A stretch of DNA of 64,000 bases from Arenicola marina (taxonomy: Eukaryota; Annelida; Polychaeta; Arenicolidae): positions 12,469,574-12,533,573 of the forward strand of contig OZ025248.1 in assembly GCA_964019135.1 (NCBI GenBank), in the 5' to 3' direction. This document shows positions 1-64,000 of the stretch, one piece after another. The notes below the pieces were generated by a model. That model did no database searches, was not told the origin of the DNA, and saw only the letters and a list, made by a program, of their open reading frames with translations. Position 1 is the first letter of the stretch. Every line of letters begins with the position of its first letter. The translations under genes and the position numbers were made by a program.

Positions 1-1190
1 GACTTTGACAGGATCCTTACCTCGGTAAAGTCCTAGGCCATGATGACGGGTTTGATGGAAGGGCACTTGGCGTTTTGCGTTTTTAAAGGTATCAAATCAT
101 ATCATCCAATATGTCGGCCTTTTCATGTTAACGAATGAAGGGTGAACGAGCCTACCATTCCCAAATCTGTCCGTCGCCAGCATCGGATACAGCCCGTACC
201 GTTAATTCCGACACGCAATAGGCAATAATGGTATATAACGAGCGCTAGCAATTTGCGAGGGATTCAGCATATAAATGCACAAAACCGAAATGAAGAATGG
301 AGATGTTATACAGTTCAGAGTGCATGAGGATCAAAAGAATAATGTGAATAATAACCTCCCGAAACGGACAAATGTATCCAGATTGTACTGCAACTAAAAT
401 GCGGCTTTCCTGAGCTATTCCCGGAACACCAGAACGTTCGAGTATGTACTGAAGAGATCGGACATAGCCCGGAGTCTCACTTGAGACTGACAGGAGATGG
501 TTCACGTCGTCTAGTTGCGGAAATGCAGTCGCTCCAGAGTCGGTCACCTGACCTGCTTGCCATGACTGCCGTCGCTCTCCTCGTACCTGGGACGGAATCG
601 ACAAATGCTCTACCAAAGTCTCGCAATAAAAGGGATTTGTCTGCTTTCTGACTGAAAATGACTGTAAGATTCGCTGACCACCACTGACACAATACACGAA
701 AAATTAACAAACATTAATGAACAATTTTTCCAGACAACGGGTACTTATTTTGGTCAAAACCTTGCTCCAGGGTTGCGCAGAACTCTCGATGTCGCAAAGG
801 AACAACCGAAAAGAGGCTTGAAGAGTTCGCTGCAACATCCTGATGTTTTTACTGCCATTTTTTTTTAATGCCGGTTCCATGTCGGCCCTTCGTATGGCGT
901 GTCGGCGGCTGCTCGGATAACACGCCAGCCAGCCGGGGTCAACGGGGTCTTGGTGTCGCCAGTTGCATTGGCTGACAATCAACGCACGTGATTGGACGGA
1001 GTCTTTAATTTCTTCATAAATTACTATATTTTTGTCTTCAGTACATTTCAGCACCATTCTATTCAGGTCAATGTCTGTATCCTTGACTCTTTGCCGTCCA
1101 CCGCACGTGCTATCCATGGAATGATCATGTCTTTGTGCGGGTCCGTAAGCCAGTTTTCCGGTTCATAATCGGATACTATTATTATTAAAC
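1..1190. other. no gene recognised
   Basis: Open frames here are short and overlap on both strands. None resembles a known family, and there is no array or long inverted repeat. It is probably intergenic. Confidence 0.5.
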
Positions 1191-1203
1191 ATGATATGCA
1201 TAT

Positions 1204-1316
1204 GGCATTGCGTCGAGTGCGAGATGGGTTTATCTCAGCACAAGTCTCCAAAAGGCGAAGGCAGGATTTCGGAGATGCGTGCTGAGATAAACCCATCTCG
1301 CACGAGAAGCAATGCC
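1204..1316. repeat. long imperfect inverted repeat (fold-back)
   Basis: Two arms of about 46 bp flank a loop of about 22 bp. The left arm (1204-1249) contains GAGATGGGTTTATCTCAGCA, and its reverse complement is in the right arm (1272-1316) with few mismatches. Both outer ends carry GGCATTGC / GCAATGCC. It looks like a small fold-back or MITE-like insertion. The frames reading through both arms are palindrome artefacts. Confidence 0.8.
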
Positions 1317-2197
1317 ATGTATTTTCTCGCTAAAGACATCTTCACTTGTATGCCTACATGTATACAACAGTAATTCACGTTTTTGTGTTTTGTACGTTAC
1401 TTCTGTTCCCATAATAGTCATAATAGGCTTGATATGACCGTAACCATCGTTCCCATAGTTTGCCCACAGTTGTAGCCTCGTCTTTTCAATCAAATTTGCA
1501 ATTCCACATGTTCTGCTGATCCTCGTCGCCAAATGTAACACATGTCATTTCACTTTGCAGCGACGGACTAGACACTAATGACTTCAGATTGAACAACAAC
1601 AAAAACCTTTTGCTTGAAGATTCAAGATTTATTTCCGTTGCTCTGCACAACATCATATCACATGACAGATATAGTCACTCGCTCGGCACTTTTAATATAT
1701 CATAATGTAAACATTTACGACATTACAAACCCCAGGATCTTTCAGTTATATTTGTACAAAGAAGTGTTGCGTCTCTTTCCGACCAGCCAACTACACATAG
1801 TTAGTTATATGCCGCCCAAATGACTCTTTTTCGCCTTTTTTCTCTCAATCCCCGAAGCAGAACTGAGGTTTTCTTTTCTAAACCGCATTTTTTTTATCGG
1901 TTTAATTCATATATGGTACATGCATACATATAACGATTTTCAACTACACCCGTTGAACACTTAACCACTTAAACACCAGAATTATGTACACCCTTAAACA
2001 CCAGAATATATATAAACACCTATTCAAATTGACAAGAAATATTCCATTAAGGAATTCCCCCATTTTTGAATAAAGTTTTCCTGCTTTTCTTTGTCTTTGA
2101 AATTATAGTATTCTAAACGAAAGTAACTCTTGATTAATTTTGTGAAACTGGTCAATATAAGTCTCTTGCCAGTACATCTGGCCACATATATATATAT
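1317..2197. other. AT-rich intergenic sequence
   Basis: Nothing recognisable apart from low-complexity AT stretches. No domain-bearing frame was found. Confidence 0.5.
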
Positions 2198-2294
2198 GCA
2201 TCTTGGCTATTAATATAATTATATTTACATCTTATATTGTGAATCTTGCATCTTGGCTATTAATATAATTATATTCACATCTTATATTCACATC
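2198..2294. repeat. tandem duplication, 50-bp unit, two copies
   Basis: The block beginning GCATCTTGGCTATTAATA at 2198 recurs at 2248 with only one or two changes, giving a direct two-copy repeat in AT-rich sequence. Confidence 0.8.
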
Positions 2295-2369
2295 ATTGCT
2301 CGTGTTAAAAACCCCTAACATTATGTCTTTTGCGGAAAACATAGTTATGTCATTAATATTAGCTTAGAA

Positions 2370-2830
2370 AGAACACGTAGTTTCCAATATAAATTTCTCC
2401 ATAGATGCATCCCTACCAATAAGTATCTGTACAGATGTCGCATCACGGACACGGACAAATGTGTATTTTGTGATAGAAACGTGGAAACCATAGAGCACCT
2501 GTTTTAGCATTGTGACTATGTGAATCGACTTTGGAAGAATATTACAGTATGGTTGGGACAAATAATAGAAGACGATAAACATACTTGGGGGGATTTCATT
2601 AATATTGAAACAGTGATGCCTGGTGAAATTTCAGGTAACGATCTCATAATCCTGATAAACCATGTTATATTGATAATTAAGAGGTATATATACAGATGTA
2701 AATGGAAAGACACTCTCCCAAATCTAAAACGCACGATCAACAATATAGGATATAATTACCATATAGAGAAAATGACCATGCAGAGGCAAGCACAGACGAG
2801 CACAACGATGGAAAAGATAAATAGAAAGTA
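2370..2830 (+). pseudogene. LINE ORF2 C-terminal fragment (zinc-knuckle region)
   Basis: The conceptual translation contains a CVFC...EHLF...HC pattern followed by NRLWKNI. This is the cysteine/histidine region after the reverse transcriptase domain of many animal non-LTR retrotransposons. A TAG at 2505-2507 interrupts the motif in frame, and no RT core precedes it, so this is a truncated dead copy. It converges tail to tail with another LINE fragment on the opposite strand. The family assignment rests on motif shape only. Confidence 0.7.
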
Positions 2831-3473
2831 GCAGCCAATAATGCACGGATTAGTGTGATAGTATGATGAAATATCTTGAATGCTATGTGCAATGTCTTTT
2901 GTCTGAAAATAATAATAATATTAGCTTGATTGCGTGACGAGTTATGCACATCGGTCCACAGTAGCTTCACCTCGTCACATTCCACGAATACATGGTCTAA
3001 AGTTGCCGGATGTTTTTCACACAAATTGCATATATTCTTATCTATAATGTTACAGCGCTTTAATAAAACATTAGTCACAACTATTCTGTGTATAATGGCA
3101 AACTGAAAACTCCGTAGCTTTTCATTGATGGTTATCAGAAATGGTAATTTATATATCACGCACCATTTCTGTCAAAGTGTTCGCTTCGGAGTATTTCGGT
3201 CCACTTATGCTCGTTATTAAAACTAAATTGCAGACTAATAACCAACTTTCTGTATACATATTTGCATACTTTCTTAACTGATAATAATTCTTCTAAATGC
3301 AGACACGTAACCCGGTCTAATCGCAGTCCTTCCTGACGACACATCTTCACCCTTATTCTGGGGATTAAAAATACTAAAGTATAGTAATCCGCGAAATTGA
3401 AAACATTGCCAAATGTTTCTTTTAACTCGTCAATCCGAAGCAGTTTACCAAAGGTGTCTCTCTCAATGACCAC
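2831..3473 (-). pseudogene. LINE ORF2 C-terminal fragment, frameshifted
   Basis: On the minus strand the 3473-3156 frame (FGNVFNFADYYTLVFLIPRI) leads, after a frameshift near 3158, into a second frame with INEKLRSFQF, CNLCEKHPATLDHVF and LLWTDV. That order is typical of the thumb and zinc-knuckle end of a non-LTR retrotransposon ORF2. Catalytic RT motifs are absent. The open frame continues to 2737, but similarity fades after about 2830. Confidence 0.7.
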
Positions 3474-4480
3474 AAAACGCGCACTTTTCTCTTGCTCTCC
3501 AAATGCTCTCTATGGCCTGGGCGGCACACCTCCACCATTGTAATAATGTAGCCCCTCCCCCCCGGACCAATACTAAATGTGCCATTACAACCAATTTGGC
3601 TGGGAAAGGTGTTCGGGTATTCAGGTATTCAGGCAGGCACAATGAAATGCGACCGTACCACGCATCCCGGTTAGCATGTAGTCGTAGGGTTCACATCAGT
3701 TTTTGTTTTACGAGTGGTAACGACTATTTTCCCTCCGGTATTCTGTTTGTTTAATAACGTCCACAGTCGTAATCTGTGATGCTTCGGTTAATCAGATTTT
3801 TTTTTGGCCATGACTTTGTTATAATAGCATTTGTAACCAAGTTGGCGGGGTATACATGGTTATATACACAGACGAGTAACTCACTAGATTGTAAACCATT
3901 CACGCTCATGACGACATTAAATTCATTTGGGTTGTCGTGAATACGTGAGGCGAACTTCTGGTGGGCACATGGATCCATGGCGGTAGTAAAGGAACAGCAA
4001 ACTCCACAAACAGATTAGTAGAAAGCAATCTGTAGGCGAAACCCCTTACAATTTGAACTCAGTTTAATTAACGGACCTTTAAGTAATTGTTTAATTAGCG
4101 GACTTTTCAGTAATTGTTATATATAGCTAACGTTAAGGTAGTCCACGAGATTCCGTGTCTGCTAGTCCAAGTCATTGAAGTGTTCGGCAGGCTGCGTTAG
4201 TGAAATATCTGGCAGCCCAGATTTTCGAGATGTCTATCGGTCCAGGTTATTAATGAAGTACATTTTCGTTTGATGTCGATGTGTTCGGCTTTTCTGTGAT
4301 TCTGTCCGTCACGCAAGGTACTATCTGTTGATTTGCAATGATGAGCCTGAGAACAGGTATTAGGGCGTGACTTGGATTTGGACGCATTCACTTGCAATAG
4401 CACCATCTATCTGGGAATACAGTCCGCGTGGAACAGCAGCCGTCCGATGGTGCTCATCCGGCATCCGGGTCCTAGGGGTT
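3474..4480. other. no gene recognised
   Basis: Only short unsupported frames are present. The stretch lies between a LINE remnant and the repeat at the 3' side of the receptor gene. Confidence 0.45.
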
Positions 4481-4710
4481 CAATTTGGATTAAATTGCGC
4501 TTTCAGTAGGCAATTTGGGCTCAATACAGATTTCAGGGAGCAATTTGGGCTCAAGACAGATTTCAGGGAGCCATTTGGGCTCAATACAGATTTCACGGAG
4601 CAATTTGGGCTCAATACAGATTTCAGGGAGCCATTTGGGCTCAATACAGATTTCAGGGAGCAATTTGGTCTCAATACAGATTTCAGGGAGCAATTTGGTC
4701 TCAATACAAT
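4481..4710. repeat. minisatellite, 30-bp unit, about 7-8 copies
   Basis: The unit reads approximately CAATTTGGGCTCAATACAGA plus TTTCAGGGAG. The unit length is divisible by three, which explains the open frames on both strands. It ends about 110 bp beyond the stop codon of the minus-strand receptor gene and may lie in or near its 3' UTR. Confidence 0.9.
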
Positions 4711-4816
4711 TACAAATATATGTGGCAGTCTTATGTAAAGAAATATGTGTCATCCTTATGTATTGAAATATGTGTGTCAGCATTATATATTGAAATAACT
4801 AAGGTTATTGAACTGG

Positions 4817-5932
4817 CTACAGAACGCTGTTGGTCGTTTTTTGCGATTGTGTGGAGATTCCGACGACGTTACTGCTCTGACCCCGAACAAAGCGATCCAC
4901 TTCCGCCTTGAACGTTCGGTTGCCAGTCAGCAGGCCGATCACGTGCACGACATTACCCATGCTGCCTAGCGCCGACAGCAGGTTATAGGTCGGGTAGCGG
5001 ACCACGAGGAGCTCGGCCCGAGGCATCAAAACCGTCGTGAAGGGCAGAACCCGACAGATCATCAGCCCGATGGCGTACACCAGCAGAGTCTTCTTCGTCG
5101 CCATCTCTAGCTTGGTCATCTGACCGGAAGCAACTGCAGGCGGCTGGGTGGCCATGGTGACCTGGGGCATGCTGGGTGAGACCACAACTACCATACCTGT
5201 CGGGGCAGAGATAGTCTGCGTGTTGTGCTGCCTCTTCTTGTATTTCTTGACGATCAAGGCGGCCAGGATGACCACGTGACAGCCGATGGTCACCCCAATC
5301 GCGATGGCGTAGGTGGCGATGATGATCTGGGTGGACTTGTCTGGCGATCCCCTGCCCAGGGTCTCCATGCACACGCGCATGAAGGTGGAGCGCGGCGAAC
5401 TCGTCGTAACCGCGATCACCAGGGCGACGCCGCAAATGGCCAGACTCAACCCCAACGCAAACTTCATCTTCAACTTCAAGTAGTTGGAACGCATCGTGGC
5501 GCATGCGCGGATGACGGACATGGCGGCGAGGCCGAATAGAGAGATGTGGTTGACCAAGCGTTTAACAACATTGATAGCGGTGCACCACTCCAATAGACCG
5601 TTCTCGAACACGCTTGTCGTCATGGCGATGATCTCCAGAGGTAGGACCACGTGACACACGGCGATGTCGGCCACTGTGATGGTGGTGACGAGGATGTTGA
5701 AGGCCGTTTTCATCTTCTTGCAGCGGATGAAGATGGCCAGGACGAACCAGTTGCAGAGGCCGAGGGCGATAATAGCGGCGCGCAGGCCAATGTTACCCAC
5801 TAACAGATAACGCTTTATCCTTTGAATCCGCTCACTCGTCCCATCAGATCCCGTGTAACCATCAGTGATGACGTCATAGCGATCCGTCGTCTGGGCCAGC
5901 TCCGCACTTGTGTTCAATAAATCCATAGCCAC
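4817..5932 (-). CDS. orphan seven-transmembrane receptor (GPCR), single exon
   Basis: An intact 371-aa frame with seven hydrophobic segments. TM1 is about residues 44-70 (LLVGN...FVLAIFI). TM2 is about 78-104 and has the TM2-like acidic site in ITVADIAV. A Cys in EWCTAI before TM3 could form the usual extracellular disulfide. TM3 ends in SVIRAC, where class A receptors have (D/E)RY. TM4 to TM7 follow, and the third intracellular loop is Pro/Gln/Thr-rich. TM7 has GNVVHVIGLL instead of NPxxY. The N-terminus has an N-glycosylation site (NTS) and no signal peptide. It is probably a divergent rhodopsin-like receptor at the plasma membrane with unknown ligand. The start was chosen as the first ATG of the frame; an unseen 5' exon is possible. 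It is unrelated to the PGRP genes by sequence. Confidence 0.75.
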   Translation of the reverse strand: MAMDLLNTSAELAQTTDRYDVITDGYTGSDGTSERIQRIKRYLLVGNIGLRAAIIALGLCNWFVLAIFIRCKKMKTAFNILVTTITVADIAVCHVVLPLEIIAMTTSVFENGLLEWCTAINVVKRLVNHISLFGLAAMSVIRACATMRSNYLKLKMKFALGLSLAICGVALVIAVTTSSPRSTFMRVCMETLGRGSPDKSTQIIIATYAIAIGVTIGCHVVILAALIVKKYKKRQHNTQTISAPTGMVVVVSPSMPQVTMATQPPAVASGQMTKLEMATKKTLLVYAIGLMICRVLPFTTVLMPRAELLVVRYPTYNLLSALGSMGNVVHVIGLLTGNRTFKAEVDRFVRGQSSNVVGISTQSQKTTNSVL

Positions 5933-6615
5933 GCCGAAGTTTCTTTAATATGTTCTGAGTTCTGACTTATTTCTTGTCTTTCCCGAAGTGTTGCATCAAG
6001 CATCGAACGCCAACAATGGCCAAGTCAAGAAGCAGTCACCCTTCTGCACATCACGCGCGCTCCACGGGCTTGCTTGTCTCGGTGGACTTGTTGACGGTCT
6101 AGGGTGCCGCCTGGTAGGCTCAGCCTCCTGCCTGACGCACTGGTGGGCGGTGCCGCCTGGCTACGCCTGCCCAAGCCGCGCGGCCCCAGTTCCTGGCGGC
6201 AACAGGCGGCTGGCTGAGAGCCTGGGGACGGGGTCTAGTGTCAACCCTACCTGTGCTCCAGTTATCTGGCAATATGTCTGGCTGCAAGTTACAGGCAGAC
6301 ACCTAGCACAGCGCGCGGCTTCCCGAAACGGTGGATCCACAGCCGTCTCCCCGTGATAATTGGTTTATGTGACTGTCGCCAAACTGTTACATGACATGCG
6401 GGCCGGCAACTGAAAAAAAATGAATTTCCATGTTTCGTAAAAAATTTAAAATATCATTTTTGTTTGATTTTGATAAAAGTTTTTTTTCAGTATTCAATGT
6501 TACACAAAATGAAGGTATTACTAATACATAGCGATAAACGTATAGGAAGGTTATAGATAATTGGCAATCAATTACTACACTTGCTATATATAATTATTTA
6601 ATGCTTTTTTGATTA
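5933..6615. other. intergenic, GC-rich patch
   Basis: The segment 6060-6350 is GC-rich and different in composition from the AT-rich surroundings. The open frame across it has no recognisable domain. It may be part of an unidentified repeat. Confidence 0.4.
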
Positions 6616-7010
6616 ATGTGTATAGATGTACAATTTCCCATGCACACCAGATCGGATGGAAAATTGTACAACCTTTCCAGATTGCATGTTAAGTCTAAGC
6701 GGAGGCACTTCCTAAAAGGGGAACTGCTATTTGCTGACGACGCAGCACTGGTTGCGCATTCAGAAAGCCAGCTGCAGAGACTCATGGATCGACTCTCAAA
6801 CGCGTGTGCTTTATTCGCTTTAACTATTAGTGTTAAGAAACCGGCGTGCTGAGCCAAGGGGCTAATACACCACCAGTGATTACCCTAAATAACATGCCTT
6901 TAAAGGTGGTGAAGAAGTTGTGTTACCTGGGAAGTACCGCCACGGATAATTTATCCCAGGACGAAGAAATAAATACTCGCATTGGGAAAGCAGCCACCAC
7001 CATTTGGTAG
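6616..7010 (+). pseudogene. LINE reverse transcriptase fragment with FADD box
   Basis: The translation has ELLFADDAALVAHSESQLQR, the RT palm catalytic box with FADD, followed by LTISVKKPAC. After a frameshift near 6850 it continues as LKVVKKLCYLGSTATDNL and EINTRIGKAATTIW. This order is standard for non-LTR retrotransposon RT. The fragment lacks the N-terminal palm and endonuclease and has a stop after TTIW, so it is a dead copy. Confidence 0.8.
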
Positions 7011-7414
7011 GTTAAACAAACGTGCTTGGAAAAATTATCAGTAAGGTGCTGAACCCTGGGTAGCGCCACGAAGACTAAGTCCTCACGTTACACGATCCAC
7101 CCAATACACTTATTCGTAAAAACATAAACCATTATATAAAACCTTGGCAGCTAATACTAAGATTTATGGCCGGTGAGATGTTTTTGAACTCGTGAGTAAC
7201 AATTCAGGCCTGGTGACGGGCTGCAACAGCGGGCGGGCGAGGTGGAAAATATCGGACCGTTACCATGACGTCATCATCAGCTGCAATGCGTTGCCACTAT
7301 GACTGGAGTAGTGGTTAGCGTTCAACCGATGATGACTCTGTTATCAGATTCATCAAAAATGTGTCCTTCTGGGGATGAATTCTTTTGGTTTCATAGTTTC
7401 AATAAATTCATCGC
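7011..7414. other. no feature recognised
   Basis: No protein similarity is seen. A short tRNA A-box-like string (TAGTGGTTAGCG, near 7310) is present without a B box. Confidence 0.35.
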
Positions 7415-8075
7415 TTGTCTTGTATTTCCCTTAAAGTAGAGGGCAACGGTCATTACTTTCACAATTCCGTTGTGGTATTTTGCCACTTAAGGTTAACCAC
7501 TGTAGAAGAGACAACTGGCAAATGTAGGAAACTCATGTCTGAGGAAAGTTTATGTCGCTTTTGTTGCTCAGGTGAAGTAGAAACGAACATATGTTTTTTA
7601 TGTTCATGTTCACGCTTTTAAGGTAATAAGAGATAAACTATTTAATAAGATGTGTAAATTTTCATCAGAATTCGAGCATTTATCCACATAACATAAGTGT
7701 ATATGGTTGATCCAGAGTCAGTGGAAGCCAATCTCTCAATGTAGGAATGCCGTAGGAAGTTAGAGGCGATATTAGTCATTCGATATACCGTTAGGTGCAG
7801 AAAAAATACCAAAAGACGAGAGGGATTAGCTACCATACTAAGAAAAAGTTTCTCATTTATCATCGCTAAGACGATTATACATTTGCTGTTTTCTGTTTTT
7901 TTATATTATTTTTTATATACGATTTACATATTAGATTTATCCAATTTGAAGTCGCTGATAAGCCTAATTTGGTTGAGCTATGTGTTATGTTTGCACTGTG
8001 AGGTATTATGCTGGCGTAATAGGTCTTGCTAGTGACTATAGTAAATGAAAATCTATTTGTCTATCTATAATGCGT
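7415..8075 (+). pseudogene. LINE 3' end: zinc-knuckle region and 3' tail
   Basis: The frame to 7621 contains LCRFCCSGEVETNICFL, matching the CxxC...E.E...F.L zinc-knuckle region of LINE ORF2. A shifted frame then reads VIRDKLFNKMCKFSSEFEHL. About 400 bp further on, the sequence ends in a TGAAAATCTATTTGTCTATC-type tail resembling the short 3' repeats of LINEs. It may belong to the same degraded insertion as 6616-7010. Confidence 0.6.
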
Positions 8076-9865
8076 ACAGTCACATCAGATAACAAGCTAT
8101 GTATTCTGTAAAATATATATCCCTGACTTTTTTTTTAATATCGCCAGACAAAATAAGTTACAGAAATATCCTTAATTTTCGCACTGAAGAGCAAGAACAA
8201 ACCCGAGAATAAAACCGCTTTCCTGCTGGTTAAGGACCTTATCTATAAAACAGGTTTTTATTTTTCCAAAGAGATCCTGATAAACGGTTGAAAATTATGC
8301 ATCTACAAATCCGTACTCGCCTTTTGCGTGTTCCGTATACGAGTATGCAGCGCAGAGCGAGTTACCGAAAAGTAGTTTCGAGAATCCAAGGGTCGGGCCT
8401 TTGAACGCTCATGCGTCATTTTGTCCATCAATAAATTGTTGACAGATTTCACACAACACCTGGGTTTGCGTCCTTTTTCCCAATCAAACCAGCTTCGGGT
8501 CCGATTTACCAGGGACCGTATAAATGTATTTTTGTATAACCCTACGTCGAGCGACATGCAAGCTTAGACGACCGCTTCAATTATCGTTCCTATGTGTTTA
8601 GTCGACGTCATATCCAATCTCCTGACGTGTCTGGTGTATAATGAGGGAAGAAAGAAATATAGTCAGACAAGATACCAGGCAGGGAAAAACTTTGAAAGTT
8701 TTTTAGATCTAATAATAAACACAGAAAAACAGATGATAAGAAAAGGAGCAGTGTTTATTTTTAAGGCAGAAGTAGTACATTCAAGATACATTAACATTAA
8801 CTTCTTAAAATTAAACAGTTGTAAACATGCTTAGGTACCTCAGGCCTGTAGGCCACACATACAAATAAACGTAACATATTTCGTACAAAACATCAGTATA
8901 TATCTATCACCAAGATGATTGTTGCCATAAAGATCCACGCACAAGGCAATAAAGCTGAACAGACAATACCGGATCTGAGTGAGATCTCACGAGACGGGGA
9001 TATGCCCTAACGCTTCTTCGTTAATGGTCGGCGTTGTGTACCTTCCCGGGGTTCCTCGCCTTCGTGGCGGTCAAAGCTATTTCTAGATGACAAACGAACC
9101 ACCGAACTTAACGCGCATACATCTGAATTATCACCACCAGAGTAGATTCATTTAATATATGAACCAAAGATCGTTGAGAACCCTCGAATACCGTTGTATA
9201 TATAGTGACTGCCAGACAGTCCGAGCCAGGCGAATTGTCACATTTTCCGGCCGGCCCCCGTCACCGTGGAAATGACAGAATGTACAATAGGATATGAGAT
9301 TCCAGGCTATCAGTTAGGAGTTATCAGTCAGCTTACAACATAAACGTCTAATCTCGCCAGAACATTTTGTTATATTGATAAATACGGATCGTTGATCCAC
9401 AATGCTGTCGAATTTAGGCCCACTCTGGTGACCGCGTTCCTGTCGTATAACGGTGTATGTTACGATTAATCGAATGTGTCAGCGCGCTATTTATGGTTAC
9501 ATAAGAAACCATGTTTACATGTGGATTGACTTGTTTTATGAATAAAACAGGCGAGAACTGTGCAACCCTATACTTCACCAAGGTGGTATCTTGGCGCCCG
9601 GAACGCGTTGGCTCTCTTATTAATGGTTTGGTATTGAACACTTTCCTACTCTGGCACAGTTACATACATATCAAATTAGAGCAATATACTTACACACGCC
9701 ATCTTAGATATTTTACATTTTAGAATCAAGACTAAAAGTATCTCAAAATGATGATGCATATATGTTTCCATCTCTGAGAGACTGTAAAACAACAATTTCA
9801 GCATAAAACTACGCGGTTTATATATATCGCGCGCGGACGTGATAGCGAGCCGCGGTCGACATCAC
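8076..9865. other. intergenic, no gene recognised
   Basis: Short frames (for example 8303-8557 minus, 84 aa, and 8592-8834 plus, 80 aa) show no recognisable motifs. No arrays are present. Confidence 0.45.
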
Positions 9866-9867
9866 AT

Positions 9868-10205
9868 GCAAGGGGGGGGGGGGCAAGGGGGTCGTGTTCC
9901 CAGATCACGAAGAATATCTTTTTTTATTCCCAGGTCACGATGAATTAAACAATTAAGCAGAACTCTCTGCATGCAATGGAAGGGCGGATACACGATACTA
10001 AATTGACGATCCCCGATTCATGGTTATTTAATATTAAAATTCCCAGTTCACAATTAATAAAAATCCTTGGTCACGGCGGTCGAGTAATACGCCATTCCCA
10101 GTTCACGAAGAATTTTTTTCCTCATTCCCAGTTGTCGGTGAAATGAAAAGCCCAATCCCGAGGAACGCAAATACCCCTGCGTCCCCCCCCCCACCCCCAA
10201 CAAAA
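9868..10205 (+). mobile_element. dispersed element copy 1, bounded by G-run and C-run
   Basis: Begins with a G-run (9872-9883), continues with TTCCCAGATCACGAAGAATA and several variants of 'TTCCCAGTTCACGA', and ends in a C-run near 10180-10200. A collinear diverged copy lies at 59995-60306 in the same orientation, so this is an interspersed repeat. Internal CCCAG.TCACGA repeats and complementary homopolymer ends suggest a non-autonomous element. No coding capacity was seen. Confidence 0.75.
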
Positions 10206-10511
10206 TACCGAACAGCGAACCGGCGCGCAGGGATATACGGCCACCAACTTCTGCTCCGGTGACCAAATTGCTTCTCTCCGGATAGCCCACAGGCTTTCAG
10301 GATTTAAATTCAAGACATAATATACTTATTTGACATGGGGACAGAGGTTGATAATACAAAACATTACACAATATATTGCTTTAAATGCCGGGCACCCAAG
10401 TCTCTTTCTGGTAGACAAGGCCAAGGTTATATATAACGCTAGGCCGTGGAGTCGTCGGAAACACTTCACACCATAATATCTTAAGATTTCGTTTTCCTGC
10501 GAGCTGTGGCT

Positions 10512-10634
10512 CTAATTGAGTGGCCCGGCGAAGTGTGGCCACCCCTGCAGCAGGCGGTAGAGGGCGTTACCGGGGCAGGATGTGGATACGCCGTCACGGT
10601 GGCCATGGAGAGTGTAAGATGGCGACACGTAACC
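10512..10634 (-). CDS. triple-SH3b PGRP, exon 13 (last exon)
   Basis: Encodes GYVSPSYTLHGHRDGVSTSC and then PGNALYRLLQGWPHFAGPLN and a TAG stop. It carries the second zinc His, the catalytic-site Thr and the Cys ligand. Confidence 0.93.
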   Translation of the reverse strand, partial: GYVSPSYTLHGHRDGVSTSCPGNALYRLLQGWPHFAGPLN

Positions 10635-13600
10635 CTGCAGAGACAGGCCAATCATTTAGATCAATTGATGCGAAACAGTATTGTCACCCGTCTTGCCGCC
10701 GTCACTGCTAAAAACAGCATGGGCATAGAGTTAAGTCATGAATCAAAACAGTTATAAAGTCCATGCAAGAGATCGACCAATAAGTCCTGATTATGGCATT
10801 TGTGTCGAGACGGCTGGGGATATAATTGGTACAATCTCCTATCTTGTCAGAGTGTTTTGAAGCATTGTGCTGCGATACAGTTATCTCACGCGAGAAGGCG
10901 AGTGCATGGCGGGGCAGCATTATATCATTCTGCGGAAATAAACCATCGCACCATCGACCATTAGCCAGAACGACATACATGAGAGAATTAAATGACATCT
11001 AGTAATATCTAAATATATTCTCCGGCGATATCGCGTCACCACACTCACCAAATCCACGCCGCATTGAATCAGATTCCTGACGGTGTCCAGCGCCACCTGG
11101 CGGGGGGTTTCGCTGGTGAACGAGCCAATCATACAGATGCCAAGCGCCGTGGGATTCCACTCTCGCGCATGCGCCCCCTTGACGCGCCACCCGCGACCCT
11201 CGTACGCCTGGCCGTCTCCCCCGACCAGGAAGTTGTAGCCGATGTCCACCCACCCTGGATAAAGATTAGGTGTGAAACTAAACCATGCCTTCATTTCAAA
11301 GTCACAAACAGGCAAAACGGTTCCAAACTAAACAACGACTGTATAGCAATTCGCACAGACGGCCTATTCAGAAGGCGCGTCAAAATGATCAAAATAATCT
11401 TGTGTTCGGGGAATATTTTTCAACCGCGACCACTTGTCTAACACAGAACAACTTATTCAGCTATGCCACGATATCTGCTGCTACAGGGATGGAGATTGTT
11501 ATCGAAACTAATTAATAAATCAACTGGTTTAGTAGCCTTGTCCACGAAGTCTTCATCACCCACCGTTGTTGTCCATGTGGTACCTCTGGATGCCCTTGAC
11601 AACAGACTTGCAGCTGCTCTCACTGGTGCATGCAGCGCCCTCGGAGTGATGAATAAAGACCTAGCGGCAGAAACATCCGGTCGTCGGGTATCACGCGGTG
11701 ACCATGAGAGGCACAACATTAGAATCACGATAACCTACAGCCACGTGGTCATGATAGAACAACGGCGAAGACCAGGAAACCAATCATCTTCAACCATTGT
11801 CGTCCTATGATTGATAGAGAACACGGTCCAAGACCTTACTTTGAGATATTAACTATATTTCTGTCTGTGGTTTTCTGTTTTGTCCCGGGAGTAAAGACAC
11901 ATTGATTCTCACTAGACTTCTAGCACGTATGGGGTATATATATAGGATAAAGCGTCTTCAAGGGCAGGACAAGGTCGAACATTGTGTAGTGTTGGCCCAG
12001 CAAGCATTAGGTCATAGCTGTTTTCCAATCCCATCCCAGTGTTAGTCTCATCCCATGCATTCAGTTGACATTATAGAAATAGACACTATAAAGATAGAAT
12101 TCTCCCCGCCCCGCCAGCATATGTAAGTAACTTTCGACCAGCCAAGCCCGTTATAAATCGAACTGGCCACCGACCTTAACCCTACTTTTGCCGCCGAAAG
12201 TAACTCTTAGATGGCAAACCTCAATTATAGCGCAAAATCAAGCAGATGGCGCGTGGAAGTTCCAAGTGAGCTTACCCAATTGAACACGTTATTAACTAGT
12301 AAATTTTCAATCCCAGCTGTTTAAAATGTAATTTCCTAGGCGAATATGCATGTAATGAGGTAATAAGGTAAGCACGTTCATATATTAAATGTTCACGCCA
12401 ACCTGGCAGACACATAGTTATAATAACAAACAACAATGTTACCTTGCCCATCTACGAATTCGATCTGTCGATGGGCCGTCGGAATGTTTTGGGAAAAGGA
12501 AAGGTTGATATCCTAAGGCATTCGACAGATCAAGCGCCCACAGGCAGACAGAAACCCAGACAGACAGAAACCCAGACAGACTTAACTTCGTCTTGACAAT
12601 TTAACTGGGTGGCTGTTACTGACCCTGGGGACTGGTGTTCGCAGCACGGAGACTCCACGTGGGTTCCTTGCTCCCCAAGCGCTGCGTGAGACCACATGCG
12701 CGCCAGAACACCCTGCAAGACAACAAACATAACGATTCAATCACCGGGTTCATTAATATACACAATACTGCAATTCGAGGTAATATACACAATACTGCAA
12801 TTCCTGGTAATATACACAATACTGCAAATCCTGGTAATATACACGATACCGCAATTCCTGGTAATATACACAATACTGCAATTCCTGGTAATATACACAA
12901 TACTGCAATTCCTGGTAATATGCACAATACTGCAATTCCAGGTAATATACACAATACCGCAATTCCTGGTAATACACAATACCGCAATTCCTGGTAATAT
13001 ACACAATACTGCAATTCCTGGTAATATGCACAATACTGCAATTCCTGGTAATATGCACAATACTGCAATTCCTGGTAATATGCACAATACTGCAATTCCT
13101 GGTAATATACACAATACTGCAATTCCTGGTAATATGCACAATACCGCAATTCCTGGTAATATACACAATACTGCTATTCCTGGTAATATACACAATACTG
13201 CAATTCCAGGTAATATACACAATACTGCAATTCCTGGTAATATACACAATACTGCAATTCCTGGTAATATGCACAATACTGCAATTTCTGGTAATATGCA
13301 CAATACTGCAATTCCTGGTAATATACACAATACTGCAATTCCTGGTAATATGCACAATACTGCAATTTCTGGTAATATGCACAATACTGCAATTTCTGGT
13401 AATATGCACAATACTGCAATTCCTGGTAATATACACAATACTGCAATTCCTGGTAATATGCACAATACTGCAATTCCTGGTAATATGTACAACACTGCAA
13501 TTCCTGGTAATAAACACAATACTGCAATTCCTGGTAATATGCACAATACTGCAATTTCTGGTAATATGCACAATACTGCAATTCCTGGTAATATACACAA

Positions 13601-16600
13601 TACTGCAATTCCAGGTAATATACACAATACTGCAATTCCTGGTAATATGCACAATACTGCAATTTCTGGTAATATGCACAATACTGCAATTCCTGGTAAT
13701 ATACACAATACTGCAATTCCAGGTATTATACACAATACTGCAATTCCTGGTAATATGCACAATACTTCAATTCCTGGTAATATACACAATACTGCAATTC
13801 CTGGTAATATGCACAATACTGCAATTTCTGGTAATATGCACAATACTGCAATTCCTGGTAATATACACAATACTGCAATTCCAGGTAATATACACAATAC
13901 TGCAATTCCTGGTAATATGCACAATACTGCAATTCCTGGTAATATACACAATACTGCAATTCCTGGTAATATGCACAATACTGCAATTCCTGGTAAGATG
14001 CACAATACTGCAATTCCTGGTAATATGCACAATACTGCAATTCCAGGGACACACATTTTGTTACCCGGCCGATACGGACATTTGCTCCGCTCCACATTCA
14101 CCTATCGGGGGCGAGTCTGCCAGTGGTCAGTTGTACAAGTCAATTGGGGAGCTGACTGATCCGGCTACGGAGGACAAGTGCACACGGCAATGGCCATCGT
14201 CATTGTCAGTGATCATGTAACTAGCATACCACGGCTTCCTGCTTCTCCCTGCTGCACATTATTCAATCATTGATTAACTAAACACATAAAATAAACGTAA
14301 ATACACTCTCAACACTCCACTGACCCAGATGGTTTGCTTGACGGCGTGATAAAAACTTGCTTCGAAAGCAAGTCGATTGAAGATGTAATATCAGCTTCAG
14401 TACAAACGCCTTAGGCCTTCCACAATTAACAGGCAAACAGCTGCTCTCGAGCGAAAGACACCGTTATACGCAAACTGGTACACGTCGGTAGCGGTAACAA
14501 CAGGTACACCAGGCAAAGGAGGAAACGACAGGAAACCACGCGTGCATCATTATATCTTACAGTAACACGTATCATATACATGTACGAGTAAGTGGCACTA
14601 CTTAGAAGCGTCTGAGCGTCAAGGGTGAGGTGTGTCTGCCGCGGGCGATGGGGGTGCCTACCTGCCGGGGCGGGGCCGGGTGGAGGGCGGGGGCGCGTAC
14701 CTGCCGGGGCGGGGCCGGATGGGGGGCGGGGGTGCGTACCTGCCGGGGCGGGGCCGGGTGGAGGGCGGGGGTGCGTACCTGCCGGGGCGGGGCCGGATGG
14801 GGGGCGGGGGTGCGTACCTGCCGGGGCGGGGCCGGGTGCGGGGCGGGAGGTGCTACAGCTGCTGTCTGGGGACGCCTGGAGCCAGTCGTCAGCCATCCAT
14901 CCAGTCTGGAAATATGAAGCGTAATTATAGAATTATATTACGCTCATGATTTATACACCTTTCAGCCTCTAAGCAGCGACCAGCCTCTATGCAGCGACCA
15001 ACCTCTATGCAGCGACCAGCCTCTATGCAGCGACCAGCCTCTATGCAGCGACCAATCTCCATACAGCGACCAGCCTCTATGCAGCGACCAGCCTCTATAC
15101 AGCGACTAGCCTCTATGCAGCGACCAGCCTTTATACAGCGACCAGCCTCTATGCAGCGACCAGCCTCCACACAGCGACCAACCTCCACACAGCGACCAAC
15201 CTCTATACAGCGACCAACCTCTATACAACGACCAACAACTATACAGCGACCAACCTCTATACAGCGACCAACCTCCATACAGCGACCAACCTCTATACAG
15301 CGACCAGCCTCCATACAGCAACCGGACTCTATGCAGCGACCAACCTCCATACAGCGACCAGCCTCTATACAGCGACCAGCCTCTACACAGCGACCAACCT
15401 CCATACAGCGACCAGCCTCCATACAGCGACCAGCCTCCATACAGCGACCAGCCTCTATACAGCGACCAGCCTCCATACAGCGACCAGCCTCCATACAGCG
15501 ACCAGCCTCTATACAGCGACCAGCCTCTATACAGCGACCAGCCTCTATACAGCAACCGAACTCTATGCAGCGACCAATCTCTATACAGCGACCCGCCTCT
15601 ATGCAGCGACCAGCCTCTATGCAGCGACCAGCCTCTATACAGCGACCAACCTCCACACAGCGACCAGCCACTATACAGCGACCAACCTCCATACAGCGAC
15701 CAGCCTCCATACAGCGACCAGCCTCTATGCAGCGACCAGCCTCCATACAGCGACCAGCCTCTATGCAGCGACCAGCCTCTATGTGGCGACCAGCCTCCAC
15801 ACAGCGACCAGCCTCCATACAGCGACCAGCCTCTATGCAGCGACCAGCCTCCATACAGCGACCAGCCTCTATGCAGCGACCAGCCTCTATGTGGCGACCA
15901 GCCTCCACACAGCGACCAGCCTCCATACAGCGACCAACCTCCATACAGCGACCAGCTTCCATACAGCGACCAACCTCTATACAGCGACCCGCCTCTATGC
16001 AGCGACCAGCCTCTATGCAGCGACCACCCTCTATACAGCGACCAACTTTCACACAGCGACCAGCCTCTATACAGCGACCAACCTCCATACAGCGACCAGC
16101 CTCCATACAGCGACCAGCCTCTATACAGCGACCAGCCTCTATACAGCGACCAGCCTCCATACAGCGACCAGCCTCTATACAGCGACCAGCCTCTATACAG
16201 CGACCAGCCTCCACACAGCGACCAGCCTCCACACAGTGACCAGCCTCCACACAGCGACCAGCCTCTATACAGCGACCAGCCTCTATACAGCGACCAGCCT
16301 CCACACAGCGACCAACCTCCACACAGCGACCAGCCTCCACACAGCGACCAGCCTCTATACAGCGACCAACCTCCATACAGCGACCAGCCTCCACACAGCG
16401 ACCAGCCTCCACACAGCGACCAGCCTCCATACAGCGACCAGCCTCTATACAGCGACCAACCTCCATACAGCGACCAGCCTCCACACAGCGACCAGCCTCC
16501 ACACAGCGACCAGCCTCCACACAGCGACCAGCCTCTATACAGCGACCAACCTCCATACAGCGACCAGCCTCTAAACTTTTTCTCATGTCTAAGATAAGTA

Positions 16601-19600
16601 GAAATACACATCACATTCTGCAACAACACACGTACAATTTGTATTATTTTTATTATGTTTATTATCGTTTAACGAGTCTAGGTCACTTCCGGCCACCCTG
16701 TGAGGAAATTAGACACTAATGTTAGCCGGTGTCGTCCGATGCGTGCCGCGCGAACGCAGCCTTGTAATTCACCTGGCGGAAGGCGGGGGAACTGCCACAT
16801 GAGATTTACCTGACCGTTGTATTCCACCTGGCGAAAGGTGTAGACGGTGCCTCCGCTGCTAAAGGCACATCTCATGGTACGCTCTTTGCCTGACACGCAA
16901 CCACCTCTCGTCAATTGGCCGATCTTACTTCCACAAGCTGCAGAAACAATAAAAAACAACAAGCTGGTCAATTGCACCACCATACATGTGTCTTGTTCGG
17001 CTGTACAGACGAACAAGACACATCCATCTTCCCAATCCACCGCCCCCCCCCCCTCCCCACAGACTGTACAGACAAACAAGATACAACCATCTGCACAATC
17101 CCATCACCAGACAGTACAAAACAAACAATACACAACCATTTGCCCCATCACATCACCACGGACTGTACAAACAAACCAGAAACAACCATCTGCTCAATCT
17201 CATCACCACAGGCTGTACAAACAAACCAGACACAACCATCGTCCCAATCTCTTCACCACAAGCTGTACAAACAAGACACAACCATCTTCCGAATTTCACC
17301 ACCGTAGGCTGTATATACAAACAAGACACAACCATCTGCCCAATCTCACCACCGTAGGCTGTATATACAAACAAGACACAACCATCTGCCCAATCTCACC
17401 ACCGTAGGCTGTATATACAACCTAGACACAACCATCTGCCCAATCTCATTACCGTAGGCTGTATATACAAACCAGACACAACCATCCGCCCAATCTCACC
17501 ACCGTAGGTTGTATATACAAACCAGACACAACCATCTGCCCAATCTCACCATCGTAGGCTGTATATACAAACCAGAAACAACCATATTCCGAATCTCACC
17601 ACCGTAGGCTGTATATACAAACAAGACACAACCATCTGCCCAATCTCATCACCGTAGGCAGTATATACAAACCAGACACAACCATCTGCCCAATCTCACC
17701 ACCGTAGGCTGTAGATACAAACAAGACACAACCATCTGCCCAATCTCACCACCGTAGGCTGTAGATACAAACAAGACACAACCATCTGCCCAATCTCACC
17801 ACCACAGGCTGTATATACAAACAAGACACAACCATCTGCCCAATCTCACCACCGTAGGCTGTATATACAAACAAGACACAACCATCTGCCCAATCTCACC
17901 ACCGTAGGCTGTATATACAAACCAGACACAACCATCTGCCCAATCTCACCACCGTAGGCTGTATATACAAACCAGAAACAACCATCTGCCCAATCTCACC
18001 ACAACAGGCTGTATATACAAACAAGACACAACCATCTGCCCAATCTCACCACCACAGGCTGTATATACAAACAAGACACAACCATCTGCCCAATCTCATC
18101 ACCGTAGGCTGTATATACAAACAAGACACAACCATCTGCCCAATCTCACCACCGTAGGCTGTATATACAAACCAGACACAACCATCTGCCCAATCTCACC
18201 ACCGTAGGCTGTATATACAAACCAGACACAACCATCTGCCCAATCTCATCACCGCAGGCTGTATATACAAACAAGACACAACCATCTGCCCAATCTCACC
18301 ACCCTAGGCTGTATATACAAACAAGACACAACCATCTGCCAAATCGCACCACCGTAGGCTGTATGTACAAACAAGACACAACCATCTGCCCAATCTCACC
18401 ACCGTAGGCTGTATATACAAATAAGACACAACCATCTTCCGAATCTCACCACCGTAGGCTGTATATACAAACAAGACACAACCATCTGCCCAATCTCACC
18501 ACCGTCAACTGTATATATAAACAAGACACAACCATCTGCCCAATCTCACCACCGTAGGCTGTATATACAAACCAGAAACAACTATCTGCCCAATCTCACC
18601 ACCGTAGGCTGTATATACAAACCAGACACAACCATCTTCCGAATCTCACCACCGTAGTCTGTATATACAAACAAGACACAACCATCTGCCCAATCTCACC
18701 ACCGTAGGCAGCATACACAAACAAGACACAACCATCTTCCGAATCTCACCACCGTAGGCTGTATATACAAACAAGACACAACCATCTGCCCAATCTCATC
18801 ACCGTAGGCTGTATATACAAGCCAGACACAACCATCTGCCCAATCTCACCACTGTAGGTTGTATATACAAACCAGACACAACCATCTTCCGAATCTCACC
18901 ACCGTAGACTGTATATACAAACCAGAAACAACCATCTTCCGAATCTCACCACCGTAGGCTGTATATACAAACAAGACACAACCATCTTCCGAATCTCACC
19001 ACCGTAGTCTGTATATACAAACAAGACACAACCATCTGCCCAATCTCACCACCGTAGGCTGTATATACAAATAAGACACAACCATCTTCCGAATCTCACC
19101 ACCGTAGGCTGTATATACAAACAAGACACAACCATCTGCCCAATCTCACCACCGTAGGTTGTATATACAAACTAGACACAACCGTCTTCCGAATCTCACC
19201 ACCGTAGGCTGTATATACAAACCAGAAACAACCATATTCCGAATCTCACCACCGCAGGCTGTATATACAAACAAGACACAACCATCTGCCCAATCTCATC
19301 ACCGTAGGCTCTATATACAAACCAGACACAACCATATTCCGAATCTCACCACCGTAGGCTGTATATACAAACCAGACACAACCATCTGCCCAATCTCACC
19401 ACCGTAGGCTGTATATACAAACAAGACACAACCATCTTCCGAATCTCACCACCGTAGGCTGTATATACAAACAAGACACAACCATCTGCCCAATCTCACC
19501 ACCGTAGGTTGTATATACAAACTAGACACAACTGTCTTCCGAATCTCACCACCGTAGGCTGTATATACAAACCAGAAACAACCATATTCCGAATCTCACC

Positions 19601-22600
19601 ACCGTGGGCTGTATATACAAACCAGACACAACCATCTGCCCAATCTCATCACCGTAGGCTGTATATACAAACCAGACACAACCATCTGCCCAATCTCACC
19701 ACCGTAGGTTTTATATACAAACTAGACACAACCATCTCCCGAATCTCACCACCGTAGGCTGTATAAACAAACCAGAAACAACCATATTCCGAATCTCACC
19801 ACCGTAGGCTGTATATACAAACAAGACACAACCATCTGCCCAATCTCATCACCGTAGGCTCTATATACAAACCAGACACAACCATCTGCCCAATCTCACC
19901 ATCATAGGCTGTATATACAAACAAGACACAACCATCTGCCCAATCTCACCACCGTAGGCTGTATATACAAACAAGACACAACCATCTGCCCAATCTCACC
20001 ATCGTAGGCTGTATATACAAACAAGACACAACCATCTGCACAATCTCACCACCACAGGCTGTATATACAAACAAGACACAACCATCTGCCCAATCTCACC
20101 ACCGTAGGTTGCATATACAAACAAGACACAACCATCTGCCCAATCTCACCACCGTAGGCTGTATATACAAACAAGACACAACCATCTGCCCAATCTCACC
20201 ACCGTAGGCTGTATATACAAACAAGACACAACCATCTGCCCAATCTCACCACCGTAGGCTGTATATACAAACTAGACACAACCATCTGCCCAATCTCACC
20301 ACCATAGGCTAGTACGGGATGGTTTAAAGAGATTGACTCAACTTACGTGTGTTCCGGACGTTGTGGTTCTCGGCATTTGTGCAGTAACACCGCGAAGTCC
20401 CAACGGCCCCTGCGAGAAAGACGCGGGCGTTAATGAAATCAGTTGTCATAACTAGATTGCATTTCATCGGCACGAAACAACCATTTGATCCATGATTTGA
20501 TGAACTTGCGTATGCCTCGCCTCAAATCCTTTTACATATTTAAGCGATATTACGCTTTTGCGATCGAATAAAGGACTATTTATGACCGAACTGTAATTGG
20601 TGGACACCAATTACAGTTCTGTTCAAGACAGAAATACAATGTATTAACTCATACTTAACTAGAACAGAGTCTTTGGGGGCAATCGATTACCTGTTGATAT
20701 ATAAATTGAACAAAGCTGGGTAATTATTAAACGGGATTTCGAAATGAATATTAATTTTGCACTTTGAAATTAGTCTGACAACGATTACCTTGGCAACGAC
20801 TTGGAATGGAAACTGCCAACCAATTGTTTGCCATCCACGCACTCTGAAGGAAAAGAAAAGAGAACGGTAACATCGTGGTGAACTTATCACGCCCCATTAT
20901 CGCCCATTACGGTCCATAATCACCATCACGGTGACTCCTAACCGTACATCTTCGTCCACAGCATCGCCCATCACGGCCATTTATCGCCCGTCATCGCCCA
21001 TCATTGCCTATCACGGCCAGTTATCGCCCATCACGGCCTATTATCGCCAGTGACCGCCCATCTTGCCCCGTTATCGCCCATCATCTCCCATTACGGCCAA
21101 TCATCGCCCGTCATCGCCCATCTTCGCCCAACAGCGCACATCACGGCCCATCATCGCTCATCATCGTTCTTCATCGTCCAACAGCGCCCATCTTGACCCG
21201 TTATCGCCCATCATCACCCATCACGGTCCATAAGGGCCCATCACGGCCCATCATTGCCCATCATTGCCCATCATCGCCCGTCACGGCCCATAATGGCCCA
21301 TCATCGCCCATCACGGCCCATCATCGCTCATCAGCACCCATCATCGCCATCTCGAACCGTTATCGCCCATCATCGCCCGTCTTCGCCCATCATCGCCCAT
21401 CACGGCCCGTCATCGCCCATCATCGCCCATCATTGCCTATCACGGCTAATCATCGCCCATCATCGCCCATCAGCGCCCATCACGGCCCGTCATCGCCCAT
21501 CATTGCCTATCACGGCTAATCATCGCCCGTCTTCGCCCATCATCGTTCATCATCGCCCATCTTCGTTCATCATCGCCCATCATCGTTCATCATCGCCCAT
21601 CTTCGCCCAGCATCGCCCATCACGGCCATGATCGCCCATCACGGCCATGATCGCCCATCACGGCCATGATCGTCCATCACGGCCATGATCGCCCATCACG
21701 GCCATGATCGCCCATCACGGCCATGATCGCCCATCACGGCCATGATCGCCCATCACAGCCATGATCACCCATCACGGCCATGATCGCCCATCACGGCCAT
21801 GATCGCCCATCACGGCCATAATCACCCATCAAGGCTCATCATCGTCCATCATCGCCCATCACGACCCATCATAGCCCATCACGGCCCATCACGGCCCATC
21901 ATCGCCCATCACGGCCCACCATCGCCCATCACCGCCCATCACGGCCCACCATCGCCCATCACGACCCATCATCGCCCATCACGGCCCACCATCGCCCATC
22001 ACGACCCATCATCGCTCATCACGGCCCACCATCGCCCATCACGACCCATCATCGCCCATCACGGCCCACCATCGCCCCTTGCGGTCCACCATCGCCCATC
22101 ATCGCCCATCACGGCCCACCATCGCCCCTTGCGGTCCACCATCGCCCATCATCGCCCATCACGGCCAACCATCGCCCCTTGCGGTCCACCATCGCCCATC
22201 ATCGCCCATCACGGCCCGTCATAGCCCATCACGGCTCGTCATCGCTTATCACGGCCCACCATCGCCCATCATCGCCTATCGCGGTCCACCATCGCCCATC
22301 ATCGCCCATCGCGGTCCACCATCGCCCATCATCGCCCATCACGACCCATCATCGCCCATCGCGGTCCATCATCGCCCATCACGGCCCACCATCGCCCATC
22401 GCGGTCCATCATCGCCCATCATCGCCCATCACGGCCCACCATCGCCCATCACCCGCCCACCATCGCCCATCACGGCCCACCATCGCCCATCACGGCCCAC
22501 CATCGCCCATCACGACCCATCATCGCCCATCACGGCCCACCATCGCCCCTTGCGGTCCACCATCGCCCATCATCGCCCATCACGGCCCACCATCGCCCAT

Positions 22601-25600
22601 CACGGCCCGTCATAGCCCATCACGGCTCGTCATCGCCCGTCATCGCCAGCCATCGCCCATAATCGCCCATCACGGCTCGTCATCGCCCGTCATCGCCCAT
22701 CATCGCCCATCACGGCCCACCATCGCCCATCACGACCCATCATCGCCCATCACGGCCCACCATAGCCCATCACGACCCATCATCGCCCATCACGGCCCAC
22801 CATCGCCCATCACGACCCATCATCGCTGATTACGGCCCATCATCGCCCCTTGCGGTCCACCATCGCCCATCATCGCCCATCACGGCCAACCATCGCCCAT
22901 CACGGCCCGTCATAGCCCATCACGGCTCGTCATCGCCCGTCACGGCCCACCATCGCCCATCACGGCCCACCATCGCCCATCAAGACCCACCATCGCCCAT
23001 CATCGCCTATCGCGGTCCACCATCGCCCATCATCGCCCATCACGACCCATCATCGCCCATCGCGGTCCATCATCGCCCATCATCGCCCATCACGGCCCAC
23101 CATCGCCCATCGCGGTCCATCATCGCCCATCACGCCCCACCATCGCCCATCACGGCTCGTCATCGCCCGTCACGGCCCACCATCGCCCATCACGGCCCAC
23201 CATCGCCCATCAAGACCCACCATCGCCCATCATCGCCCATCACGGCCCACCATCGCCCATCGCGGTCCATCATCGCCCATCATCGCCCATCATCGCCCAT
23301 CATCGCCCATCACGGCCCACCATCGCCCATCACGGCCCGTCATAGCCCATCACGGCTCGTCATCGCCCGTCACGGCTCATCATCGCCCATCAAGACCCAC
23401 CATCGCCCATCATCGCCTATCGCGGTCCACCATCGCCCATCATCGCCCATCATCGCCCATTGCGGTCCACCATCGCCCATCATCGCCCATCACGACCCAT
23501 CATCGCCCATCGCGGTCCATCATCGCCCATCATCGCCCATCACGGCCCACCATCGCCCATCGCGGTCCATCATCGCCCATCATCGCCCACCATCGCCCAT
23601 CATCACCCATCACGGCCCACCATCGCCCATCACGGCCCACCATCGCCCATCACGGCCCACCATCGCCCATCACGGCCCACCATCGCCCATCACGACCCAT
23701 CATCGCCCATCACGGCCCACCATCGCCCCTTGCGGTCCACCATCGCCCATCATCGCCCATCACGGCCCACCATCGCCCCTTGCGGTCCACCATCGCCCAT
23801 CATCGCCCATCACGGCCCACCATCGCCCCCTGCGGTCCACCATCGCCCATCATCGCCCATCACGGCCAACCATCGCCCATCACGGCCCACCATCGCCCAT
23901 CACGGCCCACCATCGCCCATCACGGCCCACCATCGCCCCTTGCGGTCCACCATCGCCCATCATGGCCCACCATCGCCCCTTGCGGTCCACCATCGCCCAT
24001 CACGGCCCACCATCGCCCCTTGCGGTCCACCATCGCCCATCATCGCCCATCACGGCCCACCATCGCCCCTTGCGGTCCACCATCGCCAATCATCGCCCAC
24101 CACGGCCAACCATCGCCCATCACGGCCCGTCATAGCCCATCACGGCCCACCATCGCCCCTTGCGGTCCACCATCGCCCATCATCGCCCATCACGGCCCAC
24201 CATCGCCCCTTGCGGTCCACCATCGCCCATCATCGCCCATCACGGCCAACCATCGCCCATCACGGCTCGTCATCGCCCATCACGGCCCACCATCGCCCGT
24301 CATCGCCTATCGCGGCCCACCATCGCCCATCATCGCCCATCGCGGTCCACCATCGCCCATCATCGCCCATCGCGGTCCATCATAGCCCATCATCGCACGT
24401 GTGTGTTTGTTTTCTGAATAACATTGCTATAGAGCCAGCCTACCCCTGGTACCCCAGCCTAACAAAGGACACGTTGAAGCCGGGCACCTGAACCAACTCC
24501 ATACGGCGCATGCATGACAAAAGCATGCGGGAATCGGTTTTCTAATCCGAAACACGAGTTTATTTGGGACGAAAACAGCATTGTGACAATGTAATACAAT
24601 CGAAAGTAATCGAAAGCTACACGGACAAATACTATATATCGGGTTTACCCTCTAACTGCTTCGCAAGCCGTCATATCCAACATACGAATGGTTCATCGCG
24701 ACCACATGATACATTCCCATAACAGTTCAGCCAAACGTCTCAAATTGCGTATTAACATCTCCGTAGTCCAAGAAGACATTCGAATGTCAATAATTTTTCG
24801 TTGATGACATCCTAGAACCCTTTTAGTGTAACATTACACATAACGCACGACAAGCCAAGTGCCAGCAATAACAGACTTTGCTTCGAGAATAGAGAGGAGC
24901 CATGTCTGGGGTTGTAACCCCCCATCACTCACACAGTGTTTCGCTGCCACAGCCACACTGCCACAGCCACACTGCCACAGCCACACAATGCCCGACACGG
25001 CAGAGGTCGCTCGACACCTGTTATTACGCTAACCACTAGACCATTGGAGTGGCCCTGGGGTAGCGTTCCATAGTCTGTTCGATGAACGAACTGTCCACGA
25101 AGAGAAACGGACCTCTATCCTCTCTACCCGGGCTCTCTCTATTGACACGGTGTGAGCGTACACGGTGGCTTCCCCTCCAATCACTCAACGAAAGACATAA
25201 ACAACAACAAGGTAACGGTAACGACACCACCTATATTAATATTATGAGTTCTAGGGAAACCACAGGCGCTGCCGACTGACACAGGCCGGGGGGGAGGAGG
25301 AGGAGGGGTGGAGGGGTGGGGGGGTCGCGCACCGCCCATATAAAACACTTGTTCTGTGTCAGTCGATCTGCGGCGCCTGTGAGGGAAACATTACAGCGTC
25401 ATAGGGCCAGAGTGTGGCCATCTCCCATGCAGGTGAATACGGTGAAACACATTGTCAAAATTGCGCACTTACTTGGCCTTGGTAGTCGACCTGCCAGTAG
25501 ATATAGGTGGTGCCCCCTGACGAGAAGGCACACGATTGGCTTCCGGCTTGAGAAACGAAGCAGTCGCCATTGGTTACTGTGCCGATCTTCCCTCCGCAAG

Positions 25601-28600
25601 CTGCAAACGAAGTGGCAAAGAACTATAATAATTGTCCGGTTTCCTGTTTCGTCCATAAAAGTGGCGATGTCAATGTATATAATGATCGTATATAGCTGTA
25701 TGTAGATTACAGACGCGTATTGCAATCAAGTGAAAATAAATAAATAGCAACTCGTACGCCTGTGTATTTACAGGGTACGACTTGTACGAATCGTAAGTAC
25801 AACTTTTTTGTAGGATTTATGTAGCCTTCACGTACGACTTAACTCGAACGACTTCTGTATCTCTTTCCACCGTCGGAGGCAGTGGTCACATCGCTACTCA
25901 TTCTATTGTGGGAGGTACCCCGCGACGTCAATAGACTTTTTCCAACCATGGGAGGCCGCCCGTGACGTCATTACTTTCCCCATTGTGGGAGGCCGCCCGT
26001 GACGTCACTACTTTACCCATTGTGGGAGGCCGCCCGTGAAGTCACTACTTTCCCCATTGTGGGAGGCCGCCCGTGACGTCACTACTTTACCCATTGTGGG
26101 AGGCCGCCCGTGACGTCACTACTTTACCCATTGTGGGAGGCCGCCCGTGACGTCACTACTTTACCCATTGTGGGAGGCCGCCCGTGACGTCACTACGTTA
26201 CCCATTGTGGGAGGCCGCCCGTGACGTCACTACTTTACCCATTGTGGGAGGCCGCCCGTGACGTTACTACTTTACCCATTGTGGGAGGCGGCCCTTGATG
26301 TTACTACTTCCCCCAATGTGGAAAGCAGGCCGTGACGTCCCTAATCTTGCCACTATTGGAGGCAAGCCGGTGACGTCACAACTCTTCTCAGTGTCAGCGC
26401 CAGATTATATACAACGCTTGAGTCGAGCGCCAGATTATATACAACGCTTGAGTCGAGCGCCAGATTATATACAACGCTTGGGCCAAGCGCAAGATTATAT
26501 ACAACGCTTGAGTCGAGCGCCAGATTATATACAACGCTTGAGTCGAGCGCCAGATTATATACAACGCTTGGGCCGAGCCCCGGCTTATATACAACGCTTG
26601 GGCCGAGCACCAGATTATATACAACGCTTGGGCCGAGCCCCAGATTATATACAACGCTTGGGCCGAGTCCCAGATTATATACAACGCTTGAGTCGAGCGC
26701 CAGATTATATACAACGCTTGAGTCGAGCGTCAGATTATATACAACGCTTGGGCCGAGCCCCAGATTATATACAACGCTTGGGTCGAGCCCCAGATTATAT
26801 ACAACGCTTGGGCCGAGCCCCAGATTATATACAACGCTTGGGCCGAGCCCAAGATTATATACAACGCTTGGGCCGAGCCTCAGATTATATACAACGCTTG
26901 GGCCAGGCGCCAGACTATATACAACGCTTGAGTCGAGCCCCAGATTATATACAACGCTTGGGCCGAGCCCCAGATTATATACAACGCTTGGGCCGAGCCC
27001 CAGATTATATACAACGCTTGGGCCGAGCCCCAGATTATATACCACGCTTGGGCCGAGCCCCAGATTATATACAACGCTTGGGCCGAGCCCCAGATTATAT
27101 ACAACGCTTGGACCGAGCGCCAGATTATATACAACGCTTGAGTCGAGCGCCAGATTATATACAACGCTTGAGTCGAGCGCCAGATTATATACAACGCTTG
27201 GGCCAAGCCCCAGATTATATACAACGCTTGAGTCGAGCGCCAGATTTTATACAACGCTTGGGCCGAGCCCCAGATTATATACAACGCTTGAGCCGAGTCC
27301 CAGATTATATACAACGCTTGGGCCGAGCGCCAGATTATATACAACGCTTGGGCCGAGCGGCAGATTATATACAACGCTTGAGTCGAGCGCCAGATTATAT
27401 ACAACGCTTGGGCCAAGCGCAAGATTATATACAACGCTTGAGTCGAGCGCCAGATTATATACAACGCTTGAGTCGAGCGCCAGATTATATACAACGCTTG
27501 GGCCGAGCCCCGGCTTATATACAACGCTTGGGCCGAGCACCAGATTATATACAACGCTTGGGCCGAGCCCCAGATTATATACAACGCTTGGGCCGAGTCC
27601 CAGATTATATACAACGCTTGAGTCGAGCGCCAGATTATATACAACGCTCGAGTCGAGCGTCAGATTATATACAACGCTTGGGCCGAGCCCCAGATTATAT
27701 ACAACGCTTGGGTCGAGCCCCAGATTATATACAACGCTTGGGCCGAGCGCCAGATTATCTACAACGCTTGGGCCGAGCCCAAGATTATATACAACGCTTG
27801 GGCCGAGCCTCAGATTATATACAACGCTTGGGCCAGGCGCCAGACTATATACAACGCTTGAGTCGAGCCCCAGATTATATACAACGCTTGGGCCGAGCCC
27901 CAGATTATATACAACGCTTGGGCCGAGCCCCAGATTATATACAACGCTTGGGCCGAGCCCCAGATTATATACAACGCTTGGGCCGAGCCCCAGATTATAT
28001 ACAACGCTTGGGCCGAGCCCCAGATTATATACAACGCTTGGACCGAGCGCCAGATTATATACAACGCTTGAGTCGAGCGCCAGATTATATACAACGCTTG
28101 AGTCGAGCGCCAGATTATATACAACGCTTGGGCCAAGCCCCAGATTATATACAACGCTTGAGTCGAGCGCCAGATTGTATACAACGCTTGGGCCGAGCCC
28201 CAGATTATATACAACGCTTGAGCCGAGTCCCAGATTATATACAACGCTTGGGCCGAGCGCCAGATTATATACAACGCTTGGGCCGAGCGGCAGATTATAT
28301 ACAACGCTTGAGTCGAGCGCCAGATTATATACAACGCTTGAGCCAAGCGCCAGATTATATACAACGCTTGAGTCGAGCGCTAGATTATATACAACGCTTG
28401 AGTCGAGCGCCAGATTATATACAACGCTTGGACCGAGCGCCAGATTATATACAACGCTTGAGTCGAGCCCCAGATTATATACAACGCTTGGGCCGAGCCC
28501 CAGATTATATACAACGCTTGAGTCGAGCGCCAGATTATATACAACGCTTGGGCCGAGCGCCAGATTATATACAACGCTTGAGTCGAGCGCCAGATTATAT

Positions 28601-31600
28601 ACAACGCTTGAGTCGAGCCCCAGATTATATACAACGCTTGGGCCGAGCCCCAGATTATATACAACGCTTGAGTCGAGCGCCAGATTATATACAACGCTTG
28701 GGCCGAGCCCCAGATTATATACAACGCTTGAGTCGAGCGCCAGATTATATACAACGCTTGGGCCGAGCCCCAGATTATATACAACGCTTGGGCCGAGCCC
28801 CAGATTATATACAACGCTTGAGTCGAGCGCCAGATTATATACAACGCTTGGGCCGAGCCTCAGATTATATACAACGCTTGGGCCGAGCCCCAGATTATAT
28901 ACAACGCTTGGGCCGAGCGCCAGATTATATACAACGCTTGGGCCGAGCCCCAGATTATATACAACGCTTGAGTCGAGCCCCAGATTATATACAACGCTTG
29001 GGCCGAGCGCCAGATTATTAACAACGCTTGAGTCGAGCGCCAGATTATATACAACGCTTGGGCCGAGCGCCAGATTATATACAACGCTTGAGTCGAGCGC
29101 CAGATTATATACAACGCTTGGGCCGAGCCCCAGATTATATACAACGCTTGAGTCGAGCGCCAGATTATATACAACGCTTGGGCCGAGCGCCAGATTATAT
29201 ACAACGCTTGAGTCGAGCGCCAGATTATATACAACGATTGGGCCGAGCGCTAGATTATATACAACGCTTGGGCCGAGCGCAAGATTATATACAACGCTTG
29301 AGCCGAGCGCTAGATTATATACAACGCTTGAACCGAGCCCCAGATTATGTATACACAGACGAGTACGTTTCGTGTAATGCACATTTTAACATTAGTCCAT
29401 GAGGCTGATGTATGGAGAGCAGTCCGGTATCATCTATGGTACCGGGTTATTACTTTCCCTGGGTAGGTTATAACGACTCACTCTGTATTAGATAAGGAAT
29501 GAGTTGTAGGTTATTATTGGGATCGTAGAACTTCGAAGCGTTGTGAGAAGTTGTGAGATCCCAATAAGGACCTATAACTCCGAGGAAACAATAGAAGTAT
29601 GCATTAACGGAAACTAATCACCTGTTCCGAGAAAATTGGTCCCTCGTGCCTCCGCGGTAACAAAAATGGCGAGAGCAAGTGATCGACTTAACCATTCCGC
29701 TGTCAAAGTGTGCAGTGCATAGAGTAACAAGACACTGCTGCGTCATTAAACCACGTAAAACGTTTGTAAAACTTAAACTTTCTTGGAGGGGAAACGTCAG
29801 GAAAACTTCTCTGGGCGTTCTGCCGAAACGTTCCAATAACCCATTTCAAAGCTAACGCTTGAATTACGTTTTTCGAACAGTCAGCAATCAAAATTTCACA
29901 CATATCCCTCCACGAACCAAAGTTAACGTTCAGGGAACGTTCCCACACCCCTCCAGGAACCAAAGCCTAACGTTCAGGGAACGTTGCATCTTCAGCTGGG
30001 AGGATAACAACTAATTCCGGACCCATTCATTGACGAAGAAAGCCTCACAACTGACATCACCACCAGTTTCAAATGTCATGCCAGGCTAGAATTAAAGAGC
30101 GTTATTATTTTGCTTTCACGGTTTCGCACATCACGAGGGATAAACTCACCACTGTTTCTGACGTTCAACGTGCTTCCCGTCACACAAACACAAGCGCCTG
30201 TAAGAAAGAAGGCGGTATTAAGTGACATTCCATTTCGGCTGATGTCGTTTCGGGGAAATGTAAATATACATTTTTAGGCCTGCCTGATTATGACTGCCTG
30301 ACTGCCACGGGTTGTTTTGCTTTGCTTTGGAGACAATCATGAAACTCTTATATTGGTATTGATCTAATTTTATTGATCTGCTGTGAGTTAAGAGGGAATA
30401 TTTTTTATGATTTAATGGGTAGGCCTATATATAGTATGGAAATGCAACAATTGAAAATAATGTTCTTTGAAGAGTTCTTCTCGAAGGCCATGTTCCTCAT
30501 CCTGAGAAGTAACTAGACTGCCAGCACATCGCATAGAACCGTCGAACCATCAAAACATCGCTTTGTCATCGCAAAACACACGAGGCCCAAATATGTGCCC
30601 ATATAAGAAAAAAAGTCCTTCCAATCAGCACTGAAAGAAATGTCATACACCCAATCGAACTATTAGATTCCTGTTTATTACTTCATGAGAGGAAAGCTAA
30701 AGTCTCTGGCTGCGCCATGTCCCTAAAATGTTTCGCGAACTGACCTGGGCAATTGCTTCCGGACGGGGAAAGGAAATTGCTGGCGATCCAGCCGGACTGT
30801 GGAGAATAAAGTGGTAATGATATAGTCCATACATAGACAAAACTTAAACTAGATCGATCCACACCAGACATAGTAATATCTGGCCATATTTTTTAAATTA
30901 ATTACCAACAGTTACTTGGATGGAGCGTCTCGCTAATGAACATAAGTAATGACGTTGTTAATTAAGCTGTGTCGTCTAGCAGCGAAGAAACCAAAGCTAG
31001 CCTTTCTATAAACAATTGACGGGGTAAGATTTGAAACTGTCATGCATTAGCCTGAATTCCAAATCACAGTGCATGTGCTTCAGATGGAGTGTAAGTGCTG
31101 ACGCCCACTGGACTCGTTCGCGGCGCGGTGACGGAACTGACGCGGCGACGGAACCGATGCGGCGCGGTTTGGTCGCGATGGCTATAGCCCACTGCACGCG
31201 GTGGTCGCGCGGTGAGTGACCGTATAGCAGCTGTCTGAATTAACGGCTTAGGCTATCTTTAGATATTAGCGGCATTTTGAAACAAAGGGAAGATAAATTC
31301 TTCTGATGAGGACGCACTCATGCTGTTAGCAGCGTAAAGACGTCGCAGAAGGAAGAGGTATTTTTGATTCATCGCACTCTTCAAAGAAGACTGGCGCTGG
31401 TAGAATACACAGGCTCATACAGGAGCTAAAAATTGCAAACGATAAGAGGTTTCGGACCTAAATTTACTTCAGATTGACACCAGTGCAGTTTCAGGAGTTG
31501 CTGGATCTGCGATCACGTCTCCACCAACTTTCGCGCGTCTTTGTGCCCGAAACAGAGGCTTTTGCCGCCAGGTTGGAGAATGTGCATGGCGCTGAATTTC

Positions 31601-34600
31601 ATTCCTTTTTCTGATTGGCTGAAATGTCGACGGCGCGCCGACCGAAGACCGAAAAATAGAACATGTCCTATCTCACCGCGGAGCCTCGACGGTACCGCGA
31701 CGGCACCGCGCCTGTGCCGTTCCGCTGACGCGTGCAGTGGGGCGGATGGGGGCCGTAACTTTTAACTGCGCCTTGGCCCTCTCAAAATAGGTAGCCCTCC
31801 GCCATAGTAAACCCTCAAGTCTAGACAGCCCTCCCATATAGTGAGCCCTCCAGCCTAGGTAGCCCTCCTCCATAGTGAGCCCTCCAGCCTAGGTAGCCCT
31901 CCCGCATAGTGAGCCCTCCAGTCTAGGCAGCCCTCCCCCATAGTGAGCCATCCACTCTACGTAGCCCTCCCCCATAGTGAGCCCTCCAGCCTAGGTAGAC
32001 CTCCCAGATCGCGAGCCCTCTGGCCTAGGCAGCCAGATAGTAAGCCCTCCAGCCAAGGTAGCCCTCCAGCCTAGGTAGCCCTCCCCCATAACGGGCCCTC
32101 CAGCCTAGGTAGCCCTCCCCCATAGTGAGCCCTCTAGTCTAGGCAGCCCTCCCCCATAGTGAGCCCTCCAGTCTAGGCAGCCCTCCCCTATAGTGAGCCC
32201 TCCAGCCTTGGTATCCCTCCCCCATAGTGAGCCCTCCAGTCAAGGCAACCCTCCCCTATAGTGAGCCCTCCAGCCTAGGTATCCCTCCCCCATAGTGAGC
32301 CCTCCAGTCTAGGCAGCCCTCCCCTATAGTGAGCCCTCCAGCCTTGGTATCCCTCCCCCATAGTGAGCCCTCCAGTCAAGGCAACCCTCCCCTATAGTGA
32401 GCCCTCCAGCCTAGGTATCTCTTCACCATAGTGAGCTCTCCATTCTAGGCAGCCCTCCCCCATAGTGCGCTCTCCAGTCTAGGCAGCCCTCCCCAATAGT
32501 GAGCCCTCTAGTCTAGGCAGCCCTCCCCTATAGTGAGCCCTCCAGCCTACGTAGCCCTCCCCCGTAGTGAGCTCTCCAGCCTACGTAGCCCTCCCCCATA
32601 GTGAGCTCTCCAGCCTACGTAGCCCTCCCCTATAGTGAGCCCTCCAGCCTACGTAGCCCTCCCCCATAGTGAGCCCTCCATTCTAGACAGCCCTCACCCA
32701 TAGTGAGCACTCTAGCCTAGGCAGCCCTACCCCATAGTGAGCCCTCTAGCCTAGGCAGCCCTACCCCATAGTGAGCCCTCCATTCTAGGCAGCCCTCACC
32801 CATAGTGAGCCCTCTAGCCTTAGGCAGCCCCACCCCATAGTGAGCCCTCTAGCCTAGGCAGTCGTACCCCATAGTGAGCCCTCTAGCCTAGGCAGCCGTA
32901 CCCCATAGTGAGCCCTCCAGTCTAGGCAGCCCTACCCCATAGTGAGCCCTCCATTCTAGGCAGCCCTCCCCTATAGTGAGCCCTCCAGCCTACGTAGCCC
33001 TCCCCCATAGTGAGCCCTCCAGTCTAGGCAGCCCTCCCCCATTGTGAGCCCACCATTCTAGGCAGCCCTCACCCATAGTGAGCTCTCTAGCCTAGGCAGC
33101 CCTACCCCATAGTAAACCCTCTAGCCTAGGCAGCCCTACGCCCTAGTGAGCCCTCCATTCTAGGCAGCCCTCACCCATAGTGAGCCCTCTAGCCTAGGCA
33201 GCCCTACCCCACAGTGAGCCCTCTAGCCTAGGCAGCCCTACCCCATAGTGAGCCCTCTAGCCTAGGCAGCCCTACCCCATAGTGAGCCGTCCAGTCTAGG
33301 CAGCCCTACCACATAGTGAGCCCTCCAGTCTAGGCAGCCCTCCCCTATAGTGAGCCCTCCAGCCTACGTAGCCCTCCCCCATAGTCAGCCCTCCAGTCTA
33401 GGCAGCCCTCCGCCATAGTGAGCCCACCATTCTAGGCAGCCCTCACCCATAGTGAGCCTTCAAGCCTAGACAGCCCTACCCCATAGTGAGCTCTCTGACC
33501 TGTGCAGCCAAAAAGACAATCGGGTCGCTTTCTAAATATAGCCGGTCGCTTGCTCATCCGTCGGTCTGTGGCTCGTCTCCAATTCTACAAGCCCCAATCT
33601 CAGACCCTCTGGGTCAGCGGTGGCTCCACCGCGTGAGTGACGTACGAGCTATTAGAATGAGTGGTAAACTCACATGCGTGGTAAATGCGCCCCTGCTCTC
33701 CTCACCTCTGCCCCAAACAACCCCCGGAGGAGGCGCCGGCTACTCCCATATGTCATAATTGTAAAGAGAGGTCCCACACACACTGCTAAAGCCGTGCGCG
33801 CCATTCGCTCGGGTGGTTGATTGGTTATTCGGGACGCTTTAACCGCTTTTGGTCATATCGCGTCAATGGGAGAAAGAAGGGAGAGTGGAGCCATGTCCCC
33901 GGGGGTAACCCCCTACTCTTTACGAAGAAAGACATGGGATCTTTATCCTGCGACTTCACAGACATGGCCACAGCGGGGCTCCAACCACCGATCCACGTGC
34001 CGTTTGGCTCTCAGGTGGCCAGAGCACTCAATGCGAGCGCTCTAGCCCACTGAGCTATCGAGGCGGCCCTGCCATTCACTAGGCAATAGGCAGGTGACAA
34101 TATCGGTGAAAATACGTACAGCTTGACGATAAGCGAAGACAATGAATGGGGAGCACCACAAACTGGGAAACAGATAAGTTAAATAATTGCTCCCGCCCCA
34201 TGGGGGACAACCCAACCAGCGGGCTGGAGATGGCGTGCAGGTGAAAGACACACGGTAATAACAGTATGAGTGAGTGTCAAAATACAATGGCCCCTAAGCG
34301 AATTCAGCATGAGAGGAGAACTTAGTCGCTTGCAAGCACAAAAGAAGAAAAACTCGGGAGCGGAACAAAGACTTTACAGTGATCTTTTTATATATAAGCA
34401 AATAGATACGTTATAATTAACTTGTATGGGTCTTTCTTGCTTTGGGGTCTCCTTTTGTGATTACGACTGCATGTCAATAAATACACTTGACATACCTCGG
34501 TAAAAGACGGTCCAATTAATTGGGTTTGATTTGGCTTCGGATTTTGTTGACATATTTAATGCCTTCCCGTCCATAATGTACACTATAGACCACACCCTCA

Positions 34601-35897
34601 CCGGTTCGTGTTAATATAAAGCCTGCTATTAATTAGGAAAGTCGACTACATTTTCACTGGCTTTACATCCGTGACAATTGGTGACATTTACACCGATCAT
34701 TTGGGGTTTTTTTGTTACATTTTTTTTGTATATATGCTGCATCAATTACCGGACCCAATTCAGGATACCGGATTCTATGGAAAAGGCCCCTCGTAAATCA
34801 TCAGCAGCTGAATGGAGCAAAAACTGGATCAGACGCCAATAACCTGAGTCCGTGTACATCGAGATACCGTCTGGATAATGTATGATTTGATACTGCCTAT
34901 ATACTGTCTCGATGTTGTCTAGACACTGTCTCGCTTTTGTATAGATACTGTCTGGTATTGTGTATATAGTGCAATGTAATATGTGTATAATGCAAGGTAA
35001 TTTCTATATAATGCAATGTAATGTGTATTTAGTGCAATGTAATGTGTGTATAGTTCAAGGTAATGTGTATATAGTGCAATGTAATGTGTATATAGTGCAA
35101 TGTAATTTGTAAATAGTGCAATGTAATGTGTATATAGTGCAATGTAATGTGTATATAGTGCAATGTAATGTGTATATTGTGCAATGTAATGTCTGTCCAA
35201 TGCATGGTACTGTCTCGATATTGTCCAGATATTGTTTCGATAATGACTGGTGCTGTCTGTGTAATGCATGACACTGTCTAGATACTATCTAGATATTGTC
35301 TAGATAATGACTGGTGTTGTCTAGATAATGCGTCAATGGCTATGTCGGCATTATCCTTGTCATGCGTTAACTAGCTGACCCCACTTAACACGATGACGGA
35401 CTGATGATTGGCATTCTTACCTGGCCATTGTAGGATACCTGCCAGTAGCTGTACGACTGTCCTCCGAGCGAGCAGCGCTGTGTTCGGCCCCGGGAGACGT
35501 AGCAATCGCCACGATTTGCCTGTCCTATCAGCGAGCCGCATGCTGTCACCGAAGAACACGATACCGTGACACAACCGTCAAACCCGGCAAACAGCTCGCG
35601 ATATATATATCTTTTAGTTGATTCGTTCTTTTTCACAAATGAGCAATAAAATCATTTAATATTACGCATTATTAATATAAGGGTTTAATTAACAAAAACA
35701 GAAGAGAATGTATATTCAATGAGGTAATGCTTAACTCGTTTAGACCCTATGAATGGATGCCTACCTGAGCTCCTGATGTTAACGCCATTTCCTGTCAGGC
35801 AGACACAGCTGCCCTCTGCCGGCTGACCCCAGCATCGCGCGAGAAGAGTGAAGAGAGCAGCGACGACCAAAGCACTGCGAGGCACCGAACGACTCAT
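10512..35897 (-). CDS. secreted PGRP/amidase with three SH3b domains (13 coding exons)
   Basis: Joined exons (35897-35765, 35542-35421, 30796-30745, 30197-30150, 25600-25473, 20843-20789, 20409-20347, 16937-16810, 14905-14818, 12712-12624, 11660-11564, 11254-11049, 10634-10512) give one 1332-nt frame of 443 aa, with GT-AG at every junction. Layout: signal peptide about 1-24 (cleavage near CWG/QPAEG); SH3b domains near 31-97, 104-170 and 187-255; Pro/Ala-rich linker to about 272; PGRP domain about 274-443. Expected zinc and catalytic residues are H306 (FIHHS), Y341 (DIGYNF), H415 (HGHRD), T421 and C423 (STSCPG), so amidase activity is predicted. Family knowledge: such enzymes cut the MurNAc-L-Ala bond of peptidoglycan, and SH3b domains often bind cell-wall peptide. 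An in-frame upstream ATG at 35924 would bury the signal peptide, so 35897 is preferred. No convincing poly(A) signal was found. Confidence 0.88.
11049..11254 (-). CDS. triple-SH3b PGRP, exon 12 (PGRP core)
   Basis: Encodes [34 protein letters not shown] and NLIQCGVDL. It is 206 nt, identical in length to exon 6 of the plus-strand gene, with donor GTGAGT. Confidence 0.93.
11564..11660 (-). CDS. triple-SH3b PGRP, exon 11 (first zinc-ligand His)
   Basis: Encodes VFIHHSEGAACTSESSC ... YHMDNN, with the first zinc-ligand His. It is 97 nt with donor GTGGGT. Confidence 0.92.
12624..12712 (-). CDS. triple-SH3b PGRP, exon 10 (PGRP domain start)
   Basis: Encodes GCSGAHVVSRSAWGARNPRG, the PGRP entry motif (usually SRxEWGAR; here SAWGAR). 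It is 89 nt, exactly as in the paralogues, with donor GTCAGT. Confidence 0.88.
12757..14049. repeat. minisatellite, 27-bp unit, about 48 copies
   Basis: The unit on the plus strand reads AATATRCACAATACTGCAAT plus TCCTGGT. It lies in intron 9 of the triple-SH3b PGRP gene, 45 bp upstream (in gene direction) of the exon 10 acceptor. The 27-bp period keeps several frames open on both strands. Confidence 0.95.
14050..14639. other. intronic sequence, nothing recognised
   Basis: Part of intron 9. No exon-like PGRP or SH3b segment was found on the minus strand. Confidence 0.45.
14640..14856 (-). repeat. minisatellite, 39-bp unit, 5 copies, each with a splice donor
   Basis: On the minus strand each unit contains CCGGCAG followed by GTACGC (GTAGGC in the farthest copy). 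Donors are exactly 39 bp apart. The first unit is the 3' end of exon 9 itself. Each unit encodes a G-T-H-P-R-P-P-S/P-G-P-A-P-A block. The array is strongly GC-rich, with G-runs on the plus strand. Confidence 0.9.
14818..14905 (-). CDS. triple-SH3b PGRP, exon 9 (SH3b-3 end and proline-rich linker)
   Basis: Encodes TGWMADDWLQASPDSSCS and then a Pro/Ala-rich linker (RPAPGPAPA). The donor GTACGC at 14817-14812 keeps phase 1. Four further donors follow at 39-bp intervals (14779, 14740, 14701 and 14662 as possible last exon bases). All keep phase 1 and would add 13-aa linker blocks. Which one is used cannot be read from DNA. Confidence 0.75.
14966..16575. repeat. minisatellite, 18-bp unit, about 89 copies
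   Basis: The unit is CAGCGACCAGCCTCTATA with variants (CTCCACA, CTATGCA, AACC). It fills most of intron 8 of the triple-SH3b PGRP gene. The 18-bp unit leaves frames open on both strands; these are not genes. Confidence 0.95.
16810..16937 (-). CDS. triple-SH3b PGRP, exon 8 (SH3b-3 body)
   Basis: Encodes CGSKIGQLTRGGCVS ... YTFRQVEYNGQ. It is 128 nt with acceptor TTTCTGCAG and donor GTAAAT. The adjacent 50-bp array copies its acceptor and first codons. Confidence 0.88.
17045..20315 (-). repeat. minisatellite, 50-bp unit, about 65 copies, acceptor-bearing
   Basis: On the minus strand each unit has TTGTTTGTATATACAG followed by CCTACGGTGGTGAGATTGGG. It fills nearly all of intron 7, upstream of exon 8 (16937). 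Units nearest exon 8 (17200-17280) read TTTGTACAG then CTTGTGGTGAAGAGATTGGG, closely matching the exon 8 boundary (TTTCTGCAG then CTTGTGGAAGTAAGATCGGC). Confidence 0.93.
20347..20409 (-). CDS. triple-SH3b PGRP, exon 7 (SH3b-3 start)
   Basis: Encodes AVGTSRCYCTNAENHNVRNT. The acceptor is TTTCTCGCAG and the donor GTAAGT. The CxC...NVR pattern matches the other SH3b starts, but the usual LTG is replaced by TNA. Confidence 0.83.
20588..20619. repeat. perfect 15-bp palindrome with 2-nt loop
   Basis: GAACTGTAATTGGTG (20588-20602) is followed by GA and then its exact reverse complement (20605-20619). It lies in the 379-bp intron 6, between SH3b exons 6 and 7, about 180 bp from the exon 7 acceptor. 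Confidence 0.9.
20789..20843 (-). CDS. triple-SH3b PGRP, exon 6 (SH3b-2 end)
   Basis: Encodes SAWMANNWLAVSIPSRCQ. It is 55 nt, phase 0 to 1, with donor GTAATC. It has the same size as exon 3 of the plus-strand genes. Confidence 0.85.
20885..24395. repeat. large array with 10-bp base period and 20/30-bp multiples
   Basis: Built from decamers such as CATCGCCCAT, CACGGCCCAC and TGCGGTCCAC. A 19-bp sub-array (GCCATGATCGCCCATCACG) occupies about 21620-21830. It fills most of intron 5, ending about 45 bp from the exon 6 acceptor. Confidence 0.95.
24396..24885. other. intronic sequence, nothing recognised
   Basis: Intron 5 of the triple-SH3b PGRP gene. No exon or repeat was recognised. Confidence 0.45.
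24889..25065 (-). mobile_element. tRNA-derived SINE copy
   Basis: On the minus strand the head contains ATGGTCTAGTGGTTAGCG, a tRNA-like pol III A box. The tail (GGGGTTACAACCCCAGACAT on the minus strand) resembles the tail of the element at 33815-34080. A CACACTGCCACAGC tandem repeat (24950-24985) sits between them. The B box is unclear. Confidence 0.6.
25473..25600 (-). CDS. triple-SH3b PGRP, exon 5 (SH3b-2 body)
   Basis: Encodes CGGKIGTVTNGDCFV ... YIYWQVDYQGQ. It is 128 nt with donor GTAAGT, and is paralogous to exons 2 and 8. Confidence 0.88.
25915..26390. promoter_or_regulatory. 38-bp tandem array carrying about eight CRE palindromes
   Basis: The unit is about 38 bp (CCATTGTGGGAGGCCGCCCG then TGACGTCACTACTTTAC). 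TGACGTCA, the consensus CREB/ATF site, is intact in about eight copies (from 25972 to 26372) and mutated in a few (TGAAGTCA, TGACGTTA). It lies in intron 4 of the triple-SH3b PGRP gene, 315-790 bp upstream of exon 5. Regulatory function is inference. Confidence 0.6.
26398..29350. repeat. minisatellite, 30-bp unit, about 98 copies, higher-order structure
   Basis: The unit is CAGATTATATACAACGCTTG plus GGCCGAGCCC or AGTCGAGCGC. It is in intron 4. Frames stay open for 908 codons (+) and 711 codons (-) only because the period is divisible by three. A 930-bp block of 31 units is duplicated (26431-27360 and 27361-28290). Confidence 0.96.
29351..30149. other. intronic sequence with small inverted and direct repeats
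   Basis: Holds an inverted repeat at about 29506-29578 (TATTGGGATC / GATCCCAATA) and a 45-bp direct duplication around ACGTTCAGGGAACGTT (29920-29985). No exon was recognised. Confidence 0.5.
30150..30197 (-). CDS. triple-SH3b PGRP, exon 4 (SH3b-2 start)
   Basis: Encodes ACVCVTGSTLNVRNS, the start of SH3b-2. The acceptor is TCTTTCTTACAG and the donor GTGAGT; phase 1 at both ends. Confidence 0.85.
30745..30796 (-). CDS. triple-SH3b PGRP, exon 3 (SH3b-1 end)
   Basis: Encodes SGWIASNFLSPSGSNCP, the closing strand of SH3b-1. It is 52 nt, ends in phase 1, and has donor GTCAGT. Confidence 0.85.
30880..31769. other. intronic sequence, nothing recognised
   Basis: Part of intron 2. The segment 31080-31210 is CG-rich with GGCGCGG runs. 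No coding signal was recognised. Confidence 0.4.
31775..33500. repeat. minisatellite, 34-bp unit, about 50 copies
   Basis: The unit is GTAGCCCTCCCCCATAGTGA plus GCCCTCCAGCCTAG. It fills about 1.7 kb of intron 2 of the triple-SH3b PGRP gene. Confidence 0.95.
33815..34080 (-). mobile_element. tRNA-derived SINE copy
   Basis: Reading the minus strand from 34076: GCCGCCTCGATAGCTCAGTG, a tRNA-like 5' end with A box TAGCTCAGTGG. Then comes a B-box-like GGTTGGAGCCC (33986-33976), and a tail with GGGGTTACCCCC and GACATGGCTCC. The tail resembles that at 24889-25065. It is inserted in intron 2. Confidence 0.7.
34081..34960. other. intronic sequence, nothing recognised
   Basis: AT-rich intron 2 sequence. 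No exon or element was recognised. Confidence 0.4.
34965..35205. repeat. minisatellite, 21-bp unit, about 11 copies
   Basis: The unit is GTGTATATAGTGCAATGTAA plus T. It lies in intron 2, about 220 bp beyond the exon 2 donor. It is flanked on both sides by degenerate 'CTGTCT(A/C)GATA' repeats. Confidence 0.9.
35421..35542 (-). CDS. triple-SH3b PGRP, exon 2 (SH3b-1 body)
   Basis: Encodes CGSLIGQANRGDCYV ... SYWQVSYNGQ. The acceptor is GACAG and the donor GTAAGA. It is 122 nt, the same size as exon 2 of both plus-strand PGRP genes. Confidence 0.9.
35765..35897 (-). CDS. triple-SH3b PGRP, exon 1 (signal peptide, SH3b-1 start)
   Basis: Encodes a hydrophobic signal peptide (SALVVAALFTLLARCWG) and the SH3b start CVCLTGNGVNIRSS. 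The donor is GTAGGC and the exon ends in phase 1. Confidence 0.88.
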
Positions 35898-36890
35898 GTT
35901 GTACTCGGAATGGTGGGCTGACAATTCCGGTGTAGCAGGGCTTTTCAGCGTCAGTGTGAAGCAAAGGCCGACGACTCAATGGAATTGCTATCGGGTCCCA
36001 GCGCCGGTTTGTAGCAAGGCTGACGCAGCAAGTGTAATGCATATATGTTTTCAGCTGTGTACATCCGTCAGGTAGCCAACGGCCCGTGGAGACCCACATG
36101 AAGATGTAGTTTTGTTGGAGAACTCGCCGGGTAACGTCCTGGTCCTCAGCGACGCGTGTTGTTGTTGACTATCTGGGTCAGGTTTTTTCTTTGCATCAGG
36201 CCAATAGGAGAAGGCTATGCTGAAGGCCTGGGATGCCCCGCGACGAGCTAAATAAGGTAAGGAGAAAGCACGAGAAAGTGTTGCGTCGAGTGTTTTCCCT
36301 TACTCAAAAACATGTCCCCTATTGGCAATCGACCGATCACGGCGTCAAGTATTCACTGCGGTCACTCTTGCTTTTTTATGCAATCATGTGATGAAAAAAG
36401 ATCTTCCACGTGCGGTATGTCGGACAAAAGGGTCGGATGAACAAAGCAGCATATCTTTGCTGTCAGTTTTTCAGAAATGAGTAACTTCCTGCTCACGTGT
36501 GCCAATTTCATACTCACGATTGAGGAAAATGGACTCAAGCGTGGGCGGGGCTTAGTGTCGGAGTGTGCATCGGTCTATTTCAGACTTCCCATCAGTTCAC
36601 ATGTCTGAGTCATAATAGTGCCATCAAGTCCCCCATATGAGTTCATTTTTCCGATCGTGAATAGGTCCGGGTTCGAATCCCGGACGCTGGGGCATATTTT
36701 ATCCATTCATTCTTCATCGTCGGGTGCACAAAAGCGGCCTAAAACACCAAATCATTCCATTTCCTATTAGCCGTGGATAGGCCTACACCTTGATAAAGGA
36801 GAAGAAGCTTCCTACTCGTGTAATAAGTGAGCAACATTTGACGCCCAGCCTCGGGTGGAACAAAGTCGACTCCTAAAAGTGAGAATCAAC
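35898..36890. other. 5' flank of the triple-SH3b PGRP gene
   Basis: It should contain that gene's promoter. The only TATA-like string on the minus strand at a plausible distance is ACATATATGC (about 36044-36035), which is weak. A tRNA-like T-arm occurs at 36660-36690. Confidence 0.35.
36660..36690 (+). other. tRNA T-arm / pol III B-box remnant
   Basis: CCGGG-TTCGAAT-CCCGG forms a perfect tRNA T-arm with the B box GGTTCGAATCC (36670-36680). No matching anticodon arm or A box was found upstream, so it is probably a SINE or tRNA pseudogene fragment rather than a functional tRNA. Confidence 0.5.
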
Positions 36891-36893
36891 GCT

Positions 36894-37301
36894 TTAAAGT
36901 TGCATGTCGAGCTCTTTCCCGCCCAAACCAAAGAGGTCAAAATACAAATAAAAATCAGTCCTTGAATCCTTCAAGATTTCTTTTGTGTATACTCCACCCA
37001 TGCCAGACTGCCAAATAGTGTCTCTTAGCCTTGCGCGTGATATCAATTTACCACAAGTTTTCATTTTAGTGGTAAACGTCATCAGTTTGTGTGCTTCGCG
37101 ATGCTTTGGTATAAGTAGCAGTGCCGCGACAGACTTCTGTGGTGTCCGGGGATAGACACGTTTGCCACACCACAGCCGAAACAGCAATGTTTATCAGGTT
37201 TCTGAATTCATAGAATGAAACATTCGAGTTTTCTGCAAATTTTGATATAAATATCGCCTGGGCTTAGTTTTGGCGGGAAAGAACTCGACATGCAACTTTA
37301 A
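36894..37301. mobile_element. MITE with TTAA at both ends and about 30-bp inverted repeats
   Basis: The left end is TTAAAGTTGCATGTCGAG (36894 onward). The right end is its near-perfect complement, CTCGACATGCAACTTTAA (to 37301). The arms extend to TCTTTCCCGCC / GGCGGGAAAGA. TTAA on both sides is the target-site pattern of piggyBac-type elements, though the termini are not the canonical piggyBac bases. No transposase frame is present. Confidence 0.8.
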
Positions 37302-37644
37302 CAAAAGAATGACGTCATAGCAATGCTTTAAGAACAGGTTATACGACTCAACGGCTGCCACAGAGCGTCAACACCCGCTTCAACGCCTTTTATTTTTGGA
37401 TAAGTAATGGATACATCTCCACACAAATCACATACCTGCCTTCTACGAACATTTGTAAACATTTACAACTACTTTCGAAGCAAGACCTACAATTATTAAG
37501 TGTTACAAGGCACTCGCGACGCAAATTTACTCGCTAGTTTTAGTGTGGGAATTTCACTTCTTTGGCGCTTGGGGCGTTGTTTTGCTGCTCACTGTCCGTC
37601 GAAGAGGGGGGGGGGGTGTAGCTCTCTTGCGCAACCATTACAGC

Positions 37645-39030
37645 AGGCCAGCACACAGCAAACCAGGACACAACAGGCCAGCACACAGCACACAGTAGGC
37701 CAGCACACAGCTGGCAAGCACACAGCAGGCGGCCAGCACACAGCACACAGCATACAGCAGGCCAGCACACAGCACACCGCAGGCCATCACACAGCACACA
37801 GCAGGCCAGCACACAGCATGCGGCCAGCACACAGCACACAACACACAGCACACAGCACACAACACACATGTGCACACAGCACATAACAGGCCAGCACACA
37901 GCAGACCAGCACACAGCACACAACACACAGCAGGCCAGCACACAGCATACAGCAGGCCAGCACACAACACACAGCAGGCCAGCACACAGCACACAGCAGG
38001 CCAGCACACAGCACACAGCAGGCCAGCACACAGCAGGCGGCCAGCACACAGCACACATCAGGCCAGCACACAGCACACAGCCGGCCAGCACACAGCAGGC
38101 AGCACACAGCAGGCTAGCAGAGAGCAGGCAAGCACACAGCACAAAGCAGGCCAGCACACAGCAGGCCAGCACATAACACACAGCAAAGAGCAGGCCAGCA
38201 CACAGCACACAGCAGGCCTGCACACAGCAGGCCAGCACACAGCTGGCCAGCACATAACACACAGCAGAGAGCAGGCCAGCACACACCAGACAGCAGGCCA
38301 GCACACACCACACAGCAGGCCAGCACACAGCAGGCCAGCGGAGAGCAGACCAGCACACAGCAGGCCAGCACACAGCAGGCCAGCACACAACGCACAGCAC
38401 ACAGCAGGCCAGCACACATCAGGCAGCACACAGTAGGTCAGCACGCAGCACACACCACGCAGCACACTGTAGGCCAGAACACAGCAGGCCAAGGCCAGTA
38501 CACAACACACAGCAGGCCAGCACACAGCAGGCCAGCACATAGAAGGCCAGCACACAGCAGGCCAGCACACAGCAGGCCAGCACGCAGCACACATTAGACC
38601 AGCACACAGTAGGCCAGCACACAGCAGGCCACCACACGGCAGGCTAGCACACAGCAGGCCAGCACACAGCACACGACAGGCCAGCATACAGCTGGTCAGC
38701 ACACAGCACACAGCACAAAACATGCCAGCGCACAGCAGGCCAGCACACATCAGACCCGCACAGAGCAGGTCAGCACACAGCACACAGCACACGGCAGGCC
38801 AGCACACAACATGCCAGCACACAGCAGGCCAGCACACAGCAGGCCAGCACACAACAGGCCAGCACACAGCACACAAGCACACAGCAGGTCAGCACACATC
38901 ACACAGCATGCCAGCACACAGCAGGCCAGGAAATAACAGGCCAGCACACAGCAGGCCAGCCCGCAGCACACAACAAACAGCACGTCAGCACACAGCACAC
39001 AACAGGCCAGCACACAGCAGGCCAGCACAC
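37645..39030. repeat. minisatellite, 15-bp unit, about 90 copies
   Basis: The unit is GCACACAGCAGGCCA with CACAGCA spacers. It lies about 1.7 kb upstream of the triple-SH3b PGRP start codon. Cys/Ala/Leu-rich and His/Ser/Thr-rich frames through it are artefacts. Confidence 0.95.
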
Positions 39031-39054
39031 AGCCTCGGTTTTATAAGACGCTTT

Positions 39055-39625
39055 ATAAAGAATTGTGGGGATCCTTCTATATCTGTTTGTTTCGTAATGT
39101 TCGACAAGATGATTGTACCAATACTTTTATACAAAACTTTTATACAAAGATCGATAACAATCTGTATGCAATCGCTACTGAAGATGTTAACCTTGTCCTG
39201 TTGGGAGATCTAAACGTAAACATGTTGAACCCTGAAATATGGTACAAAAAATATCGTTAAGTCACCGATTTGTTTTAAAGGTAAAACACCGACCTTAATT
39301 GATGTTGTAATTACAAATGTTGCAAAGCGCTTACGAGATTTATCAATTATAGATACGGACCTTAGCGATTTTCACCATATGGTATGCAAAGCAACAAACT
39401 TAGAAGTTCCCTTTAAACAGCAGAAGCGTGTTTATTATCGAAATTTTAAACATTTTGATGAGGCTAAATACAAAGCTGATCTGGCATCGGTACCCTTTCA
39501 TGTAAGTGAAGTGTTGATGTGGACGATCCATATCGGTTCTGTAGTACACTGACCAAAAAGGTCGTTGACAGACATGCACCAACCAAGCAACGGGTTGCGA
39601 AGAATAACTGTTTGCCTTATATGGG
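39055..39625 (+). pseudogene. LINE endonuclease (APE-type) fragment, frameshifted
   Basis: The translation has LVLLGDLNVNML (the GDxN motif). In a shifted frame near 39250 it continues with KTPTLIDVVITN and TDLSDFHHMVCKAT (the SDH-like motif), then RVYYRNFKHFDEAKYKADL and VDRHAPTKQRV. These are the C-terminal motifs of an apurinic endonuclease domain of a non-LTR retrotransposon. It ends at a G-run at 39621. Confidence 0.8.
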
Positions 39626-41094
39626 GGGGGGGGGGGTGATTCGTGATTGTACCTAAAATTATTATTGGGATCGGGAACTGAGTAGAGTTATTTACATGAT
39701 TCGTGATCGAAGTAATTCTCGTGATTTGGGGAAAACCTGCAATCCGTGATGTGTGATTGAAAACAACGCGTGATTTGCACTACAGTTATTATCGTGATTG
39801 TGATACTCGACTTTGTTGGGGTTTTTTTGTCCTGATTCTCGGCATTTAGTTCCTTTTTTGCTGCCATGAATATTTTAGCATTCTGAACTCGTTATGGAAC
39901 GACATTGGTCACATCCAACTATTTCCATTTGTTGCGGGAATGCTTGGAGGGTGTCATCAAGAATTTAACTGATCTGGTGTAGTTTGTTTAAAAATGTTAT
40001 GTTAGGTCTAAAATGTGTATTCATGTACTATTTACATTCAGTGGTCCAATGCGTCGGTCACTTGGCGGCCTCATGTTGTTGTGCCGACGGTATACCCGCT
40101 AGACAAAACTACTTGATCTACTTGAAGCTCCCTATTTCAAACTGGCCAACCAACTCAAGTAGGCCTACGCTGGATTTTATGTCGTAGTTTAAGTTGGTTT
40201 ATAGTATAGTCGCCGCTCCCAGAAGACATTGGTAAAGCTACCCAATGAGTTTAAATGACCAGCACTTCGTGCTTTTTATAGTTTCAATGTGACTCATCGG
40301 TAAATCGAAGCTTAACTTGTTTTACAAATATCTACTGTTATGTCTATCTGTATTTTGGGCCTGATGGGATTGAAAACTCAACAAAGTCATGTTCATATAG
40401 ACACCAAGTGTTTTTCTGGGCCATAAACATACGAATATATAGCTTTTGGGTAAACACGTTCTTTATTAAGGATGCTCAGCATACATCGACCCCACCTGCT
40501 CGAAACTAGGACAGCGGCGCATAAAATGAGATGTGTGTGTCTTAGGCATAATGTGCGCGCATTGAAGTTAAATTAGACCAAGAGACCTCCCGGGACAATC
40601 AAATGGGGATAGACCAAACTAAAAGGATCTTTTATTTATGTCTATGATTATGCATTATGTTGTGTATGTGTATGTATGTGTATGTATTACCCGAGATGTG
40701 AGATGAAGCGAGGCTTCTTACCGCCCAAATCCGCTCGGAAGGGGTACTTTTTATCGGCATCCCGCTCTGTAAACGCACGTTTTCAGAGCCCCCCCCCCAC
40801 TTCCTGGTCGCAAGTTTTAAAATATCCGCTCTATAAGGGTATCGTTTTCCTCATAAATGTCCTCTCTATATTTTCTATCACAAATATCCGCTCTCTCAGG
40901 CATCAAGACACCCGCGGACCCCCCCCCCCCCACCCCCCCAACCAGATTTGTATAATAGTGCCCCCCCCCCCACCGGGGGATTTTACATCGTCTGCCAACC
41001 TATCTCGCGCTCATGACAATCTAAGAATGGTCTGCCAAAACCCGGTCCATGAAGTACAAGGCCTTCATGTCGTTTGCAAAGCCCTCGGACGGTC
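39626..41094. other. no gene recognised; dispersed repeat sequence
   Basis: 39620-39830 repeats variants of 'TCGTGAT' after a G-run and may be a diverged relative of the 9.9/60.0-kb element. 40780-40980 is C-run-rich with TCGCAAGTTTT, also seen at 63600-63640. No protein-coding gene was recognised. Confidence 0.4.
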
Positions 41095-41095
41095 A

Positions 41096-41447
41096 TAGGG
41101 TCTGTAAGTGACATCATAGACAGCGCGCGCTCACCTCCAGCGAATCCGGTTTTGGGTACATGACGCTTCACCGCCCCATATACAAAGCATAGGGAGCTCT
41201 TTGTAATGGCGTGAAACGCACAGAAAACCAGCGTCTTGCGATTTAAAACTAGTACGAGTATGAAGGTACACCCCAAACATTTATTCCATATGGTTTTCAA
41301 ATCTAACATTGCATTCATATCTCAAACATCAGTGAGTCTAATTTGAGGCCCATAGTAAAGTATAGGGACCCGCTGACGCGTTGTACCCAGAACGGTTCTT
41401 TCTAGAGGTGAGCGCGCGCTGTCTGTGACGTCACTTACAGACCCTAT
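41096..41447. mobile_element. Tc1/mariner-like MITE with about 45-bp inverted repeats
   Basis: The left end TAGGGTCTGTAAGTGACATC, continuing to GCGCGCGCTCACCTC, is mirrored at the right end by GAGGTGAGCGCGCGCTGTCT and GTGACGTCACTTACAGACCC-TA. TA at both ends fits a mariner-type target duplication. It has no coding capacity. Confidence 0.85.
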
Positions 41448-41480
41448 TGCCGACCGATCATTCTCATTCTTCTGAGAAGC

Positions 41481-41650
41481 AAAGCAAACATGAACACCTT
41501 CTGCCAAACCCTTTCACGTTCATGACAAACCAAGCATTCACATCGTCTGCCATGCCCCCTCACGGTCATGACAAAGCAAACATGAACACCTTCTGCCAAA
41601 CCCTTTCACGTTCATGACAAACCAAGCATTCACATCGTCTACCGCTTTAC
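41481..41650. repeat. tandem duplication, 92-bp unit, two copies
   Basis: AAAGCAAACATGAACACCTT starts at 41481 and again at 41573, with almost identical sequence after it. Related degenerate copies occur near 41010-41095. Confidence 0.8.
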
Positions 41651-42725
41651 CTGTCGGTGGGGAGGAGGACTTCTTCGGCTTGACTAGGGGGTGGGGAGAG
41701 GGGGGGGAGGGGGACTTAAACCGTAGTCGCCCCCGCGTGATCCGCCTCTGCGATCGATCTTACACCAAGGCCCGGGGTGCCCACCCTCCGGGGTGCCCAC
41801 CCTCCCTTATGGGCCATCAAGTACTGCGGATACGAAGGCACTCATATCGATGCTAACAGCATTCATGTCGCGTTTGCAAACTTCGTTGAACATCAGCTTT
41901 GGTTGTCCAGTTGGCCTTTTGCCGGCGGCAAGCTCGCCATTGAGCATATAACCTTGCCTATGAGGAACGTGCCCAAACCAGCGAAGATATGTCCTGGCAA
42001 GAGCAAGAATTCTTGGTAGTCGGTCCTTGGCTAAACACTTCGTATTTTGTTACCTTTGCCACTTCTTCGTGCATTATGTCATATCTATCGCACATCCGCC
42101 GATCCGGATTGTTCTTTTCTTAATATCATTCCGTCAAATAATCATGGTTGAAAGAGATTCTTCGTTCTATATTGAGAGCGGTATTCACACTTTCAGGTGC
42201 CTGGAATATTTCTAATATTAAATATGCAAAAGATGCATTTATATGCATTTTGGATCATGATGAGCCAGATAAAACTCCTATCACCGTTATCAAGGGCTCT
42301 CCAAAGCAAAATACATTACAAGTTCAGCTCATGAGACAACTAAACCTGTTGTTTAATATTGGTTTAGTACATGAACCCTCGTAATGAGTGTGTTAATTGT
42401 GAACATGCCATTTGGGTAATAGAGCTGGGTACATATTCAGCCCCAATAGCCGATGAATGATGATTTTAGAGAATCAAGACTATATTGAGCTCTTTGTATT
42501 CGCTTAAAAATCCTTGTCTTAGCTGTTTAACCTTATTTTGCCCCGTAGATATTTACGTGAACCAAGTGTTATCATACCAGCGTTATGTGATTATGCAATC
42601 TGGTGTTGATTGCCGATTTATCACAAAGACTATAAGTCCGTTATGGCTATAAAAAAAGCAACCAAGACACTGTAGAAGCTTTTAACTTCAGGCAGTAGGT
42701 AGCCACGAAATACAGCACTTAAATG
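41650..42725. other. no gene recognised
   Basis: A 78-codon frame (42148-42384) is open but has no recognisable motif. The rest is unassigned. Confidence 0.35.
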
Positions 42726-42729
42726 CATT

Positions 42730-44165
42730 GATGTTTCGAAGTCTAGTGACTACAAGATACCTCCGAAGCTTATCAAGTTGGGAGCTGCCATCTTGTGTGA
42801 GCCATTAAGGTATGTTTTAAATATGCCGATTAAAGGTAATGCGCTTCCAAAAGATCGGAAATACGCTGAAGTTACACCTATTTTCAAGAAAAGGGACAAC
42901 TTAGATCAAGAAAGGTACAGGCCGGTAAGTGTTCTCTTACCGGCCTGTCTAATGTGTTCTTATTTCCAAGCTTTATGAAAATATATTGTGTGAGCATCTT
43001 ATGTCCTATATGGGACCCAGGTTATCACCCAGACTCTCTGGGATTAGAAAGGGACACAGCTGTCAAAGTTTACTGACGCGTTTTGTTGAAGATTTCAAAA
43101 ATGCATTAGATAATAATCAAGTTATGGGAGCTATACTCATGGACCTCTCCGCAGCATTCGATTATCTTCCACACAGATTATTAGTTACCAAGATGAACGC
43201 TTATGGCATCAGCAAACAATGTTGTTCGCTTGTTGCGAACCGCGAACAGAGGGTAAAACTAGGACATAATCGGAGCGAGTGGATTTCTCTCAAGAAAGGA
43301 GCACCACAGGGTTCTGTTTTCGGTCCACATCTGTAAAATATATTTACGAATGACCTGCTAGTATCCACCTCACCGGAAACTGAGAAGTATAACTATGCTG
43401 ACAAAAAAACTGTTGCGGCTCAAGGTAAAGAGATTAGCAAAGTTAAGATAATTCTAGAGAATGCGTTAACGGAAATAAAAACGTGGTTCACCGATAATTA
43501 CATGAAGGCCAACCCAAGTAAGTACCAAGCAATCGTATTTGGGAGGCGGAACGAAATAGGTGAGGGTAGATGTTTTCCGTTTCTGGTACATAACTGGCAG
43601 GGGAACAGGTAGTAGTAACATTAGTAGGTATTTAATTGGATTTCAGATTAAATCTCGGCAGCCATATATCAAGTTTGTGCAAAAAGGCTAGTAAAAGTCT
43701 CCATGTGTTAGCTAGGGTGTCTGCATCCATGGATGTTGATAGCAAACTTACATTACTTCATTCATTGATCCTTTCAAATTTTTATTATTGTCCCGTTATG
43801 TGGCATTTTTTATATGAAAAACATGCGTAATATTGAAAAGATACAGCAGCGTGCACTGAGATTTGTCTTTAATGATTTTAGATCAGCATATACAGAGTTG
43901 AGGAAGAAAGCGGGTATACCTTTGCCATATGTTGAGCGGTTGCGCTGTATAGCTTTGGAAGTTTACAAGAGTATCAGCAAGATTGGGCCCAGTTACATCC
44001 ATGACATGCATAACGTTAAGGAAACCAATCACGTGTTGAAACATGGACCAACTCTATGTATGCCACGCTTTAAGACAACAGCCTACGACCAAAATGTATT
44101 GAAGTATCAAGGTAGCAATTTATGGAATATGCTCAACAAAGAAATAGTTATTGTAATCTGCTAAG
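42730..44165 (+). pseudogene. LINE reverse transcriptase, inactivated
   Basis: Ordered RT motifs are spread over several frames: KYAEVTPIFKK and ERYRPVSVL; then KGHSCQSLL, GAILMDLSAAFDYLPH and GAPQGSVFGP; then KYNYADKKTV and YMKANPSKYQAIVFG; then LLHSLILSNFYYCPVMWH, EKIQQRALRFV and a C-terminal stretch. The order fits CR1/Nimb-like non-LTR elements. The catalytic box reads YADK instead of YADD, and there are several frameshifts and stops. It may be the RT half of the element whose endonuclease is at 39055-39625. Confidence 0.85.
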
Positions 44166-44559
44166 GAATTCAAAACCATGCTGTCAACCTCGGATGTGTT
44201 CATGTGTCAATGTCATTCGGGCGCATTGTGCAACATAGCTAACGGGTAAGGTTTAAATAGATGATAGAATGGTTGCTATTTTTTCATTATTATACGTACA
44301 TTTATCACATCAACTCATGTCATTTTATTATTGTCGGTCAATAGCACTTGCACTAATGTGTATTGTTGATTTTTATATACCGACGTTAAATCAAACTTTA
44401 TCTTATGTTATCTTATCCAGACTGTGTAGTTATGGGAGAATGCGGTCGAAACCCTGTGTGTTTTATATTACGCTAGATGTGTTGACATTTGGGTAAACAT
44501 GGTTGTGTCGGAAAGTTCAGTGTATCCAAAGGAATGTGAGTAATGTATAAAGGGTCATC

Positions 44560-44990
44560 TGGGCCCGCAAAATTACAAATGTACTCACAATGTATGGTTT
44601 TGGTCATATAGGGTTAACTCAGGGAGTTGCTGATGCAAATATGTTTTTTTATAGAATTTCAACAGCGTCTTTGTGATATTGCACAACAGGAGTGGTCGTC
44701 AGATGTCCATGTCCTCCCAAAGCAGGACACTTACTGTTGCTTTAAAACTTTACTCGAACCGGGGCGAAATCATTAAGCATAGAATAGCAATATTCCCTTT
44801 CCACTGTTCTTTGCATAGATCAACTGTAGAAAGTCAACTGGGAATGTTGGCCAGAGATGAACGATTTTGTAAATATTGTTTGAATTTATCTAGAGAAATT
44901 GTTGAAAACGACTTTAATTTTTTACTTGTCTCTTTTTTGTCCCGTATCCGTCGCATGTACCACGACGGGAAAAAAACAGCGTAGAAAAAC
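44560..44990 (+). pseudogene. LINE ORF2 C-terminal zinc-knuckle fragment
   Basis: One frame reads QQRLCDIAQQEWSSDVHVL. After a frameshift another reads RIAIFPFHCSLHRSTVESQL, ERFCKYCLNLSREIVEND and FNFLLV, the usual basic segment, CxxC and F.FLL end of LINE ORF2. It is a degenerate copy. Confidence 0.65.
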
Positions 44991-45735
44991 AGGAGGTTGA
45001 TAAGGAGAAGGCGAGCACTGTGGCTGTTCTTCTTCCCACGTCTGCCGCTTAAATACTAGCCACCATACTGTATTATACAGACACGTAATATTATGAATAT
45101 CTAGATTAGCTAAACGTATGGCCAGAAAATCCGTGATTTAGTAATCTATTACCTTGTTACAGGATGTATCTGTTTGTCTCCGTCACTTAGTCCCGTAGCT
45201 AACGGTAAATCTGTGAGATCTCCTCATTTACATACCTTCCACAGAATAGCTGAGGGCTGATTCAGTCCAATTTAACTCATAATCTGTTTTGGTTGCGAAT
45301 TACACTATTGAGGATATGAGTTTGCTAAAAATGTTGAGTTCTTATGAGATATTAACGCCTGATCTATCTTTATCCTTCAACTTCGCTCGTCTCCAGTCTG
45401 TCGAGGATTCCCTGACATTGTTTCACGCTACTCCATCAGGCGTAACGGCATTTCAAACAGCTCTGTCAAAGCTTACGTCCTGCTCCATTGTTAAACTTGA
45501 TGTTCTGCCATACAGACTCCAGTATTTCATTCATTGACCTGCTCTCTCGCCCTACCGGCCTTCACTCTGCGGAATCATCAACACCATCTCCCCATGCAGC
45601 CATCCTCACGTGACCTAGTATGCTATCTGGGAAATGGTAAATGTTGGATTGCAAATGTGTTACCGAAATACCCAGAATGCATTGCCCATGCAGTGGCGCC
45701 TAACAGTGGAATAAGCTGAACTATGATTTGCGAAG
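44991..45735. other. no gene recognised
   Basis: Short frames at 45289-45537 and 45534-45719 have no recognisable motif. Probable repeat debris. Confidence 0.35.
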
Positions 45736-45744
45736 TCGTCTATG

Positions 45745-46010
45745 ACGCCATACCATCAATGGCGCCATACTATAAGCCCGTTCAATTACACCAGACCATC
45801 AATGACGTCATACTATAAGACCTGTTCAATGGCGCTACACCGTCAATGACGTCATACTATAAGACCTGTTCAATGGCGCTACACCATCAATGACGTCATA
45901 CTATAAGACCGTTCAATGGCGCTACACCATCAATGACTTCATATTATAAGACCGTGCAATGGCGCTACACCATCAATGTCTCATATGATGATACCGTAAA
46001 ATGGCGGCGT
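45745..46010. promoter_or_regulatory. 44-bp tandem array with CRE palindromes upstream of the single-SH3b PGRP gene
   Basis: About six copies of a 44-bp unit (CATCAATGACGTCATACTAT, then AAGACCTGTTCAATGGCGCT). TGACGTCA is intact in three copies (near 45811, 45847 and 45890) and degraded in the others. It ends about 480 bp before the start codon. Promoter function is inferred from motif and position only. Confidence 0.55.
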
Positions 46011-46438
46011 CTCATCAACCCTGTCATATAACACCTGTCGATGGATCACCACTGTCGTCATATAACTGGGCCCCTCACCGGCGGGATACACCCAGGCGGG
46101 TTTTAGTAAGTCCTAATATTTATTTTTGCATTGCACGTGCCTTAATTGCACTGACATCCAGGGTAGATATCATAGCCCCTCTCTTAGCCCTTCAGTATCT
46201 ACAGCAAAACCCTGCGATTGCCTGGTAAAGGACCTTATATTTATATATTCAAAGATGTCAGCAGTAGCTAAATACAAACTTCGGACGCACTGTTGTTGGG
46301 CGGATGTCAAGGGATTGGGTTTTTGGCGGGTTTTTTTTATCTCTACGCTAGCTTAAAAAGGTTATTTTTTGTTCCTTTATCAGTTCAAGAAAGAAACATT
46401 ACGAAGTGAAAAGCGATAACTCCTTATCAACCCCAGGT

Positions 46439-46446
46439 ATATATAT
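46439..46446 (+). promoter_or_regulatory. TATA box of the single-SH3b PGRP gene
   Basis: TATATATA lies 46 bp upstream of the ATG at 46492, predicting transcription start near 46470 and a very short 5' UTR. Confidence 0.6.
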
Positions 46447-46491
46447 GGCTAGACAGATGTAAAAGTGACACTATCACCAGACACAAGCACC

Positions 46492-46603
46492 ATGATTCTC
46501 GCCCTGTCACTGTGTTTCGCCCTGTTGAGTGCGGCGAGCGCCGCTCCGCCCGTCGACAGCTGTCTGTGTCTCACCGGAAACTCCGTCAACGTCAGAGACG
46601 CCC
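46492..46603 (+). CDS. single-SH3b PGRP, exon 1
   Basis: Signal peptide MILALSLCFALLSAASAA and then CLCLTGNSVNVRDA. The donor is GTGAGT, phase 1. Its joining to exon 2 across 8.4 kb is supported by phase and by the identical design of the 60878 gene. Confidence 0.88.
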
Positions 46604-49600
46604 GTGAGTACCTTCATCTTATGCATGGTGACGTCACTCTATTGTGACGTCACCCTAATATCTGTGTCGTAGATATTTGGACATGGACGATGTGAGCAAC
46701 CAGAGATCGCTGTTATACGAATGTCCCGTTGCTTATTTAATCAGATACACAACATGGAAGATTCAGTTTGTGTCAACAAGTTATTAACACAAAGTGTTGG
46801 CTAAAGCTGGATTAAGATAATTTGCCCCCCCCCCCCTTATTATCTAAATTTCACTTGAGAGCGACATGTCGCGATGCAACATTAAAATTTCCGTATGTTA
46901 GCTAGTTTGTATGTCTGTCTCATTTCGAAATCGGAAGTATCATTGCGTCGTAACGGTTACATACATCGTCTTTAATATATGGTAGCAAAATTGATGGTAG
47001 ATAGGTCAAAGGTCAGGTCACAGCGATTTTTTTAAAATAAATAACTAAAAACGCATATATCCCCGGTAATATTAAAGCTATAGATCTCGGATAAGTTTTA
47101 ACCCGTTGAGGCGCAGTTTTCGGTTATTGTTCACTTTTTGATGCGTTGCACTCATTTCGAGGAAAATGAGGTTGCAAGTTTTCGGAAAAACGCACTAAAT
47201 GACCTCTATCAATGATTTCGCTTTTTGACACATTTAACATCAAGCTATCGCTATGTGGTTCTAATATGTCATAGAAATTTGAATTGAAATCATTTCTGTC
47301 GAATCTTAGATTTTTTCGATGCGTCACGTGACGTCAGAGTGATGTCAGTCTGGGCACATAAAATAAATTGTCAAAAATCAGAAACAATTTCATAAAAATG
47401 TATAAGTGGTGTCAAATTATAGGAAAAGGGTCTGTCGTATGGCTGTATATAAAACAACAATAGGTTCCTAACTTACTTCCGGTTCCATGGCCGACAGCAT
47501 TTCTCTATGGGACTTCCCATGTTAAAGCCCTGGATCTCTCCTGCTGAGAAAAATGTTTTGTCGCGCATTTCACACAATACCGGTTTTTTTATTAGTTAAA
47601 CATGATGCCTAGTAGCCACAGTGCTTACCATATGCAATTACAGCAAAAAGTGACGTCACGGGATTGTTTTGGAAATTTGGCCAATGGTGAAAGATACGTT
47701 TTTTTGGCTCTAGCAGCGGCTCCCACGGGCGTCCTATTCAAGCCATCACTCAATGCTTGTAGCCTTGGATGGATAATACTAAGCTGAGTCATCATCTGTC
47801 AACATGGTGACCTAACCATATTAATTTTCGGTATATAGTCGAAATCGTTTAACGTTGGATCCTATGGGGATCCTACGGGGTACAGGCACCCAGTCACACC
47901 AGGGGGTGGGGTCACTGGCACCCCCAATCTGGTACAGTCCCCCCCCCCCCATCACACCAGGGGTTCGGGTCACTGCTACTCTCTATCTGGTACAGGCACC
48001 TCGTCACACCAGGGGGTGAGGTCACTGGCACCCCCTATCTGGTACAGTCCCCCCCCCCCATCACACCAGGGGGTGAGATCACTGCTACTCTCTATCTGGT
48101 ACAGACACCCCGTCACACCAGGGGGTGGGATCATTGCTAATCTATCTGATACAGGCACCACGTCACACCAGGGGGTGGGGTCACTGGCACCCCCTCTCTG
48201 ATACAGACATCCCGTCACACCAGGGGGCGGGGTCACTGGCACCCCCTATCTGGTACAGCCCCCCCCCCCCCCCCATCACACCAGGGGGTGAGATCATTGC
48301 TAATCTATCTGATACAGGCACCCCGTCACACCAGCGGGTGGGGTCACTGGCACCCCCTATCTGGTACAGCCCCCCCCTCCATCACACCAGGGGGTGAGAT
48401 CTTTGCTAATCTATCTGATACAGGCACCACGTCACACCAGGGGGTGGGGTCACTGGCACCCCCTATCTGGTACAGTCCCCCCCCCCATCACACCAGGGAG
48501 TCGGGTCACTGCTACTCTCTATCTGGTACAGGCACCTCGTCACACCAGGGGGTGGGGTCACTGGCACCCCCTATCTGGTACAGTCCCCCCATCACACCAG
48601 GGGGTGGGGTCACTGGCACCCCCTATCTGGTACAGGCAACCCGTCACACCAGGGGGTGGGGTCACTGCTACTCCCTATTCGATACAGACACCCCGTCACA
48701 CCAGGGGGTGGGGTCACTGGCACCCCCTCTCTGATACAGACATCCCGTCACACCAGGGGGCGGGGTCACTGGCACCCCCTATCTGGTACAGCCCCCCCCC
48801 CCATCACACCAGGGGGTGAGATCATTGCTAATCTATCTGATACAGGCACCACGTCACACCAGGGGGTGGGGTCACTGGCACCCCCTATCTGGTACAGTCC
48901 CCCCCATCACACCAGGGGGTGAGATCACTGCTACTCTCTATCTGGTACAGGCACCCCGTCACACCAGGGGGTGGGGTCACTGGCACCCCCTATCTGATAC
49001 AGACACCCCGTCACACCAGGGGGTGGAGTCACTGGCACCCCCTATCTCATACAGACACCTCGTCACACCAGGGGGTGAGATCACTGCTACTCTATCTGAT
49101 ACAGGCACCCCGTCACACCAGGGGGTGGGGTCACTGGCACCCCCTATCTGATACAGACACCCCGTCACACCAGGGGGTGGGGTCACTGGCACCCCCTATC
49201 TCATACAGGCACCACGTCACACCAGGGGGTGGGGTCACTGGCACCCCCTATCTGGTACAGTCCCCCCCCCATCACACCAGGGGGTGAGATCACTGCTACT
49301 CTATCTGGTACAGGCACCCCGTCACACCAGGGGGTGGGGTCACTGCTACTCCCTATTCGATACAGACACCCCGTCACACCAGGGGGCGGGGTCACTGGCA
49401 CCCCCTATCTGGTACAGCCCCCCCCCATCACACCAGGGGGTGAGATCATTGCTAATCTATCTGATACAGGCACCACGTCACACCAGGGGGTGGGGTCACT
49501 GGCACCCCCTATCTGGTACAGTCCCCCCCATCACACCAGGGGGTGAGATCACTGCTACTCTCTATCTGATACAGGCACCCCGTCACACCAGGGGGTGGGG

Positions 49601-52600
49601 TCACTGGCACCCCCTATCTGATACAGACACCCCGTCACACCAGGGGGTGGAGTCACTGGCACCCCCTATCTGGTACAGCCCCCCCCCCCCATCACACCAG
49701 GGGGTGAGATCATTGCTAATCTATCTGATACAGGCACCACGTCACACCAGGGGGTGGGGTCACTGGCACCCCCTCTCTGATACAGACATCCCGTCACACC
49801 AGGGGGCGGGGTCACTGGCACCCCCTATCTGGTACAGCCCCCCCCCCCATCACACCAGGGGGTGAGATCATTGCTAATCTATCTGATACAGGCACCACGT
49901 CACACCAGGGGGTGGGGTCACTGGCACCCCCTATCTGGTACAGTCCCCCCCATCACACCAGGGGGTGAGATCACTGCTACTCTCTATCTGATACAGGCAC
50001 CCCGTCACACCAGGGGGTGGGGTCACTGGCACCCCCTATCTGATACAGACACCCCGTCACACCAGGGGGTGGAGTCACTGGCACCCCCTATCTCATACAG
50101 ACACCTCGTCACACCAGGGGGTGAGATCACTGCTACTCTATCTGATACAGGCACCCCGTCACACCAGGGGGTGGGGTCACTGGCACCCCCTATCTGATAC
50201 AGACACCCCGTCACACCAGGGGGTGGGGTCACTGGCACCCCCTATCTCATACAGGCACCACGTCACACCAGGGGGTGGGGTCACTGGCACCCCCTATCTG
50301 GTACAGTCCCCCCCCATCACACCAGGGGGTGAGATCACTGCTACTCTATCTGGTACAGGCACCACGTCACACCAGGGGGTGGGGTCACTGGCACCCCCTA
50401 TCTGGTACAGTCCCCCCCATCACACCAGGGGGTGAGATCACTGCTACTCTATCTGGTACAGGCACCCCGTCACACCAGGGGGTGGGGTCACTGCTACTCC
50501 CTATCTAATACACACACCCCGTCACACCAGGGGGTGGGGTCACTGGCACCCCCTATCTGGTACAGCCCCCCCCCCCCCATCACACCAGGGGGTGGGGTCA
50601 CTGCTACTCTATCTGGTACAGGCACCCCGTCACACCAAGGGGTGGGGTCACTGGCACCCCCTATCTGGTACAGTCCCCCCCATCACACAAGGGGGTGAGA
50701 TCACTGCTACTCTATCTGATACAGACACCCCGTCACACCAGGGGGTGGAGTCACTGGCACCCCCTATCTCATACAGACACCTCGTCACACCAGGGGGTGA
50801 GATCACTGCTACTCTATCTGATACAGGCACCCCGTCACACCAGGGGGTGGGGTCACTGGCACCCCCTATCTCATACAGGCACCACGTCACACCAGGGGGT
50901 GGGGTCACTGGCACCCCCTATCTGGTACAGTCCCCCCCATCACTCCAGGGGGTGAGATCACTGCTACTCTATCTGGTACAGGCACCCCGTCACACCAGGG
51001 GGTGGGGTCACTGGCACCCCCTATCTGATACAGACACCCCGTCACACCAGGGGGTGGGGTCACTGGCACCCCCTATCTCATACAGGCACCACGTCACACC
51101 AGGGGGTGGGGTCACTGGCACCCCCTATCTGGTACAGTCCCCCCCATCACACCAGGGGGTGAGATCACTGCTACTCTATCTGGTACAGGCACCCCGTCAC
51201 ACCAGGGGGTGGGGTCACTGGCACCCCCTATCTGGTACAGTCCCCCCCATCACACCAGGGGGTGAGATCACTGCTACTCTATCTGGTACAGGCACCCCGT
51301 CACACCAGGGGGTGGGGTCACTGGCACCCCCTATCTGGTACAGGCACCCCGTCACACCAGGGGGTGGGGTCACTGCTACTCCCTATCTAATACACACACC
51401 CCGTCACACCAGGGGGTGGGGTCACTGGCACCCCCTATCTGGTACAGGCACCCCGTCACACCAAGGGGTGGGGTCACTGGCACCCCCTATCTGGTACAGT
51501 CCCCCCCCCATCACACCAGGGGATGAGATCACTGCTACTCTATCTGATACAGACATCCCGTCACACCAGGGGGCGGGGTCACTGGCACCCCCTATCTGGT
51601 ACAGTCCCCCCCATCACACCAGGGGGTGAGATCACTGCTACTCTCTATCTGGTACAGACACCCCGTCACACCAGGGGGTGGGGTCACTGGCACCCCCTAT
51701 CTGGTACAGTCCCCCCCATCACACCAGGGGGTGAGATCACTGCTACTCTCTATCTGGTACAGGCACCCCGTCACACCAGGGGTGGGGTCACTGGCACCCC
51801 CTATCTGGTACAGTCCCCCCCATCACACCAGGGGTGGGGTCACTGGCACCCCCTATCTGGTACAGGCCCCCCCATCACACCAGGGGGTGAGATCACTGCT
51901 ACTCTCTATCTGGTACAGGCACCCCGTCACACCAGGGGGTGGGGTCACTGGCACCCCCTATCTGGTACAGTCCCCCCCCCATCACACCAGGGGGTGAGAT
52001 CACTGCTACTCTATCTGGTACAGGCACCCCGTCACACCAGGGGGTGGGGTCACTGGCACCCCCTAGCTGATACAGACACCCCATCACACCAGGGGGTGGG
52101 GTCACTGGCACCCCCTATCTCATACAGGCACCACGTCACACCAGGGGGTGGGGTCACTGGCACCCCCTATCTGGTACAGTCCCCCCCCCCCATCACACCA
52201 GGGGGTGAGATCACTGCTACTCTATCTGGTACAGGCACCCCGTCACACCAGGGGGTGGGGTCACTGGCACCCCCTATCTGGTACAGTCCCCCCCATCACA
52301 CCAGGGGGTGAGATCACTGCTACTCTCTATCTGGTACAGGCACCCCGTCACACCAGGTGTGGGGTCACTGGCACCCCCTATCTGGTACAGTCCCCCCCAT
52401 CACACCAGGGGTGGGGTCACTGGCACCCCCTATCTGGTACAGTCCCCCGTCACACCAGGGAGTGGGGTCACTGCTACTCTACCTGATACAGGCCCCCCGT
52501 CACACCAGGGGGTGGGGTCACTGCTACTCCCTATGTGGTGGGCATACAGGCATATGGTCCCATCAGCGGGTGGGAAAAGAAGCTGGCCGTGTGTGATGCG

Positions 52601-55600
52601 TGTGTGCAGCCGAACAACAATGAGTGATCAAATTCATATAACACCTCAACGATTGAATGGTATAGACACGCAAGCCATGCAGCCGAGCCAAGTCAAGCCC
52701 ACTATGGGGATCGTTTCACTTATGTACTTATACTTATATCTTATGACATTTGGTCATAGGGGAAAGTGGGGTAAAATGGGGACGCTAAGTTTTTTAGGCA
52801 ACTAGGATCAGTAAAACAGTGGCATAAGAAACATTAAACATTGTCATTTGACATTATAAGCCGACTGGCATGCCTTACCAATGACAAATACCAAAATTAT
52901 AATAAAAACAAAATAAAGGCTTAATTTGCCCCGTTTTACCCCATAGATGGGGCAATTTGGGGTCAGATTTGGGCAACATGGGGCCATTGTATAACGTGAA
53001 GTAATTAAAATAGGACCTAATGGCCATTCTGTCGTCGTTAATGAATAAAAAATGTTCCCCATGTCCTTGGGACTTCAAGATTAAATTGCAAGCATTTTTT
53101 GTCATATGTCATGGAGACGAGCTGAGAAATTAGATCAAAACTGAGAAAAATAACAAATCTTGGTTTATACTCGCATGTTGTTTCATACCGATTCCCCGTT
53201 TAGTGTCGAGTGCCAAATGATGTGCTGGTACAAAAGTATTGCGCCAGGCCAGACCACGTAACTATCGAGATATCACCCCAGCCCGTTATGCCCCGCGTCC
53301 CCATTTTGCCCCACGTTCCCACGCTCACACTGTTGATGATGTATTGCCAGGGGACAAATGAAAGAATACGTATTTGCATCGCAAATATCCGGAATGCTTT
53401 GTTGTTGTGTTGTTATGGTATATCATTTTACCCTGTACATTCACAATTAAACTATCATTGTTGCCACAATCTCGCTGCATAGATAAATTCGTATGACACA
53501 TCATCAATTGAGATATCGATACTAAAAAACACCTAGAGAAGATGGGTTCAATTTTGTGAACATATTTACCATAATTCCCCAAATACACGCTATAATTATA
53601 TGATCGGAAGCATACCTTCTTATTAAACAAAGGTATGTAAGTTTCAACACGTCTACGTCCGGGACATTGCCCTTATCTCAGAATTTGGCGGGGGTGATAG
53701 CGGCCTTAGGCCACCAGCTGATTTAAATATCCGGTCATACTAGGCAGTCTAGGCATGGCATCTGCCCATTTCGTTCCCATGATGCACGGTATATATTCAC
53801 GTTTCTATCAAGATAGCATTGCCTAAGTAAACCATGGCAAAATATAGACAATCATACTTGCAATGAAGTATCCATATCTGGTTAAAAAAACATATATTAA
53901 AAATATATATATATATATATATTGACGGATGTAGAATGTCTTATTGAACAAACGTATTTAAGTTTCGACATATCTCAGAGTAATTAAAGCCATAGGCAAA
54001 TCAATTTACATAGACATATCACTTTTGTTATTTAAAAATCCGGATTTCGCTATTTGAGGCCATCATCCGAATCCCCACTCCGGACACGCCAGGCAATGTC
54101 AGTGGCGTCTTGTCCCTCGATTTAATATTGTCAATGCAACATATCGCGGTCTGGCTCATGGAATGCTATACATGCTGAAGTGAGATCAAGAAGCCGTTAT
54201 CTGACGGGGTGGGGGGGGGGGGGGGGGCGGGGGGGGGGGCCGTGGGGGTCTGAGGAAACCAGCAACGTAAAAACGACCACAAAACGTAAAAACGAGCACA
54301 AACGTAAAAACATCATGGATCACAAACGTGAAAAAAATCACAAACGTAAAAACAATTGGATCACAAACATAAACATTGCCTGGTCAGAAACGCCAAACAA
54401 AAGTTACAAACCTAAAAGAAATTCACCAACGTAAAATAGAAAATTTTCCACAAACGAAAAACTTCAATTAACACAGAGGCGGGAATGACAAAAACAAATG
54501 ATACTCTGAATTCTATCTGATTTGAATCTACATGTATTTGAAACTTCACTATATGATTTTATATGTATTAATAACGTATGTGGGGTCCTCCTGGTCTTAT
54601 GTGTCCCTACTCGCCGTTCCACTCGCTACGTGGCGCCACACTGTGGGCCTTAAATCGAACCCCTATCCTGAAGCCGTGGGCCTTTTACTCCCTCTCTCAT
54701 CCCAATCCCTGATGCCTGCATGACCTCTAATCCCTAATGCCTGACCCATAACCTCCAATGCCTGACCCCTAATCATGGAGCCCCGATCTCTAATATCAGA
54801 CCCATAATCCACAATTCATAACGCCTAATCCACAATTCATAACGCCTAATCCCAATCTCTGACCCCTAATTCCTAATCACTGACCCCAAATCACCAGTTT
54901 TTGTTTTTGGTGGTCCCCAAAGCACTCACCACATTATGCTAGTTATTGGAGCTTAAGTTATATTTGGAAGGCCTTTGCTGGTAACGTTACACAATTAAAC
55001 TTCTTTTTGTCGGCAGCATGTGGTAATGTGATTGGAAGCGCCAGCATCGGCGCCTGTTATGGCTACCTTGGTGGGGAGAGCGTGTGCTCCCTGAGTGGCA
55101 CCGTGTACACCTGGTGGGAAGTCGACTTCGGCGGCACTGTAAGCAACCTTTCCTGCTCCTGCCCTCGCCTCGTATCCTGTAATCCACGCCAGCGAGCGCA
55201 CTCTTAACTGATTGACTTAGAGTTAATGACAGGCCACATACGAGAACTGTAAAATAGCAATTATTGTTTGAGCAGCCAGATGCCGAGTACCACGTAACTA
55301 AACGTCTAAATATTGTCATAACGGACACAGGTTCGCTCGCTGTTGTAGACTCTGAGGACTTTGAAGCGCCTAAATATTGAGTGCGGAGTGCGTTATGACA
55401 ATAATCGATCATTTTTTTTAAAGGTTTGAAAAAGAAGAATATACCTACCTGTAATCGAGCACTACTGGCATACCGTGCGACATGTGCGATGGTTGTAATC
55501 TCTGACGATTGTAATCCATGAAATTGTTACCAACAATGACATTCGTTGATTATTGTAAGCATATAATATAACATATAATGTTTCGTCTAAGGCACCCATA

Positions 55601-58600
55601 GGATTGTGTTTTCACCATACCTTTACAGTCTGGATGGATTACCAGCACTTACCTGGAAGTCGACTCGTCCTCGAGATGTGAAGGTAAAAACGCATAAATA
55701 CACATATGATGATCGACAAATTGTTTTTGTAGGATACATTGTATGGTAGATTTCCTTGAAAATTTGCCTTGATTTGTAACCATTTCCATGAAAGCATGTT
55801 TACACGGCAAAAAGATATAAACAGGTTCGCATTAAGCTAACACTAATATAAATAACTAATATCTTCATGGGCGTGTTGGCTGTACACGAACCACTATAAT
55901 ATTATACGAATATACGTCGCATGTTATAGTTGAAAACTTGTCCACAATAAACATATCTCATATCTTTCTCGCATATTAGGATGCAATTCTGTGAACATCA
56001 TCAGCCGAGCAGAGTGGGGAGCCCGCAATCCAACCAGTGTCACATACCTCAGCCCTCCTCTCCCTATGGTAAGATCACGTGCTTCGACCAGCGCCTAGTA
56101 GCACCCCCCCCCCCCCTCCCCCCTCTTCCTTCCATGCGGTGACTCATACTCCAGTCACTATTACTTAGTCTGTATCTTCCCTGCAACTCCATCCGTGTTT
56201 CAACTTCAAAACAGAATCTAAGATAGGAATAATTATTCGATTATGTTAAGTTTACCGGTTTAAAAGAGTTTATTCTTCAATATGACAATCTGTTGTCCTG
56301 GCTGTTCCACAACTCAGACCATTGATGATTTTACACGAAGACACGAAGCATGATGAAGATTATTGACGGTTTGAATCGTTTGTCCAGGTGTTTGTCCATC
56401 ACAGCGACGGATCTTCGTGCTACACGGAGAGCTCCTGCATCTCCCAGGTACAGGGCATCCAGGACTGGCACATGGATGGCAACGGTGAGTCTGGGGGTGG
56501 GGGTGCGGGTGGGGAGGGTGCTGGAGACCGGGGCTGAAGGGTTAGGGGGTGGACTAATCTGGCTACGGAGGTGAAGTTAGTGGGGTGGGCGTTTTATCGA
56601 AGAAATATGGGTACAAATCCGCGGGTGAATGTTGTAATACTGGAGGCTAAACGTCATTCCAATCTCATTCCTGTGCTGCCGTGCTAAACAGATGCACTCA
56701 TTACCCTCGCCTCGGTATAGTGTTCAATGGCCGAGAGATGGCAATGCGCGGTCACCCTTTTCAGGGGTGCCAGGGTATTGGTAAACGAACCACTGTCAGG
56801 AACCTCAGATTGCCCATTGCGTTCTCTGTCATTTCTCACCCCTGAAATGTTGCGATGTACCGCTTGAACATAGTGAGCAGAGGTTGTCACACTAGTGTTC
56901 TGCCCTTCCCCCTCCCCCAGGCTGGTCTGATATCGGCTACAACTTCCTGGTGGGAGAGGACGGTAACGCGTACGAGGGTCGCGGCTGGGAGCGCCAGGGG
57001 GCGCACGCCAGCGGCTGGAACGCGGATTCCTATGGAATCTGTGTCATTGGAACCTTCAGCTCCAACGTCCCCAACGCCGCGGCACAGGCCGCCGTGCAGA
57101 ACCTCATCCAGTGTGCCCTCAGCAGGGTGAGTAGCGTCCAGAACCTCATCCAGTGTGCCCTCAGCAAGGTGAGTACCGTCCAGAACCTCATCCAGTGTGC
57201 CCTCAGCAAGGTGAGTACCGTCCAGAACCTCATCCAGTGTGCCCTCAGCAGGGTGAGTACCGTCCAGAACCTCATCCAGTGTGACCTCAGCAAGGTGAGT
57301 ACCGTCCAGAACCTCATCCAGTGTGCCCTCAGCAAGGTGAGTACCGTCCAGAACCTCATCCAGTGTGCCCTCAGCAGGATGAGTACCGCCCAGAACCTCA
57401 TCCAGTGTGACCTCAGCAAGGTGAGTACCGTCCAGAACCTCATCTAGTGTGCCCTCAGCAGGGTGAGTACCGTCCAAAACCTCATTCAGTGTGACCTCAG
57501 CAAGGTGAGTACCGTCCAGAACCTCATTCAGTGTGACCTCAGCAAGGTGAGTACCGTCAAGAACCTCATCCAGTGTGACCTCAGCAAGGTGAGTACCGTC
57601 CAAAACCTCATTCAGTGTGCCCTCAGCAGGGTGAGTACCGTCCAGAACCTCATTCAGTGTGACCTCAGCAAGGTGAGTACCGTCCAGAACCTCATCCAGT
57701 GTGACCTCAGCAAGGTGAGTACCGTCAAGAACCTCATCCAGTGTGACCTCAGCAAGGTGAGTACCGTCCAAAACCTCATTCAGTGTGCCCTCAGCAGGGT
57801 GAGTACCGTCCAGAACCTCATTCAGTGTGACCTCAGCAAGGTGAGTACCGTCCAGAACCTCATCCAGTGTGACCTCAGCAAGGTGAGTACCGTCAAGAAC
57901 CTCATTCAGTGTGACCTCAGCAAGGTGAGTACCGTCCAAAACCTCATTCAGTGTGCCCTCAGCAGGGTGAGTACCGTCCAAAACCTCATCCATTGTGACC
58001 TCATCAAGGTGAGTACCGTCCAGAACCTCATTCAGTGTGACCTCAGCAAGGTGAGTACCGTCCAGAACCTCATCCAGTGTGCCCTCAGCAAGGTGAGTAC
58101 CGTCCAGAACCTCATCCAGTGTGCCCTCAGCAGGGTGAGTACCGTCCAGAACCTCATCCAGTGTGCCCTCAGCAAGGTGAGTACCGTCCAGAACCTCATC
58201 CAGTGTGCCCTCAGCAGGGTGAGTACCGTCCAGAACCTCATCCAGTGTGCCCTCAGCAGGATGAGTACCGTCCAGAACCTCATTCAGTGTGACCTTAGCA
58301 AAGTGAGTACCGTCCAGAACCTTATTCAGTGTGACCTCAGCAAGGTGAGTACCGTCCAGAACCTCACCCAGTGTGCCCTCAGCAGGATGAGTACCGTCCA
58401 GAACCTCACTCAGTGCCCTTAGCGGAGTTCTAAATAGCCCGTTTCGTTCGATGTGATACAACTAGGCAATGAACCACTAGGAACTTCGGATAACGTGTTT
58501 TGTGGATCATTTTGAACCGTCCATATTTGTTATATTATTATTTCGGACTGAAGCAATGTTAACCGAGTATGTGTCCAAAATCAGCAAGGCATATGGTCTA

Positions 58601-58989
58601 CAAGGGGTAAATGGCGACACGCGACACAGGCATATTTGAAAAATCGACATTCGACATTGACCCTCAAGTTCCGACACTGAGGATCTGAAAAATCGACAGA
58701 TTTTGGAAAAAACGACACTGAACTGAGCCAAAAATCGCCACGGAACGTCATGAAAAAGCGACATTTGACACTAAAAATAGAAAAATCGACAAAAAGGCCC
58801 CCCCCCCCAACCTTCCAGACCCCGAGGCATATAAACCTGGCAGGAGTACCATGTTTGTCTCTGTTACAGGGCGACATCACGGGATCCTACACCCTGCACG
58901 GCCACAGGGACGGCGTGGCTACCTCGTGTCCCGGGGATGCCCTCTACAACCTCATCAGCGGATGGCCCCACTTCGGCGGCCCCCTGTAA
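46492..58989 (+). CDS. secreted PGRP/amidase with one SH3b domain (7 coding exons)
   Basis: Exons 46492-46603, 55017-55138, 55629-55683, 55980-56068, 56388-56484, 56921-57126 and 58870-58989 join into 801 nt and 266 aa, GT-AG throughout. Layout: signal peptide about 1-18; SH3b 24-90 (CLCLTGNSVNVRDA, CGNVIGSASIGACYG, YTWWEVDFGGT, GWITSTYLEV); PGRP domain about 98-266. Predicted zinc and active-site residues are H130 (FVHHS), Y165 (DIGYNF), H239 (HGHRD), T245 and C247 (ATSCPG), so a secreted N-acetylmuramoyl-L-alanine amidase is expected. Intron 1 (8.4 kb) contains a 52-bp array. Intron 6 is largely a 42-bp array that repeats the exon 6 end and donor. A TATA box lies upstream and AATAAA follows the stop. 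The next PGRP gene starts 1.9 kb downstream in the same direction. Confidence 0.9.
46628..46656. promoter_or_regulatory. two CRE palindromes in an inverted pair just after exon 1
   Basis: GGTGACGTCAC and GTGACGTCACC, separated by TCTATT, together form a larger near-perfect palindrome starting 25 bp after the exon 1 donor. Enhancer function is possible but unproven. Confidence 0.45.
46657..47875. other. intron 1 sequence, nothing coding recognised
   Basis: Contains a C-run at 46826-46837. No SH3b-like exon was seen. Confidence 0.45.
47876..52535. repeat. large minisatellite, about 52-bp unit, about 90 copies, variable C-run
   Basis: The unit includes CACACCAGGGGGTGGGGTCA, CTGGCACCCCCTATCTGGTA and CAGGCACCCCGT or CAGTCCCCCCC. 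The terminal C-run varies from about 4 to 13 bases. It fills over half of intron 1 of the single-SH3b PGRP gene. G-runs occur on both strands. Confidence 0.95.
52757..53320. mobile_element. MITE-like element with about 26-bp inverted repeats
   Basis: The left end GGGGAAAGTGGGGTAAAATG (then GGGACGC) is mirrored at the right end by GCGTCCCCATTTTGCCCCAC (then GTTCCC) with two or three mismatches. Internal sequence repeats the theme (CCCCGTTTTACCCCATAGAT). There is no coding capacity. Target duplication is unclear. Confidence 0.75.
53321..55016. other. intron 1 sequence with low-complexity patches
   Basis: Holds an AT microsatellite (about 53905-53922), a long G-run region (54208-54240), degenerate CACAAACGTAAAAAC repeats (54270-54440) and 'CCTAATCCCTAATGCCTGAC' repeats (54720-54890). 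No exon was recognised before 55017. Confidence 0.5.
55017..55138 (+). CDS. single-SH3b PGRP, exon 2
   Basis: SH3b body: CGNVIGSASIGACYG ... YTWWEVDFGGT. The acceptor is TTTTTGTCGGCAG and the donor GTAAGC; 122 nt. Confidence 0.92.
55629..55683 (+). CDS. single-SH3b PGRP, exon 3
   Basis: SGWITSTYLEVDSSSRCE; 55 nt, with donor GTAAAA, ending in phase 1. Confidence 0.88.
55980..56068 (+). CDS. single-SH3b PGRP, exon 4
   Basis: GCNSVNIISRAEWGARNPTS and onward, the canonical PGRP start SRAEWGAR. It is 89 nt with donor GTAAGA. Confidence 0.93.
56388..56484 (+). CDS. single-SH3b PGRP, exon 5
   Basis: VFVHHSDGSSCYTESSC and onward, with the first zinc-ligand His. It is 97 nt with donor GTGAGT. Confidence 0.93.
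56921..57126 (+). CDS. single-SH3b PGRP, exon 6
   Basis: GWSDIGYNFLVGEDGNAYEG, RGWERQGAHASGWN and QNLIQCALSR. It is 206 nt, matching exon 12 of the minus-strand gene. The first donor (GTGAGT at 57127) is chosen because it gives this conserved size. Six more in-frame GT donors at 42-bp steps follow before a TAG at 57445. Confidence 0.88.
57088..58420 (+). repeat. minisatellite, 42-bp unit, about 32 copies, duplicating a coding splice donor
   Basis: The unit is CAGAACCTCATCCAGTGTGC, CCTCAGCARG and GTGAGTACCGTC. The first unit contains the real end of exon 6 (QNLIQCALSR) and its donor. Almost all later units keep GGTGAGTA. The 42-bp period keeps the frame, and the first in-frame stop is TAG at 57445-57447. 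Confidence 0.96.
58421..58869. other. remainder of intron 6, degenerate repeats
   Basis: 58610-58800 is a degenerate repeat around 'AAAAATCGACA...TTCGACA' followed by a C-run. It ends in the exon 7 acceptor TCTCTGTTACAG. Confidence 0.5.
58870..58989 (+). CDS. single-SH3b PGRP, exon 7 (last)
   Basis: GDITGSYTLHGHRDGVATSC and then PGDALYNLISGWPHFGGPL and TAA. It carries the second zinc His, Thr and Cys. Confidence 0.94.
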   Translation, partial: GDITGSYTLHGHRDGVATSCPGDALYNLISGWPHFGGPL

Positions 58990-59014
58990 GCGCCACCCAA
59001 CCAGCATACGACTG

Positions 59015-59020
59015 AATAAA
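59015..59020 (+). terminator. poly(A) signal of the single-SH3b PGRP gene
   Basis: AATAAA lies 26 bp after the TAA stop, giving a very short 3' UTR. Confidence 0.75.
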
Positions 59021-59990
59021 ATATCATACTTGGACCATTGTATTGTGTACTTTTATATTGTGCCCTGTTGATGTTTGTTCCCTGCTTTGGCGAAGCAGAA
59101 ATATCCATATTAGGTCTTAGCTATGCTCACGGTACAGGACGATACAGTAATGATATCCCGATATGTACATATCGCAATAATGTTGGTTATGTAAACGTGT
59201 GAAACACACATGCAGCTAGTGTAGAATAGTGTTATGTTTAGACTTTATTAAATGTGTGAAAGCAAAGTGATTATCAAATTTTAGGGGAAAACACATATTT
59301 AACTCGCATATCAGTATATATCAAAATAAGGACAGTATGTTACAAAATGTACTTCATATGTAAGGTATTCTCCAAGCTACTCTTGCACCCCCCAGTCTGT
59401 CGAAACTGACCTCTGTATCATTGGTATTTTCGAACGTTACGCCAAATCGACGAAAGACAAGTCCCCCCATACACACACACACACCTCACCCCCCCCCCCC
59501 GCCCCCTACCCCCCTTACCCTCAGAACAACAAGTGTGATATGTTGTCTTATATCTGGGTTATGCTGAGATATCGATGTGTTGATCATGTGATTATGAGTT
59601 ACATTAAAGGTTTCAGTATAGCGTTATATCGCGCTGTGGGAACCGCGCCGACTGTCCGTGGCTGGTGAGGAGGTGATAGCCACGGCCACCGATAACATGT
59701 TATCAGACCGCGTGGTCATCTGCCGCCTTCCCAAGGCACGTGAGCGCAAGGTAAATGCAGGTCGCCCCCCCCCCCCCTACACCCTCTCATCCCACACCGA
59801 TAGTAAGAATTTAGAACGCAATGCCCCCCGTCCCCCCACCTTTATTTTTTAAAGTCGTCCACGATGTAGGTGCAATGGGCATGAGCCCATGGCATTTGTT
59901 CATCCGGTTACTTTCTAAGCTAGCAACTCTGGAATATGACTGGAGGGATGTTCTCGCGATCTGCCCATCCTGAAAAAATTCCTCAAATTA
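59021..59990. other. intergenic, nothing recognised
   Basis: Contains a CA/C-run patch at 59465-59515. No gene was recognised. Confidence 0.45.
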
Positions 59991-59994
59991 GTGT

Positions 59995-60306
59995 ATTGGG
60001 GGGGGGGGAATTGGTGTTCCCAGATCACGAAGAATAAGTTTCTTTATTCCCAGGTCACGAAGAATTAAAAAGGATACTCCCTGTACACATAGGAAGGGCG
60101 GATACAGGATATACATTAGTGATTTCCCGATTCACGGTTATTTAATATGAAAATTCTAAGTTCACGATTAATGAAAATCTTTGTGTATTCAGACCAGTTC
60201 CCAGTTCCCAGTTTACGAAGACTTATTTGCCTGAATCCCAGTTCACGGTGAACTGAATACCCCATTCCCGAAGAACGGAAATGCCCCTAGCCCCCCCCCC
60301 CCCCTG
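59995..60306 (+). mobile_element. dispersed element copy 2, bounded by G-run and C-run
   Basis: Same order as 9868-10205: G-run, TTCCCAGATCACGAAGAATA, CCCAGGTCACGA, GGAAGGGCGGATAC, ATTCACGGTTATTTAATAT, CCCAGTTCACGGTGAA and a C-run. It is diverged and ungapped over most of its length. Confidence 0.75.
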
Positions 60307-60765
60307 TATTCCGTGTCATATGTACCTCCTAAAATAACTGCATAGCGCAACAGACGCCCGAGTGGCACCCATTAGGATGGCACATTTAGCAAACAAACCT
60401 AATTACCACCCACTGATTAGAATTTGATCCACTGGAGATAAACGAGAATACCCGACCGCATGGCTCTTATTGAACTTGGCACAAAATAACGACCATATCT
60501 AATCCATATACACAGACCTCTTGCCTTGTATTATAATTAAATATCACATATTGCCAAAATTCAAATCTATCTACTTTGCTAACCTACACTAATGCAAAGT
60601 AAAAAAAAAGTATTCGTGCTAGCAAATTTAGCAAAACATATTGCCTTATATTTCCATTTTATAGTTCATAAAAAATATAGGGCTTTCCTTCGCCCCGTTT
60701 TAACACAAGTACACGCTTGACAAATGTAACTCGAACAGCCACTTAGCAATAGGGCAATCGACACC
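60307..60765. other. intergenic / distal promoter of the partial PGRP gene
   Basis: AT-rich. No gene was recognised. Confidence 0.4.
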
Positions 60766-60769
60766 ATAT

Positions 60770-60788
60770 TGACCTTGGGCTGACCTTG
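60770..60788 (-). promoter_or_regulatory. paired nuclear-receptor half-sites (AAGGTCA direct repeat)
   Basis: TGACCTTG occurs at 60770-60777 and 60781-60788, so the minus strand reads CAAGGTCA twice in direct orientation, 11 bp apart. This is the extended half-site of ERR/NR5A-type receptors. It is 25-45 bp upstream of the TATA box, with an inverted CCAAT (ATTGG) at about 60798-60802. Function is inferred. Confidence 0.5.
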
Positions 60789-60812
60789 CGCCCTGCGATT
60801 GGTCTGATGCCT

Positions 60813-60818
60813 TTATAA
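60813..60818 (+). promoter_or_regulatory. TATA box of the partial PGRP gene
   Basis: TTATAA at 60813-60818, 60 bp before the ATG at 60878. The predicted start of transcription is near 60843. Confidence 0.65.
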
Positions 60819-60877
60819 GCAGCTTGTGCGAGGGCTGATAAGACATTTGCGAAGAAAAACTACACTGAAAAGTCGAC

Positions 60878-60986
60878 ATGCTGTTGTTCTTGGCTGTAAC
60901 CGTGTGTTTGGCATACTCCGTGACAGGCCAAGCCGCTGGCACCTGTCTTTGTCTGACGGGCAACGCAGTCAATGTTCGTGATGCAC
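60878..60986 (+). CDS. partial PGRP, exon 1
   Basis: Signal peptide plus CLCLTGNAVNVRDA. The donor is GTAAGT and the exon ends in phase 1. The open frame running on to 61339 is intron read-through. Confidence 0.9.
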
Positions 60987-63430
60987 GTAAGTCAGGAGGA
61001 AAAACGCTGAATATGAGTCTTACAATTGGGGAGAAAAGAAATATTCATAAACCCTGTAAAGATACGTTAACAAACAGGTGGAAGTTAAATCCGGCATCTG
61101 ACGATTCTGACTGGACGACTGATTGCCCTGTTCAACTGGGTGTTCAGTGTTTAGACGCTATGTATCCGGATTGGTTAATAAATCTGTACACTTTGTGGCG
61201 CGCTGTACTTAACAGCTCGAATGTAACAAATGGAGCTGATGTTTGTTCGCCTCAGCTGCGTAATACTTCAGAGCAACCAAATGAATATTTACAAACTGGT
61301 TGTTACAATGTTTACAAAGTCGACCCACAATCCATTTAGGCCCACGAAAACTGGTTTCGTACGTTCTGTAATGCTGAACTGAAGTAAGCATCGACATAAA
61401 CCACGCTTCCAATTTCACCTGCAAATAGAGAATAAATATTGTTTACAACGCTATTTAGGCCGCTAAAGCGGGGTTTATTCCGACTTATAATGATAAACGA
61501 GCATTAAGGTATGTAATTATGGGAGAGTCCAAGCAATATTTTCGACTATCAGACCGGTCACTGATACGATAAGTGTGGCCATGGAATTCCGCTTATTTTG
61601 GTGGCCGTATCAAGTGTCATGTGCATTGCGCTAACGACTATTGATGGCTTAGTATTGAGCAAATTATGGGTTCCCGCCAATGTTACAGTGATTGGCAGTG
61701 GCAGCGTGGTTTGTGGGTTCCAGCTAATGTTACAGTGATTGGCAGTGGCAGCGGGGTTTGTGGGTTCCAGCTAATGTTACAGTGATTGGCAGTGGCAGCG
61801 TGGTTTGTGGGTTCCAGCTAATGTTACGGAGATTGGCAGTGGCAGCGTGGTTTGTGGGTTCCAGCTAATGTTACAGTGATTGGCAGTGGCAGCGTGGTTT
61901 GTGGGTTCCAGCTAATGTTACGGTGATTGGCAGTGGCAGCGTGGTTTGTGGGTTCGAGCTCATGTTACGGTGATTGGCAGTGGCAGCGCGACTTGTGGGT
62001 TCCAGCTAATGTTACGGTGATTGGCAGTGGCAGCGCGACTTGTGGGTTCCAGCCAATGTTACAGTGATTAGCAGTGGCAGCGTGGTTTGTGGGTTCCAGC
62101 CAATGTTACAGTGATTAGCAGTGGCAGCGTGGTTTGTGGGTTCCAGCCAATGTTACAGTGATTGGCAGTGGCAGCGTGGTTTGTGGGTTCCAGCCAATGT
62201 TACGGTGATTTGCAGTGAGAGCGTAGTTTTAGGTTGCAGCCTGTGGTACGGTGATGTGGTTTGTGGATTCCCGTCTGTGGTACAGTGATGTGGTTTGTGG
62301 GTTCCAAACTGTGGTAGGCCTACATTGATGTGGTTTGTGGGTTGCAGCCTGTGGAAATGTGATTGGCAGTGGCAACAGCGGAGCGTGCTACACAGCCCTG
62401 GGTGGGTCGGTGACCTGTGACCTCAGCGGCACCACCTACACCTGGTGGCAGGTGGACTTCGGCGGCACCGTGAGTAGCTGTAGGGCCAGGGTTCACCGTG
62501 GGGGGGGGGGGGCGGCATATCTGGACCATTGCTAACGAACACGCCTCACGGGAAGACTTGCAGCAATGCTCTCCAAACAACACGTTTCAGAACGGGATGG
62601 CCTTGTGATTGGTGTCGCCCTCTGGCGAATATATCCTACATATTAGCGCCAGTGACGGTTTTAAAACGAGAGCGCAAATCCCGTTCAACCCGATAATATC
62701 AATCACTCGCTAACTAATGGTTTTTAAAACATTTTTGACCTATGTGTCACCAGAAAAGTAAGTTCCAAGGCGACCCGCATACCTGTCAAATAAACAAAAA
62801 TGAGAGTATGCGTGGGCCACTTAAGGGCTTTAAAACCAAGTATTTTAATGGATTTGCCGGGGAATATTGTTTATTCCGGTAGACTGACCCCGGCTCCAAG
62901 CTATATATGAGGAAAACCTCACTTTATCCTTTATGTCGTCCTAATCATTGATGTGAACGTTTCCTCTTGCCAGCCTGGCTGGATCGCCAACACCTATCTT
63001 AGCAACGAGCCCACCACCCGGTGCGCAGGTAAGACAGACACGCCATGTAACCAGGAGGTGCCACATACAATTACAGGAGTTAAAACGAATAATTTGAGGC
63101 GGTCATTCACATGAGAAATCGTTATTGACAACCTCTTGAAATTAATGACGTCTACCAGACATGCCAAAGCATCAAGAAGCCCAACGTTGGCTCTTTGAAC
63201 GTTGAACTAGTAATTTCATAGCCCGTCACCGTTTTGTTAACACTTTGCCACGCCCTGATTTTCAAAGATGTTTGTGTCCTGTTTGATATCAATGACATCG
63301 TGACAGTGTCCGTAACAACAACATGATGGCGCTCTTTGCAGGTTGTGACGGTGTAAACATCGTCAGTCGTGCCGAGTGGGGCGCCCGGGCCCCGACCAGC
63401 ACCACATCCATGCCCAAGCCAGTCCCCATG
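60878..63430 (+). CDS. secreted PGRP with one SH3b domain, 5' part (runs off window)
   Basis: Four exons (60878-60986, 62348-62469, 62974-63028, 63342-63430) join to 375 nt and 125 aa. They give a signal peptide (MLLFLAVTVCLAYSVTG), one SH3b (CLCLTGNAVNVRDA, CGNVIGSGNSGACYT, YTWWQVDFGGT, GWIANTYLSNEPTTRC) and the PGRP start GCDGVNIVSRAEWGARAPTS. Exon sizes and phases equal those of the 46492 gene, so it is a tandem duplicate. The zinc-ligand exons should lie beyond 64000 (exon 5 about 97 nt next), so catalytic competence cannot be judged here. Intron 1 holds a 47-bp array derived from the exon 2 boundary. Confidence 0.88.
61660..62347 (+). repeat. minisatellite, 47-bp unit, about 12 copies plus degenerate units, acceptor-bearing
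   Basis: The unit is GTGGTTTGTGGGTTCCAG followed by CTAATGTTACAGTGATTGGC and AGTGGCAGC. The real exon 2 boundary (TTTGTGGGTTGCAG, then CCTGTGGAAATGTGATTGGC) is the terminal member of the series. Intermediate, degraded units occupy 62220-62340. Confidence 0.92.
62348..62469 (+). CDS. partial PGRP, exon 2
   Basis: CGNVIGSGNSGACYT ... YTWWQVDFGGT. It is 122 nt with acceptor GTGGGTTGCAG and donor GTGAGT. Confidence 0.92.
62974..63028 (+). CDS. partial PGRP, exon 3
   Basis: PGWIANTYLSNEPTTRCA; 55 nt, donor GTAAGA, ending in phase 1. Confidence 0.9.
63342..63430 (+). CDS. partial PGRP, exon 4
   Basis: GCDGVNIVSRAEWGARAPTS and then TTSMPKPVPM. It is 89 nt with donor GTAACG. Confidence 0.92.
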
Positions 63431-64000
63431 GTAACGAGATTTATTCATATCACGCACATAAACTTATTCACAGTTGGAGCCGATCATGGAGATGCCGTGC
63501 TGACCAGGAGGCGACCTAAGGGGGGGGGGGGTAGCAGGGTCCCCCCCTCCCTTGGGAACTTGAACATACACTGTAAAAATCGGGAACCCCCGCCCCCCCC
63601 CCCCCTCCCGGTCGCAAGTTTTCAGAGAGCAACCCCCCGTTTGCAAATGTCTAGATCCGCTCTTAACCGGTCGCAAACCGTGAATCTACTCCAAAGCAGG
63701 TTCAACGGTGGCGTTGCTATGGGCTAGTAAGCCGTGGAAACCGGTATCAGAGACGGAGCTTTCGGGGGTTCTGCACGCCCAGTCGAATTAACGAGCATGC
63801 CTTAGACAAAAATATCCAAACATACATATAAAACCTTTCGTGAGCATGTTCATGTGAATATTATATCAGGCACCTGAACAAAACAGAATTGAAATGCTAT
63901 ATTCGTGCTGTAATTGCATACAATGTTTTATAACGACATTACAAAAGGATCGCCATAGAATACTCTTTGGGCAGAATCTGTGTATTAATCATCATCGTCT
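63431..64000. other. intron 4 of the partial PGRP gene, with dispersed repeat
   Basis: 63515-63690 holds a G-run, a C-run and CGGTCGCAAGTTTTCAGAGA, resembling 40780-40860. The next PGRP exon was not found before the window end. Confidence 0.5.

Follow-up and report, generated by a model that had tools for sequence, protein, structure and literature searches.

The window, a stretch of 64,000 bases, contained three spliced PGRP genes (A, B, and C) with canonical splice sites and consistent phases. Gene A (10512–35897, minus strand) was a spliced open reading frame of 13 exons with GT-AG sites, and its last position, 10512, was the final base of the stop codon. Its 443-residue product had what looked by eye like a signal sequence, three SH3b-like modules, each encoded by exons s, a, and b, and a PGRP/Amidase_2 domain (PF01510, E = 1.7e-17). 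Gene B (46492–58989, plus strand) was composed of seven exons encoding 266 residues, with one SH3b-like module and a PGRP domain (PF01510, E = 3.1e-19). Gene C was represented by its 5′ part (60878–63430, plus strand), which comprised exons s, a, b, and N up to the donor of exon N at 63430; the remainder lay past the window end. The zinc ligands of catalytic PGRPs are His, Tyr, His, and Cys. Visual inspection of genes A and B showed HHS, GYNF, GHRD, and SCPG as candidate motifs for these ligands. The modules did not reach the Pfam cut-off of 27 bits for SH3b (PF08239), with 16.7 bits in gene C (SH3_3, E = 0.0087), 12.9 in gene A, and no entry listed for gene B. The modules are called SH3b-like only, on the basis of alignment to PGRPs that carry PF08239. 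No further spliced gene was found among ten pieces of the window scanned with Pfam. There were no Rfam matches at gathering scores and no NCBIfam match at E = 0.1, and, for a GPCR-like open reading frame, none of 8000 scored candidates reached E = 0.001.

The SH3b-PGRP proteins of gastropods and Owenia likewise have an SH3b-like module ahead of the Amidase_2 domain, and they shared 38–46% identity with gene B over 91–98% of its length. Gene A differed from these proteins in having three modules, and the modules of the locus differed in falling under the Pfam SH3_3 cut-off. The best listed named relatives spanning most of gene B came from Owenia, gastropods, a freshwater mussel, and a lobster; among all matches listed, environmental contigs supplied the nearest PGRPs. 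No cephalochordate was present among the named rows of the best 120 of 628 and the best 120 of 681 proteins, in which many rows were nameless. The best PDB matches were PGRP3 entries, which we take to be Branchiostoma proteins, and they matched mostly at the level of the PGRP domain.

Tandem Repeats Finder (TRF) gave 47 rows for the window, of which 29 were condensed into 17 arrays for the tests; the other 18 covered short stretches, none above about 110 bp, and were left out. Arrays covered 23,600 of the 64,000 bases (36.9%, in 13 masked stretches) and 61% of the span of gene A, in agreement with the shares of about 37% and 60% given in a sequence-only reading of this DNA. Of the 21 introns, all nine that measured at least 1.36 kb contained one of the 17 arrays. 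The remaining 12, which had none of them, were 222–963 bp in length, and one, intron N to mid of gene A, had a 41-bp TRF row. In gene A (minus strand), the array with a 27-bp unit in intron 3b to N (12754–14044) and the array with an 18-bp unit in intron 3a to 3b (14963–16573) were without a boundary match. No match to an adjacent boundary was observed, on the same strand, for the array with TRF periods of 20 and 50 bp in intron 2a to 2b (20886–24396), the two arrays with 37-bp and 30-bp units in intron s2 to 2a (25885–29348), and the arrays with 34-, 21-, and 64-bp units in intron 1a to 1b (31788–35330). The same was true of the 4.7-kb array with a 52-bp unit in intron s to a of gene B (R47879; 47879–52539, plus strand).

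When the 17 units were scanned against the 43 splice boundaries, four arrays best matched their own adjacent boundary, and each sat on the intron side of it. The copied boundaries were the donors of gene B exon M and gene A exon 3b, and the acceptors of gene C exon a and gene A exon 3a. R57092 (57092–58415, plus strand) contained 31.5 copies of a 42-bp unit formed by the end of exon M of gene B (35 nt) and 7 nt of the intron; GT was retained in 28 of the 31 full copies, and AAG/GTGAGT in 19. R14650 (14650–14853, minus strand) contained 5.2 copies of a 39-bp unit across the exon 3b donor of gene A (CAG/GTACGC), which resulted in five tandem donors, in frame and open. R61667 (61667–62316, plus strand) had a 47-bp unit composed of the acceptor and the start of gene C exon a, which begins at 62348, in 12.2 copies accompanied by degenerate ones. 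R17064 (17000–20310, minus strand) had a 50-bp unit composed of the acceptor and the start of gene A exon 3a, which begins at 16937. Its copies, about 65 in number, belonged to an intron that was 97% array, and AG was retained in 49 of 53 pattern matches.

The boundary-scan scores of R57092, R14650, and R61667 were 69, 63, and 29, against null maxima of 15, 20, and 18, respectively. R17064 was the weakest of the four cases, with a score of 19 (null mean 7.6, s.d. 1.6, maximum 24, P = 0.002) and 42 identical columns of 63, as counted on the alignment. The other 13 arrays gave no boundary signal past the expectation of 43 tests each, the best P value (0.0027) belonging to a non-adjacent boundary. 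A reverse scan for copies of the 43 boundaries within 1 kb, which was independent of the choice of arrays, recovered the identical four boundaries with scores of 40, 38, 24, and 17. The next score was 12, and no fifth, decayed duplicate was detected among the 43 boundaries. The agreement of the two scans bore out the earlier claim that the three paralogues contain four arrays that each arose independently from a boundary. The four different boundaries of that claim were found as two donors and two acceptors, but both acceptor cases were the paralogous boundary of SH3b exon a, so that three kinds of boundary, not four, were involved. Each of these two acceptor arrays was nearest to its own exon (29 versus 15, and 19 versus 12).

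Paralogous introns at the same position were free of arrays. In gene A these were intron M to C, of 414 bp, and intron s to a of module 1, of 222 bp; the third was intron b to N, with 296 bp in gene B and 313 bp in gene C. Because all four introns were array-free in paralogues, the introns are older than the arrays.

The pattern, which the sequence-only reading took to be undescribed, is already known from amphioxus and has a human parallel in CBS. Excerpts of two papers (PMC3087553, PMC3902484) describe amphioxus "mirages", minisatellites of exon-intron boundaries, in Adh, globins, troponin C, and PGBD5. The mirages of Adh3, the globins BflGb6 and BflGb9, and TnC involve 5′ and 3′ boundaries, with AG/GT in many units, and their unit lengths are 10–72 bp in Adh3 and 150–160 bp in the globins (excerpts of PMC3087553, which credits the Adh3 mirage to Canestro 2002). 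In PGBD5, 60- and 108-bp repeats cover splice sites (PMC3902484). These host genes are non-immune. As in the mirages, the units of 4 of the 17 arrays spanned a boundary of the host gene, at two donors and two acceptors, and AG/GT was kept in many, not all, units, as in R57092 and R17064. Unlike the amphioxus mirages, the four arrays lay in one three-gene cluster and reached about 65 copies, and no named match among those listed pointed to a cephalochordate host. The 31-bp VNTR of human CBS, c.1444_1467+7(16_21), is polymorphic in copy number (excerpt of PMC2630376). Its unit, as read from the name, is an exon end with 7 intronic nt (24 + 7, compared with 35 + 7 in R57092), and both arrays have tens of copies; unlike R57092, the CBS VNTR is a single locus with a 31-bp unit that is not divisible by three. 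Alternative donor use occurs at the CBS VNTR. Human segmental-duplication genes contain internal tandem repeats that average 4 copies of 30-bp units; half of these repeats lie in coding sequence and some at exon-intron boundaries (PMC2812944). Minisatellite growth in recent paralogues is shared with these genes, but their boundary cases were proposed to form novel introns, whereas pre-existing introns were filled here.

The arrays are likely to be mirage-type minisatellites that arose by ordinary array birth and growth and were tolerated, as a property of the genome and not under immune selection, and the boundary arrays are probably a by-product of repeat growth rather than an immune device. 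A short stretch that chanced to straddle a splice boundary would have been duplicated in tandem, and replication slippage, together with unequal exchange, would have extended the duplicate into the intron. The outermost copy would stay the real splice site, with the remainder removed as intron. The other intronic arrays of the locus may have grown likewise, by a process that would be a property of the whole genome. The boundary origin would be recognisable because protein-level selection preserves the exon-derived half of copy one. Since 13 of the 17 arrays were without a detectable boundary origin, boundary seeding appears to be one starting point among several.

A considerably less likely reading is that splice boundaries are true hot spots, at which breaks linked to transcription or splicing (R-loops, stalled forks) seed tandem duplications. 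Random seed placement predicted 0.46–0.85 boundary arrays, compared with the four observed (P = 0.0008–0.007, post hoc). In a positional null, local copies of equal score were found at 4 of 43 boundaries and 40 of 1500 random positions (P = 0.027), and at another threshold at 3 of 43 and 9 of 1500 (P = 0.0022). The excess over chance was moderate; exceeding the prediction of uniform seeding, it may indicate a bias towards boundaries, with which the two strikes on the homologous SH3b exon-a acceptor, each array being closest to its own exon, are consistent. However, the numbers were small, the choice was post hoc, and the remaining 13 arrays showed no such origin. On the sense strand, the GC skew was negative in the two donor arrays (−0.44 and −0.13) and positive in the two acceptor arrays (+0.49 and +0.38), and R-loop orientation, with a G-rich sense strand, was rejected as a cause because of these mixed signs. 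None of the four boundary units folded better than its shuffles (z = 0.21, 1.82, 0.76, and −0.77), and hairpins or unusual unit folds were rejected on these unremarkable values. Repair-driven duplication at transcribed junctions, as suggested earlier, is possible but left no signal in skew or folding. Rather more doubtful is the wider proposal that minisatellites of this lineage truly originate at splice junctions, through junction-linked break and repair frequent enough to set the lengths of most long introns and, through the donor arrays, a repertoire of in-frame PGRP isoforms.

It is improbable that the arrays form a diversity device, in which tandem donors yield in-frame isoforms with extra copies of protein pieces. 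These pieces would be a 14-residue part of a helix in the PGRP domain of gene B and, in gene A, a proline-rich linker of 13 residues. The units of both donor arrays (42 and 39 bp) are divisible by three with open frames, which two unconstrained unit lengths would both achieve in about 1 of 9 cases. Stop-free donors in open frame numbered 7 of 31 in gene B, with the real one counted, and 5 of 5 in gene A exon 3b. In a small local matrix, the AAG/GTGAGT donor of 19 of the 31 R57092 copies scored 11.6, compared with 9.4 for the real first donor, and exceeded each of the 21 other donors of the locus; with stronger inner donors in gene B, the mirage reading has to assume that the outermost copy is the one spliced. 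However, a stop codon in copy 9 shut the gene B frame past eight copies, and the acceptor arrays offered little. Of the upstream CAG sites, the only AG sites considered, 0 of 42 kept an open frame in gene C; for exon 3a of gene A the figure was 3 of 103, and these three stood close to the acceptor. The splice motifs were conserved no better than the rest of the unit, with column conservation in R57092 of 0.946 at the splice site and 0.958 in the remaining unit, and selection for diversity left no sign. For the amphioxus mirages, Adh3 and RT-PCR data were read by the authors as splicing undisturbed (excerpt of PMC3087553). What stands of the diversity mechanism raised earlier is the in-frame possibility at two donor arrays and three CAGs near one acceptor, and in-frame isoforms, as predicted from the reading frames, may be possible mainly at donor arrays.

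Inflation of the repeats by assembly error is very unlikely. Assembly is difficult where long arrays consist of near-identical copies, and one amphioxus mirage was apparently misassembled in a genome draft (excerpt of PMC3087553), but the copies here differed by ordered substitutions and showed higher-order periods, the units were distinct from array to array, and the window was without N. Least probable is intron birth from tandem exonic copies (the Rogers AGGT model), which fits the AG/GT in the units, was proposed for amphioxus globins (excerpt of PMC3087553), and has a potato gene case through a duplicated intron-exon stretch (excerpt of PMC4974935), but is contradicted by the presence of the four introns, array-free and at the same position, in paralogues.

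If minisatellites arise preferentially at splice junctions, the growth and gain of introns and the appearance of cryptic splice sites would share one testable cause. The locus is a dense case, with four traced events in three paralogues and array-free sister introns as built-in controls. If the boundary arrays arose by chance, the locus exemplifies minisatellite-filled introns, and mirages are probably not restricted to lancelets.

Mirages show length instability between haplotypes, even somatically; in the single assembly used here, internal duplications suggest turnover. R57092 had a higher-order period of 168 bp, the 30-bp array in intron s2 to 2a of gene A (R26396) contained a 930-bp internal duplication, and R47879 contained an exact 324-bp repeat, 1,046 bp apart. 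These periods and the exact repeat suggest that the turnover inside the arrays was recent.

The window contained three related PGRP genes, whose exons were placed from tblastn searches with queries taken from the window and from inspection of the junctions. Gene A (35897 to 10512, minus strand) was composed of 13 exons encoding 443 residues, in the order of an apparent signal sequence (judged by eye), three SH3b-like modules, and an amidase domain. Each module was split over exons s, a, and b, and the amidase domain was encoded by exons N, mid, M, and C. The three modules of gene A (10512–35897) repeated one three-exon pattern with matching phases, which makes internal duplication their probable origin. 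Gene B (46492 to 58989, plus strand) had 7 exons and 266 residues, and gene C started at 60878 and left the window after exon N (63430). GT was present at 22 of 22 donors of the locus and AG at the acceptors, and the phases were consistent. Amidase_2 was detected by Pfam in genes A and B, and the products of all three genes look secreted. The modules are putative SH3b domains, assigned by resemblance; the SH3_3 score in gene C was below the Pfam cut-off (16.7 vs 27 bits). Relatives that covered 91–98% of gene B in alignments were present in gastropods, Owenia, a freshwater mussel, and a lobster, and several carried PF08239.

In order to avoid picking of cases, a forward scan was designed in which the units of 17 arrays (condensed from 29 TRF rows, with 18 rows of short stretches left out) were aligned to 43 splice boundaries (40 nt per side), using 1,500 random non-array windows as a null. 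Four of the 17 arrays, each labelled by an approximate position, matched their own neighbouring boundary. The two donor matches were R57092 with gene B exon M (score 69 against a null maximum of 15) and R14650 with gene A exon 3b (63 against 20). The two acceptor matches were R61667 with gene C exon a (29 against 18) and R17064 with gene A exon 3a (19, P 0.002, where the null had a mean of 7.6, an sd of 1.6, and a maximum of 24). The boundary was located inside the array in R57092 and R14650, so that their high scores partly restate the start of the array in the exon. Among the other 13 arrays, the best match (R31788 with a non-adjacent gene C boundary, P 0.0027) was unremarkable given 43 tests per array. 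A reverse scan, independent of the array choice, searched each of the 43 boundaries for copies up to 1 kb away and returned the identical four boundaries with scores of 40, 38, 24, and 17; no fifth boundary copy was found within this range, the next score being 12. The boundary-derived arrays of the sequence-only reading, two at donors and two at acceptors, were recovered by both scans, and the observation is real.

R17064 was the weakest case, with 42 of 63 aligned columns identical as counted on the alignment. Its match extended through the real acceptor and ~40 nt of the preceding intron, so the real exon 3a acceptor resembles a final, degenerate unit of the array. Each acceptor array was nearer to its own exon than to the paralogous exons (29 vs 15 and 19 vs 12), which points to probably separate origins at homologous boundaries.

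When seeds of the observed unit lengths were dropped uniformly on the present non-array sequence, 0.46–0.54 of 17 arrays were expected to straddle a boundary (P(≥4) 0.0008–0.0015), and 0.74–0.85 for the 13 arrays in genes (P(≥4) 0.0044–0.0074). Under the positional null, local copies were found for 4 of 43 boundaries and for 40 of 1,500 random positions (P 0.027), or at another threshold for 3 of 43 and 9 of 1,500 (P 0.0022). Because the question was chosen after the data had been seen, these statistics are suggestive of targeting of boundaries and fall short of proof.

Tandem repeats gave 47 TRF rows in the window. The 13 masked stretches summed to 36.9% of the window (23,600 bases), and arrays made up 61% of the gene A span, in agreement with the high repeat shares claimed earlier, and 57% of the intron sequence of genes A–C. 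Intron length was tied to array content in the three genes. The introns with one of the 17 arrays (9 of 21) were each at least 1,361 bp, and the 12 introns lacking these arrays were 222–963 bp, including one with a TRF row of 41 bp (12541–12581). By eye, the unit sequences in homologous introns were apparently unrelated, except that the two SH3b exon-a acceptor arrays had their exon-derived part in common.

Array-free counterparts were present for the M to C intron in gene A (414 bp), for the s to a intron in module 1 of gene A (222 bp), and for the b to N intron in genes B (296 bp) and C (313 bp). The array-bearing introns must thus have existed before their arrays, which argues against birth of introns from these arrays. 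The larger duplications inside arrays were recent. R57092 contained a 168-bp period and a 209-bp exact repeat, R26396 a 930-bp duplication and a 288-bp exact repeat, and R47879 an exact repeat of 324 bp spaced by 1,046 bp. Such duplications would be the expected product of array growth via slippage and unequal exchange. The 30-bp array R26396 (26396–29348) showed 96% identity at the 930-bp lag and was crossed by two stop-to-stop frames on the plus strand (919 and 1,010 codons).

Repeats in the human CBS gene affect splicing. In R57092 (57092–58415), GT was kept in 28 of 31 full copies and lost in three; the donors were AAG/GTGAGT in 19 copies, AGG/GTGAGT in 8, and AAA/GTGAGT in 1, the slash marking the exon–intron junction. 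A matrix derived from the other 21 donors gave a score of 11.6 to AAG/GTGAGT and of 9.4 to the real first copy, the highest among the 21 being 10.8. The commonest inner donor outscored every other donor of the locus, and a preference for the first donor would not be expected from these scores. The 42-nt unit kept the frame, and because of a stop in copy 9 an open protein would result from only 7 of 31 donors, with 0 to 98 added residues. In R14650, 5 of 5 donors were open and in frame, giving exon lengths of 88, 127, 166, 205, and 244, and each copy would add 13 residues of proline-rich linker. When CAG sites alone were considered, an open frame was found at none of 42 upstream CAGs of the gene C acceptor and at 3 of 103 for gene A exon 3a, which lay 63, 126, and 153 nt away from the real acceptor. 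Conservation in R57092 was 0.946 over the nine splice-site columns and 0.958 elsewhere, and gave no sign of selection on the sites. Given this copy usability and column conservation, the proposed diversity device would at most be a property of a few sites, chiefly in the two donor arrays, and is without positive support.

The array type is already known. Literature coverage comprised open-licence papers on minisatellites or other tandem repeats at splice boundaries, in molluscs or annelids, or in intron gain, and on PGRPs with SH3b. Boundary minisatellites of amphioxus genes are called mirages, with troponin C named and PGBD5 added to the cases (PMC3902484). Boundary repeats have also been reported in human segmental duplications (PMC2812944). 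The human CBS VNTR, c.1444_1467+7, has 16–21 copies (PMC2630376); its name was read as 24 exonic and 7 intronic nt, whereas R57092 has 35 and 7. Published cases of intronic minisatellites include the metallothionein gene of an earthworm and a kinase gene of an abalone, with no mention of boundary-derived units in the retrieved passages. Among the titles and abstracts listed, none described boundary-derived arrays in a PGRP gene or in a spiralian. The immune reading is unsupported.

In the PGRP domain, the top-scoring fetched proteins were 58% identical to gene A and 65% identical to gene B, and closer matches to Branchiostoma entries would be predicted for a lancelet host. No cephalochordate was present among the named entries of the best 120 of 628 and the best 120 of 681 relatives, and this absence from the best-listed relatives suggests that the arrays may be mirages outside cephalochordates.

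Besides the PGRP genes, the only coding signals in ten pieces of the window searched with Pfam came from a GPCR-like ORF of one exon and from two fragments of retroelements. The rhodopsin-like GPCR ORF (4817–5944, minus strand) matched 7tm_1 with an E value of 4.8e-07 and 30.0 bits (cut-off 30.5), and no homologue at E 0.001 was found among 8000 candidates scored. A 30-bp array (4510–4708) was located ~110 bp beyond its stop. The retroelement remnants were a reverse transcriptase (42953–43336, plus strand; RVT_1, E 2.8e-11) and a zf-RVT piece (2737–3171, minus strand; E 5.6e-07).
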